From Tetradesmus obliquus (Eukaryota > Chlorophyta > Chlorophyceae > Sphaeropleales > Scenedesmaceae): DNA of 64,000 nt. The translations under genes were made by a program, and so were the position numbers. Every line of letters starts with the position of its first letter. Positions within the stretch are counted from its first letter, which is position 1. The stretch covers positions 496,001 through 560,000 of the forward strand of contig CP126199.1 of the NCBI GenBank assembly GCA_030272155.1, in the 5' to 3' direction. Shown one piece after another: positions 1 to 64,000 of the stretch. The notes beneath the pieces were generated by a model. It worked only from the letters and a program-made list of their open reading frames with translations, was not told the DNA's origin and did no database searches.

Positions 1-8
1 GAAACACC
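1..8 (-). terminator. Histone 3' stem-loop of H2A copy 1 (cut by window edge)
   Basis: The first eight bases are the reverse complement of GGTGTTTC, the left arm and loop start of the histone 3' palindrome that is complete after the other H2A copy at 22693-22708. The remaining arm lies outside the window. Confidence 0.6.
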
Positions 9-66
9 AGTTTGTTGTTGCACTGAGGCAGGTGCGCCTCAGGCTGGGTCAGCAGCAGGTGGCTGC

Positions 67-456
67 TTACTCAGCTGCAGCCTCGCCCTTCTTGGACTTC
101 TTGGGCAGCAGGTGGGTGTGGATGTTGGGCAGCACACCACCGCTGGCAATGGTCACAGTGCCCAGCAGCTTGCTCAGCTCCTCATCGTTGCGGATGGCGA
201 GCTGGATGTGGCGGGGGATGATGCGGTTCTTCTTGTTGTCGCGGGCAGCGTTGCCTGCCAGCTCCAGCACCTCAGCTGCCAGGTACTCCAGCACGGCTGC
301 CAGGTACACGGGTGCACCAGCACCGATGCGCTCGGCATACCTGCCCTTCTTCAGGTAGCGGGCCAGACGACCCACGGGGAACTGCAGGCCGGCCTTGGAG
401 CTGCGAGACACAGCCTTGCCCTTGGCCTTGCCTGCTGCCTTGCCACGTCCAGACAT
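67..456 (-). CDS. H2A: Histone H2A (copy 1)
   Basis: Core histone H2A, 129 aa, intronless; pairs with H2B in the nucleosome. It starts SGRGK after the initiator Met and contains the conserved AGLQFPVGR segment (about residues 22-30), the acidic-patch stretch [18 protein letters not shown] and [10 protein letters not shown]. The tail ends [11 protein letters not shown]; there is no SQEF/SQEY, so it is replication-type H2A and not H2A.X. It is divergent from H2B at 746, with 289 bp between the two start codons. The protein is identical to the copy at 22245-22634. The stem-loop downstream indicates cell-cycle-regulated, probably non-polyadenylated mRNA. Confidence 0.97.
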
Positions 457-745
457 GACTGCTGTTGTTGTTTGGAGAAGAAAAGGAGTGCTTGAGAGTG
501 GTTGATTGGCTTCGTTGCACGCTGAGGGTTATATACGCAGCAGCAATCGCTGGCAGTCGAGCGGGCGCTTTTGGTGAATCGACCTCAGCTCTGAGCTCGA
601 CCGATGAGTTGAGTGCGACCGACTCTTGCCTCGCCTCCGCAGCTCGTGCAGCCATATAAAACGCAAAGCTGTTGTTGAGAAACACACAACACGCTTTGCT
701 CTCCACACATATTCTCTGACCTCGAGTCAACAACCGCAGTTCGAA
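457..745. promoter_or_regulatory. Shared divergent H2A/H2B promoter (copy 1)
   Basis: This 289-bp region separates the two start codons. TATATAA reads on the minus strand at 529-535 for H2A, and CATATAAAA at 653-661 serves H2B. Between the TATA boxes lies a block with the palindrome CTCAGCTCTGAG and a GCGCCCGCT-type box. The same block recurs in inverted orientation in the second pair (21953-22244), which suggests shared control elements. Confidence 0.75.
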
Positions 746-1111
746 ATGGCACCCAAGGCAGCAGAGAAGGCTCCGGCCAAGGCCCCAGCCAAAAAGACCA
801 CCGACGGCAAGGCCAAGAAGAAGAAGATCAGCAAGGCTGAGACCTACAAAATCTACATCTACAAGGTGCTGAAGCAGGTGCACCCCGACACCGGTATCTC
901 CTCCAAGGCCATGTCCATCATGAACTCCTTCATCAACGACATCTTCGAGAAGATCGCCGGTGAGGCCAGCAGGCTGGCTCGCTACAACAAGAAGCCCACC
1001 ATCACCTCCCGCGAGATTCAGACTGCCGTGCGCCTCATCCTGCCCGGCGAGCTGGCCAAGCACGCCGTGTCTGAGGGCACCAAGGCCGTGACCAAATTCA
1101 CCTCCGCCTAA
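746..1111 (+). CDS. H2B: Histone H2B (copy 1)
   Basis: Core histone H2B, 121 aa, intronless. The open frame extends upstream to 626, but the start is set at 746 because [10 protein letters not shown] is the plant/algal H2B N-terminus and the TATA box is at 654. A lysine-rich tail (1-28) is followed by the histone fold, with [19 protein letters not shown], the KAMSIMNSF helix and the C-terminal [15 protein letters not shown] that carries the ubiquitinated lysine of this family. The protein is identical to the H2B at 21587-21952. Confidence 0.97.
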
Positions 1112-1185
1112 GCAGGTGGCTGGCTGTGGCCAGGCAGGCCATGCCAGGCAGCTGCCTGCTGGCCTTGCTCAACAACCTCCAAACT

Positions 1186-1201
1186 GGTGTTTCTCGACAC
1201 C
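1186..1201 (+). terminator. Histone 3' stem-loop after H2B copy 1
   Basis: GGTGTTTCTCGACACC forms a 6-bp stem (one T-G wobble) with a TCTC loop, 75 bp after the stop. This is the replication-dependent histone 3' processing signal. The other complete copies in the window have perfect stems. Confidence 0.85.
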
Positions 1202-3034
1202 ACCACTGAACCTGGAAAGCCTTCTGTGATCGCAAATGGTTGTGCAGCAGTGTGCATCCTGCAGCAATTGTGCAGTGAACATTATGCAGCAGCACTGCCA
1301 GTTCACAACAGCAACGCTGTTGATGCATACCACTGGTTGCTGCTGAGCAAATGCAGTGGCAGCAACTGGAGTTGGGGAGCAGCGTGTTCCATGATTATGA
1401 AGTGCAACCAGGCAACAATGCAACCACGATGATGGTTTGTACGCTTGCTGGCTGGCAGCAGATGTTCGGCTGCAGTAGGCACCAGCACAGTGCTGGTGAT
1501 CATGATGTTCTGCAGGCTGCAGACACATCATTTCATAACTTGGTGGACACATGTTTCGGCCACCTAGGTATGTCAACATATGCTCAAGTGCAGAGCGGCG
1601 GGCAACGCAGTTACATGCATATCGAAAACTTACGTAATTCCTATGTCTACAGTGTGACATCCAAACTTGTTGAAGCCTGTCAACAAGGTGACTCTGTCAA
1701 ATGAAGTGTGGCCCACACGTGACGATCACCAGCTGTGCTCTCAGAGTCAGGAGGTTGTTGACAACACTGCAGATAGACACCAGTATACATGCTAAACTGC
1801 TGTCTGAATCCACTCTGTACGTGCTGCTTCTACCACATGTTACGTAGCATGCTGCACACACTTCAAAAAACCAATGTTGTCTTCCTTCACCTGTTCTGTC
1901 CATGTCCAGGACACGTACGACACACGATTCCTGACCTCTGTTGGCTGACAAACCAAGGACTCCTGCGTTCGGACCCCTCCGCATCCTTGCAGGCGCCCCC
2001 CACTGGCTACCAACAAACATAAACAACAAACCCATAACAAACAAACCCACACAACAAACCACCACAAACAAACACAACAACACACAGCCACCAAGGCGCT
2101 GCAGATACTCACTTGATCTGCCAGTGTTTGCTCGTTATGCTGTCCAAAGGCTCGCCACACACGATCATACAGCGGCGCAATCCCAAACCCTACATGACAA
2201 GTATTTCACAGTCAGCGTGCCTACAAGTACTTCGCCACGAAGATCTCAAGCTTCACAGCTGTCCACTTAGATGATAGCCGGCAGCGACGCCTGCATACGT
2301 TGTCTTAAGGCGGCCCTCTACTGACAACCACGCTCACCCCAAGACCATTGCTTTCTGCCTGCAGGTAATCCCCTGGGGGAAGGCAGCGACGGAGTCCCCA
2401 GCATTGCTTTGCATGCACTAGGGAGGGAAGTGGCATCTCCATTTAGATCTGTCTCGTCAGTTTTGCATGATCATACACCGTTTAGAGCCGGACACCAGGA
2501 CACCAGTGAAGGGAGGAAGGGAGCAAGACAACCTCACTGCCCAGACTACCTGGGAAGATCTGGCGCGCCGGCTATACCGACAGCTACGGGCACACGGACT
2601 TCGTCCAGGTGATACGTTATATGTATTTCTGGTTTGGACCCTGGTTGATACGCAGGGTGCCCAACCCCAGCGGCCCGTAAACCTTTTACCAGTTCACGTC
2701 GCGATGCTTTCGACGCGCTTCTCGCCTGAAACGTACTGAGGATACTTCCATGCTTTCATGCTATATGCAAACTCTCTGTGAACATGCTCTGTTCCTGCAC
2801 AGAAGTCTGCCATCAGCACTCAACACTGACATAATGTTGCAAGCGATGCTGCCGCAAGCATGTGTCGGGCAGGAACCCCGGTCAACACACTCCGTGTGCA
2901 CTGCTGTCAGGTTGACCAGCAGCATCAACTGCAATCGGCTCGCCACAAGCCGCTGACAACCATCGCAGCAACCTGCTGACCACAGCAGATGTCTGCACTG
3001 GTGACCAGCCAGCAGCAGCTGGGCTCGCAACAGC
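1202..3034. other. Gap without a supported gene; inverted-repeat arm then unique DNA
   Basis: The part up to about 1500 is still similar, in inverted orientation, to 21080-21496 and belongs to the histone inverted repeat. A C/A-rich low-complexity run lies at about 2018-2095. The segment 2467-2740 has a composition and open frames unlike its surroundings (see findings) but resembles nothing I can name. No gene is supported here. Confidence 0.5.
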
Positions 3035-5094
3035 TCACACCCCAGCTGCAGCACTGCCTTCGCACACCACCTTGCTCAGCGCCTGCAGGTTATTCGCCTT
3101 GATGGCTGCCCTGCAGGCCGCCACTACACGCGCCTGTGCTGGCCCCACCCTCAGCTTGGCTGCCTGCTGAATCATCAGGTTGATGGCTTTCAGCCCCTGC
3201 ACCAGCTCCGCCTGGTTGGCTGCGCGCTTGCTGTGCTCACCCCACATGTCACGGTTGAGGTCTGCCAGCCGCCGGTGCTGCCTGCGCAGCGCTGCCATGT
3301 CACCCAGCAGGCGGGCATCCTCTGCCCGCACCACACCTGCAGACAAGGGACGGAGCATGTCGTGTGCAAATCAGAACATGTGGCTGGGCCAAGCATCCAG
3401 TGGTTGTGCCGTCTGCAAAACGAGCTGCATGACTGGCAGCGTGGTCGATGTTGATGTGCAGTGACGCTACGTCCATGTGCCGGCATGGCCATACCAGCAG
3501 CAGCGCCACGAATCACTGTAGCAGCTGCTAGCAAGCTGTTGGCCAACACTGCTGCTGTATTGCCGGTGTCCTTCCTTGTGTCGCGGCGTTGTCAGCGGCA
3601 ACAACAGGGCACCCTGCACGTGTGCTGCAGTGCATGTAGCGCTTGACCGGCTGTCGTGCTGCGACTCAGCAGTGCTAACAACACCCACCTGCTTTGATTG
3701 AAGCACACAGCGCAGCAGTGTCTCCCTCAACCAGTGAGCGCGTTGCACTGCAGGCCTCCACTGTCGCTAGGGTCGCCTTGAACTGCTCCATGGCAGCAGG
3801 GAAGCTGGCAGTGCTATTGAGCTCAGTGACACCCACGTAGGCAGCAAGGTCCTGCATGCGTAACAGCGGACGATGCACAGTGTTAGTGTGCGGTCACAAG
3901 CAGCACAGCAGCAAGTGGAGGAACCCTTCATTACTGTACATTGTGTTGTTGTGGAACCATGCCACAGCAGTGAGCTGCTGCCACTGGCCATGGGCCACGG
4001 ACCCAACAGCATCTCACTGCAAGTGAACTCTGCCAACAGGGGAACGGGCACATGACGCTGGCGTCGCAACCAGCATGCAGGGACATGAATGAATGAATGA
4101 ATGAGCTACGCATGGTGTGTTCACAGTTAACACCCGCGTAAGTTAAGGAAGGGGACGCGTGTGGCGGTGAGGATACCCCATGCACGCAGGGACAACCCTT
4201 GTTGCCCCTGGCTCACCTGCAGCAGCTCCCCAGCCAGCTCCATGGACTCGCAGTGCAGCCACACACGCAGCCCGCCAGAGCCAGTAGTAGTAGCACGCAC
4301 CACCAGCGGCTGCCTGGTGCGCATGCATGTGAATGCAGCATCCAGGCTGGTGGCCCCACTGCCCACATTGGGCTTGGTGTTGAAGCGGGACTCGATCCAG
4401 CTGGCAACACGGGTGGCTGGGTGCTGCATGACAAAGCTGACGTGGCTGGCTGGCGGGCCTGCTGGCAGCGCACGCTCCTCTGCTGCATACATGGCATACT
4501 TGGGCAGTTCGATCTCCAGCTCAAACACGTGGTACACCTGGCGGGGCAGTTGTAAGATGATTGACACGAATAAAGCAGAGCATGAGCATCAGCAGCATCA
4601 CCATCACCAGCAGAAGCATGGACAGCAAGCTGATGATGAGCATCGCCAACAATGGCACAAGGCGGTACCACCGCCGCTAACACCTGCACCAATGGTGCAG
4701 GGGCACAACGCGCGTATGTAACAATATGCACGTGCAGGATCCACACACAAACACAAGGTCTGTGTGGCAAGATGGATGCTTTGCAGCATGGCAGCAACAG
4801 CCAGCTAGCAGCATGTATGGTACAGCAGATATGCTATCCTGCAGCTGCTGCCCAAACCTTGTTCCTGCCCCTCCAAGTCTGGTGGCTGCATGCATGCGCA
4901 ACATATCATGTCGTGCACTCTCCTGGCTCCCTGTACCCCCTGTTACCTGGCTTGTTCTGCTGCCCACCAGCACCTTCATCAGCAGCATGACGGGAGTGTC
5001 GCGTGCAGGGGCCAGCTGCACTGTGAGGCTACTGGAGGGCTGAGGAGGCCGCACAAACAAGCTCTCACCCTGCAGCATCATCGACAGCAAGAGC

Positions 5095-5156
<62 letters not shown>

Positions 5157-6642
5157 TACAGGCATGAGTTGCCAGAACAGGAGCAGCCTGAACACCTACC
5201 AGCAGACATGCTAGATTGTAGTGGGCACGCACGCTCAGCCAACAGCTGAAAGCATTCAAACACATGGGTGTTGCTGTTGCGGCCAGCCACACCATGCTCA
5301 CCTGGAACACCTGCTCGCCAAATATGATGGCTGCCTTGATGACTGTGGCATTGTTGGTGCGCAGGGTCAGCTCACAGCTGAGCGTCCCCTTGTTCAGGGC
5401 TATGCAGCTGTCAACGCGTGTGTCGGGCGGGATCATGGATGCTATGTCGCCAGCAGCAAGGCTGCCAGCGCCACCAGCAGCTGCAGCACTCAAGCCCACA
5501 CCTGCTGCTATTCCCAGTGCCCCTACTACGCCTTGCGGCTGCTGCGGCTGCTGCTGCTGGTAGCTGCTAAGCTCATAGATCAGCTCCTGCTTCTTCTGAG
5601 CCAGGTCTATCAAGGCCTGCTGCTGCATGCTGATGTCGCCAGGGTTCTCTGCCTGCAGCTCTGCGTGGTGTGTCTGATAGCCTCGCAGCTCGCCCTCGCT
5701 GCTTGCTGCTATCAGCTCCAGCTCTACCCCACTGCCGCTGCCATCCTGGCCGGCTGCTGCTGCTGCTGCAGCATCCCTCAGCTGCCCTGTCAGCAGGCCT
5801 GCCACGCCGCTGCCTAAGCTGTCTCTGGCGACTACATCCCCGCTTGCTGCGCTGCGTGCCTCCACCTTGCCGTTTGACCAGCCGCTGATCAGCTCCAGCA
5901 CGCCATCGCCATTCAGGTCGAACGCAGCGATGCAGCTGACGCTGTGCTTGCCCTTGACGCGCCAGAGTCGCGTGCCGCCCTGGTATGCCCCAATGGTGCC
6001 GTTACAAAGTGCATACGCGAAGCGGCGGCGGCCTAATCCTGCAAGCCCCACCACCACGTCTGCCTCTGGCAGCTGCAGCAGCAGCTGCTCATCCTTGAAC
6101 ACACGAATGTCGGCGTCATCACAGCCCACCAGCAGCTCATTCTGGCCGTCTTCATCTATGTCTGCTAATGCCAGTGCTGTCACATTGCCGCCAGTCACGC
6201 TCCAGAACACTTCCTGCCCGCTGCTGTCGAACCCCTGGACAGAGCAGCTGCCGCCCACGATTGCCAGTGGGGTCGTCGCACTGCCTGTCCTGCCTACCAC
6301 TATGCAGCTGACGCCGTCTGGCACGTCTTTGAAGAACAGGTCCCTGTTCTGCTGTATGTCATATGCTTGCAGGAAGTTGGGTGTGCCGATGAGCAGCACA
6401 TCTCGCCCAGGGCACTGCGGCAGCAGCGGGCCTGCTGCTAGGGCTGTAATCTGCTTGTTGATGTTGAGGTGTGGCTGGCCTCTGCTGCTGCTGCTGTTGC
6501 TGGCCTCATGCGGGTTGTGCACAAGAACCTTGCCAGCTGCTGTGGCAAACACTAGGCAGGGGCCGTCAGAGCTGCAGTAGAGTGCTGTTCTGTTGCCTGG
6601 TAGCAGCGCCTGGCCAAGGTGCACCTGCATGTATACGTGCAT
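3035..6642 (-). CDS. BBS2: BBS2, BBSome beta-propeller subunit
   Basis: Subunit of the BBSome, the coat complex that moves membrane proteins out of cilia with intraflagellar transport. Exons read on the minus strand: 6624-5302, 5069-4947, 4537-4217, 3851-3689, 3336-3035. All junctions are GT..AG and in phase, giving about 744 aa (human BBS2 is 721). Visible signatures: VLVHNPH, LFFKDVPDG, LAIVGGSCSVQGFDSSGQEVFW, ELLVGCDDADIRVFKDEQ, AFDLNGDGVLELISGWSNGKV in the propeller; LRTNNATVIKAAIIFGE in the GAE-like part; and the C-terminal coiled coil RAEDARLLGDMAAL..NQAELVQGLKAINLMIQQAAKLRVG. The first codons are uncertain: an acceptor AG sits just before 6624, so a short upstream exon is likely and the Met at 6642 may not be the true start. 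Intron 1 (between exons 6624-5302 and 5069-4947) carries a long CTG tract. Confidence 0.9.
5095..5152. repeat. (CAG)n microsatellite in a BBS2 intron
   Basis: About 18 CAG units on the + strand, that is CTG on the coding strand, ending about 25 bp upstream of the acceptor of the exon that starts at 5069. It serves as, or replaces, the pyrimidine-rich intron end. Confidence 0.9.
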
Positions 6643-8792
6643 GGCAGTGTGTGTGAGAGCAGCTGGTGCATATTATCTGCCGTGCTTGCTGTGCATGCAC
6701 AGCTGACCAAGATTGCGCCATGTACAGCATGCTGACATAAGAGCACACCGCACAACTCTCAACGCCATCCACTGCACACAGCATGTGCAGTAGCTGCACA
6801 CCCCCGTCTCTGAAGCACTGACGAGCTATCGGATGTATTGCTCTTGTGCATCAGCGCTGGCAGCAGCTACAGTGCTATGCTACATGGTCTGCCTGCTGCT
6901 GTCACCTGGAAGGCTGGCACCAAACTCATGCCTTCCAGGAATCAGGATCCTTAAAGAAGCCTTTACCGGATACACTGCATGTGCTGCTGCACTCTACACC
7001 ACCATCAGCAGAATGTGGGAAAATCCCCAGTGCTGCGCCAGCAGTGCAGCATCAAACTGCACAACTACCAGTGCTACGATGCAATGAATACAATCCACAA
7101 GTGGCTCTACAGCTGCATCTGTGAGGCGATTGCCTTGATTTCTTGTGAAGACATAGGCTCTCTGAACAGCAGACGCAGCAAAGTACGGGACAGATGCAGG
7201 CGAAACGAATCTGTTTGAAGTTCAGCAAAACGATCAACCCAAAGTTTTCGGTTTGCATTCGGCGCTGTTTGTGATGTGACGTGTCATTCTGCTGACAGTA
7301 GGGTTTCCTGCAATCTTTGCCTTCCAAGAGCGACGCGATCCTTACCACGGCAATTTTTACGGGCTTAGCTTTGTGGCAATGGCACCAGTTATCGCTGATT
7401 GCGATCAGCTGTACATGCCACCGAAGTGGAGACGCCGGTCAACCTACTTTGACTCCTAATCCAGCCTAATCGGTCAATCATCTCCCTGGCTTTTGACAGC
7501 AAATCGTGTATTCAAGGTTGCTTTCGCCCACATGCAGACATGTTACGCGTGCTTCTTGGACAAAACTTCACACCAATCATGCTGGGGAACCTTCTCAGCA
7601 GCGAGTGCAGGTGCGACCACAGGAGCCGCATACCTCATTATAAAGAAAGTTGCCGAATTGCATTCATTACAAGCACAAGCATCATGCAACATAATGCGCA
7701 CTCACAAGGCAAGAAGTGGTCCCCCGAAAGGCCACCATGGCTGCTGAAGCTCAGATTAGCATGTGCAGCTCCTGCTTCTGCTCCTATGTCGTCTAGTATT
7801 ACCTGCAATCATAACAACACCTGGTCAGCGCCGTCCCGAAGAGCCACGATGCCCTTCGGGGGCAACGGCACTGACAGTCTTCAATCCTCTTGTAGTCCTT
7901 GGTAGCCTGGGTAGTGACATCTTGTCAGTGACTCCACTTGGTTGACACCGTAGCTCAGATTGAAGTTGAAGTTTTCCTCGCAAGAAGCAGGAGTGGCAGT
8001 AGTGTAAATTGCATGTAATGGGGGAGTGTGTATGCCTGCTTTACCGTTTCGTACTACTGTCATTCAAAGTTGACTGTCCTAGTGACCATGTATGGCCTGT
8101 TGTAAATTTCATGGAGTTCCTGCAGAAACGAGCAACTGATACCATATAAAGAAAGTTGCCGATTGCAACTGATACCATACACGAATCTGGATAGTTACTG
8201 GATAGACAGAGTTACAAACGGATGTAGACGGATCAGTGTTACAAACCAACAGGGACTGCATGTACAAGCTGTGCATGCAGCTGTACGTGTCAGAGCCACA
8301 CACAACATGCATGCAACAAACACATAACCACTCAATGCTTCCTACAAACTGCAGCAATGGACGAGCCTACACGCCAAGCAGGCCTGTTCCCATGCATGCA
8401 ACATACACCCATAGGGTGTCATGACACTTGCAAGTCGCGATCGCTCCCACAACACATGGCTTGCAACAAGCTCTGCGCTGCTCACCATGGCAAAACCGTA
8501 AGGGTCTTGGCATGGTAGCCAGCAAATGCTCAACCCAGCAAAAACACAGATTGCCCGCTTCCTTGCCTCCAGGGGTACACCCAGAGGTTAAGCAGCACGC
8601 TGCACGCCCCTTGCGTACAAATCCGATTTGCTGCAACTTGTCCGTATAAGTGCAGGACAAGCACCTGTACAGCCGCAATGATGCATCTGGAGGCACCAGT
8701 TGCAACTTCCCCGCAGGCGCCCGCTGGTCATTCTTGGCTTTAGACAGTGTGTCGTGGCTGCTGTTGCAGCCAGTTACCACTGCTGCAGCCAC
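6643..8792. other. Gap of 2.1 kb without a supported gene
   Basis: It should hold the BBS2 promoter on its left and the 3' flank of the FAM120-like gene on its right. A short element, TATAAAGAAAGTTGCCGA with flanking similarity, occurs at about 7637 and again at about 8145, the second copy bracketed by a direct repeat of GCAACTGATACC. Nothing else is recognisable. Confidence 0.5.
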
Positions 8793-11700
8793 TTACTGCT
8801 GTGGCTGGCCGCCCTGCAGGCCACCCCGGGACTGCTGCCTGCCATGGCCGCCAGCTGCATCCCCGCCCACCATCTCCTGCTGCTGCCACGTCAGCGCCCC
8901 ATTGCCCTGCTGCTGCTGCTGGTGGCCGCCACGGCCCTGGTGCCCGTACTGCTGCTGACTGTACTGCTGGTAGCCATAGCCAATTGTGCCATAGCCACCA
9001 CCATAGCCGCCACTAGCGCCGTAGCCGCCACTCGCACCATAGCCACCCTCATAGCCGCTAGCCTGGCTGCCATAGTTGCCCTGCCTGCCGCCAGTAGCAC
9101 CAGTCTGGCCGCCGTAGCCGGCCCCAAAGCCGCCACCATAGCCCCCTCCGTACCCTGCCTGCCCGTACTGCTGGTAGTAAGCAGACTGGTCGTACTGCTG
9201 GTAGCCCTGGCTGTACTGCTGGCCGTAGCCGGCCTGCTGGCTGTAGCCGCCGCCGTAGCCCTGCTGCTGCGATTGTTGGCTGTAGCCACCGCCAGCGCCA
9301 CCAGCGCCGCCGCCGCCGCCAACGCCCAGCTGCCGCTGCTGCCACGTTGGCGCATCGCGCTGCTGCTGCTGCTGCCGGGGCCCACGGCCGGCGCCCGCGG
9401 CACCAGCAGCAGCCACACCAGCTGCCTGGTAAGGCTGGTAGCCCTCCCTATACTGCGGGTAGCCCCTGCCCCTGCCAGCCATGCCATAGCCACCAGCTGC
9501 ACCGTACTGCTGCTGCTGCTGCTGGCCGCCGCCGCGGCGCTGCTGGCCGTATCCGCCCCTGCCGCCGTCGTGCTGCATGCCCTGCTGCCCATCCCTGCCT
9601 GGCCTGACCCCTCCTGGAGGGCCCGGCCTGTAGCCGCCGCGCTGCACCTGGCCGCCGTGCTGCTGCATGGGGCCGCCCCTCGCCCCCATGAGGCCCCTGC
9701 CTGGGCCTGCCTTGAGGCCTGCTGTGCCGCGCCCCGCCACGCCCTGCTGGCGGCCGTGCTGGCCGCCCTGCTGGCGCGCGGCGTCCTTGGCCATGTCTGC
9801 ATCGCTGGGGCTCTTGGCGATCTGTGGGTGCGGTTGGCGAGATACGGAGTGGTGCAGGGTGCATGGACAGACGTGAGTTGAACAGCGAGTTGCGGTGGAA
9901 GCGAGGACAATTCTGTTTTGTTGACACCTGATGCATGACGCACTGCAAGCATGAACGACGCAAGATGCACTGCTCCCAACTTCTCAGCATGGATCGCACA
10001 CGGGGGCTGCACGCCTTCACCAGCCACTGCTCAAGCACACAACCTGCAGCATTACAAGGTGCTGCTGGCAGTCCAGTGAGCATGCCACGCCCCGCTCTGG
10101 TCCCACGCAACAAAGCGAAAGACCAATGCAACAGACCGGCATCAAGCAAAGCACACCTTGTCTGCCTGCTCCGCGTTCTGCGCCAGCACGTGGAAGGCCC
10201 CCACGTGCAGCATGCGCTACTGTCCGCTTCAACCAAACACAATGCACTACATGCACACTGAGCTGCTCGTGGTTGCTGTATGACACTGCTTTCACACAGC
10301 TTGCATCACAGCACGCTGCTGCCGTGCAACCGAGGCCACATGAAAAACCCCGCTTTGGACAAGACCAACATCGCAACACAAAAGAACACCAAGCGCGCCC
10401 GCAAACACACCTTGTCCGCCTGCTCCGCGTTCTGCGCCAGCATGTGGAAGGCCTCCACGTGCAGCAGGCTGGTGATCTTGGGCAGCTTGCCGTCCGCAGC
10501 GATCTGCAGCGTGCTGTAGCCCTGCAGGAACAGGTTGGCCGCGTGCAGATCGGGCAGCGCCACCAGCTGCGGCCGCAGCCGCTGCGAGCGCAGCGCGTGC
10601 TGGCACGCGTTGCGGTGGCTGGCCTGCGGGGAGGCAGCGGGAGCGCGAAGGAGTGACGCACAGAGTAGCGCAGGCGTGTGAGAGAGAGATACAGCTGCAG
10701 CATATGGATGGTGCTACATGCTTATTGCAACAAGGCAATCCAATCTCAGTCCTCTTGCTGCATCTCCCCAACAGCCCTGATCTGCGCTGCAGCAGCATCC
10801 CTACACACCCTACCTTCAGTGCGGTGCCACTGCCAACTTGCCAGTATTAGACAAAACCAACAGCATTACATACACACAGTGAGCCAGGACCACTGCAGAA
10901 AGCGCTCTACAGATAATCGCACCTGCAGCAGCAGCAGTTTCTCCTGGCGCCGGCTGAACTGCTCTGCGGCCGGGTCCAGCGCGCGCAGCCGCCTCACAAT
11001 GAACTGCACCAGCTCAAGTGGCTTGCTGGGCAGCACCTTGGGCAGTGGGTCAAACGCCTTGCCGCTGCCCCTGCCAGATGACACCTTGCCAGCCACCACA
11101 TTGGCCACAGCAGCAGCCACCAGCTTCCGCACAGCCGGGTGCACGCCATCAACCTCAACCTCTGCCTCTGGCGCAGCTGCTGCTGCTGCTGGCTCCTCCG
11201 CGGGAGACTCCTCTGCTGATGTGGCTTCCACGGCTGCTGCTGCTGCTGCTGCTGGCTCCTCAGCCGCTGCCGCTGGCTCAGCAGCTGCGTCAGCAGCAGC
11301 TGGCGCGGCATCTGCTGCCGGCTCAGCAGCAGCTGGCGCGCCGCCGTTTGCCGCCACCACATTCGCAAACATGGCTGCCACCAGCTTCTTCACCGCAGGG
11401 TCGATGGCTGCGCTCTTGTCCTTGCCGCGGCGGGGCTTGCTGCTCTTCTTGCCGCCTGCTGACGGCTGCGCCGGCACGCTCACAGCCCGCCCAGGTGCCC
11501 ACTCCTTCCACTTCTCATCCGGCACACACAGGTACTCAGTCACACTGGACAGGCCCATGGAAGCATACACACTCAGCCGCAGCGGCTGCAGCAGCACGTG
11601 GCTGGGCGTCTTGGACATGTCCTCAAGGCCCACCCCGCGCATCAAGATGCCCTTGTGCTGCAGCAGCCAGCGGTCGCCGCTGCCCACCTGCACTGGCGGG

Positions 11701-14700
11701 CTCACATCACAGGGGCCATACTGCAGCAGCGCACGCCTGCAGCGGTCCACCAGCATATCAGTGGGGTTGGCTGCTGCGGCGCCGCCGTTGGCAGCAGCAG
11801 CAGCAGCTGCGTCCGCATCGCCTGCCGCTGCTGTTGCATCCTCCTCATGTGCGTGGTCCTCATCTTCATGGTGGCCATCCTCAAGCTCATCATGATGATC
11901 CTCCTCATCATCTGATGCATCGCCTGCTGCTGCTGCCACTGCACGCGACACTGCAGCCGCCACCAGCTGCTTCACCTCTGGTGCGATCGCCTCGCCTGCT
12001 GCACCTGCTGCTGCTGCTGCTTTGCCCTTCTTGCCCTTCGCAGCAGCAGCAGCCTCAGCAGCCTTGCCGCACACGCTAGCCACAGCCGCTGCCACCACCT
12101 GCCGCACCACTGGATCAATCAGGGCACGCTCCCGCTCCCGCGCTGCTGCTGCCTCCTTGGCAGCAGCAGTGGCCTCGGCAGCAGCAGCAGCAGCAGGCGA
12201 CAGGCTGGCCAGCTGCGGCTGCAGCTCCAGCACCTGCTTGGCCAGCAGCGCCACAACATGCTCGGCGGGGTGAGCTGCCTTGAGGGCCGCCACCTTGTCT
12301 TTTGCGATGTGCTTGATGTGGTCGTTGCCCAGCAGGCCGGCCAGCTGCTGCAGCTGCGTCTGGCTCAGCCCCAGGGCCTCCAGCAGGGCCTGCCGGCGCA
12401 GCTCGCTCACGCGGATGGGCTGCGGCGGCGCCTGGCCGCGGCCTGCAAGGTGATGAAGACAGCAGCGGTGGAACGGCAACAAACAGATCAGGAACAATTG
12501 ACGTCAGCGACAGACAGCAACGACTAGTGCGTGCTCTGTGACCAGGCAGCAATGCTCAGCTGTTTGCCGTCAATCAGCAGCCACCATTCCACCACACGAT
12601 CAAGCCAGAGCAAGCAGCAGCCATTCAGCAGGGGCACCAACCCCACAGCCCTGCAACCCGCTGAAACCCAACACGCACAGCACCCCTGCCTGCCTGCCTG
12701 CCAACAGGAGCCACCACCCACAGCCACTTTGAGCCATGCCACGCACAGGAACCTTGCATTGCGCTTTGCAAATGTCTGTGCTTGACCTGATGCAACAAGC
12801 AATCTTATGCTTACTCCCTAACAGGAAAGTCATCCAGCTGTCAGCCTGCATCTCGTAAATTGCAATACACAAGCCACCAGTCACCCTGCCTGCTGATCAA
12901 CCCAGCACCCCTGCGTGCTTGCGGTTACACACATAGAGAGGGTACTTCCATGTGGGCCGTGGCACCATTTGAATAGAAAGTGTGGGACACACAGCACCCA
13001 CCTGTGGGCAGCTTGATGTTGGCGGACAAGATGCGCTCCATAAACACACGGACCTGCTGAACAGCCAAGCACCCGTGCCATTTTACACATTAACACATAC
13101 ACAACACAATACACAGACACATACATATAAAACCGCACCCACCTGTGGGCAGCTTGATGTTGGCGGACCAGATGCGCTCCACGCCCTCGTAGCACATGAA
13201 GTCTGTGTCGTCAGTGATGACCGCAAAGGCCTTGTTGGTGCGCGCCCAGTAGGCGGCCTCGCGGTCGCTGTCGTCAAAGGAGAAGAAGACCTTGCAGCCC
13301 AGCTGCGCAAACTCGTCACCCAGCACCTGCAGCGGCAGCAGCAGCAGCGGCGGCAGCAGAGGGATCAGACAGGTCGCTGTCGTCAAAGGAAAAGAAGACC
13401 TGGCAGCCCAGCTGAGCAAACTCGTCGCCCAGCACCTGCAGCGGCAGCAGCAGCAGCAGCAGCAGAGAAATCAGACAGGTCGCTGTCGTCAAAGGAGAAG
13501 AACACCTTGCAGCCCAGCTGCGCAAACTCGTCGCCCAGCACCTGCGGCAGCAGCAGCAGCGGTGGCGGCAGCAAACGAGAAAGACAAATGAGGAGGGTCT
13601 GCTTTTGCAATGCCAGCTAGCACTGACAGCAGCAGATGCTGCGGAATGCTGCCTGCGCAACCACGGAGATGTGAACCATGCTCAGCGGAAGGAACCAACG
13701 CCGCAAGCGCCAGGCTGTGCATCTGCCGCACAACACACACACATTGCAATGACATAATATTAACCGACATGCCGTCAACATTTCACCACTGCCCTTAGCC
13801 GGCATGCATGTGCGCTGCGTGCTGCCACGAAGCACTGCACGCACCTGCAGCGCCGTGTTGGGTGGCAGCCACAGCCCCTCAGGCAGGCTCTTCTCCTTCT
13901 CCGGCTTGGCAGCAGCAGGCGCCTCGCCAGCCAGGTGCTTGTTCAGCTTGCCCAGCGTGGCAGCGTCCACAGCCCTGCAGGGCGCAGCGGCAGCAGCAGC
14001 AGCGGCGGCAACAGCAGCAGCAGCAGCAGCAGCAGGGAGCAGCAGCGTGAGCATGCTTTTCGAAGTGGAACTTCAAGCTGTGGAGACTGATGGTGTGCCT
14101 GTATGGTGCTGTTGTATAGCAAACCAGAACTATGCATGTATTGTATGGCCTTCAATATGCGTATGCAGCACACAGCTCTCCTGGCACAGCAGGACAGCTT
14201 GCTACCGTATCGAGCAACTGGTAGCTGCAGGTCAGTGCAGCTGCTGCCAGCCCTGCCAACCACATGAGGCTGCAACCTTGAATGTGCGGTTGTTTCCAAA
14301 AGGCTGTTTGACAAGAGGGTTATGATGATCTGGCACTGCCAAGGCATCAGCAGTGGAAAACAAGCACCCCACCCCTGCCCTGCCTCAACACATGTGCCAC
14401 ATGCAGCATGGCAAGCCCTGCTGGTCCATAAAGTTGGCGTATGCTTTGTGTTTACGCGTGCGTGTCTGGATGATGTCTGATATCGGCTAAAGCGTAACAC
14501 ACATGTAGTGCTTCCAATTGCTGCTGCTGCTGTTGCTGTTCCTAATGTTGTGGGGGGTTGAGCTGACCCATTGCTGTGTCTTGCATGCAACAGGCTGTTG
14601 CTTCACCGTTTTTCCTTGCTATGGCCATGGCGTCCAAGATCTCATGCCCCCAAGGCACTGCATTCTGCTGCCCCTCATGCAGTTACTCCCACTGCTGCTG

Positions 14701-15170
14701 CACCCGCTGCTGCTGCTGCTTCCGCGCGCACCTGCGCCTGTACCAGGTGGTCAGCTTCTCATCCGGGATGGCATTGTCCAGAAACACCACCAGCTCATAT
14801 CCAGCCTGCTTGAATGCCCGCACCATGCTGCGCACACGCATCTGCTGCTGGTGGAAGTCATACAGCAGGCCGCGGCGCTGAGGCCGCAGGAACGTGCGCA
14901 GCGCGCCCGGCGCATCAAACACCACGATGCGTGGCTTGCCAGTGTTGTTAACTGGCAGCTGTATGCTCTTGTAGAGGTCCTTGGCCTCACAATAGGCCCT
15001 GCAGGTGAATCAGCAGATGCTGCTGCTGTCAGGGCCTTTCCACAGTGTATGGGAAGCATCATTACTGCCTGACCTGCGCGTGCTGCCATGCGCCTTTCTG
15101 CATGCCGCGTTCAAATGATCACTAAAGGCTTCATCTACAGGATTACTCACCGGAGCAGGAAGACGCCCAT
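8793..15170 (-). CDS. FAM120/constitutive-coactivator-like protein: PIN domain plus Gly/Tyr/Gln-rich tail
   Basis: Seven exons on the minus strand (15170-15151, 14998-14687, 13974-13845, 13326-13143, 12442-10923, 10623-10411, 9821-8793), every junction in phase, about 1135 aa (human FAM120A about 1118). Residues 1-215 form an XPG-like PIN fold: MGVFLLR start, IVVFDAPGAL, ELVVFLDNAIPDEKLTTWYRR, LPEGLWLPPNTALQ, FAVITDDTDFMCY. These line up in order with the FAM120 PIN domain. Next come a GND-containing helical segment, long Ala/Lys/acidic linkers, a middle domain (LLQPLRLSVYASMG, DEKWKEWAPGR) and a FAM120-like block HAANLFLQGYSTLQIAADGK. The last 300 residues are Gly/Tyr/Gln/Arg-rich (QQYSQGYQQY, YGGGYGGGFG), like RGG/prion-like RNA-binding tails. 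The likely role is RNA binding and post-transcriptional control. MKT1 proteins share the PIN layout and remain an alternative. Introns carry exon-edge echoes. Confidence 0.75.
10157..10215 (-). repeat. Echo of the 3' end of exon 6 of the FAM120-like gene
   Basis: A near copy of the exon end (AFHVLAQNAEQADK plus the donor GTGTG) lies 254 bp downstream in the following intron. A TAG directly follows the only nearby AG in the needed phase, so it is unlikely to be a complete cassette exon, but the donor is intact. Confidence 0.75.
13002..13040 (-). repeat. Echo of the 3' end of exon 4 of the FAM120-like gene
   Basis: Copies the segment ending SANIKLPTG and its donor GTGGGTG, 141 bp downstream of the real exon end at 13143. 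Confidence 0.75.
13366..13541 (-). repeat. Two tandem echoes of the 5' end of exon 4 of the FAM120-like gene
   Basis: Copies beginning at 13541 and 13435 repeat the acceptor plus VLGDEFAQLGCKVFFSFDDSD; the intact exon begins at 13326. Spacing is 106 and 109 bp. After the shared part each echo runs into CTG-repeat intron sequence instead of REAAYWARTNK. Confidence 0.85.
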
Positions 15171-17969
15171 CCTGGCGTTCTGTTGTTCAACTTGCACTCG
15201 AGGATCCGCACTGGTATGTCGCTCGCATCAACGTCTGCTGGCCATCAAGGTTTGCACATCAACGTATTACGTAGAAGTGCTATCACTCAGCGCTACGTTG
15301 TGCGTACAGCGCTTCACAGCAGAGGTAACTTCAGTGTGCTCGCTTCCAGCCGGCAACGCCTACAGCTGAACACAACGCAGGTGACCGCGGCAGTGGCGTG
15401 TGCTCAAACAGCTCTGCGACGTCCTGCGGTGCCCTCGGGCAACAGTGTATCCACAAGGCCTCGCGGGTTTTGGGGTATGAAAAGTGGTGGGCGGGGAAGG
15501 AACAAGGCCACCGACTATCCTCTCCACCCCTGAGAGGGGTGCATGCATGTATCAAGATCAACGAAGCTGCCGCTCGGCGTGTGTCACCCGTGCCCACCTG
15601 GAGCCTGTGGCTTGCCTGCACTGTCCACCCTGGGTCTTGCTCCAGCTGCACACTTTATTGCAGTCACAGTAGGAGTTTGGAAAGGAGCACAACATGCACC
15701 ACGTTGCAGACACAGGTCAGGCAACTGCGGTCTCTGGAGGCTAGTCAGACTTGTGGCGCACACCAGCCAGCGCTGTTGATGCATCAGGTTGCACAATGTC
15801 TGACATTGCTCAGCAGCCGCCACAAAGGCACTGCCATCACAGCAGTTGCGCCTTTGTATTGAACATACCACGCCCACCTAGCTGCCTGCAGCAATTGCTT
15901 CACCATAACCAGCACTGAGTGACTGCAAGCTAGGTGGTCGCTGAAAGTCAGGCGGTGGGTACCATTAGTGACAGCAGCCATTGCTCAGACAGCTTGTCGT
16001 TGAACAGCACGGCCAGCTGCAGGCACATGGGCATACCTGTGACCCGCTCAGTGCTGCAAACAGCCGCGGCTGAAGTGGCAGCCGACTCAGCGTCGGACGT
16101 GACAGGCACAACAGCCAGCTGTGAGGCAGTGGCAGCTGACGTAAGGACAGGCACAACAGCCAGCTGCGACAGAGATTGCATCTGTACACATGTCCATGCT
16201 GCCGGGCAGCCGTGCCTACATGAACAGCCCACTCGGAGTGCCAGGAGACTTTGGCGGTCTTCTGGCTCAGCATTGCGTGAAGGTGCGCAGCTGACCAGCG
16301 TCCTTCAGGATCCTGGCTTTGTCTAGAATTCGTAATTTTACATGTCCATCTTTTGAAGATTTTTTGCATCAGACCAGTTGTCAAGCAGGCCTCATCACTG
16401 CGGCAGCTGGTAGCTGATTCATGGGTGCGCATGCATCACAACACACAGCTGGGCACACTGGTTCTAGGTGCAGAACTTTGCATGTAATGTGTAGTTTGGT
16501 CCTTTTACCAAAAGGAGCAGTGTAGTACACTGCAGGCATTGCACAGCCTGAGAGATGTAAATGCAGCAATCTGCAATCATGAAGTTCTGTCACAGGCAAC
16601 GCCATGATATTTCACAGCGCTCGCTGCACCACCTGGCGCAGTGCCAGCTGCACCGCAAGCATCGCACAACCTCACTGCTGTTGGTGGTGTGGAACATTCA
16701 GTGTTTGCCCTTGCCAAGTCAGCGACGGCTGCTGGTAGCGCATTCATGGCTGCCAGTGACTGAGCCGCTCAAACTGGCAGTGGCAGAGCTGGAGCTGCGC
16801 ACAGCCACCTTCCAACAGCAAAGCCGTTTACACGAGTATGCCATGTTTGCTGGTGTACAACATGCTTAATGCAAAATGAGGTTCATTGCATGGCCCATGA
16901 TGAATGGTTTACCTGTCCAGATACTTGTATGTGAAATGACGAATTCCAGACAAAGCCAGGATGCCGAAGCACGCTGGTCATGCACAGCTGCGCACCTTCA
17001 AGCAATGCTGAGCCAGAAGACCCCCGCCAGTATGTGACGGCATGCACACGTTGTGCACTACACAACAACACGACCGTGTTGTGGTATGAAACAATGCCAG
17101 TCGGCTTCATCTCAATGAGTCATGAGGCGCGTATGATGAGCAGCGCAGCCAATCTGACACTCAGTTGTTGCGTGCTGTCGTATGGTGGCGCTGGTTACAG
17201 GTCTACCCAGGACTACTTGAAGGCAGGGGGGCAAGGGTCACAGGTGGACCCGCCATTGGACCCCTGGTGAATGGCAGCCATCGCTATCGCTGTCAGCTAT
17301 CCATCGCTGTCATCATCTCACCACCACCACCACCACATGTCACCACTGCTGTTAACTGTCACCTGTCAGAGGGTCAACGGAACTCTGCACCTGCACACAT
17401 GCACTCTCACCTTCCATGGCCGTTTGCACAAGCAAGCTGCATGCACTAACTGACCGTTTTTCAAAACATTCAACATTTTACATGTGCATCAGTGGGTGCT
17501 ATATTCGTTCACTTTGCATCAGCATTCTGCCTTGCAAATCCGGCTGAGGCACGAGCCGTTGCCCTGTCAAGACCGCCGCGGCTGTCCTTGCAGCCTGCCC
17601 CTGAGGGGCACTCACATTTGCGTGTGTATATACATGCACAACTGTGGCGATGCAACATATCACAACGCAAGTTGCCAGGCAACACCACAACTCCACCAAC
17701 ATGCCAGAGGTACAGCATCACAGCTGACAGTTACAGCAGTCAGTGCTTTCATTCAAGTCACACACATGTAGCAGGCAGTTCATCTTGCCATTTTCAGTAG
17801 TGCTGACTGCAGCATTCTGTATTTCACTTCATTGACTTCAGACAAAATGCATCACACCACGCACACATGCCGCAGGTACTCCTACATGCACAGTGTTTGT
17901 ATTCCAAAGGGTCTCACACACATACACACACATGTGCTGCAGGACAAGTTGCTTTCCATTGAGAATGGT
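15171..17969. other. Gap of 2.8 kb without a supported gene
   Basis: It holds the presumptive promoter of the FAM120-like gene, a short tandem duplication at about 16098-16172 (unit containing GACAGGCACAACAGCCAGCTG) and an inverted repeat with arms at about 16249-16345 and 16928-17033. No open frame resembles a known protein. Confidence 0.5.
16249..17033. repeat. Inverted repeat, about 95-bp arms around a 580-bp centre
   Basis: Arm 1 (16249-16345) matches the reverse complement of arm 2 (16928-17033) almost throughout, including GTCTTCTGGCTCAGCATTGC, GAAGGTGCGCAGCTG and CCTGGCTTTGTCT. Arm 2 carries a small insertion. No terminal ORF or transposase is visible, so a MITE-like element or a simple inverted duplication both remain possible. 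Confidence 0.7.
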
Positions 17970-17985
17970 GGTGTTGAGAAACACC
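17970..17985 (-). terminator. Histone 3' stem-loop after H4
   Basis: On the minus strand the sequence reads GGTGTTTCTCAACACC, a perfect 6-bp stem with a TCTC loop, 115 bp after the H4 stop. Confidence 0.9.
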
Positions 17986-18100
17986 AGTTTGGGTTTGGTT
18001 GAGTGAGCCAGCTGGCTGCACTGCGCTGCTGGAAAACAGCAGGCAGCAGCACCAGCACATCCAGCTGCTGCTCAGCGCCTGGCAGGGGTAGCCAAGCTGC

Positions 18101-19090
<990 letters not shown>

Positions 19091-19170
19091 GCTTGCTGGC
19101 CTGGCAGCAGCCTGAGCAGCAGCTGTGCACCTTGCTGGTGTACTGCTGCTGTACAGGCAGAACCTAAACT

Positions 19171-19186
19171 GGTGTTTTTCAACACC
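19171..19186 (+). terminator. Histone 3' stem-loop after H3
   Basis: GGTGTTTTTCAACACC, a perfect 6-bp stem with a TTTC loop, 80 bp after the H3 stop. Confidence 0.9.
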
Positions 19187-19741
19187 ACCATCCTGTCTGG
19201 AAAGCTACACAATCATGAGGGATTGCTTGATTGAATGCTTGCTGCTTCAGCATCATCTTGTGGCACTTTTAAGAACTACTGCAGCCTGAAGAGCAGCTGC
19301 TGGCGCTGAGGCCGGGCAGCACTAGTAGCCTAGCCTGAAGTTGAGCTGCATGGCGTGTGATAAGAGTTGCAGGAAGCACACTCTGCACAATGCCATATCA
19401 CATGCTTTTCATTCGTATGTTTATGTGGGCCCCAAGTCTTCATCAGGCGTTCTGCTCTGCACCTGCTATTGCCTCTAGCATTTCCCTGCCGTGGCTTGCA
19501 CACACAGAGAGCACCTACACGTGCAGCGAATCCATGCAGTTGTCGCGCATAAGCTGACACAATGTGTTTCACTGTAATCGCCCGTGTACTCTGTCCACGA
19601 CTTTGGCAATCGAATCTTGGCCTGCATGCAGGGCAGGGAAACCGCACATGCAAAGCTGTACAGCTGTGCTTCTCCACACGCACGCAATACAGTTGCAGGC
19701 TGCACCTTGCAAGTCATGCATCTGCTGTTGCTGTCAACAGT

Positions 19742-19801
19742 ATGGCTGCCAAGCGCGCTGCCATCATGCCAAAGGACATCCAACTGGCACGCCGCATCGT
19801 G
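19742..19801 (+). pseudogene. Relic of the H3 C-terminus (fragment 1)
   Basis: Translates [18 protein letters not shown] against [18 protein letters not shown] of the real gene; at DNA level about 60 bp are similar. The frame then leaves H3, with no GERA end and no stop at the right place. It has no promoter and no N-terminal part, so it is a truncated gene copy. Confidence 0.8.
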
Positions 19802-20130
19802 CCATTCTCTAGCCAACATTGCTATGATCACGTGCTGTTTCATACTTGTGTCAAAGATCAAGCATCGCTTACAATGTTAGTGTACTTGATTTGATTTGGA
19901 ATCCAAGTGGCGCAGCTTCCAGCAATGCTTGTCATGCCTGACAAACCAAAGCCAGTCACCAGGCACATGTCGCCACTCGCCCTAGTGAACACACATGCTT
20001 CTTCTGTTCAAGGGCAACACTCTTGGTGCAAACACATGCCTGTCACTGACTTGCCCTGGCAGGACAAGCGTGTGACTAAGATGCAAGTTTTTTTATTTTT
20101 ATTTTGTGTGTTTGACTAAGATGCAAGTTT

Positions 20131-20220
20131 AACATGCCCAGGGCACATCCGCGGAGGGCGTGCTTTGCTTTGCTTGGCAGCAGCCTGAGCAGCAGGTCAC
20201 ATGTGAGTGTACCTTGTCTG
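20131..20220 (+). pseudogene. Relic of the H3 3' end and 3' UTR (fragment 2)
   Basis: Starts with a deleted version of ATGCCCAAGGACATC, continues ATCCGCGGAGGGCGTGCTT (from ARRIRGERA) and then TGGCAGCAGCCTGAGCAGCAG, which is the H3 3' UTR. The stop codon is lost. It is preceded by a direct repeat of TGACTAAGATGCAAGTTT (20073 and 20113). Confidence 0.7.
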
Positions 20221-21496
20221 CTCCAGCATCAAATGCTTTGTGGTTCACCGACAATGTACTTAATGCAACATCACGTTTGTGTATACTACAGAGTCAACTT
20301 CGTTGTGAGTCATGTTTCTCAGCAGCCCTACTGCACAACAATCAAGAGTGCAGCAACAGCATATATATGCGCTGCCATTGCATGCCAAGTGTGCCTGGAC
20401 CGTAGGTTTTAGGGAGTCAAGCTGAGACAGCAGCGCACACTACTCGTCACCCTTGTCTTACACAAGCCAAACAGCCTAATGCTAAGCAACTTGGGGACAG
20501 AAGTGCTGGTGCCACACATTTGTGTCATAGATCTGTTCTTATACAATTGTACCGCACAAACCAGTGGTTTGGCAATGAACAGCATACCGTATGCAAGGCA
20601 CCACAAGTTTGTCTCAAACACACATGATATGGCATGCCAAGGTTGCTCAGTGCATATGTGCCTTGGCATGAATGTCGAATTGATGGCGGCTGTGGTATGG
20701 GTCACATGTCACAGAGTGGAGTTAAGTGAACTGCGTGCGCTTACGCTACTGACCACTGCCTGTAGCAGGTTGTGTCTTTTGTTCAAACTATTCAACAACA
20801 CCAGCTTGTAGCTGGTCGTAAGTTGAGCAGAAGGGGCAACTATTCTGGAAATTTGCTTTTCAAGCAATAACTTCTGTGGCGCAGCTGCTAGCTACTACCA
20901 GATAGTACTCATAACCACACACACCGTGTGCAGTGACTGCGCATGCCAACCTCCTGTGCTGAAACTGATTTACAGCGGCTGTCGATCAGCCAAGGTCAAT
21001 ACACTGCATGTAATATTGGGGTTGCAGGTGAGTGGCATTGAGGCAGCAATGTTCACAATAAAATGAGTGCTACACAGCAGTGCTGATGTCCACTGAGGCT
21101 GAACACCTGCTGCCAGCCAGCAAGCGCACAACAAGACAGCACACAAACCATTGCCAGCATTTGCATTGTTGCCGACTTGCAACTGCAATGTTAATCAATC
21201 GCAAGCTTTTCACCCATTGCAGTTGCTCATCTGCTGGCTGCCAGCAAGCATGCACTCAACTGCGCAGCAAACTGGCAGTGCTGTTTAATGTTCACTGCTT
21301 GAATGCTGCATGGTGCACACTACACAGAGAACACGCAGCTCCCCCATTCCAGTTGCTGCCACTGCATTCGCTCAGCTGCTGCTGCGTTGCTGTTGCAAAC
21401 TGGCAGTGCTGCTGCATAATGGGTACTGCACAATTGCTGCAGGATGCACAAAGCACAACCATCTGCGATCACAGAAGGCTTTCCAGGCAATATGGT

Positions 21497-21512
21497 GGTG
21501 TTGAGAAACACC
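21497..21512 (-). terminator. Histone 3' stem-loop after H2B copy 2
   Basis: Minus strand GGTGTTTCTCAACACC, perfect stem, 74 bp after the stop codon. Confidence 0.9.
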
Positions 21513-21586
21513 AGTTTGGAGATTGTTGAGCAAGGCCATCAGCAGCTGCCTGGCATGACCTGCCCTGGCCACAGCCAGCCACCTGC

Positions 21587-21952
21587 TTAGGCGGAGGTGA
21601 ACTTGGTCACAGCCTTGGTGCCCTCAGACACGGCGTGCTTGGCCAGCTCGCCGGGCAGGATGAGGCGCACGGCAGTCTGAATTTCGCGGGAGGTGATGGT
21701 GGGCTTCTTGTTGTAGCGAGCCAGCCTGCTGGCCTCACCGGCGATCTTCTCGAAGATGTCGTTGATGAAGGAGTTCATGATGGACATGGCCTTGGAGGAG
21801 ATACCGGTGTCGGGGTGCACCTGCTTCAGCACCTTGTAGATGTAGATTTTGTAGGTCTCGGCCTTGCTGATCTTCTTCTTCTTTGCCTTGCCGTCGGTGG
21901 TTTTCTTGGCTGGGGCCTTGGCCGGAGCCTTCTCTGCTGCCTTGGGTGCCAT
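21587..21952 (-). CDS. H2B: Histone H2B (copy 2)
   Basis: 121 aa, protein identical to copy 1 with scattered silent changes. The start at 21952 ([10 protein letters not shown]) is preferred over the upstream in-frame Met at 21982 because that part lies in the conserved leader. Divergent from H2A at 22245; a TATATAA box on the minus strand lies at 22038-22044. Confidence 0.97.
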
Positions 21953-22244
21953 TTCGAACTGCGGTTGTTGACTCGAGGTCAAAGAGTATGTGTGGAGAGC
22001 AAGGAGTGTTGTGGTGTTTCACAACAACAGCTTTGGCTTATATATGGCTTGACGAGCTGCGGAGGCGAGGCAAGAGTCGGTCGCACTCAACTCACCGGTC
22101 GAGCTCAGAGCTGAGGTCGATTCACCAAAAGCGCCCGCTCGACTGCCAGCGATTGCTGCTGCGTATAAAAGGCCTCAACGAGCACTGATGCCAACCATCA
22201 AACACTCTTCGCTTCTTCATCTCAACAATCAAACAACAGCAGTC
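21953..22244. promoter_or_regulatory. Shared divergent H2B/H2A promoter (copy 2)
   Basis: Inverted homologue of 457-745. TATA boxes are at 22038-22044 (minus, H2B) and 22164-22170 (plus, TATAAAA, H2A). The core between them (GAGCTCAGAGCTGAGGTCGA and AAGCGCCCGCTCGACTGCC) is nearly unchanged between copies, while the leaders differ more. Confidence 0.75.
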
Positions 22245-22634
22245 ATGTCTGGACGTGGCAAGGCAGCAGGCAAGGCCAAGGGCAAGGCTGTGTCTCGCAG
22301 CTCCAAGGCCGGCCTGCAGTTCCCCGTGGGTCGTCTGGCCCGCTACCTGAAAAAGGGCAGGTATGCCGAGCGCATCGGTGCTGGTGCACCCGTGTACCTG
22401 GCAGCCGTGCTGGAGTACCTGGCAGCTGAGGTGCTGGAGCTGGCAGGCAACGCTGCCCGCGACAACAAGAAGAACCGCATCATCCCCCGCCACATCCAGC
22501 TCGCCATCCGCAACGATGAGGAGCTGAGCAAGCTGCTGGGCACTGTGACCATTGCCAGCGGTGGTGTGCTGCCCAACATCCACACCCACTTGCTGCCCAA
22601 GAAGTCCAAGAAGGGCGAGGCTGCAGCTGAGTAA
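22245..22634 (+). CDS. H2A: Histone H2A (copy 2)
   Basis: 129 aa, protein identical to copy 1. The open frame starts upstream at 22188, but [12 protein letters not shown] after the Met at 22245 marks the true N-terminus. Stem-loop at 22693-22708. With H2B copy 2 it forms the inverted duplicate of the pair at the window start. Confidence 0.97.
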
Positions 22635-22692
22635 GCAGCCACCTGCTGCTGACCCAGCCTGAGGCTCACTTGCCTCAGTGCAACAACAAACT

Positions 22693-22708
22693 GGTGTTTC
22701 TCAACACC
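22693..22708 (+). terminator. Histone 3' stem-loop after H2A copy 2
   Basis: GGTGTTTCTCAACACC, perfect 6-bp stem, TCTC loop, 58 bp after the stop. Confidence 0.92.
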
Positions 22709-23280
22709 ACCAACCTGACAGAAAGCCTTGTCTGACCGACCGGCCTTTAGCAGCAGGTGTTGTGATAAAAAGGCTGTGTTACAGGGTACTTGTTACCTGG
22801 GTGCAGCCCATTAGACAGCTGACATGTGTGGGACTTGCTGCATTGTTGCAAGATATCATATTTTATATGATATCACATGCCCTCAGTAGATACAGTTGCA
22901 GGATACAAACTTTGCACTCAGGAAATGACGCTCTCCATCCAAAGAAGGCAAAGCCGGTGTGCGTGTCTTGCATGCGGTCATACGGCATCATAATTGCCCA
23001 ACATGCCCAGCATGCATGCAGCACTGTATTTGTTACCTTGCGGCCAAAAGCTGAGTGCTGCGAATCACATACAACAGCTGAGTGCTGCAAATATCATGCT
23101 ACATGCACAACAGAATGACAAGCTGCGCCCACCAACTGACCCATGCTGCCAACGTGGCAGGCACGCCACATTTGATGAAAGCACACCGTGCTTGGAGTGC
23201 CACCATGATGCCTATAACTACATCTTCAAGATGTGAGATTCACAACATGCATGTGATCCAGACGCTCAGACCAGCACTGT
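22709..23280. other. Gap of 570 bp without a supported gene
   Basis: Lies between the H2A stem-loop and the 3' end of the PB1 gene. It contains the imperfect palindrome AGATATCATATTTTATATGATATCA (about 22852-22876), otherwise nothing recognisable. Confidence 0.5.
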
Positions 23281-26200
23281 TCAGGGAGTGTGGCACACCA
23301 GCACCTTGCGGGCCACCTCCACAAACGCCCGCCAGCGCTGGTCAGGCAGCGCCATCATCCAGTCACCATCACTGTCCTGGTACACCACCTTGATGCGCAG
23401 CATGTCCCTGTCGGGCAGCAGCTGCGGGAACTCGCCCTGCAGCTGCCGCAGCAGCTGCTGGAAGTTGTGCACCTTGCTCAGCTGCAGCTGCGCCTGGCGC
23501 CACTGCCCGCCGCCAGGAGGCTCCACGTACACCGCTGCTGCTGCTGCTGCTGCTGCTGCATGCTGCTGCCGGCGGTGCTCAACAGCGTGCCCATCCCCTA
23601 TGGCTGCACCCCCGCGGCCACTAGACGCTAAGACCATCTGGCCGGGCTGCTTGGCGTGGCGCTCAGCAGTGCCGCCCTCCCTGTCACTGCCAGCCTGGTC
23701 GCTGCTGGCTGGCCCTAGCTGCAGCTGCTGCTTGCGCTCCCTGTCCTGCCGCTCATGCTTCTCAAACCTCTCCTGCTTGACTGCCACCAGCTGCTGCTGC
23801 TGCTGCTGCTGCTTGGCGGCGCCTAGCTGCTCGTCTGCATCATCCCCTGCGTTGGAGCTTGCAGGCGCTGCAGCAGCAGCACGTACGGCAGCAGCTGCTG
23901 TGGTTGCTGTAGTGCTGCTCTGCTTGGCCAGCCTGCTCTGCTTGTGGGGTGGCGGCTCCCCAGGCGCGCCTCCTGCTGCAGAGGCGGGTGTGCGTGCTGC
24001 TGCTGCTGCTGCTGCCTTGCTGCTGGGCTGCTTCTGGCCTGTTGGTGTGCCACTGGCGCCAGGCTCGGGCCTCTGCAGGTGGCACAGCAGCGGACACAGG
24101 CGCACGGCAAGTGCGGGTGAGAGATCATGTTGAAGATTCAGGTGCAGCTTGATCTGGTGGCTGCTCAGCAATGATGTGGGTGAATGAACCTGAGTAGTAG
24201 TTGCCGCTGACGTACGTGCTGCTGCAATCGCAGTGGGCACTGCAGCTGCACACCTGTCCCTAGCAGCCCATCATGCGCAACGATTGCACTGCACCAAGCA
24301 TATGACCAGGTGGTTGCTAGCAGCTGTCTGCCAGTTCTGCAGCTGTTACTGTGGCAGCACACACCTTGGTACCCCTGCCGGGGACATGTTCGCTGCCGGG
24401 AGCTCTGCTCTGCTCCTTGCCGCCACCCACTGGCCCAGCAGCGCCGCCGCCAGCTGCAGCAGCTGCTGCTGCCTGAGCGTGCTGCTTGCTGCCAGGTGGC
24501 AGCTTGCGCTTGACCACCAGAGCAGCCTCATCAGAGTCATCACCATCACCCGTTGCCGCTGCTAGTGCTGCTGTTGCAGGAGCAAGAAGTATCAAGGCAG
24601 CAGTGCCAGCAACAAAATGTGGCGTCAGGATGGAAGCACACCGCTGGTTGAACCACCTTGCAACAAGGCACAGCAACTACTGCGCCGCTACAGCGTTAAA
24701 CTGCACTTGCAGAAAATGCAGCCACCAGTGTGCCGGACGTGGTCTGGTGTATTATGACAGGCAAACCAACATGCTGACCCCACACGCACCAGGCTACTGC
24801 CAAGCACAGTTCCCGCAACATGCACCTACCTGCTGACTTCCTCTTTGCAGGAGGCTGCTCATCAGAGCCCCTGCCGCCAGCAGCAGCAGCAGCAGCAGCT
24901 CCATCAGCTGCTTTGCGTTTCACACCAGCTGCTGCTGGCTTGCTGCTGCCAGCGGCGCCTGCACCAGCCCGCTGCTGCTGCTGTTGCTGCTGCTTGCCAC
25001 TGCCCTGCTGGCCGCCAGCCCGCTTGTCTGTAGCTGCTCCTGCAGCAGCAGCAGCAGCTGCTGCTGGCTTCTTCTCTGCCGGCTTGACAGCAGAGCCATG
25101 CGCAGCTGCTGCCTCCTTGCCTGGCTCAACCTGCAGCAGGCAGCACCAGCAGCGTTAGAAGACAACAGTAACACATAAGCGGTCACATGTGATTCAGCAG
25201 CCTACCAGCCTCAACAACTGGGTGTTGACAGACCAGGCACCCACATGCCTCCCTTGCATGATCCACCAGCCGCTGCACAGCTGCAGTGCCTGCAGCACTA
25301 GCTGCATGCATGACCGCCACATACAGCCCTCGCCGCCTGCAGCGCTGCCCGCTCACCTTCATCAACATCAATTACTATATATTACTACAATTACTAAAAC
25401 TTTATTCAAATAGCCCGCTCACCTTGACATGCGGCCGTGACACAGCCTCCTCCTTGGTGGATGACTGCTGCTGCAGCAGCGGCTGATCGTGGCTGGTTGG
25501 GCTGTGATTGCCGGAGCCGCTGGGATGCTGTGCAGCAGAGGCACCACCTGCAGCAGGCTTCTTGTCTGCATGCGCTGCTGCCTTGCTGCCTGCCGCTGCC
25601 TTGTCTGCTTTGTCTGGCTTGTCTGCTGCTGCTGCTGCTGCTGCTGATGTGAGGCCAGCTTGCTGCTCGTGCGGGCGGCGCTGCTGCTGGTGCTGCTCCT
25701 GCTTGGGCTGGCGGGCTGCTGCTCCAGAGAGTTGTTGCAGCGGCAGATGCAGATGCAGATGCAGCAAGCAGTGCGTCAGTGTATTGGTGGTGATGGCAGC
25801 TAATGAACATATCGCGACACAGCAATACGCTTTGATAGCCCTCATCCACGGATGCTGCTGCGCCACAGACGAACCAATGATAGTGACGGCACCATCAGCG
25901 TGTTGCTGTCAAGTCTAGTCCCTATCACAGCTCTGCAATTGTATCCATCAGCCATCCTTTAACTCCTGCAGCCCGCCCTTGCACAGCAATACTGCTGCAA
26001 TGACACTTACACCCCCCTCCCCTGCGTTCCCTGCATTCCCTTGTGCCTGATGCCTGCAAGCCACAGTTTCCAGATGCTGGCTGCTCGCCCTTGGCTGTTG
26101 TTGAAACCACCCTCCCCTGCTTTCCCTGTGTGCCTGATCTCTGTGAGCCCAATACTTCAAGCGCTAGCCACTCACCCTCACCCTGAGTGCCTGATCTCTG

Positions 26201-26871
26201 CCACCCTTTCAAATGCTAGCTACTGCTGTCTACTCACCTTTGGCTGTTGTTGGCGTGCTGGCAGGCACTGGCCGGCTGACTGGCGTTGAGGACAGTGTGA
26301 TGGCTGTGTCAAGCAGGCCACCCAGCACACCCCCACCAGCTGGGCCACTCTTTTGGCGGTGCAGCGCACTTGCACTCGTGTTGTGCGCAGCGTGGTGATG
26401 GCTGGCACTTGCTGCTCCACCTGCTGCTCTGTGAGGAGTCTGGCCTGCTGCTGCTGCTGGTGGTGGTGGTGGTGCTGCTGCTGCTGGTGGTGGTGGAGCT
26501 TGCGTGGCTGCAGGAGGTCCTGGCGGGGCCGCCGCTGCTGCTGCTGCTGCTGCTGCTGCAGCAGCTCCAGCAGGCTTGGTGGTCGTGTGCTGCTGCTGCA
26601 GACTAGTGCTAGGCTGACCTTGAAGCGGGGGCTGCTGCTGCTGCTGTGGTGCTGGTGCATGTTGCGCAGCTGCTGGTTGCTGCTGTTGCTGTGCGGCCGG
26701 AGCTGCCGCTCCATGTTGCTGTTGCTGCTGCTGCTGCTGACTACTTTGTGCTGCATTTGCTGTAGCTGTGATGGGCTGCTCAGGAGCGGCCTTTGCAGCT
26801 CCCGTCCCTGCAGCAGCATCGGGCCCAGGCTTTGCCTGCTTGCTTGCAGCCGCTGGTGGTGCAGCTGCTGC

Positions 26872-26907
<36 letters not shown>

Positions 26908-27286
26908 TTGTTGTTGTTGTGGTGCCTGCAAAACATGCAAGACAGGAGTTCGATATCAGTAGCAGTGCCAGGCCAGTTCCAACCTTGAACTGTATAAGCA
27001 TGTGTTGATGTGTATTGCACCATCCTGCTGATGTTCAGTGCAGAACATGCATGTGTTCATGCAGTTGTGCAACAGTAGTCGATGCTACATGGACTGTGTC
27101 ATGCCATCACCATGCACATGGCTCAGCTGGCAGCCTCACCTGCTGGGCAGCTGCCTGTGGTCCGCTTGCAGGTGGCTTTGCCTGCTGTTGTTCCTGTTGC
27201 TGCTGCTGTTGCTGCTGAGGCGGGTCTTGCTGCTTTGTCTGCTCCTGGTAAGAAGCCAGCCACCGGTGCTTGAGCGCCTTAGACAT
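23281..27286 (-). CDS. Low-complexity protein with C-terminal PB1 (Aux/IAA-like) domain
   Basis: Six exons on the minus strand (27286-27140, 26925-26238, 25721-25423, 25130-24830, 24570-24365, 24072-23281), phase-consistent, about 810 aa. It begins MSKALKHRWLASYQEQ and then consists of Gln, Ala, Pro and Lys runs (poly-Q exon 26925-26238, KRKAADG and KRKLPPG basic patches that look like nuclear signals). The last 85 residues, QLQLSKVHNFQQLLRQLQ through VVYQDSDGDWMM to WRAFVEVARKVLV, resemble the PB1 dimerisation domain of Aux/IAA and ARF proteins (YEDKDGDWM..PWEMFV). No DNA-binding domain is recognisable; a role as transcriptional regulator or scaffold is inference. The acceptors at 25721 and 24570 are the weakest junctions. 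The ATG follows an acceptor by one base, so a 5' UTR or coding exon upstream is likely; an open frame at about 27280-27720 (minus) could belong to it. Confidence 0.62.
25925..26237 (-). repeat. Degenerate tandem repeats echoing a donor site in the PB1 gene
   Basis: Downstream of the real donor at 26238 (ACAGCCAAAG then GTGAGTAG), a 75-110-bp unit recurs. A copy at about 26095-26112 reads ACAGCCAAGGGCGAGCAG, and units share GCATCAGGCACA and GGGAAAGCAGGGGAGG. Only the first copy has a good GT donor. Confidence 0.6.
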
Positions 27287-28002
27287 CCTGCCAGCGTAGC
27301 AAAAAAGGGGTAATAGGTTGCATGTGACTTGTGCCGTAGCCCAACAGTAGCGCATGCAGCAGCTGGTCATGTTCAGGTTCAGGTCCAGGTGCTGCAGGCA
27401 TGCCCGAAGATTCTCCAGGCACAGTGGATGATGATCCAGTTTCATATGAGTTTGTTACATTGCTGAGAAAGCTTTGAGAGCCCCACCACCCAGCCGTTCC
27501 CACCCCTCCACTGACCACAGCACATCTGCTGCATCAGCAGTAGTACCTGACTTGTGTTGGCTGCGAGCACCCACGAGGCTAAAACGACAAAAGAAAGTCT
27601 GCCCGCAGCATGGAGATCCCAAGTTCGCCCCAGGCTTCACTTTCAGTGTCTTATCGGACAACACACTGCTCCTGCTGACAGTGCTGCAGCTATGGTCCCT
27701 CTGCGCGGATCGCAGCTAGAATGCTCGCTTATACGTTTCGCATAACTATCATACAAGGCATGGACTAAACAGGCAGTAGAAAAAGGACACCTCACAACTG
27801 TCAAAACACACCAGACCCTAGGCCACCAAATTGTAGCGTCTGCACACTTCCTCAGCAGGCGGATCAGGCATGCTCTGGCACACAGTGATCAAGCAGCATA
27901 GTCCTCTGCAACGCGTTGCAAGAACTGTTCTTCACCAGGCACTAGAGCAACGCGCTGCACCCTCTGTCTAGCACTACAGCGTCAGGCACGCTCCCTAGCA
28001 CC
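27287..28002. other. Intergenic stretch between divergent PB1 and VIPP1 genes
   Basis: It holds both promoters. The minus strand has an open frame at about 27455-27664 (contains LSDKTLKVKPGANLG and a CCGQTFFC cysteine cluster) that might be an upstream exon of the PB1 gene; I cannot identify it. Confidence 0.4.
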
Positions 28003-30433
28003 ATGCAGCAGCAATTGAGGGGCATGCGCGTTGCCAGCTCTGGCTTCGCGGGCAGCAGGAGCGTGCAGCTGGCCGCACCAGTGCGTCCTTCGCGCACAAG
28101 CACCAGGAGGGCTCGCTCAGTCGTTGTCGAGGCAAACCTCTTCGCTAGGGCTGCTAGGGTGATCCAGTCATATGCAAACCAGATAGGTGCGTGCGAATTG
28201 TGGCTAGGTGGTGGGTTCGCAGGGCAGTGCTGGTACTGCTTCCCTGGTGTGTCTGTGGTGGGCTGGGAGCCCTGCCTGCGCTGACAGGCTGTCATGGATA
28301 CGCAATAAGCATGTCTTCGTGTCAACAACGTTTTACATGTCAGTTGGCCGCTCAACAGCGCTCTAGGCCGGCTACTGATCCCTGTGTTGCAGGTGATGCA
28401 GATGGGATCTCCTGGCTCCTGCCTGGCTGCCCATCCAAACTGCGTGGTGCTTGCTTTACTACTGCCTCTGCTGCTTCCTCTGCTGCTGTTGTTACTGCAG
28501 TGTCAAATGCTGAGGACCCTGAGAAGCTGCTGGACCAGGTGGTGAATGAGATGCAGGAGGACCTCATCAAGATGCGCCAGGCATCAGCACAGGTGCGGCT
28601 TTGAGGCCAGCAAGCGGGGCCACGTGTGTTAAATATGTAACAGATTGACCTGCAAGGCTGGCAGGCACTGCTGGGCTGCAGCCAGAGCACGACGCCTTGG
28701 TTGTGCTTGTTTCGTGTGCAAACAAGTTTTGCAGACGAAACAAGGGGTTGCTGTTTCGTTGCAGGCAGGTGCAGATCTTAATACTTCTCTTGTTGTCGAG
28801 TGTGTCTGACTCCATGCATACATGCATACGCGCAGGTGATGGCATCACAGAAGCAGATGGAGGCCAAGTACAAGCAGGCACAGGCCACAGCGGTGAGCAG
28901 CTCTTGCGCAGCACGCTCCACACACGCGCGCAGCCTTGCATGTAGCCAGTGCACGCATCCAGCTGCAGTATCCATGCATGCAGCAGGCCACAGCGGTGAG
29001 CAGCACACCCAAGACACACACATGCTGCAGCACGGCAGGCATCTAGCCACTGCCCTTGCATGCATGCAGCTGCGGTATCATGCATGCAGCAGGCAGCTGC
29101 ACAGTATTGGCAGGGCAGTGAGGAAGTAGACGTGGAGCCTTGCACACCTGATTGCGCAGCTTGCACACAAGGGACCAGCATCATTGCTGCGTGTGTCACT
29201 CTTAGTATACACATGCCGCCTCTTCAAGCAGGCAGCTTCCGCTGCGTGCCCACAGCCCTCATTGATATTGCCAGCGTTCAGCTCGACACAGGCATTCTCT
29301 GCGGCTGTCTGCAATCGTGTGCTACCTCCTCATCATGAATAGCATGCCTCCTTGCTGTGTGGCTGCTGACTTGGCTACTGATGCGGCTGCTGATGTGGCT
29401 GCTGGGGCTTGCAGGACGACTGGCTGAAGCGTGCTGAGCTGGCTGTCAGCAAGGGCGAGGACGAGCTGGCTCGGGAGGCTCTGAAGAGGCGCAAGGCGTA
29501 CCAGGTGCGCGAGTGGGGCAGGGTGACCTGCCTACGGCATTTCAAGACTGCACTACACAGCTGGTGCAGCAGTAGCAACTTGTGTTTGCATCTCAATGCT
29601 GCTGTATTGTCGTCTGTGGCTGCTGCAGCATGTGGTGGTGGTGGCTCTGTGTGCACAGCGAGCAGGGCTGTGCAAGCTGTGTAGTTTCGCCCAGTTTTGA
29701 CTCGCTCGGTGTGCAACTAGATGCTGTAGCTTTTTGCTGAGCAGCTGAGCTGCAGTGTCTGCCTCACAGCATTGCTGACGTGGCGTGGTGCTGCTGCTGT
29801 TTGCAGGACAACGCTGACGGCATGCGCACGCAGCTGGAGGCGCAGCAGAAAGCAGTCGACCAGCTGATCGCAAACACACGGTGAGTGCCGTATACTTCTG
29901 TGTGGTGTACACATGTGGGTTTGGTTGTACATGCTGACCGCAAGCAAGTGCACACTGCAAAGCGCCTGTCAGGTGGTGATTGCAGCCCTCACCACAGGCA
30001 CACCAGGATTTGCCCTAAGGTGGTCCTGTGACGCAATCGTAGCAGTAATGCATGCCATGCTTTTTGGGCCTGGCACTGTCGCGGCTGACGTCCGTGGCTT
30101 CCCTGCCTGGCCCTTTTTGTTTTCTTTGTTTTTGTTTTGTTGTGCAGCGTGCTGCAGGGCAAGCTGGCTGAGTCGCGCAGCAAGAAGGGCACGCTCAAGG
30201 CTGACTGACCTTTGATTCTGCTGCTCTGCTGCTGCTGCTGCTGCAGTGTGCTGGAGGGCAAGCTTGCTGAGGCTCGCAGCAAGAAGGACACGCTCACGGC
30301 TGACTGTTTGTGATCCTGCTGCTCTGCTGCTGCTGCTGCTGCTGCTGCTGCCACAGGGTGCTGGAGGGCAAGCTGGCTGAGGCACGCAGCAAGAATGTCA
30401 CGCTCAAGGCTGACTGACCTTTGATCCTGCTGC

Positions 30434-30478
<45 letters not shown>

Positions 30479-31702
30479 CTTTCTCCACGCAGCGTGCTGG
30501 AGGGCAAGCTGGCTGAGGCTCGCAGCAAGAAGGACACGCTCAAGGCGCGCGCTGCCAGCGCCAAGACCAGCAAGCAGATCCAGGAGATGGTGGGCAACCT
30601 CAACACCAACAACAGCGTGGTGGCCTTCGACAAGATGGAGGAGAAGGTGGGCGGCGTGCTGGCTGGGGGGGTAATGGCTGGTGAACCTGCACGCCTGCAT
30701 GTTTGCTTCAGGGGCGGCAATTGCTTGCTGCAAACAGCGGGGTGGCTTCTGGCAACATGCAGGCAGCGCACGATGGGGTGCGCTTTGGTTTCCAGTGACC
30801 TCTCACACTGTATGTTCATGCTTGCTGCGTCCAGGTCATCGCCATGGAGGCGGAGAGCGAGGCCGTCACCATGCTGACAGCAGGCGACACCCTTGCTGCC
30901 GCTGTTGCTGACACGTAGTTCCTGCATATTTTCACCCGCAGGTCATCGCCTTGACGGCCGAGAGCGAGGCCGTCACCATTTGACTAGCATCCGTGTCCCT
31001 CCATCCGCTGTTGCTCACATCACGGTTCTGCATATCTGTGCCTGCAGGTCATCGCCATGGAGGCCGAGAGCGAGGCCGTCACCATGCTGACCATGCTTTT
31101 GCTGCTGTCCCTTGCTCATTCTGTGCCTGTCTGTGGATATCGCTGCATCTGCAGGTCATCGCCATGGAGGCTGAGAGCGAGGCCGTCACCATATGACTAG
31201 CAAACGTGTCCTTCCATCTGCTGTTGCTCACACTTTGTTTCTGCATCTGTGCGCCTGCAGGTCATCGCCATGGAGGCTGAGAGTGAGGCCGTAACCACGT
31301 TACTGCTGACCATGCCCTTGCTGCCGCTGTTGCTCACACCTCACTGAGTTCACACCTGCGCCTGCAGGTCATCGCCATGGAGGCTGAGAGCGAGGCCGTG
31401 ACATGCAGTTACTGCTGTCCTTGCTCATACTGCTCTTGTCTGTGGATATTGCTGCATTGCAGGTCATCGCCATGGAGGCTGAGAGCGAGGCTGTGACCAT
31501 GCTGACAGCAGGCGACGGCCTGGAGAGCAAGTTTGCTGCCCTTGAGGGCGGCACTGTGGAGGATGAGCTGGCAGCGCTGAAGCAGGGCATGCTGGGGCCA
31601 GGCAAGGCCGGGGGCCCCGTGGCTGCGCTGCCTGAGGGGCGGCCCGTGAAGGATGCCATTGACATGGAGCTGGAGGAGCTGCGCAAGAAGGCGCGCGAGT
31701 AA
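28003..31702 (+). CDS. VIPP1: VIPP1 / IM30, plastid ESCRT-III-like membrane protein
   Basis: PspA/IM30 family protein of the inner envelope and thylakoids; forms rings and rods that maintain thylakoid membranes and protect them under stress. Exons 28003-28186, 28501-28592, 28836-28892, 29415-29504, 29807-29880, 30493-30646, 31463-31702; all phases agree, 296 aa. Residues 1-43 are an Arg/Ser-rich chloroplast transit peptide ([19 protein letters not shown]). The PspA core begins [17 protein letters not shown] and includes [65 protein letters not shown] and [22 protein letters not shown]. It closes with the VIPP1 tail [20 protein letters not shown]. Close to Chlamydomonas VIPP1 throughout. Introns 5 and 6 hold three and six echoes of the following exon's 5' end. 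Confidence 0.96.
28879..29001 (+). repeat. Echo of the exon-3 donor region in VIPP1 intron 3
   Basis: CAGGCCACAGCGGTGAGCAG at the end of exon 3 (28881-28900) recurs at 28982-29001, again followed by similar sequence that includes GCATGCAGCTGC. It provides a second potential donor about 101 bp downstream. Confidence 0.75.
30148..30415 (+). repeat. Three echoes of the 5' end of VIPP1 exon 6
   Basis: Copies start at 30148, 30247 and 30357, each directly after AG; the intact exon starts at 30493. Each encodes VLxGKLAExRSKxxTL in the correct phase, then KAD (or TAD) and soon an in-frame TGA. The Arg codon split by the intron would be CGC, CGT, CGG or CGC depending on the copy used: always Arg. 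Confidence 0.9.
30835..31462 (+). repeat. Six-unit, 107-bp tandem array of VIPP1 exon-7 5' ends
   Basis: Exon-like starts after AG at 30835, 30942, 31048, 31155, 31261 and 31368, then the intact exon at 31463. Steps are 107, 106, 107, 106, 107 and 95 bp. Each unit encodes [12 protein letters not shown] (second unit [12 protein letters not shown]) and then diverges; units 1, 2 and 4 reach an in-frame stop quickly. Confidence 0.92.
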
Positions 31703-31808
31703 GCAGCATTGATCTGACATCCAGCAGTGCGTGCAGCCTTCGCTGTGCAGCTGCGGCATGATTGGGGGCTCGATGCTTGACCTTGGAAGCAGCAGCTACT
31801 CAGCCTGG

Positions 31809-31957
31809 GGCGGCACTGTGGAGGATGAGCTGGCAGCGCTGAAGCAGGGCATGCTGGGCCCTGGCAAGGCCGGGGGGCTGTGGCTGCGCTGCCTGAGGGG
31901 CGGAAGGACGCGATTGACATGGAGCTGGAGGAGCTGCGCAAGAAGGCGCGCGAGTGA
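31809..31957 (+). repeat. Duplicate of the end of the VIPP1 last exon in the 3' flank
   Basis: Repeats 31552-31702 ([23 protein letters not shown] through [10 protein letters not shown] and stop) 107 bp after the true stop. Small deletions break the frame in the middle while the end including a TGA stop is restored. Confidence 0.85.
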
Positions 31958-33340
31958 AGCAGCAGCAGTTGTGTCGAGGACTGGCATGACCGGGCGGCGG
32001 CTGGCAGTTTGATGGCATTGGTGAGCCTTCGAGCGCAAGGCGCTGCGTAAGGAGGCGCGGCAATGGATCAGCTGCAGTCAGTTGACTTGCTCAGCAGCTG
32101 ATGGGCGGAAGCTGGATGGCGAACCCTGCAGCAGCACCTGTTCAGCTTGGTGGGCAGCAGCGGAAGCCGCCAGCTGCGTTCCTCTGCTGTAATGCGTTAG
32201 CTTTCCACGCGAGATGCAGCGTGGGAGGGTGGCGTGTGGCTGCAGCAGGTGTAAGTGCTGCTTACATGGTAGAGTGGCAGGGCGTGTGTTTTGCTGGAGG
32301 TGCAACATAATGATGTGCAGTGCGGCGGCGAGGGCTGTCTTTGAGTGGTGTGCAGAGTGTGGCAAACCTAAGTCGTTGCAGGATTACGGTACAGAGGATG
32401 AGTGCTGTAGGGCGCTTTAAGACAGCAGCAGATGCGTGCTGGACTTGCTGTACTGTGTGGGGTGTTGGCCGTTCAACTACCTGCTTTTTCAAGCGGCTGG
32501 CTGGTGTTACTTGTTAGCGTGACTGAGCTGCGTCGTGTTGCTCAGGTCTGCTGGCACTATGCGTCGTCTATGTGAGTCCTGGTCTTTTTTGTCGGCAGGC
32601 CACTGTCCAGTGGTGGTGGCAGTGTGATGTAGAGGGTGCTTTAGAGGCTGCATCAGCATGCCACATCACATTGCAGTGGTCACATTGCTTGTCTAAGGCG
32701 CTGTTACAGGCCATTGCTATAGTTGAGAGGATTTATTGTTCATACTTGTGTTGTCGAGAGTGACGCGGTGACCTTACTGCCAGTCAGCAACAGTAGATGC
32801 CTGTTTGACAAGCTGGCATCTGCAGCTGGAGTGCAGGTGTTGCTCTTACGGATTGTGTACCACCCCATTGCATTCTTATGAAGCTGCAGCGATTCTTCGT
32901 GTGCTGCATGCCTTATGCGTGTGCTGGCCAGCAGCTTGGAGCAGTTTACTTCACCTGGCTGTTTGGTAGCAGGTAGATGGTTGCAAGCAGATGTTCTGAT
33001 GTTGACTGGCGAGAGAGAGGACGAGGTGTCTGTGCTTATCAGTGCTTTGTAACCAAGCACATCTTTTCACTTCTTTTAACTTAAAAGTGAGCATTTGCTG
33101 GGGTCACCAGGTCCGTACAGGTGGTCACTTCCTGAAAGTGCGAAGGGCGCGTTAGGCTTGTACCTATGCGAACACAGTCACGGACGCTTGTTTTTTATTC
33201 ATTGGCAGTTGCGATAGCTTTGCCCACCGAGAACTTCGCTCAAACACCAGTGCCCGCGATTGTTCTCCACAACCCTTCCTGCGGAGGTGGTGGTTGCCAG
33301 CAACCCCCATTCTTGGCTATCTCACGCTCATACATAAACC
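31958..33340. other. Gap of 1.4 kb without a supported gene
   Basis: 3' flank of VIPP1 and 5' flank of the monooxygenase gene. TGTAA motifs at 32188-32192 and 32250 could serve as polyadenylation signals. Nothing else recognised. Confidence 0.5.
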
Positions 33341-36300
33341 ATGGACGTGGTTATCATTGGAGGAGGGCCGGGAGGGCTAGCAGCAGCCCTGGCGCTGCAC
33401 AAAGCAGCGCCACAGCTGAAGGTGATGCTGCTGCTGCACTGATGCATGCATCTGGCAAGCAGAATAAGCAGGGCATTGCATGCAAACAACCAGGCAGTTT
33501 GCATCACTACTCAAGTGTGGCAGGCACGTTGGGTAATGAGCCAGGGCTGCCCACCAGACAGTGCTGCATGCATACTGGGAGAGTGTCGGGCCACACAGCC
33601 TGTGTACACGGAGTCTACACAAGGACACCGTGCACACAAAGACGCCAAACCTCTCGTACAATGCACACAAAGACGCAGATGTAACGTACACAAAACTATG
33701 CACACAAAGTCACATGACCTCTCCAACAGAAATGGCAGTGTGTGTACCATGCAGGTGGCAATCTATGAGCGCTGCCCCGCACTGTCGAGGCGCGGGGCGG
33801 GGCTGGGGCTGGACGTGAATGGGCAGAAGGCGCTGCGTGCCATAGCGCCGGGTGCGGCAGCAGCAGCTTTGCAGGAGCCACTGGCATCCCTAGCTTGTTG
33901 TTCAGGCAGCTCATAGCAGCAGCTCGTGCACTTCAGCAACCAACTTGATTGGTGCGAGAAAGGGACCCTTATGTCTCACCACTGAGGTCATGCACAAGCG
34001 CGAGCGGCTCATACACCAGCGGCTGCGCATGTAGTTGATAGTGGGAGGGCGGCATTCCCACACATGCCTGATGCCACAATTTACGTCACCACCCTGCTGT
34101 CTGCACCTATTTCCTCTTTGGCTGTGCGTGTCTGCTGCAGCCGTGCATGCTGAGCTGCTGAAGCAGGCAGCATTTTTGACAACGCAGCGGGTGATGGCTG
34201 CTGACGGCAGCCTCATCAAGGAGACTCCACTCAGCGCAGGCAGGAAGGAGTTTGAGCAGCAGGGGTACAGGTAAGCAGCGGCCAAGCACGCAGGACAGGC
34301 ATGCGTGAGACTGCGTGCGTGTAGCCTTGCCATCATGCAGGCATGCATCGACAGGGACTCACATCAATTTGTGAAGATACAGCAGCATGGCTTTGCCAGC
34401 ATGTACATGTGCAGGTACACGAACGTGTGGCTGGGCAGGGGTGTGACGGCGCAATCACTGCCAGTGGATTTGTGCTTGTTGTAGGGACCCACTGGTGTTA
34501 AGACGGACTGCAATCAATCAGGCAGCAGGAGCGTAATCGGCTGCCTTGAAGCAAGCATGCACCTGTGCTAACACAGCTGCAGGAAGCGTAGTTGTCGGTG
34601 GAGCTATGCTACCTCAAGAGTTGCACGGCTGCCGCTGATACTACTGCTGCTGCATATGGCGTGTACCTGTAGGACTCCTTGCTTGCTGGGCTGGTATGAG
34701 ATCCAGCAGATGCTGCTGCAGGCGCTGCCACAGTCAACACGCCTACATCTGGGCGTAGAGTTTGACCAGTGAGTGGCCTGCTGCGAGTTAGGCACAGGCA
34801 GTGGGCCTGTGTACTGGGCACAGCAGCATAGCAAGCAGGCAGGCAGGAGGAGCGTTCAGCTCTGATGCAGCTGCGTTGGGCCATGTGCAACCATGACAGC
34901 TGCCATTGCGTACCTGCTCAATGGCACTGTTGCAGCCGAATCAGCACTGTTGCTCCGACCCCAGCCGTGTAAGCAGTTGCTCCTGGCCGTGCACGCAGTT
35001 ACGCAGCTGCTGAATACATGCTCACCCTGCATGTTGACTAGTTGCCACTGCCAAAAGGGTATCGCCGGCCTTGACTGCGTCACCTGCGTTAACCTGCATG
35101 CACCCCCGCAAACATCCCTCTCTTGCCCTACCCTCTCTGCCCCTGCCAGCTATGAGCAGGAGCCCTCCACTGGGCTGCTGACTGTGCACTTCCGGGGGAG
35201 CCAGCAGCCGCCGGTGCAGGCAGGCCTGCTGGTGGCAGCAGATGGCTACTTCAGCAGAGTAAGAAGACAAGCAGTGGGCGATGGGCCTCCCAGCTATGGC
35301 AAGACGGTGGTGTGGCGGGCGCGGCTGCCTGCAGCGTCAGCAGTGGCTGCTGGGCTGGACCTGCAGGGCAGCAGCAGTGCGTTTGTGCAGGATGTGGGCA
35401 GGTTTTTCTTTGCCTACCCGATCAGCTCGGGAGACTATGTGTGGACTGTGGGCATCAGCGGTGAGTAGAGTAGGCTTGGGCATTCATGAGCAGTCCCAAA
35501 TAACTGATTGGTGTTTGCACAGCTGACGCTTCATATCAAACTCCGGTGGTGTACAACTATTTCAATTGAACTGGTCTGGAGACACGCAACGTGTTTTTCA
35601 ACGTCGGTCTATGCCGTGAGCTGCAATGTTGAACATCTCTCGTCACAGCAGCAGCTGTTTTGTCAATCCAACTTAGCATAAAGCAGTACGTATACATTTG
35701 CATGTACTGTCATGGCGCTGCTGTCATACTGCAGACGAGAAGCTGGCTGAGCAGAGCATCGACCCAGCCTCACTGCTGGAGCCGCTCAGGAGCAGCAAGA
35801 GCAACAGCGCGCAGCAGCTGGCAGAGCAGCAGCAGCCAAACCAGGCCTACGACGGCCAGCAGCAAGCAGCCAGCTCAGCCAACGGCAGCAGCGCTGAGCT
35901 TGACACGCAAGGCTTCAGCGCACAAGATGCCGGGAGGGGAGAAGCAGCACGCGCTCGCTGCCTGCAGGCACTGGCTGGCTTCAGTGACACTGTGTTAAAC
36001 ATAATAGGCGGTACGCCTGGGGCTTGCCTGGTGGAGCACGGCATCTATGTGCGGCCTGCTGCTGACATGACGCCTGCTGCATATGGGGCTGGCCGCGTGG
36101 TGGTCATGGGGGATGCAGCACACCCGCTGCGGCCGACAGGTGAGCTCATCTGCAATGCAACAAAGCTTGTAGCTTTGCCTGCCGACCACACTGCTTAAAC
36201 GTCCAGTGGCAGCTGCAGAAGCACCTCAACCAAGCTGGTGGTTGGAATTTGCATTGTTAGTATAGTTCTGCATGCTCCAGGGTGCGAGCGTCGTGCAAGC

Positions 36301-36793
36301 TGCAGGTTGCAGCTGCCTGCTCCCTTCACCCCAATGCTGCTGCATGCATCCTTGCAACAGACAGGTCCTGTCTGGTGTGGTCCACGTCACAATGTTTTGT
36401 TGCTCTTGCACAATGTGTGTCCTGCCTTGATCTTGCACTTTTGTGCATTGCCCTGCAGGCCAGGGCCTGAACCAGGCCATGGAGGATGCCTGGGGGCTGG
36501 GCGCAGCACTGGCAGCAGCAGCAGCAGCAGTGGACCAGCCGCAGCTGGAAGCGCTGCAGGCCTTCCGGCAGCAGCGCGCAGCGCGCATGCGCACTGTGGT
36601 GGCCTACACCACTGCTTCTGGGGAGGCTGCATACAAGCGCAGCATGGATAAGGGCCAGGCAGATAAGGCGCTGGGGCCTGACACAGCGCAGATGAGCTCC
36701 GAGGAGTTCTTCAACTTCTGTTATGACGTTACGTTTGAGGATTTGGCTGGGCTGTCGAGTAAGCAGCAGCAGCAGCCTGCAGCGGCAGTGTGA
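33341..36793 (+). CDS. FAD-dependent monooxygenase (flavoprotein hydroxylase/epoxidase family)
   Basis: Single-component aromatic hydroxylase/epoxidase-type flavoenzyme, which uses FAD, NAD(P)H and O2 to insert one oxygen into a substrate. Exons 33341-33421, 33755-33851, 34141-34270, 34673-34768, 35150-35460, 35735-36139, 36459-36793; phases all fit, 484 aa. The protein begins directly with the dinucleotide-binding motif MDVVIIGGGPGGLAAALAL. The second strand VAIYERCP follows, then GLGLDVNGQKALRAI, the substrate-side WYEIQQMLLQALP, and GLLVAADGYFSRVR (DG motif region). The FAD ribityl motif GDAAHPLRPTGQGLNQAMEDA is split by the last intron. There is no transit peptide, so it is probably cytosolic. 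A Gln/Ser-rich insert at about 255-300 is unusual. The substrate cannot be told; zeaxanthin epoxidase, salicylate hydroxylase and urate hydroxylase relatives share these motifs. Confidence 0.88.
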
Positions 36794-37635
36794 GGCTGCG
36801 GCTGCCGGCTTGTCAACTCGCTGTTGCACATTGCGGCGCATATTTTGCCTGCAGTGTGACAGTCTAGCGCATGCACACGGCGCTTGCAGCGGCAGTGTAA
36901 CCACCTTGACTCCGTTTCTTGGCTGGGTTACTGTCACGTTGGCATTGAGCTTGGTCCCTTGCGGACGGCAGCAGCGGTAAGAGCAATGTTGCAGCCTACG
37001 GATCATCCGCAGCAGTGCTCCAAGCATCACGGCCTGGTATTTCGTAAATGCATGCATCACACATCCACAGACGCGGGGAATGGTCTTGCAGTGAGTTGAG
37101 CATGTGACGTACACCTGCAGCATACAGTGGAACTGCACTCACTTGAGCAGCCGTGCTGGTGGGCGTGGCACCCCCGGCCCGGGGTGCACAGTCAGCAAGG
37201 ACCTGCCTTGTGCCCCGAGCTCGCCTCTTTTTCCTAATCCCACGACAGCAAAAGGAATGCAGGAAAAACTTTGTAAACCAAAGTTGATTCGCAACGGTGC
37301 TCTTGTGGCGGGGGGCTGAACGATTGAGACTGCCAAGAATTCCTGACAACCCCAATCCAAAGTTCCCAGCATAGTCCGCATCCTGGTGCATGCAGACGTA
37401 ATTGTTTGTTATCACGACAACAACACCGAATGGTAGACCATGTGCAGTATGAAAATAGCGCAATGATACCTTGTCGAACGGTCTTGAGCAAGTGGGAGAA
37501 GAGAGGAGGTCGAGCTTCAATTCAAATGTCCTGTAGCTTATGAGATCGCTCGTAAAAACAAATTGACGGGCCCAAGGAAGATGCATGCTGATGCAGTAGC
37601 TCAGCAGCACTGTTGTTGAGCAGCAAGGGCAGGAG
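36794..37635. other. Gap of 840 bp; 3' flank and promoter region
   Basis: TGTAA at 36896-36900, about 105 bp after the monooxygenase stop, is a plausible polyadenylation signal of the green-algal type. The remainder precedes the helicase gene. No gene seen. Confidence 0.5.
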
Positions 37636-38042
37636 ATGCAGCAGCACGGTGGATCCCACGGCATGGACGAAGCACAAGCTGCAGCTGCAGGCTTCGGCCC
37701 TGCTCTGATGCTGCCAGCTGCTGCGGAGGTGCCTGGTGCAGTTGCGCAGCATTGGCCAGGCCCTGGCACAGCAGCAGGCACTGGCCCTCCTCACTGGCCA
37801 GGACCAGCAGGTGCTGGGCTACCTCTGCAGCTGCCACCCCCTGGTTTTCCGATGTGGGGTCCTCCAATGCCGCCGCTGCCACCATCACATGCCATGCACT
37901 GCATGCCAGGGCCACAGCCAACGGGGCTTGCAGGGCTGTACTATCCGCACATGCCCCTGCCTGGGCAGTGCATGCCGCCTGGGCCACATCCAGCACTGCA
38001 TGACAGCAGATACATGCAGCATGGCTTCCCGTTCCCGCCTTA

Positions 38043-38085
<43 letters not shown>

Positions 38086-38214
38086 CCACCGCCTCCACCA
38101 CCAGGCTTTCATGTGCCGCTCCCGCCTGGATATGAGAGGCACCAGGCGGAAGCGGCAGCAGCAGAAGCAGCAGGCTTTCCGGTGCCGTGGCCACCTGGGT
38201 TTGAGAGGCACCAT

Positions 38215-38254
<40 letters not shown>

Positions 38255-39115
38255 AGGCAGCACCGCCAGATCACCCCGTGCCATGCGGTCCTGCATATGA
38301 CAGGCCTCATGCACAAGCAGTAGCAGCAGCAGCAGCTGCTGCTGCTGCTGCAGCGGAGGCAGCAGCCGCCCTGCAGGAATGGCCTCCGCTGCCTTCTCAG
38401 CAGCAGCAGCATGAGGTCGCAGCAGCAGCCTTGGCAGCGGTGTCACACGCACAGTGCCACAGCAGCAGCAATGTGCGGCACGCGTGGGACGGCACAGCAC
38501 AGCTGTCACCTGTACACTTGCATGCGCCGCCGCCACCACCTGGACACGCAGCAGCAGCAGCAGCAGCAGCATTGACATCGCCGCCCCTTTGGCTGCCACC
38601 ACCAGCACCACCTCCTCATCCACCAGCAGCAGCAGGGGCAGCAGCCGCAACAGCAGCAGCAGCGGGGGCAGCAGCAGGGGCAGCAGCAGGCGCAGCAGCA
38701 GCGGCAGCGATTGTTGCAGCCAATCACGAGTTGGGTGCTTGGCTGTCAGCCGTGCAGGGCCGCATGGCTCAGCTCACCCCTGAGTGGCCGCAGGAGCTGC
38801 GGCTGGCAACAGTGGAGGCGATCTTGCTGGATGAGCAGCAGCAGCAGCAGCAGCAGCAGAATGGCAGAGATGCGGCAGCAGCAGCAGCTGTGTGGTCTGG
38901 GAGGACCTCAAGGCTGCTGGCAGCAAGGCTTGGGCTGAGGTGAGCTTGAGCAGCTCATTTTGAATTACAGAAATATGTTTTGACTGGTTGCAAGCTGCTT
39001 GACGTTCAGTTCAACGGTTCCTTATTGGTTCTTTACTGGAGTCTGAAATAGTTTACCAGCTGTGCAGCTGTGCTGGAGGGCCTGCTGTAGCGCTGGTATG
39101 TGCTGTGATGCACAA

Positions 39116-39152
<37 letters not shown>

Positions 39153-39829
39153 GCCATTGCCTACCATATGCGCGGTATGCTTGCGCATCAGCAGCATGCA
39201 TGCAACCACACATGCTTCTGACGTGCCTTGTTGAGCCAGCTTCTCTGCCTCATCTCCTGGCACTTGTTTAACCTATTTTTCACACCTGCATTGCCTGCAG
39301 GGAGCCCGTGCATGCTGCCGCGCTGAGCCGTGTGGCGCAGGTGCTGCCTGATGCCGCCTTCCTGGCTGCAGCACGCCAGCTGCAGGAGGAGCTGCAGACC
39401 TGCTGGGTGGCAGGTGAGCGGCATGAGCAGAGGCTGCTGTTACTAGAAGACAGCTGCAGCAGCAGCTACAGCAGCAGGAGCAGCAGCAGCAGCGCGCCAG
39501 CTGCAGGAGGAGCTGTAGGCCTGCTGGGTGGCAGGTGAGCGGTGCAGGCAGTTGCAAGGCCACAGCTGCAGCAGCGACCAAGGCAGCTGCTAGACAGAAG
39601 TAGCAGCAACAGCAGCGACGGCTGAGAATGCTGGACAGCAGCGGCAGCAGTGGCTTGTTGTCTGCGGCTATCACGCTGCCTTGCTTGCAATGTTGTGATG
39701 TGTGTGCGTGCTGAGGAATGATGCCCTACAGCAGTCATCAGCTGCAGGAGGAGCTGCAGGCCTGCTGGGTGGCAGGTGAGTGACATGGGCAGAGGCTGAT
39801 GTTGCTAGAAGACAGCTGCAGCAGCGGCT

Positions 39830-39871
<42 letters not shown>

Positions 39872-41475
39872 CGCCAGCTGCAAGAGGAGCGCAGGCCTGC
39901 TGGGTGGCAGGTGAGCGGTGCAGGCAGCTGCACGGCGATTGTTGCTGCAGCAGCATGAGCAAGGCCACAACTGCAGCAACGCCTACTTATCCACCACACG
40001 ATAGCAGCTGCAGCAGCGGCTAGTTGTCCACGGATGATGAGCGAAGTAGGCAGGCCAGTCCGCGTTCCGCCAGGTACGATGTATGCATGTAGTCATGGGC
40101 TCGCGGCAGGAGGAGCTGCAGGCCTGCTGGGTGGCAAGTGAGCGGCATGCGCAGCTGCAGCAGCGGCTGCTGTTATGAAAAATCGCCGCGGCTACAGCAG
40201 CAGCAGCAGCAGCAGCAACGCCAACAAGTGGTAAGCAGCTGGCAGCTGCATAGCCTGCAATCTTCTTGTTGTGTGGGCCTGCTGTCGTGTTGCCGAGCAT
40301 CAGCAGGGAGGTTATCCTGTTTCTATTACACCGTACGTTGATGTGTGCGCTGAAGGGCAATTCAAAGTGACTCAGGGCTCTGGTGCATGTGCTGCTGCTT
40401 GCTGCTGCCTGCTGGCGCTGCAGGCATGCCGCTGCCAAATGTTGGCGGCAATGTGCTGCTGCCTGACCCCGTTGGCCACCCCGGCAACAGCAGCAGCAGC
40501 AGCGGCAGCAGCATGTGCGTGCTCAGCCACCACTCAAACTGCTGCTGTGGAACGCCCAGCTGCAGCTGCGCAGACGCCCAGACTGGTGCCGGCACAGCGC
40601 CTGAGTTTGCAGCAGCAGCATGGCGTGGCGTGCGGCATCATCGGCTGCCGCGTGTGTCATCTGATGCGCTCACGTTTGCGCTGCTGGGCGCTTGGGGGGC
40701 AGCACCCAAGATGACGTGCCTGATCAGCACTGTGGGAGGCGCAGGAGCAGCAGCAGCAGCAGCAGCCAAAGCGCAGGACCAGCACCACGGCCAACAGCAA
40801 AACGGAGGTGAGGGAGTGCTGCAGTCACTTGGTACTGCCTGCAGGACTGGCACGTGCAGGTGTGCTGCCGTTACATATGCTAGCAATGTAGCGTGGTTAC
40901 GGTACGTGGTTGGCGTTGATGCGGCACTAGTGCAGCCGTTTATGGCCATGCACCGATCACCGGTGCTGCCTCTGCTGCTGGCGGCTGGTCTTTGATTCTT
41001 AGTCAAGCATCAGCCCGTTAGCCCTGCTGTATCCTGCTGCCGCCTGTGGCTGCTTTCCACAACACCACATCATCATGCCACCAGTCAAAGCTGTAGCCAA
41101 AACTTATGTGCATGCACTCGGTGGTTCTGTAGGCACCGCAAGGCCTCGCAGAGCAGCGCTGCCGCCGGCGCTGCTGGCATGGGCAGCAGGCGGCGGCGTG
41201 GTGGCTGCTGTGGCGGGCGCGCTGCAGCAGATGGCGTCACAGGTGCACCTGGGCGACTCTGCTGGCGGCTGCATTGCAGTCACTCCAGAGGCAGGCGTTG
41301 ACTTTGGCACTAACCAGGTGGTGCTACTGCAAGAGGAGCAGCAACAACAGCAGCAGCAAAGTAATCAGCAGCAGCAGCAGCAGCAGCAGCAGCAAAGTAA
41401 TAAGCAGCAGCAGCAGCGGACCCGCCGGCGGCGAGGACGAAAGATCCAGGAGCAGCAGCAGCCGCGACCTGGAAG

Positions 41476-41507
<32 letters not shown>

Positions 41508-41919
41508 ATGAGCGCGCTCCTGGGCAGCCTGTGGTGCGGAAGCTGCGCATCACGAATGTGCACACATCGCAGAGGGTGCTGCTGCTGAATGTGTGTGTGG
41601 TGAGTGCTGGCTGCTTGCAATCTAATCTGCTCTGCCTCGATGATGCTGCTGCCTGTTGCGCAGCGGACAAAAGCAAGTGAGAACTGCATTACAGCGTACC
41701 CCATGCTTTTGTCACAGTGCTGCTGAGCCTCTCTTGTAATGCTCATGCACGCCTGAGCAGAATGTTACCTGGCAAGGCTGCTGCTGAAAGTGCTGGGTTG
41801 CTGCTGCTCTGGGTGTGCTTGGCTGTTGCTGCTGTGCAGGCCCCCGAGTATGCTGATTGGGTGTCCCTCAGCGACCCCTTTGGCATCAGCAGCCACCCTG
41901 AGCAGTGCATGGAAGCTGC

Positions 41920-41957
<38 letters not shown>

Positions 41958-44900
41958 GGGAGCTGCTGCCAGATGAGCATGGCCCTGGCAGCAGGCCTAG
42001 CAGCAGCAGCAGCAGCAGCAGCAGCACATCCAGCAGTGACAGCATATGCAGCCTGCTGCGGCTGTGTGGTGGCAGCGTTGACAGCAGCACTCAGGTTTGC
42101 AAGGATGCTGCTGCTGGCGAAGGCGATAGCAGCGCTGCCACTGCAGTGCTGCTAGCGCCTGGGGCTTCCTACACTGTACGGGTGTCGCTGGCAACCAGCA
42201 GCAGGCGCAAGCATAGCCAGGCAGAGCTGGGAGTGATCAGCCAGATGTGTGTGGTGACAGCAGCAGCAGCAGTAGATGCAGAGCATGATGCAGCGTCAGG
42301 TCTGGGACAATATGCAGCTGACCAGCAGCAGCAGCGGCAGCAGCACAAAGGCGCCATGCATCAGGCAGCAGTCGGTGGCAGCAGAGGCAAGCAGCACAAC
42401 AAAGGCGCTGCAGGCTGCAGTGGCGGCAGCAGCCAGCGGCTCAGCGCTGCAATGCCGCCTGGCTGGCAGCTGCTGGTGGCTGGCGTGCCTGTCGCTGGCG
42501 GGCTGGTGGGGCAGCTGGCAGACCTGCAGGTGCGGTGTTCTGGTGCTTTTGAAACGATATAGTAATGTTTGCTGCAGCAGCTGTCCGGCGCGCACCCGGC
42601 TCCTTCGAGCTTGGTTGTGTGATGCAGTAACAGGCTTCAACAGCTGTTTGACCGACTATGACAGGCTCCGCGCTTGCAAGCATGGCCGCGCAGCAGACGG
42701 TTCACTGCTGCCCTGCTGCGTTGGTATGTTGACAACAGCACCGCTTTTGTTCTTGCGTTGGTACGTTGAAAACAGTTCTTTATGAAATGTATAGATATTC
42801 AAACTCATGTGTCGCTGGTAGTCTGCACGTCCTGCCATCCCTTCCCATTTGCATTGCAGAATGTGCTGAAGGCTGACGCAAAGCCCTTCATCAGCGCTGC
42901 GCTGGGGCACCTATCTGCAGCTCACTGTGCGCATGCCAACCCTGCTGCCATGCCTGATCGTGCGCCGTGCAGAGTGTGCTGAGGGCTGATGCAAAGCCGT
43001 TCAGCGCAGCGCTGCGGCGGCTGTTTGCTACCCCACTGTGATACTGCCCATCCTGCTGCCATGCCTCATCATGCTCCGTGCAGAGTGTGCTGAGGGCTGA
43101 TGCGAAGCCCTTCATCAGCGCTGCGCTGCGGCGGCTGTTTGCTGCTGCCGCCCAGCCTGGCGGGCCCGGCCTGGCCTTCCTGGCTGCACCACAGGATCTG
43201 GGCTGGGATGTGCCAAGTAACAAGGTGCGCACCCGTCATGCAGCAAAATGTTATACCGAAGTGCTTCAGAGAAGCATGTCTCAGCACGCCCCGGGGGGCC
43301 CAGCCTGGCCTTCCTGGCTACACCACAGGATCTGGGCTGGGACGTGAATAGTAACAACTTGAAGGTGGGTGGCACAGTGTATGCAGCAGCATACATCATC
43401 GTAGTCATCACAAACAGGAGCCCGGCGGGCCTGGCCTTCCTGGCTGCACAGCCACCTGGGCCGGGACGTGCCCAGCAGCAGGTGAGGCCTGTGTAGGGTT
43501 GAGGGGTTTGCTCAGCACTATATGCGCAGCAGCATATGCTAGTGACGGGTGCACCAGCATCAGATGCAGCAGCAGAGGCATCAAGGCGTGCATGCATCAT
43601 GTGTAGCCGCATCATCGATGCATGCGTTACACAGAGCAGCATGCAGTATCGATTCAGCCTAGCGGGGCTAGCCTGGCCTTCCTAGCTGCACCCAGCGACC
43701 TGGGCTGGGGCGTGCCCAGCAGCACGGTTGGGCGTGTGTAGGGTTTATGGTTTGCCCAGCACCGCCTGTGCAGCAGCATTTCGCATCAATCGATGCCAAG
43801 AAATGGAACGCAGCAGTAGAGGCATTGAGGCGTGCATATAGCATTGTGCAGCTGCATCAGCGCTGCTTGCATCACAGAGTAGCATCCAGTTACGATGCAT
43901 CACATGCAGCAGCATGAGGCGTCCATGCGTGATGTACAGCAGCATGAGGCGTCCATGCGTGATGTACAGCAGCATGAGGCGTCCATGCGTGATGTACAGC
44001 AGCATGAGGCGTGCATGCGTGATGTACAGCAGCATGAGGCGTCCCTGCGTGATGTACAGCAGCATGAGGCGTGCATGCGTGATGTACAGCAGCATGAGGC
44101 GTCCATGCGTGATGTACAGCAGCATGAGGCGTCCATGCGTGATGTACAGCAGCATGAGGCGTCCATGCGTGATGTACAGCAGCATGAGGCGTCCATGCGT
44201 GATGTACAGCAGCATGAGGCGTCCATGCGTGATGTACAGCAGCATGAGGCGTCCATGCGTGATGTACAGCAGCATGAGGCGTCCCTGCGTGATGTACAGC
44301 AGCATGAGGCGTCCATGCGTGATGTACAGCAGCATGAGGCGTCCATGCGTGATGTACAGCAGCATGAGGCGTCCAGCGCTGCTCACAGAGTGAGCAGGCA
44401 AAGCGAGCAGCGCTGGTGGCTTCGCCACCAGGTGCGTGATGTACAGCAGCATGAGGCGTCCCTGCGTGATGTACAGCAGCATGAGGCGTCCATGCGTGAT
44501 GTACAGCAGCATGAGGCGTCCATGCGTGATGTACAGCAGCATGAGGCGTCCATGCGTGATGTACAGCAGCATGAGGCGTCCATGCGTGATGTACAGCAGC
44601 ATGAGGCGTCCATGCGTGATGTACAGCAGCATGAGGCGTCCATGCGTGATGTACAGCAGCATGAGGCGTCCATGCGTGATGTACAGCAGCATGAGGCGTC
44701 CATGCGTGATGTACAGCAGCATGAGGCGTCCCTGCGTGATGTACAGCAGCATGAGGCGTCCATGCGTGATGTACAGCAGCATGAGGCGTCCATGCGTGAT
44801 GTACAGCAGCATGAGGCGTCCATGCGTGATGTACAGTAGCATGAGGCGTCCATGCGTGATGTACAGCAGCATGAGGCGTCCATGCGTGATGTACAGCAGC

Positions 44901-47900
44901 ATGAGGCGTCCATGCGTGATGTACAGCAGCATGAGGCGTCCATGCGTGATGTACAGCAGCATGAGGCGTCCATGCGTGATGTACAGCAGCATGAGGCGTC
45001 CATGCGTGATGTACAGCAGCATGAGGCGTCCCTGCGTGATGTACAGCAGCATGAGGCGTCCATGCGTGATGTACAGCAGCATGAGGCGTGCATGCGTGAT
45101 GTACAGCAGCATCCAGTACTGCTGCGATGTTTGTGGTGATGAGTGGCGACACAGCTGCCGTCATGCCATACAGCAGCATGTTAGCGCACGCAAATAATGC
45201 CGTGCTTTGTGTGCCGCATGTTGTTGCTGAGGCGTTCAGCGGCCGCGTGTTGTTTACCGACGGCGCTGCTGTGCTGCTGCAGTGGCACCTGTACAACGGG
45301 CTGTGCTTCCTGGGGGAGGCCTGCCAGCCAGCGTGATGTTGCATTGTTTTGTTCGTAACATTCCAAGACCGCAGCTCGCAACAGCACCATGTTTTTGTCT
45401 CATTGATGTGTGTGCGGTGGCACCTGTACAACGGGCTGTGCTTCTGGGCGGGGCCTGCCAGCCAGCATGTTGTTGCAATGATTCATTCATTACATGTCAA
45501 AATTGCAGCACGCACCAGTACCAAATTTTGTGTCTGCACTGCTGCGCCCATGCAGTGGCACCTGTACAATGGGCTGTGCTTTCTTGGGGAGGCCTGCCAG
45601 CCAGGCAGGGTGCTGCTGCGTTGCTTCATTCCTTACATTCCTGACACGCAACTGCTCCGTGTGTTGGTCTCATTGCTGTGCTGCTGCAGTGGCACCTGTA
45701 CAACGGGCTGTGCTTCCAGGGGGAGGCCTGCCAGCCAGCATGATGTTGTTGCAAACGCTTCACTCCCTTACCTTTCAAACCGCAGCATCGTGTTTGTCTG
45801 CATTGCTGTGGCCGCAGTGGCACCTGTACAATGGGCTGTGCTTTCTTGGGGAGGCCTGCCAGCCAGGCAGGGTGCTGCTGCGTTGCTTCATTCCTTACAT
45901 TCCTGACACGCAACTGCTCCGTGTGTTGGTCTCATTGCTGTGCTGCTGCAGTGGCACCTGTACAACGGGCTGTGCTTCCAGGGGGAGGCCTGCCAGCCAG
46001 CATGATGTTGTTGCAAACGCTTCACTCCCTTACCTTTCAAGCCGCAGCATCGTGTTTGTCTGCATTGCTGTGGCCGCAGTGGCACCTGTACAATGGGCTG
46101 TGCTTTCTTGGGGAGGCCTGCCAGCCAGGCAGGGTGCTGCTGCGTTGCTTCATTCCTTACATTCCTGACACGCAACTGCTCCGTGTGTTGGTCTCATTGC
46201 TGTGCTGCTGCAGTGGCACCTGCACAACGGGCTGTGCTTCCAGGGGGAGGCCTGCCAGCCAGCATGATGTTGTTGCAAACGCTTCACTCCCTTACCTTTC
46301 AAACCGCAGCATCGTGTTTGTCTGCATTGCTGTGGCCGCAGTGGCACCTGTACAATGGGCTGTGCTTTCTTGGGGAGGCCTGCCAGCCAGGAAGGGTGCC
46401 CGCAGCTGAGCTGGCGCAGCTGGGCCTGCGGCGCTTCAGGGCCATGCTGGACGCAGCCGGCAGCAGCAGCAGCAGCGGCATCAGCGCTCAGCAGCAGGCG
46501 GGGCTGGCAGCAGGGGCCCAGGTGGGTGGTGTGGTTTCTGCGTTGTATTGTGAAAGGCAAGGTTGCTGCAGCGCTGCACAGCAGGCAGGCAGGTGCCTTG
46601 AGCATGGAAGCGATGCTGCCGCTGGCGCTGTTGACCCCGCAGGGCATAAAGTGGTATCAGCTTTTGCAATTTCGGTCTGTCGGATGAAACCTGCAGTGCA
46701 GTAGCATCTGTTGCACTGCCACTGCGCTTCTCATTGACCCTGACAGGTCTGCTGCTGTACTACCTGCCGCACACCTGGTGTCCTGCCACTGCACATACAC
46801 CAACCGCAGCCCCCTCTGCTCAGCTGGGGCCCTCCCGTGCTGCAGCAGTGGCAGCGGCTGCTGCTGCTGGAGGAGTGCGCCTGCGAGCGCGACATTGCAA
46901 GCTACAGCGTGTTCAACGTGCGCCTGGCAGCGGCCGTGTTTGAGCAGGCTACTAGCAAAGGGACTGCTGCTACTAGTGGTGATGATGCAGCGCGGCTGCG
47001 GCGCTACGCCATCACGCCATGGCCCACACCCCCAGATGAGGAAGCTCCAGTAAGTGTTGCATTACCTGGACAGAGCTTACAATGCTCTGTGCTGTTGCTA
47101 ATGCTGCAAAGTCGGTGGCACGATACACTGCCAGGGACATTGCAGTGACTGTGTTACTGCTTCACAGCCATGCCAGGTGACCCGCGAACTGCAGCAACAC
47201 GACGTCACATTGCTGGCTGCTGTCCAGAGACATTCAGGGATGCATGAACACAGAGCCTCCTGCAGCTGTGCAGCAGGGGCCCTAGGCGCATTTGTGCTAT
47301 TTTTTTTCTGCTGCAGTCCTGTGCTTGGGGCTTGTCCGTGCCTTTTTGCGACCCCTCCAACCCAACTTCACTGCAGGTGAGATCCCCAAGCAACATGATT
47401 CTGCCCTGTCTTCCTTCCTTTCCTTGCCCCTGCAGCGTTTCACGTACAGGGGCCCCAATGTGTCGCTGCTGCTGGGACCTGGCCGTGCCCCTCGCCTTGC
47501 TGTCATCAGTGTGCCTGGCCTGCCTGAGAACAGGCCGGGCCTGGTCACAGGTGCGCGCAGCTGCTGCCTAACCTCCTCCGCCCACTAGTAGATCGCTGGC
47601 CTCAGTAGTCCTACTGTACCATGCGCAAAGCCATCCATGGAGGATATATTGTTTTGCTTGTGCTGCACACTGTCCTGATGGGATCATCACAGGTGCTGCT
47701 TGTTGAGTTGGCTTGACGAGAGAGTGCCAGGTGCATTCTGTGCTGCTTCAGTTGCTGCCGTACCCAGCAGGCACGCAGCCTTACAAGCTGCAGGCGTAAG
47801 AGCTGCTCGCGCCGTCGCCGCCTACGTGGCATACTGCTGCCGCTGCTGCTGCTGTTGCTGCTGTGTTTTGCACCTGCAATGTTGTGTATCTGCGCCTGGC

Positions 47901-50900
47901 CTCCCTGGTCACTGCTGATGCTGCTGCTGCCCCCGTTGCTGCCGCTGCTTCTACTTCTATGCACAGGCGATGTTGTGTACCTGCGCCTGGCGTCCCCAAT
48001 CACTGCTGATGCGCGGCACGCGCTGACAGCCCAACTCGCCGCGGACATCCAGCCCGCCAGCAGGGCCAACAGCAAGGCGCAGCGTGCCCTGCAGGGCTTT
48101 GGCTCACTGGCTGCCTTTGGCTCACTGGCGCCAGGCAGTAGGCAGCCGCTGCCGGTGCGGCGCCAGCAAGCACTGCAGGCGCAGCAACAAGCACGGCAGG
48201 CGCAGCAGCAGGTGGGCATGCCAGCGCTTGTGCGCTGCTGGAGGCGTGAGATTGTGTGTGAGAGTCGCTTAAATGCGTGGCTGTTGCGCCAGCATGGCTT
48301 TGCAGGGCTGCAGCTATTCTTTGCTACCAGGATGCATGACTTGAATAACAAGCAGATCTGCAGACCATGTATGCTTGATGTATTGTTGCATGTTGGTGAA
48401 GCTGCTGCAGCTGTGGCTGACAATGCCGTCGGACACTTTGGTGCTGATGCTACTGCTGATGATATTGCTGTTGCTGCTGCTGCTGCTGTCCTCCCCTCAT
48501 GCAGCTGTCCATGCTGCAGGCGCTGCACAGTCAGCTGCAGTCACCACACAGCAGCAGCAGCAGCAGCAGTGGGCCCCTTGAGGTGGAGGCAGCTGGGCTG
48601 GTGGCTGCTGTGGATGGCAGCCGCTGCCTGCTGGCCATGCCAGACGCTTTCTGGTGAGCAGGATGCTGCCGATGCGTAGCAGGATGGGCTGCAGCAGCTG
48701 TTACTTTTGCACACAATGCATGTGTGCTACACATGGCATGGATCAAATGCTGCCTGCTGGCCATGCCAGACGCATTCTGGTGAGCAAAGCGCTGTGGGCT
48801 GCGAGCTGCAGCTGCTTAGCAGTATGGCCTGCAGCAGCCACATGTGCATACATGTTGCGCTATGCTCGTGCTGCCTGCTGGCCATGCCAGACGCTTGTTG
48901 GTTAGCAGAGTGCTGCAGATGCGTAGCAGGGTGGGCTGCAGCAGCCACCACTATGCACACAATGCATGTGTGCTGCACATGGCATGCGTCAATTGTGCAG
49001 GCTGCACATCGTATGTGCATCCCCTGCATCGTATGTGCATCACCTGCTGCTTCGTCAGTGCTGTATACCACATCAAGGTTGCCAAGCATTGCAGGCGCTG
49101 CTGACAGCCATTGGTCTTTTCTTACGCCTGAAAAGCCTGACCTTTCGACCTTTTGTGCATCTGCTGCTGCCATGCAGGCTGCTGCTGCAGCTGCTGCACA
49201 ACTATGATGCACAGCAGGGCAAGCGCCACGGCAGGGGTACCTGGGGCGAGGCCCGTGCAGCAGCACACCCCCTGCTGGTGCACGCCTGCTTCTGCTTTGA
49301 CCGCACCGGCCACGGGCGCATGCAGGCGCTGCTGCCGCTGCTGGCTGCCAGTCCCCGGCTGCTGCTGCCGCCGGGCTTGCTGACTGGTGCTCCAGCAGCA
49401 GCAGTTGCTGCAGGAGACTTGGGCAGCAGCCGTGTAGAGCACAGCAGCAGTGCGACTGAGTGTGGTGCTGGTGCTGGCAGCAGTGGGGGAGATGCTGGTG
49501 TGGCGTCTGCTGCTGTTACTGCTGCAGCGGAGACCCGCAGCGAGCTGCTGTCTGCCGCAGGTGCTGCATCTCCTGACAAGGCAGAGCAGGCGAGTGGCGG
49601 GACTGCTGGGTTTTGTGCCATTATGTCACTGAGCTTCAGGAGCGCTCAAGCGCTTTTCTGCTGCCATCACCAAAACTACTGGCGGTGTGACTGTTGCTTG
49701 CACCACTGCCCTGGCTGCTCTGCATCTTGCGCTGCATGCTGCACAGCCCCCTGCTGCACTAATATTGAAACGCCACTGCTCGTTTAGTGTACAGCTTAGT
49801 TTGGATTGTCAGTAACACATTGCATGCACATGCTGCATGCCTTTGCAGGTGGTGTCTGTTGCATCCTCGCTGCAGCTGGCGGGTGGCGTGTCACTCAACC
49901 TGCAGCAGCGCCTGGCTGTGGCTGCGCTGCTGTGTGGAGGCGGCGTGGCAGCGCCCTACGTGCTGTTTGGGCCACCAGGGACAGGTGCGGTGGCAGCTGC
50001 ATGGCGCTGTTGATGCTGCCTTTCCACGCCTACATCCCGTGTTTAGTGCTCTGCTCAGTCACACGCTCATAGTAGGGGGAGCTGTAGCATGATGTTCTGC
50101 AAGAACTATTGTGGATATAGCAGCTGCAGTAGATGCTTGTGGCTGCGTTAGTTTCGTGCTACACTGTATTCTTGTCGACTGCATGGCTAAACGTGTGTCA
50201 GGAAGCTGATTCCTGCCGTCACCACAGCGCTGCTGCTGCTGCTGCGTTGTGTGCCTGCCTGCAGGCAAGACTGTGACGCTGGTGGAGGCAGTGCTGCAGT
50301 ACAGGTGGGCTGGCATGATCGTGAACCAGCCTGCGCGAAGGTTGAACTAGTTGTGAGACATGCACAGTCTGAACACTCATAGCGCACCACATTGCATGAA
50401 CTCTGTTGTTTTGGGACGGGACTCGGGAAGGAAAGTGTCCAAGCAGGCCAGCGCTTCTCCTGTTGCTGCCGCCGCTGCGCTTTTTGCTGCTTGCAGGATC
50501 GCGCACCCCAATGCGCGGCTGCTGTGCTGCGCGCCAGCCAACTACTCGGCCGACCTGCTATGCTCAGCGCTGGCGCGTGCTGGCGTGACGCGGCGGGAGA
50601 TGCTGCGCCTCAACGACCCCCGGCGGCCACTGGTGCAGGTGTGTGGGGCGAGGCAAGGCGGGGGGCAGCGGCTTTGTGTGTTTGTACATAGAATGCTGAG
50701 TGCTGGCGTGACTTGGGCGGGGGAGGAGATTCCACACTTTATCAACCCCCGGCGGCCACTTGTGCAGGTACGAGGCACATTCAAGTCAGCAGCCGTGTGT
50801 GCAGGATGTCTGCTGAAGAGCAGCAAGCTTATATTTGGTGAGGGCTCGTACATACACGCCTGCCCCTGTGGCGCTGCACTTCAGGCAGCCGTACAGGACC

Positions 50901-53246
50901 GAACATATTGTGCTGTTCTGCCAGGCCAAGTCCAAAATGCTGCCTATGTGCTGTTCTGATGCAGCATGCCTGCTGCACTGCCTGCTGTGCTGCCTACCTG
51001 CTGCGCTGTGCTGTGCACAGGCCAAGTCCGATACCCTGGCGTTCTGTGCTGTCAACGCTGCTCTGGACTGCTTCTGCTTGGAGGCAGGCCTGCGGGAGGC
51101 GGCCATCAGGTCAGCTCTGCTGCAGTTGAGGGGAACCCTCTATATCGCAGACATCAAACTTGTGACAATTAAGGACCATGCGTATGTTGTGGTATTATGT
51201 TGTGCTCGGCAGAATATACTGCAGGCCACGCACTGGGCACTGAAGCGGTTTGTTAGTGTGCGCAGCTCATGCTGCCCAGTGCATACAGTCTGTTTTGAGC
51301 TGCGCTGCTGCTGCGCTGCTGCTGCGCTGCTGCTGCTTGCCGCAGGCCCATCGTGGTGTGCTCCACCATCACTGCCGGGCTGCTGCTGCCCAAGCCCCGC
51401 AAGTCATCCGCCATTCCCATCCGCGCACCCGGCGCATCAGCAGTGCCGATATGCGCCCCTGGCTCTGCTGCCTCGATGGCAGCAGCCAGGCACAGCAGCC
51501 AGGCACAGCAGCCACCGCAGCAGCAGCCAGTGCAGCAGCAGCAGCAGCAGCAGCTGCAGCCGCTGCTGGTGCCTGCACTGCAGTTTGACCTTGTTGTGGT
51601 TGACGAGGCTGGGCAGGGGCTTGCGCCTGAGGTGCTGCTGCCACTGAGCTTGGCTAAACCATTGGTGAGTGAGGGTTTTGGCGGGTTTGAGATCAGAGGG
51701 GTCTCAATGGTTGCTTCACCTGGCAGCGTCAATGTGTGAAAATGCAGCACTTCAACCAACCCCAGCAGTAGGCGCCCTGAACTGAGCAGCCTGACGTTGG
51801 TCAACTCATTTCTTGATGCAGAACACTTGTTAGGCACTGATCTGGCGAGTTTATAGTCTTGCCAGCCTGTCACAAGCGCTTTGTATCTGCTTGGGACTGT
51901 GTTGCCCCGTCATACACCCTCCCCATGCGCTGTCTTGCACAAGCGGTGCTTCACATGTGCTCCTGCTGCTGACACCGCTGCCACTGCCTCCCTTTTGCCT
52001 CCAGGCGCCCATCATGCTTGCAGGAGACCCTCGCCAGCTGGGACCTGTGCTGCGCAGCGCAACAGCAGCAGCAGCAGGCCTGGGAGTCAGCCTGCTGGAC
52101 AGCTGGATCCAATTCTGGCACACAGCGTGCCCAGAGCTGCCAGCAGCGCGGCAGCAGCAGCAGCAACAGCAGCAAGGAGTGCGGCAGCCGCATTCTTCAG
52201 GCACAGATGCAGCCGCAGATCCGGATGCTTCTGCTGCAGCGAGCCAACAGCAGGTCATGATGTGCTACGGCATGCTGAGCGACAACTACCGCTCACATGT
52301 GCGGCTGCTGGATCTGCCTAGCCGGCTGTTCTATGGTGGCGCGCTGCGCGCATGTGCGCCGCCAGCTGCTGTGGCCCCTCCTCCTTGGGGAGAGCTGATG
52401 GTGCCAGGGGCAGGAGATGCAGCAGCAGAGGCAGGGGCAGGGGCAGAGGAAGCTGGAAGCGCTTCTGCAGAGTCACAGGAACCAGCAGCAGTAGCAGCAG
52501 CAGGCGATGGGGCTGGTGCGGAACTGGATGATGATGTGCTTGGCCCCAGCAGCACGCTGTTTGTGGGAGTCAACGGGGAGCAGCGCCAGGTGCGGCACTG
52601 TGAAGCACGCACAGCAGCAGCACTGATCGACTACAAACACCTGCCGTCTGTTGCTGTAGTCTCCTCACACGGCTGTGCAGGAAAAGAGACTGCCACCTGG
52701 CCTTACATTACATTCTTCACTGAACTACACACAAGCATGCCAGCAGTGTGAACCACTGCTCTGATCATGGCCCTCGTGTTGGTCTGGCCGCTGTAAATCT
52801 CTTCCATACAAAAAGTCACTGTGTCATGCCGCGCGTTGTGATGCCTTTGCAGGACGGCGACGCGCCCTCCTACTACAACCCTCAGGAGGTGCTGGTGCTG
52901 GCAGAGCTGCTGGCCAGCCTGCTGGGCACGCCAGCGGCAGGCACAGGTGGCACAGCAGCAGGTGGTGGTGCAACAGCAGCAGCAGCAGCCGTGTCGGTGA
53001 ACGACATTGGCGTGATCGCCACCTACAGGCGCCAGGTGGGCGAAGGCTGACTGATCTGCAGTACTCTCTCCTTTACTGCATATAGCATTGATGCAACGCT
53101 GCTGTTTGTGTAAATGACTGAGTTCAGGTCTGCTACTACATCGCTGGTTTGCAGCTTGCTTGCAGCAAGCCTACTGCTGCTAGGTTATGCTCGTTGGGTT
53201 GGCTGCTGGTTCTGTTTTGTCCTTGTGTATCCTGTGTATCAACCTG

Positions 53247-53278
<32 letters not shown>

Positions 53279-54988
53279 GGTCGCTGCTGCTGCTGCTGCG
53301 GTCGCTGCTGCTGCCGCCTTGCAGGTCCAGAAGATCCGCCTGCTGCTGCGCCAGCGGGGCCTGGGCGCGGTGCGCGTGGGCACTGTGGACGACTACCAGG
53401 TGCGTGGCTGCAGTGGCCGCAGCTGGCTGGACAGCTCTAGGTGATTGTTGTCAGGACTGCATCATGCCGGGAGCTGCTGCGTCATGTATGCAGCTGCCCT
53501 CTGAGAAAGCAGCAGTGCCAAATATGTTGCAACCAGCGACTCTTGTATAGGTTTCATTCCCTGGATTGCACAACAGCACCTGCCATGTGCACCTGGCCGC
53601 CACAAACCACCATCTGCGGGAGTTGCATTGATTAATATCATACTGTGTGGCATGCTGGCTGCTGCCGATGCTGAAAGGTGGGGCTCAAGGATGAATTCAC
53701 TGCGATTTCACTTGCTACCTGTCTGCAGGGCCAGGAGGAGCGCATCATCTTCATCTCCACTACACTCAGCAAGCCTGAAAGCCTGCCGCCACCGCTGCCA
53801 GACGTGTCAGCCATCGAGCAGCAGCAGCTGCAGCAGCAGCAGCAGCAGCAGCAGCACGGCCAGCGCAGCAGCAACTGCAGCTGGGGCCTTGTTGGGGGTG
53901 TGAGTGACGTAGGGTTTTGGAGGAATCCGAAGCGGTTCAATGTGGCGATAACGCGCGCGAAGGCGCTGCTGGTGGTGGTGGGCAGCCCGCGTGTGCTGGC
54001 TGCTGATGACAACTGGCGGCAGCTGCTGAGGCACTGCATTGCGAGGTGGGTGGCCTGCCGCTGATGACGCCCTTGAACTATTAAAACTGGGTGGCAGGTG
54101 GGCCCAAACCTTACCCCCCAATAATTACGTATGCATGACCTTAAGTGCACACATGCATTTGGCTTTGAAGGCGGGGCTCCCCTGTGTTTCTTGGTGTTGT
54201 GGCTGCTCTGTGATCTATTTACTGGCATTCAGCAATTGGAGAGCGCCAGGTGACCGCAGGCAACTTTGTGTTGTGTCTGGTCGCACTGCATTGCCAGGTG
54301 GGGCGCCTGCCTCGAATGACGTTCCTGAACATGTGACTGCGCAAATGCTTTCGGCTGTGCGGGCGGTGCGCACCTGTGTTTCTTTGTGTTGTGGCTACTG
54401 TAAGCACCACTGTTGTTGAGCACCAGGTGACTGCAGGCAACTTTTGCGTTGCGTTCGGTTGCACTTCCCACTCCGCACGTGTCGGCCAGCGGGCACATCG
54501 TCACGCAGCCCTGTCTGTTTCTCTTGTTGCACGCAACACACGCACACAATCATCGTAATTTGTCTGCTGCGTCTGGCTGCAGGGGTGCCTACCGTGGCGC
54601 TGGCTCCTCCTATTTGCAGCAGCTGCTGCGCGTGGAAGCGCTGCCCCCAGGCTACGACCAGCTGCAGGACTTGCAGCTGCCTACAGCAGCAGCAGCAGGC
54701 CACACAGCAGCCGCAACTAATGGCGGCTATCATAGCCCAACATATGTGAGCAGCCACACACATCTGCAGCAGCAGCAGGGCAAGGCCAGGCGTGCATCAG
54801 GCCTGCAGGGCCTGCTGGCAGATGCTGGGCAGGGAGGCGATGATGAGCTGCAGCTGGCGCTGGCTGTGCAGGCCATTGCGGAAGCCGCGCAGCTGGGCAC
54901 AGGCAGTGCTGAGCTGCTTTTTCCTCAAACTCTGGACGAGTATTATGCAGCATGCGAGGAGGAGCAGCCTTGGAAGGTGGCGCTGTGA
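37636..54988 (+). CDS. MOV10/SDE3-type superfamily 1 RNA helicase with long N-terminal extension
   Basis: Upf1-like SF1B helicase; SDE3 acts in RNA silencing and MOV10 in silencing and mRNA turnover. There are 22 phase-consistent exons: 37636-38939, 39301-39413, 40424-40807, 41133-41599, 41840-42529, 43084-43224, 46342-46521, 46846-47049, 47436-47550, 47967-48211, 48505-48653, 49178-49589, 49849-49984, 50265-50304, 50497-50638, 51021-51109, 51346-51664, 52005-52589, 52853-53035, 53325-53399, 53729-54045, 54583-54988; about 2231 aa (SDE3/MOV10 about 1000). MOV10-like sequence starts near residue 600. Visible are LLLLEECACERDIASY, VISVPGLPENRPGLVTGD, motif I LFGPPGTGKTVTLVEA (codon split by an intron), LLCCAPANYSADLL, motif II VVVDEAGQG, motif III LAGDPRQLGPVL, NYRSHVRLLDLPSRLFY, VGTVDDYQGQE, and motif VI NPKRFNVAITRAKALLVVVG. 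Residues 1-600 are Ala/Pro/Gln-rich and unfamiliar. One junction (49589) needs a GC donor. The N-terminal exons could form a separate gene, but the phases join them. Confidence 0.85.
39496..40144 (+). repeat. Four echoes of the exon-2 3' end of the helicase gene
   Basis: The end of exon 2 (CAGGAGGAGCTGCAGACCTG.. GGGTGGCAG, then GTGAGCGG, 39383-39420) recurs at 39496-39540, 39741-39780, 39873-39916 and 40107-40144. Three retain GGCAG|GTGAG; the last has GGCAA|GTGAG. CAG repeats separate them. Confidence 0.9.
42860..43030 (+). repeat. Two echoes of the 5' end of helicase exon 6
   Basis: After acceptors at 42859 and 42972, sequence encoding NVLKADAKPFISAAL and SVLRADAKPF.AALRRLFA precedes the intact exon at 43084 (SVLRADAKPFISAALRRLFA). 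Steps are 113 and 111 bp. Confidence 0.88.
43295..43726 (+). repeat. Three echoes of the 3' end of helicase exon 6
   Basis: Segments 43295-43364, 43421-43481 and 43660-43726 repeat GGCCTGGCCTTCCTGGCTGC..GATCTGGGCTGGGA with a following donor (AAG|GTGGGT, CAG|GTGAGG, and a poor ACG|GTTGGG). The real exon end is at 43224. Confidence 0.85.
43908..45112. repeat. 30-bp minisatellite, about 38 copies in two blocks
   Basis: Unit CATGAGGCGTCCATGCGTGA plus TGTACAGCAG, tandem from 43908 to 44374 and from 44432 to 45112, with very few variants (CATGCG/CCTGCG, GTCC/GTGC, one CAG to TAG at 44836). Because 30 is divisible by 3, several frames on both strands stay open for hundreds of codons. It lies inside the intron between helicase exons 6 and 7, so these frames are not taken as genes. 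Confidence 0.97.
44374..44431. repeat. Hairpin-forming spacer between the minisatellite blocks
   Basis: CAGCGCTGCTC (44374-44384) is the exact inverse of GAGCAGCGCTG (44405-44415), and directly overlapping is the 8-bp-stem hairpin CTGGTGGCTTCGCCACCAG (44413-44431). Confidence 0.85.
45283..46341 (+). repeat. Array of exon-7 echoes with a 262-bp higher-order unit
   Basis: Copies of TGGCACCTGTACAAnGGGCTGTGCTT start at 45283, about 45419, 45556, 45690, 45818, 45952, 46080 and 46214, before the intact exon 7 at 46342. From 45556 the spacing alternates 134 and 128 bp, so the real unit is a 262-bp dimer (type with TTTCTTGGGG and type with TTCCAGGGGG). All but the second keep an AG acceptor and the frame WHLYNGLCF. 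Confidence 0.92.
47879..47920 (+). repeat. Echo of the 5' end of helicase exon 10
   Basis: ATGTTGTGTATCTGCGCCTGGCCTC..ACTGCTGATG upstream repeats the start of the real exon at 47967 (DVVYLRLASPITAD). The acceptor itself is degraded (CACCTGCA). Confidence 0.75.
48749..48906 (+). repeat. Two echoes of the 3' end of helicase exon 11
   Basis: CTGCCTGCTGGCCATGCCAG and the following ACGC..TCTG|GTGAGC recur at 48749-48786 and 48870-48906 after the real end at 48653. The second copy has TTGG|TTAGC, a broken donor. Confidence 0.85.
50698..50767 (+). repeat. Echo of the 3' end of helicase exon 15
   Basis: Repeats GTGCTGGCGTGAC through CCCCGGCGGCCACTTGTGCAG with a donor GTACG, about 129 bp after the real end at 50638; the middle is diverged. 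A short echo of the next exon start (GCCAAGTCC after AG) lies at 50925. Confidence 0.8.
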
Positions 54989-55054
54989 AGCACACAAGTG
55001 CAGACCTGCAGCTGTTTCTGCACAGACCACATGCTCGCTGTTAGGAAACATGCA

Positions 55055-55324
55055 GCGGGTGACGACGAGCTGCAGCTGGCGCTGGCAGTGCAGGCCATTG
55101 CGGAGGCAGCGCAGCTGGGCACAGGCAGTGCTGAGCTGCTGTTCCCTCAGACACTGGACGAGTATCATGCAGCATGCGAAGAAGAGCAGCCCTGGAAGGT
55201 GGCGCTGTGATGTGAGTTGCAGTTTTGTGCCGTAGAGTTGTACCAAGTGGGATGCTGCACTTACAGGTGCTCCTGGCTGGTGCTGTGGTGTGTGACGAGG
55301 AGCAGCCCTGGAAGGTGGCGCTGT
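55055..55324 (+). repeat. Duplicates of the helicase C-terminal coding end in the 3' flank
   Basis: 55055-55210 repeats 54835-54988 (GDDELQLALAVQAIAEAAQL through EEEQPWKVAL and TGA) almost perfectly; 55293-55324 is a third, partial copy of DEEQPWKVAL. They lie 65 and about 300 bp after the true stop. Confidence 0.9.
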
Positions 55325-57303
55325 GCAGTGATTGCAGCATTTTGCTGCACCACGTGCCTGCATTTATACTGCATAGGCACAGGTGGAACAGCCATGAAAG
55401 GTAGCCCTGTAGCAGGTAGCGCGCGCATGTGCATGCTGTATGAGTGTGCCGACTCGGACTGGTTAGGTGTATGAGTACGCTGCACGGGTCGCTTCCTGTG
55501 CACTATGTCTGTGGTGACATTTAAGGAGCTGCCACAATTGAAAGGATGTTGAACCGTTGTGAAAATGGCCGTCGGTCTATGCACCAAAAAGAGCAAAGGC
55601 AAGTGATGCTGTAGTGTTGTGTCGACAATGGCATGCCGGTGCTCCTCGTCACTGTTGCTGAACAGCAAGGTGGCATGCGGCGCATGGCTGCCGTGAGCTG
55701 CAGTGTCTCAGCCGAAGCTGTGCCCCCAAGCCATTGTGCATGGAGCAGCTTGTGGTGAGGTCGCATGGCTGTATCTGAAAGCTTCAGCAGCAATGCAATG
55801 GGTTCACTTCAAAGTTGCTGCAAAGTACAGCGGCGCCAGGCGGCTGGATTTGTGTGTGCTTGTGCTCTTGCTATATCGCAGGCAGATACAAAGTCGCTGT
55901 TGATTGGTTTGATGGGCTTGACTGCGGCCAGCGCGTGTCTGGGCCTTCTAGGTGCACTGGTGTGCGGAAGGTGGTTGTCGCTCACTGCAAAGCTGCATTC
56001 TACTGCCTTTGTTCAGCAGTCAGAGTGCCTATTCCATGCACACTTCACTTGGAGGCGCGATCATTGTACCACTAGCTGGGGTGGGGCCTATTTGTATCAA
56101 ACTGTTGAGGTGCTGCAGCCAGTCGCCTCGCATGTGCTGCCGGTCGTTGATGACTGTGCAAAGGCTGTTTCCATCCAGACATTGCACACACGAGAGTGGC
56201 TGGTGTGTGCTGTGTTACTGCCGCTTGCATATTTGAGCGCCTGACAGCAGCGTGCTTGACATAATTGCCCAGCAACGCGGCTCACTTGTCTGCCATCCTT
56301 GGCGCTACACTGCATGGTGACTGCAGCACTGCGCGCTATGTCTTACCAATTGATGCAAGTGGGAACCATATGGTGTGTTATTGTGGAAGGCCTGATTTGG
56401 TAGGATGCACTGCAGATGTTGCCGTGTGGAACGTGCTGCTGAGTACTGTATGGTTAGTTTGGTGTCTATGGCAGCCAGAGCTAGCTATGTGCTGTTGTGA
56501 GGTCTCTTGCTCCAGGCCAGAAAGAAGTGCTGGATAATGCGCATGTGCGGTGGCAGTTGCTGACCATTTTCATTGCTCCATGTATGGTCAGCAGATATGA
56601 AGGATGGCTGTGTGTTGCCGCGAGGCTGGCGCTGCTTCGCAAACACACTAGTTTGCAAGCTAGACAGGCAGGGCTGGGCAATGGTTGTTCAGCATGTTGT
56701 GGAAGCGGCATGCTTGCTGCCATATGGCATGTTGTGCCACAGGCTGTGCAGCGATTGTGATTCTTTGGCATCTTTATAAAATTGCTAACAACAGGCCCGC
56801 TCAGGCGTGACCAGAATGATCAGCAACATGCCGAGAGCAGTGTGGCTCCTTCCTGCCGCATGGCAGGCTGGCCGGGCAGTGCGAGGGCGAATCTAGAGCT
56901 GATGGTCCTGACAGGCAAGCCTGCTGTGGAATTGTCAGCAGCTGGCAGGCAGCAATATGATGCAGAGGTGACGCTATGGCACTATCTTGCTTGACAGCTA
57001 CTTGCATAAGGCCGCCCTGGCTGAGTGTTGGCTGCCGACCTTCAGCTCCTTCTAAGGAAGGGAGGAGCAGGAAACCCTAGTTCGGGTTTGGCATGTTGTC
57101 ATGTCACCTGGCAGGCATGATCGACCACATATACGTAAAACGAGTAGTACACTTGATCCTCTTAAGGCTAATTGCACTGCGCGGCTGTTTTGCTTCCTGC
57201 CGAGGTCCTGACGAAGCTCCCGTGTCAAGCACTGCTTGTAGAAGCTGCTGCTGCCTCGTTGCATCCCCTGCCACCTTGATATATCAAACTTTACGCCTTG
57301 AAC
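55325..57303. other. Gap of 2 kb without a supported gene
   Basis: Between the helicase 3' duplicates and the GGCT-like gene. Open frames on both strands are short and match nothing I know. No repeats of note. Confidence 0.5.
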
Positions 57304-57503
57304 ATGAGTCAGTCCAGCGAAGGTTCTGTCTGGTACTTCGCCTTTGGCAGCATGGTGAACATTGTAGGGTGAGCGAGTGCATCCCGTGCCAACAAAGCAG
57401 TAGTGACTACCCTTTTAGCTGGAGATTGTGCATGTAGCGATTGCATGTGCCTAGCAGGCAACACAGCACTGCATGGTACATTGGCACCATACTTGCTCAC
57501 CTC

Positions 57504-57568
<65 letters not shown>

Positions 57569-58877
57569 ACTGATGCTGTTTTTGCGCATACTCTGTCCAA
57601 TTCTGCAGTCTGAAGCGCAGAGGTCTCATACCATATGAGTCGCAGCCAGCGCTCATTCACGGCTACCGCTTAGCATTCCAACTAGGTAACCTCCATGTGC
57701 GCAGCTGGTACAGCATCATAGTCTCCATTCACCCAAAATGCATGCTTGCTAGTTTCTCTTTGCTGTCCTTGTCCTTTGAACATATGAGCTGTGAGTGGTT
57801 GATGTCATGCAGCAGGATCTGTCATAGCACCACTGCTGCGCTTGTCAGCTGGCATGCATCAGGTGCATCCAGCATGTTACGTGGACATACTCACGAGTGC
57901 ATTGCCTCAACACACACAGCAAATAAAACAATATACTTTCCATCTGGTTTTAGTTCTGTGGCTGCTGTCGATGGTTGCTATGGCTTCCTGCTGCTGCTGC
58001 AGGTGGCATGGCCAACCTAGTGCCTGATGCAGCTGCCACCTGCCATGGCGTGCTGCACCACGTGACAGCAGACATGTTCAAGGTGCTGTGCAAGATTGAG
58101 GCAACGTACGACATCATCACTGTGACAGCAACACCATACACACCCTACAGCAGCAGCAGAAGCAGCAGCTGCGACTGTGCAGAGGCACCAGCAGCAGCAT
58201 CGCAGCAGGCACCAGCAGTGGCATCAGCACTAGCAGCAGCACCAGCAGCAGCACCAGGCACACATGGCAGCCCCCTGACTGCCACTGCCTTCATCGTGCA
58301 GCCTGAGCACATGGCACAGCAGCAGCAGGAGCACCCTGAGTGGCACAGCAGCCTGCCCAGTGACCGTTACATCCGCATCATAACAGCAGGCCTGCAGCAC
58401 CACGGCGTGGACCCAGCCTGGGTGCAGCATGTAGCGCAGCAGCAGTGTGTGCCCAGCAAGGCCCCACAGCACTACCTGAAGTTCCCAGAGCCGGAGCTGC
58501 AGGACGGTGAAGTTCTGCGGGAGTTCACAGCTGAGCAGCTGGCGCAGTTCGTTGGGAAGATGACAGATAACAAGGTGGTGACAGCGTGCGGGCACAAGGT
58601 GCTAGAGATCGATGTGTCACCTGCGCCTAATGCACTGCATGTGGTGTACCTGAGGGACTTCATGGCTGGGCATGAGCTGTCATTTGGGACTTGCAGGAAC
58701 CTGTATGAGCCCCGGCTGCCTCCGCTGGAGGTGCCTAGTGATCTGCGGCAGGAGCATGTGGACTGGGCGGAGGACTTTGTGGCTGAGTGGATGAACAAGA
58801 CGCGCTTCAAGGCCCGGGTGATTGGCCGGCTGCTGGGGCCACTGGGGACAGCAGCTGCTCCGCTGCCACAGCCGTGA
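57304..58877 (+). CDS. Gamma-glutamylcyclotransferase-like (GGCT/AIG2 fold) protein
   Basis: Exons 57304-57368, 57609-57685, 58003-58877; phases fit; 338 aa. Residues 10-18 WYFAFGSMV correspond to the YGSN substrate-binding loop of GGCT-fold enzymes. GLKRRGLIPYESQPALIHGYRLAF and GGMANLVPD..CHGVLHHV follow, then IEATYD, whose Glu matches the catalytic acid of the family. A Ser/Ala/Gln-rich insert (about 97-130) interrupts the domain. The part after 150 (SDRYIRIITAGLQHHGVDPAWVQHV) resembles the C-terminal part of large GGCT-like proteins. The last 130 residues (LEIDVSPAPNALHVVYLRDFM..FVAEWMNKTRF) are not recognised. The reaction is presumably cyclisation of gamma-glutamyl groups, but activity is inferred from the fold only. 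Met for Asn in the YGSN loop may alter the substrate. Confidence 0.78.
57504..57570. repeat. (CTG)n microsatellite in intron 1 of the GGCT-like gene
   Basis: About 22 CTG units on the coding strand, 40 bp before the acceptor at 57608. Confidence 0.92.
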
Positions 58878-58907
58878 GCTTAGGCTGGCCGGCGATCAGC
58901 ACAAAGT

Positions 58908-58912
58908 TGTAA
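58908..58912 (+). promoter_or_regulatory. TGTAA polyadenylation-signal candidate (GGCT-like gene)
   Basis: TGTAA 31 bp after the stop codon; this pentamer is the usual poly(A) signal of chlorophyte mRNAs. The 3' UTR would be unusually short. Confidence 0.4.
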
Positions 58913-60047
58913 GGCAGCTGTGGCATCTGCACATGTGATCTTGGCGCGCAAGCTGCGTAAGTAGCATAGCACGTATTGCTATGGCGTGGGGCTGGGCGCT
59001 TGCCTGGGTTCATCGTCTGTGCTGCTGCCAGCCTGGCAGCGGCTGCGCCCGTTACACTTCCTCTACTGGCAGATTAATTAGTGGGACAGTGAATCTCTTG
59101 GCTGAGATGTTGTGGTTATCCCTAAGTCTTGCACTGCGCAAGTAATGGTTTATTAATGTTGGCTGTCGAGCGCACTTGTTGCACTGCAGCTGTGACCTGC
59201 GAGGGTGGCCGAGAGGGCGTGTTGCTGGCCTTCCCTGGGTGCGCATGTGCCACGCCTGCAAATCATACCTTGCGCGCCACATTTGTGCAGCTGACATACG
59301 CATGCTTTTGAAGAGCACTGGTGCTACCTGAATTTGGTGGCACCTGTACTGTTGGGACAGTGTTGTTGGGCCTGATTGCTGATGCAGCGTGCGACATTCT
59401 GAAATGGATGTTAGATTGGAGTGTAGCAGCATTGTCATGGTGTGGCGCAAGCGCGTGTCCAGCGCATCAAGCACGTTTATGCTTGTGTCCTGCGGCGTGC
59501 AGGTTTGAGACAGAGCGATGAATCAACAGCATCTGTGGTGTACCCTGCATTGGCTGGCAACACACTGCTTCGTACAAGTGTGTAGCTGCAACAAAGGGAT
59601 TGTGAAGCATACCCAAGCATTATTGGCTGCTGCTTTTTTGAATGGCTCGGTGTAGTTTTGCCCTCAGGGAGCAGCATCCGAGTTGTGTTGGAGTTACACC
59701 CATTCCTGCCAGGCAGGTAGGGTTTGGTGTTGGGTGGTCTCGCGGTAGCAATGCTGCTGCGCTTCGTCGCACTGATACGGACGCATTGAACTGATTTCTC
59801 TCCGATTGCCAATGGTCCACATGTTTTACGAGAGCTCATACACGCGATTGATTATGACCCTGCAGCTGTCGTCGAAGAGCCTGCTGCTCTAAACAAACGT
59901 TCTAAAAGCACACAAATTCTATTATATTTTTCTGGTTTCCGATGGAAGAACGGCCTGGGCTTGCACGGCTTAGTTGTAGGAGCAGTCAACAGCAACAGCA
60001 GCTTGAGGCCTGATGCTGGGTGTGAGCAGCGATAAAGAGCACCTGCA
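58913..60047. other. Gap of 1.1 kb without a supported gene
   Basis: 3' flank of the GGCT-like gene and promoter region of BBOF1. An A+T-richer stretch lies at 59890-59950. No recognisable ORF. Confidence 0.5.
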
Positions 60048-61594
60048 ATGGCTTCCGGCGGAACAGTTACAGTAGACCTAACTGCTACTCAGTATGTCAT
60101 TCTTTCAGAGTAAGCACCTTCGAGCACAGGCTAGCATAGCCTAACAGCAGTTCCTAAGTGCAGCATGACCCAACACCGCGGTTGCACATGCACCTTGTTT
60201 GCAATGGCTGAAATCAGGGTGGCAGTGGAGACATGCCAGTAGCCATGTGCGGCGTCTGGCACCACTGTACGCTTGCATGTAGTCAAGCAACAACCACCAA
60301 TTTGCCCATGGCTGCGCCTCTGGCTGAACACACCGCATGTCTGCATCAGCCACTATCATCAAACAGTAACAAAAGCGGTTGTCCGTCACCAGCAATCAGC
60401 AGTGTCACATGCTCTAGAGTAGTTGTTGCGCAGACCTGCAGGGACACAATCAGAACCTCTTCAAGTTGTTTACTGATCAGACACGCATCTGCCTGCCGCT
60501 GCATCTGCCTGCCGATGCATCTGCCTGCAGGAACCAGCGCAAGAAGAAGGCGCTTGCTGAGACAAAGGATGCCTACAACCAGCTGCTGTCAGACAACCAG
60601 GCACTGCTGCAGCAGCTGGAGGACACCAACCGGGAGGCCTACCATGCAGCAGAGCACTTCAGGCAGGAGGTGCTGGGCAAGAGCCAGAAGATAGCAGAGC
60701 TGCAGACGCAGCTGGAGCAGGTGGGCGTTACTGCTATCAGTACAGCAGCTAGCAGCAGTCAGCAACACTGCGATGGCTCATCAGCCGTCCAGCAGGAAGT
60801 GCAGCAGCAGGATGGGTGATGCCTCTGCTGCCATTGATTGTGCCCATTGCATCGACAGCAGATGCAGAGCAGACCAGGTCATGCAGCTGTCCGGCAGCTG
60901 CCGCACAGATGCCTCTGCGGGCAATGGCTGTCAGCAACTGCAGCGGTCTGACACAGACAGCCTAGACAACAGCAACAGCTGCCTGCATAGCTGCAGTGTA
61001 GTTCTGCCTGCAGTGATTGCTAAGGTTCTGGAGCATACAACAGCAGCAGCAGCAACAGCAGGAGCAGCTGATGCTGCGGCAGCAGCGACACACGCAGCTT
61101 GAATTATGTTGTAGGTGGCTGCGCTTTCCTGCAGTAACCTGCGCATGTGATGCCGCAGCATCTACCCCATCACACCAAACTTGCAAGACGCCTCTGTGTG
61201 TGCCCCCTTGCAGCTGCGCTTGGACAAGGATGAGCACATCAGCCGCTTGCAGGACCAGGCAGCAGCGCGTGACGCACAGCTGCAGTCAGAGGGTGAGGCG
61301 CTGTCTGCTGAGCTGATGGGACGCATCGACAGCCTGCAGACAGAGCTGGACAGCGTGCTGGAGTTCAAGCAGCGCAGGGTAAGCGGATGGCTGGCAGTTG
61401 ATTGACCAATACCAATACCAATACCAATACCAATACCAATACCAACCATTGAAGTAGCTGCCATCAGCCCTTTGTATTGAGTGTTGGCCAGTTGGAGCAA
61501 TAAGCAATCCTCTGCAAATGGTTGTCGCGGCGCGCATGTAATGACAAATGTCACTGTTCTGCTGATCTGACGCACATGGAACTCACACCGCAAA

Positions 61595-61625
<31 letters not shown>

Positions 61626-63712
61626 CTGCTGCTGCTGGCTAACCAGGCTGAGTCAGAGGCTGCGCTGGCTGCGCTGCGTGAGGAGACGGTGGGGCTGCGC
61701 GAGGCGCTGGATGCGCAGCGGGCGCAGCTGGAGCGGCACTACGCAGGGCTGCACACCAAGATGCGCAAGGAGTATGAGCAGGTGGGGCGCCATGCCAGCC
61801 ATCAAGCAGCCCATGCGTCTGCCGATGTGTGCGCTTGGAGCAATGAACCCCTGCAACAGTCCGTTGTTGCCGAAGCTCTGTCGATACGCTGTTTGTTTTG
61901 AGAGAGGAAAGTTACATGTGGGTCTTGGCTCCGGGCGGCTGCAGTTGCAGCAGCGGTAACATGCTTGTCATAAGCAGTTTTTGCTGCTCACCACACACAC
62001 ACCTGATTGCACCTGCTGCTGCTGCCGCTGCCACCTGCAGCGGCTGGAGGAGCTGAAGCGCAGCCAGGAGGAGGAGCTGGAGGAGCGGCTGGACGCGGGC
62101 GTGAAGCGCATCCTGGCAGCCAACAGGCGCCTGGCGGAGGAGCTGCGCCTGCACGTGACGGTGCGTGCATGGCGGCTGGCAGGGCACAGCAACGCGCAGT
62201 GTGTACACGGAAGTCACATAGTAGCAAACTTTGCACCTCTACACTACCAATAAAGGCCGGGAAGCTTTGGGCAGGCTGATACTAAATAAGAGGTGCATGT
62301 CTGCCGCTGCTGTGTGGGCTTGCAGGAGTCCGATGCGCTGCAGGGCGAGCTGAAACTGCTGCAGGCTGAGCGCAGCACGCTGAGCCGTGAGGTGGCCCTC
62401 AAGCAGCAGCTGGAGGCGGGCTGGGCCGCACGCGCGGGGCAGCAGGCGGCAGCACTCAAGGAGGCGCAGGCCAAGGCAGCCACACTGGAGCAGAGCCTGC
62501 AGCAGGTGAGTCAGCACAGATGCCCTGCAAGGGGCTAGCCGAGTACAGGCATCATCCTGCAGGATTGCATCGCTAGCTGTGCAGCTGAAAGAGGGATTCT
62601 GCATAGCTGACGTTACAAAAACTGGTGGCATGTAGCCATTTGGCGAAGGGGTGATGCGCTGCAGGGTTGTTGGGACGGCATGCTGCCAGGAGCGCAGCTG
62701 CAGAGGGACCTGCAAACCTCCAGCGCCACAGCAAGCACTGGCTGCCTGCACCCTGCCATTCTATGCTCCGACGACTGCTGCTGCCACTGCCGCATCCCCT
62801 GCCCTCAGGTGCTGTCCGACTTTGCGCGTGAGCGCGCCGGCGTGGTGGCTCGTGCGCAGGCGCAGGTCAGCGCAGCGGGCGGCGAGGTGGATGCGCTGCG
62901 GCGGCTGCTGCGGCTGAAGGGCCGCGAGCTGCAGCAGCTGCGGCGGCTGGCGCAGCAGGTGCTGCTGCAGCGCACTGAGGTTGAGATCTTCCTGCTGTCC
63001 AGTCTGCACCAGGTGGGGTTATGAAGATACAGCTAGTGAGAGCTAGTCTGGGCAAAGGCTAGTGGGCGGCCAGTTGAACAACGTGAAAAGTAGCTTGCCG
63101 ATTGCTCCATGGGCGTGCTGCTTAGCAAGCAGGCCCTGGTTGCAATCATTCACTGTGTACCAACCTGCTGCATCCTATGATTGCTGGACAATGCTGCAGG
63201 TGCGGCTGTCGATAGAGACCGAGCGGGTGCGCGCTGCGGCACCCATCACCAGCAGCAGCAGCACCACAGCGGGAGCAGCAGCAACATCAGCAAATGCAGC
63301 AGGGACTGGCAGCAGCACCACTGCCGTGGGTAGCTGTCAGCAGCCATTGGCAGCCACAGCAGTAGCAGCAGCAGCAGGCATAGGCACTGAGCTAGCTGCT
63401 GGCGGTCTGGACATCAAGGACCTGAGCTGGGAGGAGAGGGAGCGAGTGCTGCGGCTGCTATTTGCAAAGATCAATGGCAGGCCAGCAGAGCAGCAGTCGC
63501 TTGTGCTAGGGCAGCATCCAACAGATATGCTTGCTGCTGCTGTGTCCGGCGACGGTGGTGGGGTCAGTAGTGATGCAGCCCGGCAAAGCAGCAGCAGTGC
63601 TGCTCTACCACAGCAGCAGCGGCAGCAGCAGGAGCAGCACTTGCAACGGCAGAAGAAGCAACTGCAGCAAGGACTAGCTTCTGCAGCAGCACTTGGGGGT
63701 GCTGTCACTTAG
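60048..63712 (+). CDS. BBOF1: BBOF1 (CCDC176), basal body orientation factor, coiled coil (DUF4515)
   Basis: Eight phase-consistent exons (60048-60109, 60531-60720, 61214-61378, 61647-61781, 62041-62160, 62326-62505, 62809-63012, 63200-63712), 522 aa; human BBOF1 is 529. The protein works at basal bodies and axonemes of motile cilia. After MASGGTVTVDLTATQY it is almost entirely heptad coiled coil (KKALAETKDAYNQLLSDNQALLQQLED; RSQEEELEERLDAGVKRILAANRRLAEEL). The family signatures are near the C-terminus: QQVLLQRTEVEIFLLSSLHQVRLSIE and DIKDLSWEERERVLRLLFAKING. A Ser/Ala/Gln-rich linker separates the two, and the last 60 residues are Gln-rich. Other DUF4515 coiled-coil proteins are the alternative identity. 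With BBS2 it argues that the alga builds flagella. Confidence 0.82.
61407..61445. repeat. (CCAATA)n hexamer microsatellite in a BBOF1 intron
   Basis: About six perfect units of CCAATA, starting 28 bp after the donor at 61379. Confidence 0.95.
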
Positions 63713-64000
63713 CCCTGCATCCTTTCATGTCGTGTAACAGGATTATGGATTAGGGTTTCCTCCATGAACACGCAAGCCAGGCTGGGGGTCAAAAGCATCA
63801 CCAGCATTCATGTAGTGTTTCAAGGCGAGCAGACGAACGTAGTGGAGCCCACGACAGCACATCCTGTTGCACGCCAAGCCAATGCTTCCGAGAGACGTTG
63901 ATTATCGCTCCGACAATAGCATCAAGCTGGAACAGCAGCCTGCAGCTGCTAATGGCGCAGCCAACAAATGTACTTTACGCATTGCCGGGGCTGAGCAGTC
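63713..64000. other. 3' flank of BBOF1
   Basis: TGTAA at 63733-63737, 21 bp after the stop, is a candidate poly(A) signal. The remainder shows nothing recognisable. Confidence 0.45.

Follow-up and report, generated by a model that had tools for sequence, protein, structure and literature searches.

Partial copies of exon edges in introns and 3′ flanks of Tetradesmus obliquus have diverged largely under coding constraint

A stretch of 64,000 nucleotides from T. obliquus contig CP126199.1 (assembly GCA_030272155.1, positions 496,001 to 560,000; hereafter the window) raises the question of how introns and 3′ flanks of several genes came to hold partial copies of the neighbouring exon edge together with its splice site. 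We name these copies echoes and ask where they occur, how they have diverged and what may have produced them.

Exon-edge copies in the window

The echoes are real. Those in VIPP1 (plus strand) and in the region 37.6-55.3 kb (plus strand), which ends in a helicase (AAA_12), were confirmed (Table 1). The first-pass annotation had counted about 30 copies at nine or more boundaries; about 35 copies at 13 boundaries were found in the span that it reported, after omission of 11 of the 24 junctions listed there, which were judged to be errors of the gene models, satellite, or repeated listings of copies already counted. Copies in the helicase region lie at 39.4-40.2, 42.86-43.7, 45.27-46.34, 47.8, 48.7-48.9, 50.7, 54.3 and 55.06-55.33 kb. 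The presence of copies in 3′ flanks also held, behind both VIPP1 and the helicase gene.

Table 1. Exon-edge copies located in the window
Feature	Position	Strand	Basis
Donor echo of VIPP1 exon 28836-28892	28973..29003	+	91% over 31 bp, 80 bp past donor
Three acceptor echoes of VIPP1 exon 30493-30646	30144..30410	+	sequence match
Six acceptor echoes of last VIPP1 exon (31463-31699)	30832..31407	+	sequence match
VIPP1 3′-end copy including stop codon, in 3′ flank	31808..31964	+	sequence match
Exon edge (39365-39421) and about four downstream donor-edge copies with spacers	39365..40221	+	sequence match
Two acceptor echoes of exon 43084-43224	42855..43083	+	sequence match
Three donor echoes of exon 43084-43224	43290..43728	+	sequence match
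Eight acceptor echoes of exon 46342-46521	45269..46262	+	sequence match
Acceptor echo of exon 47967-48211	47834..47921	+	sequence match
Two donor echoes of exon 48505-48653	48749..48948	+	sequence match
Donor echo of exon 50497-50638	50700..50769	+	sequence match
Helicase-gene 3′-end copy behind stop codon	55058..55210	+	sequence match
Second, short copy of helicase-gene 3′ end	55291..55328	+	sequence match
Echoes and exon pieces, gene 8793-15170 (outside reported span)	12991..13573	-	sequence match

Among the three acceptor echoes of the VIPP1 exon 30493-30646, the later copies have intron tails similar to the real one, unlike the tail that precedes the first echo. The array before the last VIPP1 exon has start-to-start spacings of 107/106/107/106/107/95, and the exon differs from its six echoes by 15 silent and 3 replacement changes. 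Three states are present at two codons of this array, which implies that the alleles numbered more than two or that mutations arose later. The copy in the VIPP1 3′ flank shows 5 silent changes, 1 replacement and indels relative to the 3′ end; its helicase counterpart shows 12 silent changes, 1 replacement and no indel. In the array at 45269-46341 the last six copies alternate between AAC/TTC and AAT/TTT/CTT versions, each class with its own intron tail (CTGTGCTGCTGCAG and CTGTGGCCGCAG). The first class has codon CTG in its first copy and CAG in the later ones, a replacement.

Two minus-strand genes had also been said to carry echoes. Copies are present in the one at 8.8-15.2 kb, whose designation as FAM120-like is taken from the first-pass annotation. 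The gene at 23.3-27.3 kb, presumably the one designated PB1, yielded seven matches, of which six are CAG-rich runs and the seventh is a weak match of 27 bp; a Pfam search with three of its exons returned nothing. The copies were also viewed by eye as possible micro-exons and as possible new introns with a cut at an internal AG/GT; both ideas were dropped.

Occurrence across the genome

Junctions were taken from home-made gene models partly trained on the loci under study. The gene finder was seeded with exons of VIPP1 and of the helicase, after which its own predictions served for retraining. Since VIPP1 was a member of the training set, its exact recovery is no independent test. This finder replaced a first self-trained version whose calls had spread over both strands and shrunk to tiny exons. 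Twenty systematic 10-kb stretches gave 212 direct and 23 inverted self-matches and none after shuffling, which excludes chance. Density is uneven, as the replicate set (see below) shows: stretches L029-L031 hold 2, 0 and 1 direct self-matches, L032 holds 39 and L033 holds 22. The satellite stretches L024 and L025 were left out after this initial survey, and the repeat-bearing L026 was left out of the counts of edge enrichment, cluster class, dN/dS and junction identity.

A direct copy at most 1 kb away was found for 121 of 424 tested splice junctions, as against 21 of 152 mid-intron segments (p = 0.0003) and 28 of 355 intergenic segments (p = 8e-14), 29 low-complexity queries being set aside. 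Mid-exon segments (13/66) were not significantly below junctions (p = 0.14), but 61 of the 80 mid-exon matches lie in coding sequence. When the adjacent outer side alone was searched, 106 of 443 junctions had a match. The nearest copy lies at a median distance of 138 bp. Where exons are short, some copies are counted at both junctions. The lag is below 200 in 66 of 89 echo pairs, with a mean of 130 (sd 23.5); the steps of about 107 bp reported earlier describe one VIPP1 array and not the general case. No edge cluster with a lag below 68 was found by an ungapped detector covering lags of 20-400, and lags below 60 are absent from the BLAST self-matches of the 10-kb stretches. The way BLAST handles neighbouring diagonals may partly account for the latter.

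Donor copies in introns lie downstream in 72 cases and upstream in 24, and acceptor copies upstream in 66 and downstream in 13. Most intronic echoes thus lie on the outer side of the exon, and the earlier "always" was too strong. Model-called coding sequence contains 147 of 268 donor and 72 of 153 acceptor matches; these are repeats or echoes mistaken for exons. Only one of 31 start codons has an echo, and that one is satellite.

Many echoes keep the splice dinucleotide, as first described: among those that could be anchored, GT is present in 33 of 43 donors and AG in 27 of 33 acceptors. This retention, together with past coding-type constraint (see below), could suggest that echoes work as decoys or as alternative splice sites and so tune expression, perhaps through nonsense-mediated decay, as had been proposed. 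No positive evidence for such tuning was found, and we consider it very improbable: young copies are expected to retain GT or AG anyway, 22 of the 89 alignments of echoes contain frameshifting indels, some echoes are found behind stop codons, and a spacer separates each acceptor echo from the rest of its exon.

Most duplicate clusters (80/102) are partial (60 at edges, 11 non-coding, 9 coding), their copies not being alike over the whole repeat step as in plain tandem duplication. The other 22 are plain full-length duplicates (8 at edges, 8 non-coding, 6 coding), exemplified by L032 8465 (lag 94, 99%). Some copy pairs are 100% identical. Eight two-copy pairs at 95% identity or more have copies of 36-100 bp and spacers of 39-91 bp; a ninth, in L026, is a plain 600-bp duplicate. 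Short local duplications are frequent, and what can be recognised of them is for the most part an exon edge with the splice-site core. The first-pass suggestion of a duplication process that acts locally, throughout the genome and chiefly at exon edges is supported.

Divergence of the copies and of their introns

Echo and exon differ by 248 silent and 215 replacement changes over 89 pairs, with a dN/dS of 0.283 (bootstrap 0.22-0.35), while wrong-frame controls give 1.21 and 1.61. A replicate of 26 pairs, drawn from another 50 kb with the gene model frozen, gives 0.33 (wrong frames 1.51 and 1.22). Pairs under 8 codons were left out (3/92 in the main set, 1/27 in the replicate); the dN/dS and junction-identity sets also exclude a 79-bp satellite donor of L022 and a CAG-rich minus-strand acceptor. 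The silent fraction of the main set is 0.536 (0.48-0.595). An echo neutral from birth and mutating at the rate of the exon would show 0.37-0.395 at most and would not be expected to reach this value. Adjacent echoes compared without the real exon (arrays of L022, all but one, and minus-strand arrays of the window set aside) differ by 146 silent and 168 replacement changes, a silent fraction of 0.465 versus about 0.25 expected without constraint. Divergence is thus mainly silent; copies at stop ends are mixed. Those of VIPP1 and the helicase gene show the silent excess strongly, while the codon counts of eight other matches add up to 27 silent changes and 31 replacements, two of these matches being clearly replacement-rich (5:13 and 3:6). 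The main-set dS is homogeneous (0.213, chi2/df 1.13), the replicate gives 0.145 with chi2/df 2.36, and pooling gives a chi2/df of 1.36, some spread being preferred by 3 log units. Replacement changes are overdispersed among echo pairs. For the most part, the two copies in cis have diverged while coding constraint acted on each of them.

These counts do not support the earlier view of the echoes as neutral slippage copies of the adjacent exon. Ordinary tandem duplication or replication slippage in one chromosome, kept only where the exon stays intact and with an echo neutral from birth, would conflict with the silent fraction, with the 12:1 ratio behind the helicase stop codon, with the silent excess seen also between echoes, and with the enrichment of edges over introns and intergenic DNA. 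We regard it as unlikely, even though plain full-length duplicates with similar steps occur at edges and in non-coding DNA (8/102 clusters each), geometry alone would give the outer position of echoes, and overdispersed replacement changes are expected for copies of varied ages (dS is overdispersed too in the replicate).

An ungapped profile of the 43 donors and 33 acceptors that passed the anchoring filter shows identity of about 0.8 in the exon and to donor +5, falling to about 0.5 by +11; at acceptors it is about 0.8 at -4, then 0.6-0.67, then about 0.5. Such a decay is as would be seen between two working homologous junctions. Of 51 two-copy cases, 17 have an intron on the exon side that resembles the intron past the echo more closely than controls do (p<0.05); excess similarity is absent (p >= 0.2) in 24, some at 95-98% exon identity.

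A break in an intron might also capture a nearby exon copy (by SDSA or polymerase theta), without a homolog. The copy-spacer-copy form of the eight pairs above fits such templated insertion, which is known in vertebrates (Pace et al. 2009, PMC2671141, as far as the cited part of that report goes). We hold it to be quite improbable here: the source is mostly an exon edge, intron similarity runs past the splice site, and dN/dS is well below 1, whereas two complete exon copies in the cited part of PMC2671141 have a Ka/Ks not different from 1.

Searches of the assembly with the VIPP1 and helicase stretches revealed no comparable or diverged second locus, and the L021 stretch gave only short matches of 29-51 bp. 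One query of a protein search for a diverged second allele found none; for a BBOF1-like gene the best match was to Scenedesmus sp. NREL 46B-D3 (94% over 68%) and was not usable. Silent differences and poorly matching introns would also result if both alleles of a heterozygous locus had been written in tandem by the assembler. Two intact alleles are not what is seen: frameshifts are found in 22 of 89 alignments, decay is graded, and up to eight echoes share one regularly spaced array, in an assembly of 17 long contigs. False duplication is very improbable, and assembly error appears unlikely on the sequence at hand.

Diverged alleles as a possible source

Judging from sequence comparison, there is about an even chance that local duplications brought diverged alleles next to each other in cis; the edges of exons would then stand out because the introns of the alleles align poorly. 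T. obliquus, whose haplotypes are reported to be diverged, is described as a diploid with extensive heterozygosity, possibly a hybrid (cited part of PMC12636532, citing Biondi et al. 2024), and has a 208-Mb assembly versus about 109 Mb for another strain (PMC5552973). The alga would carry, or have carried, each chromosome in at least two versions that are deeply diverged. Breaks close to the edge of an exon would be repaired, or duplicated segments exchanged, between homologs, leaving the exon edge of allele A beside the exon of allele B. Since homologs would still match in exons and poorly in introns, a repair strand copying past the exon end could not anneal back and would be end-joined, yielding exon(B)-intron piece(B)-exon edge(A)-intron(A). 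The event would be tolerated because the intact exon and its splice site survive. Matching exon copies would offer sites for unequal exchange and growth into arrays, and the echo, from then on without a coding role, would decay. The process could begin either with a join between the homologs or with a plain duplication that was reshuffled among the alleles afterwards.

In favour of the diverged-allele reading stand the silent excess in the main set and its replicate, the 12:1 and 5:1 ratios behind stop codons, the silent excess between adjacent echoes, the alternating array at 45269-46341, the identity profile at junctions, the 17 of 51 cases with similar introns, and the failure of three searched stretches to reveal a diverged second locus in the assembly. 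Several observations were counted against it: the dS spread in the replicate, the identical pairs and plain full-length duplicates, the 24 of 51 cases without excess intron similarity, the 27:31 ratio of stop-end matches, the three states of the VIPP1 last-exon array and the single start-codon echo among 31.

Complete tandem exon duplication is, like the echoes, a local coding duplication that includes splice motifs, whereas echoes are mostly partial and lie outside the exon, without a demonstrated new exon. The same likeness links them to intron gain by tandem genomic duplication (cited part of PMC3296678), from which they differ by being mostly partial copies outside the exon without a demonstrated new intron. 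Repair-mediated duplications, in the cited part of PMC2671141, are also short and closely linked (tens to hundreds of bp, within about 600 bp, as against a median nearest lag of 138 bp for echoes), and a few hold exon/intron borders (4 of 824 donors are partial exon/intron); in T. obliquus most copies are of exon edges and the changes between them are chiefly silent, with dN/dS of 0.28 and 0.33 rather than the absence of coding constraint. Introners likewise add material to introns, also in algae, but copy themselves into many genes (cited part of PMC9860276), while the three echo stretches searched are gene-specific apart from short matches. Hybrid diploidy with loss of heterozygosity in green algae also involves two diverged homologs exchanging sequence; the cited part of PMC12636532 describes hybridization and chromosome-scale loss, whereas here pieces of different alleles appear adjacent in one chromosome. 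At the level of titles and abstract openings, no description of such exon-edge copies was found in the papers that the searches listed.

More tentatively, introns and 3′ flanks might form an archive of former alleles, in which repair between diverged homologs overshoots at the point where exon homology stops and leaves the exon edge of the other allele, so that frozen exon versions persist at about a quarter of splice junctions. The order of echoes, as at the last VIPP1 exon, may record past allele replacement. If the diverged-allele reading is right, annotators should be aware that a gene finder can mistake echoes for exons. Exon borders in highly heterozygous diploids would then be hotspots of a predictable repair failure that enlarges introns, and datable allele copies would allow past exchange between homologs to be read from a single haploid assembly.

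Frequency and position of exon-edge echoes

Arrays of echoes, the degenerate copies of an exon edge and its splice-site core that the first-pass annotation had reported in adjoining introns or 3′ flanks, are present in VIPP1 and in the helicase region (Table of features). In total 308 kb of a single assembly (17 contigs, 104.66 Mb) were examined, with 20 systematically placed ten-kb stretches as the generality sample. All gene models are self-made: a simple home-made gene finder, seeded with the VIPP1 and helicase exons, called 289 exons in 268 kb. VIPP1 is identical to a Tetradesmus obliquus protein across 234 residues, while the BBOF1-like gene has its top match in Scenedesmus sp. NREL 46B-D3 (94%).

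Compared with themselves, the 20 stretches showed 212 direct and 23 inverted matches, a count that includes satellites; block-shuffled sequence showed none. Local clusters fall into edge (68), exon-exon (16), intron (14, two of them the VIPP1 and helicase echo arrays) and intergenic (5) classes. With queries of fixed size, 121 of 424 junctions were matched by a direct copy at most 1 kb away, upstream or downstream. The boundary excess anticipated in the first pass stands against mid-intron (21/152; p = 0.0003) and intergenic segments (28/355; p = 8e-14), but against mid-exon segments (13/66) the difference has p = 0.14. Matches lie inside coding sequence in 61 of 80 cases for mid-exon segments, and inside sequence called coding in 147 of 268 for donors and 72 of 153 for acceptors. 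When only the outer side was searched, 106 of 443 junctions had a match, as did 27 of 102 in a replicate 50 kb (stretches L029–L033). Self-matches in this replicate were 64 direct and 1 inverted, nearly all supplied by two of its five stretches. Regional echo density is very uneven (direct self-matches: 2, 0 and 1 in L029, L030 and L031 versus 39 and 22 in L032 and L033).

Table of features. Coordinates are those of the window, which spans C9:496001–560000, unless a ten-kb stretch (L) is named
Feature	Position	Description
BBS2 gene (Pfam)	3035–6630	minus strand; the organism is a coccoid alga
VIPP1 last-exon array	30832–31521	silent sites change stepwise from farthest echo to real exon, like a time series
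Distant match	31514–31595	82 bp, 79%, to C9:5675775; same contig, distant from VIPP1
30-bp satellite	43907–45112	~40 copies; a different short piece interrupts near 44376–44431
Helicase-region array	45269–46341	8 echoes, 262-bp step
BBOF1-like gene	58008–63712	basal-body gene, likewise in a coccoid alga
Tandem repeat	L025	~4282 bp
Tandem repeat	L024	~277 bp
Tandem repeat	L012:1–940	~191 bp
Short repeated stretch	L021:8643–8675	~33 bp, central to at least 19 further short matches genome-wide

Anatomy of the copies

An ungapped detector identified 102 clusters in the 308 kb.

Clusters by class (ungapped detector)
Class	Partial	Full-length
Edge	60	8
Non-coding	11	8
Coding	9	6

The full-length duplicates among them show that plain tandem duplication, in steps of similar size, also takes place, but most edge copies match only partially, mainly over the exon. 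Full-length duplicates are enriched at edges relative to non-coding DNA (rough binomial p 2e-4, assuming that edge territory is 25 of 215 kb), which is not fully explained. In eight young two-copy pairs the copies measure 36–100 bp with 95–98% identity, and their spacers (39–91 bp) have no match at the stringency used.

Ungapped identity at 43 anchored donors is ~0.8 through +5, 0.6–0.67 to +10 and ~0.5 farther, to be read against a nominal chance expectation of ~1/4; 33 anchored acceptors give the mirror image. Similarity between the exon-side intron and the intron beyond the echo exceeds controls at p<0.05 in 17 of the 51 two-copy cases, and p is below 0.2 in 27. By these profiles and similarities, the intron was often duplicated along with the exon edge, yet is far more diverged.

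Codon constraint and age

The main codon set comprises the nearest echo of each of 89 junctions. It holds 248 silent and 215 replacement differences, with a dN/dS of 0.283 (0.22–0.35) compared to 1.21 and 1.61 in wrong-frame controls on identical alignments. The silent fraction, 0.536 (0.48–0.595), exceeds the ceiling of 0.395 for an echo neutral from birth, beside a perfectly constrained exon and with one mutation rate. Adjacent echoes differ from each other by 146 silent and 168 replacement changes (~1/4 silent expected without constraint). The replicate (26 pairs) has 43 of each (dN/dS 0.33), and the pooled 115 pairs give 0.29 (0.235–0.352). Two hand-picked 3′ copies are mostly silent: 12 to 1 over 49 codons behind the helicase stop codon, and 5 to 1 plus indels in VIPP1. 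An automatic scan matched 10 of 32 stop ends, eight with silent:replacement counts (5:13, 1:3, 8:3, 5:3, 0:2 (satellite), 2:1, 3:6 and 3:0; summed, 27:31). Frameshifting indels occur in 22 of the 89 main-set pairs; many echoes therefore cannot code at present.

Silent divergence in the main set is consistent with one rate (dS 0.213, chi2/df 1.13; Poisson beats exponential ages by 18 log units), while replacement divergence is overdispersed (2.25). The replicate departs from this (dS 0.145, chi2/df 2.36; replacement 1.42), and in the pooled data (dS chi2/df 1.36) a moderate spread, with gamma shape near 6, is favoured over one rate by 3 log units. A divergence common to the echo pairs is for these reasons suggestive only.

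Allele-like classes and their possible origin

Each echo of the helicase-region array is either 87–90% or 98–99% identical to the real exon, and the last six alternate between the two classes. These differ at silent codons (AAC/TTC versus AAT/TTT), at CTG or CAG versus CTT, and in intron tails; CTG, in the first copy, is silent relative to CTT, while CAG, in later copies, is a replacement. The regular step points to amplification of a single two-class pair. Classes are also mixed at position 4219 of stretch L023. In the VIPP1 last-exon array two codons show three states and there is a gradient towards the real exon, so either allele versions beyond two or mutation at a later time has also played a part.

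The cis copies resemble alleles that were still functional as they diverged. A diverged second locus was not found in the assembly for the three stretches searched, which gave short matches only. PMC12636532, citing Biondi et al. 2024, describes a T. obliquus strain as diploid with extensive heterozygosity, possibly post-hybridization; PMC12899622 mentions one UTEX 3031 gene with two close sequences, seemingly alleles. The DOE0152z assembly has 208 Mb versus ~109 Mb for UTEX 393 (PMC5552973). In the simplest mechanism, repair would copy the homolog beyond the end of exon homology, the copied strand would be end-joined, and unequal exchange would follow within matching exon pieces. Plain duplication, shuffled between alleles later, would be expected to look the same as such homolog-overshoot repair.

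Among the papers listed in literature searches, titles and abstract starts gave no description of exon-edge copies of this kind. The nearest known kind is vertebrate repair-mediated duplications (PMC2671141), where 4 of 824 donors are partial exon/intron and Ka/Ks of two complete exon copies does not differ from 1. Unlike the duplications described there, the T. obliquus copies show an exon-edge bias and silent divergence.
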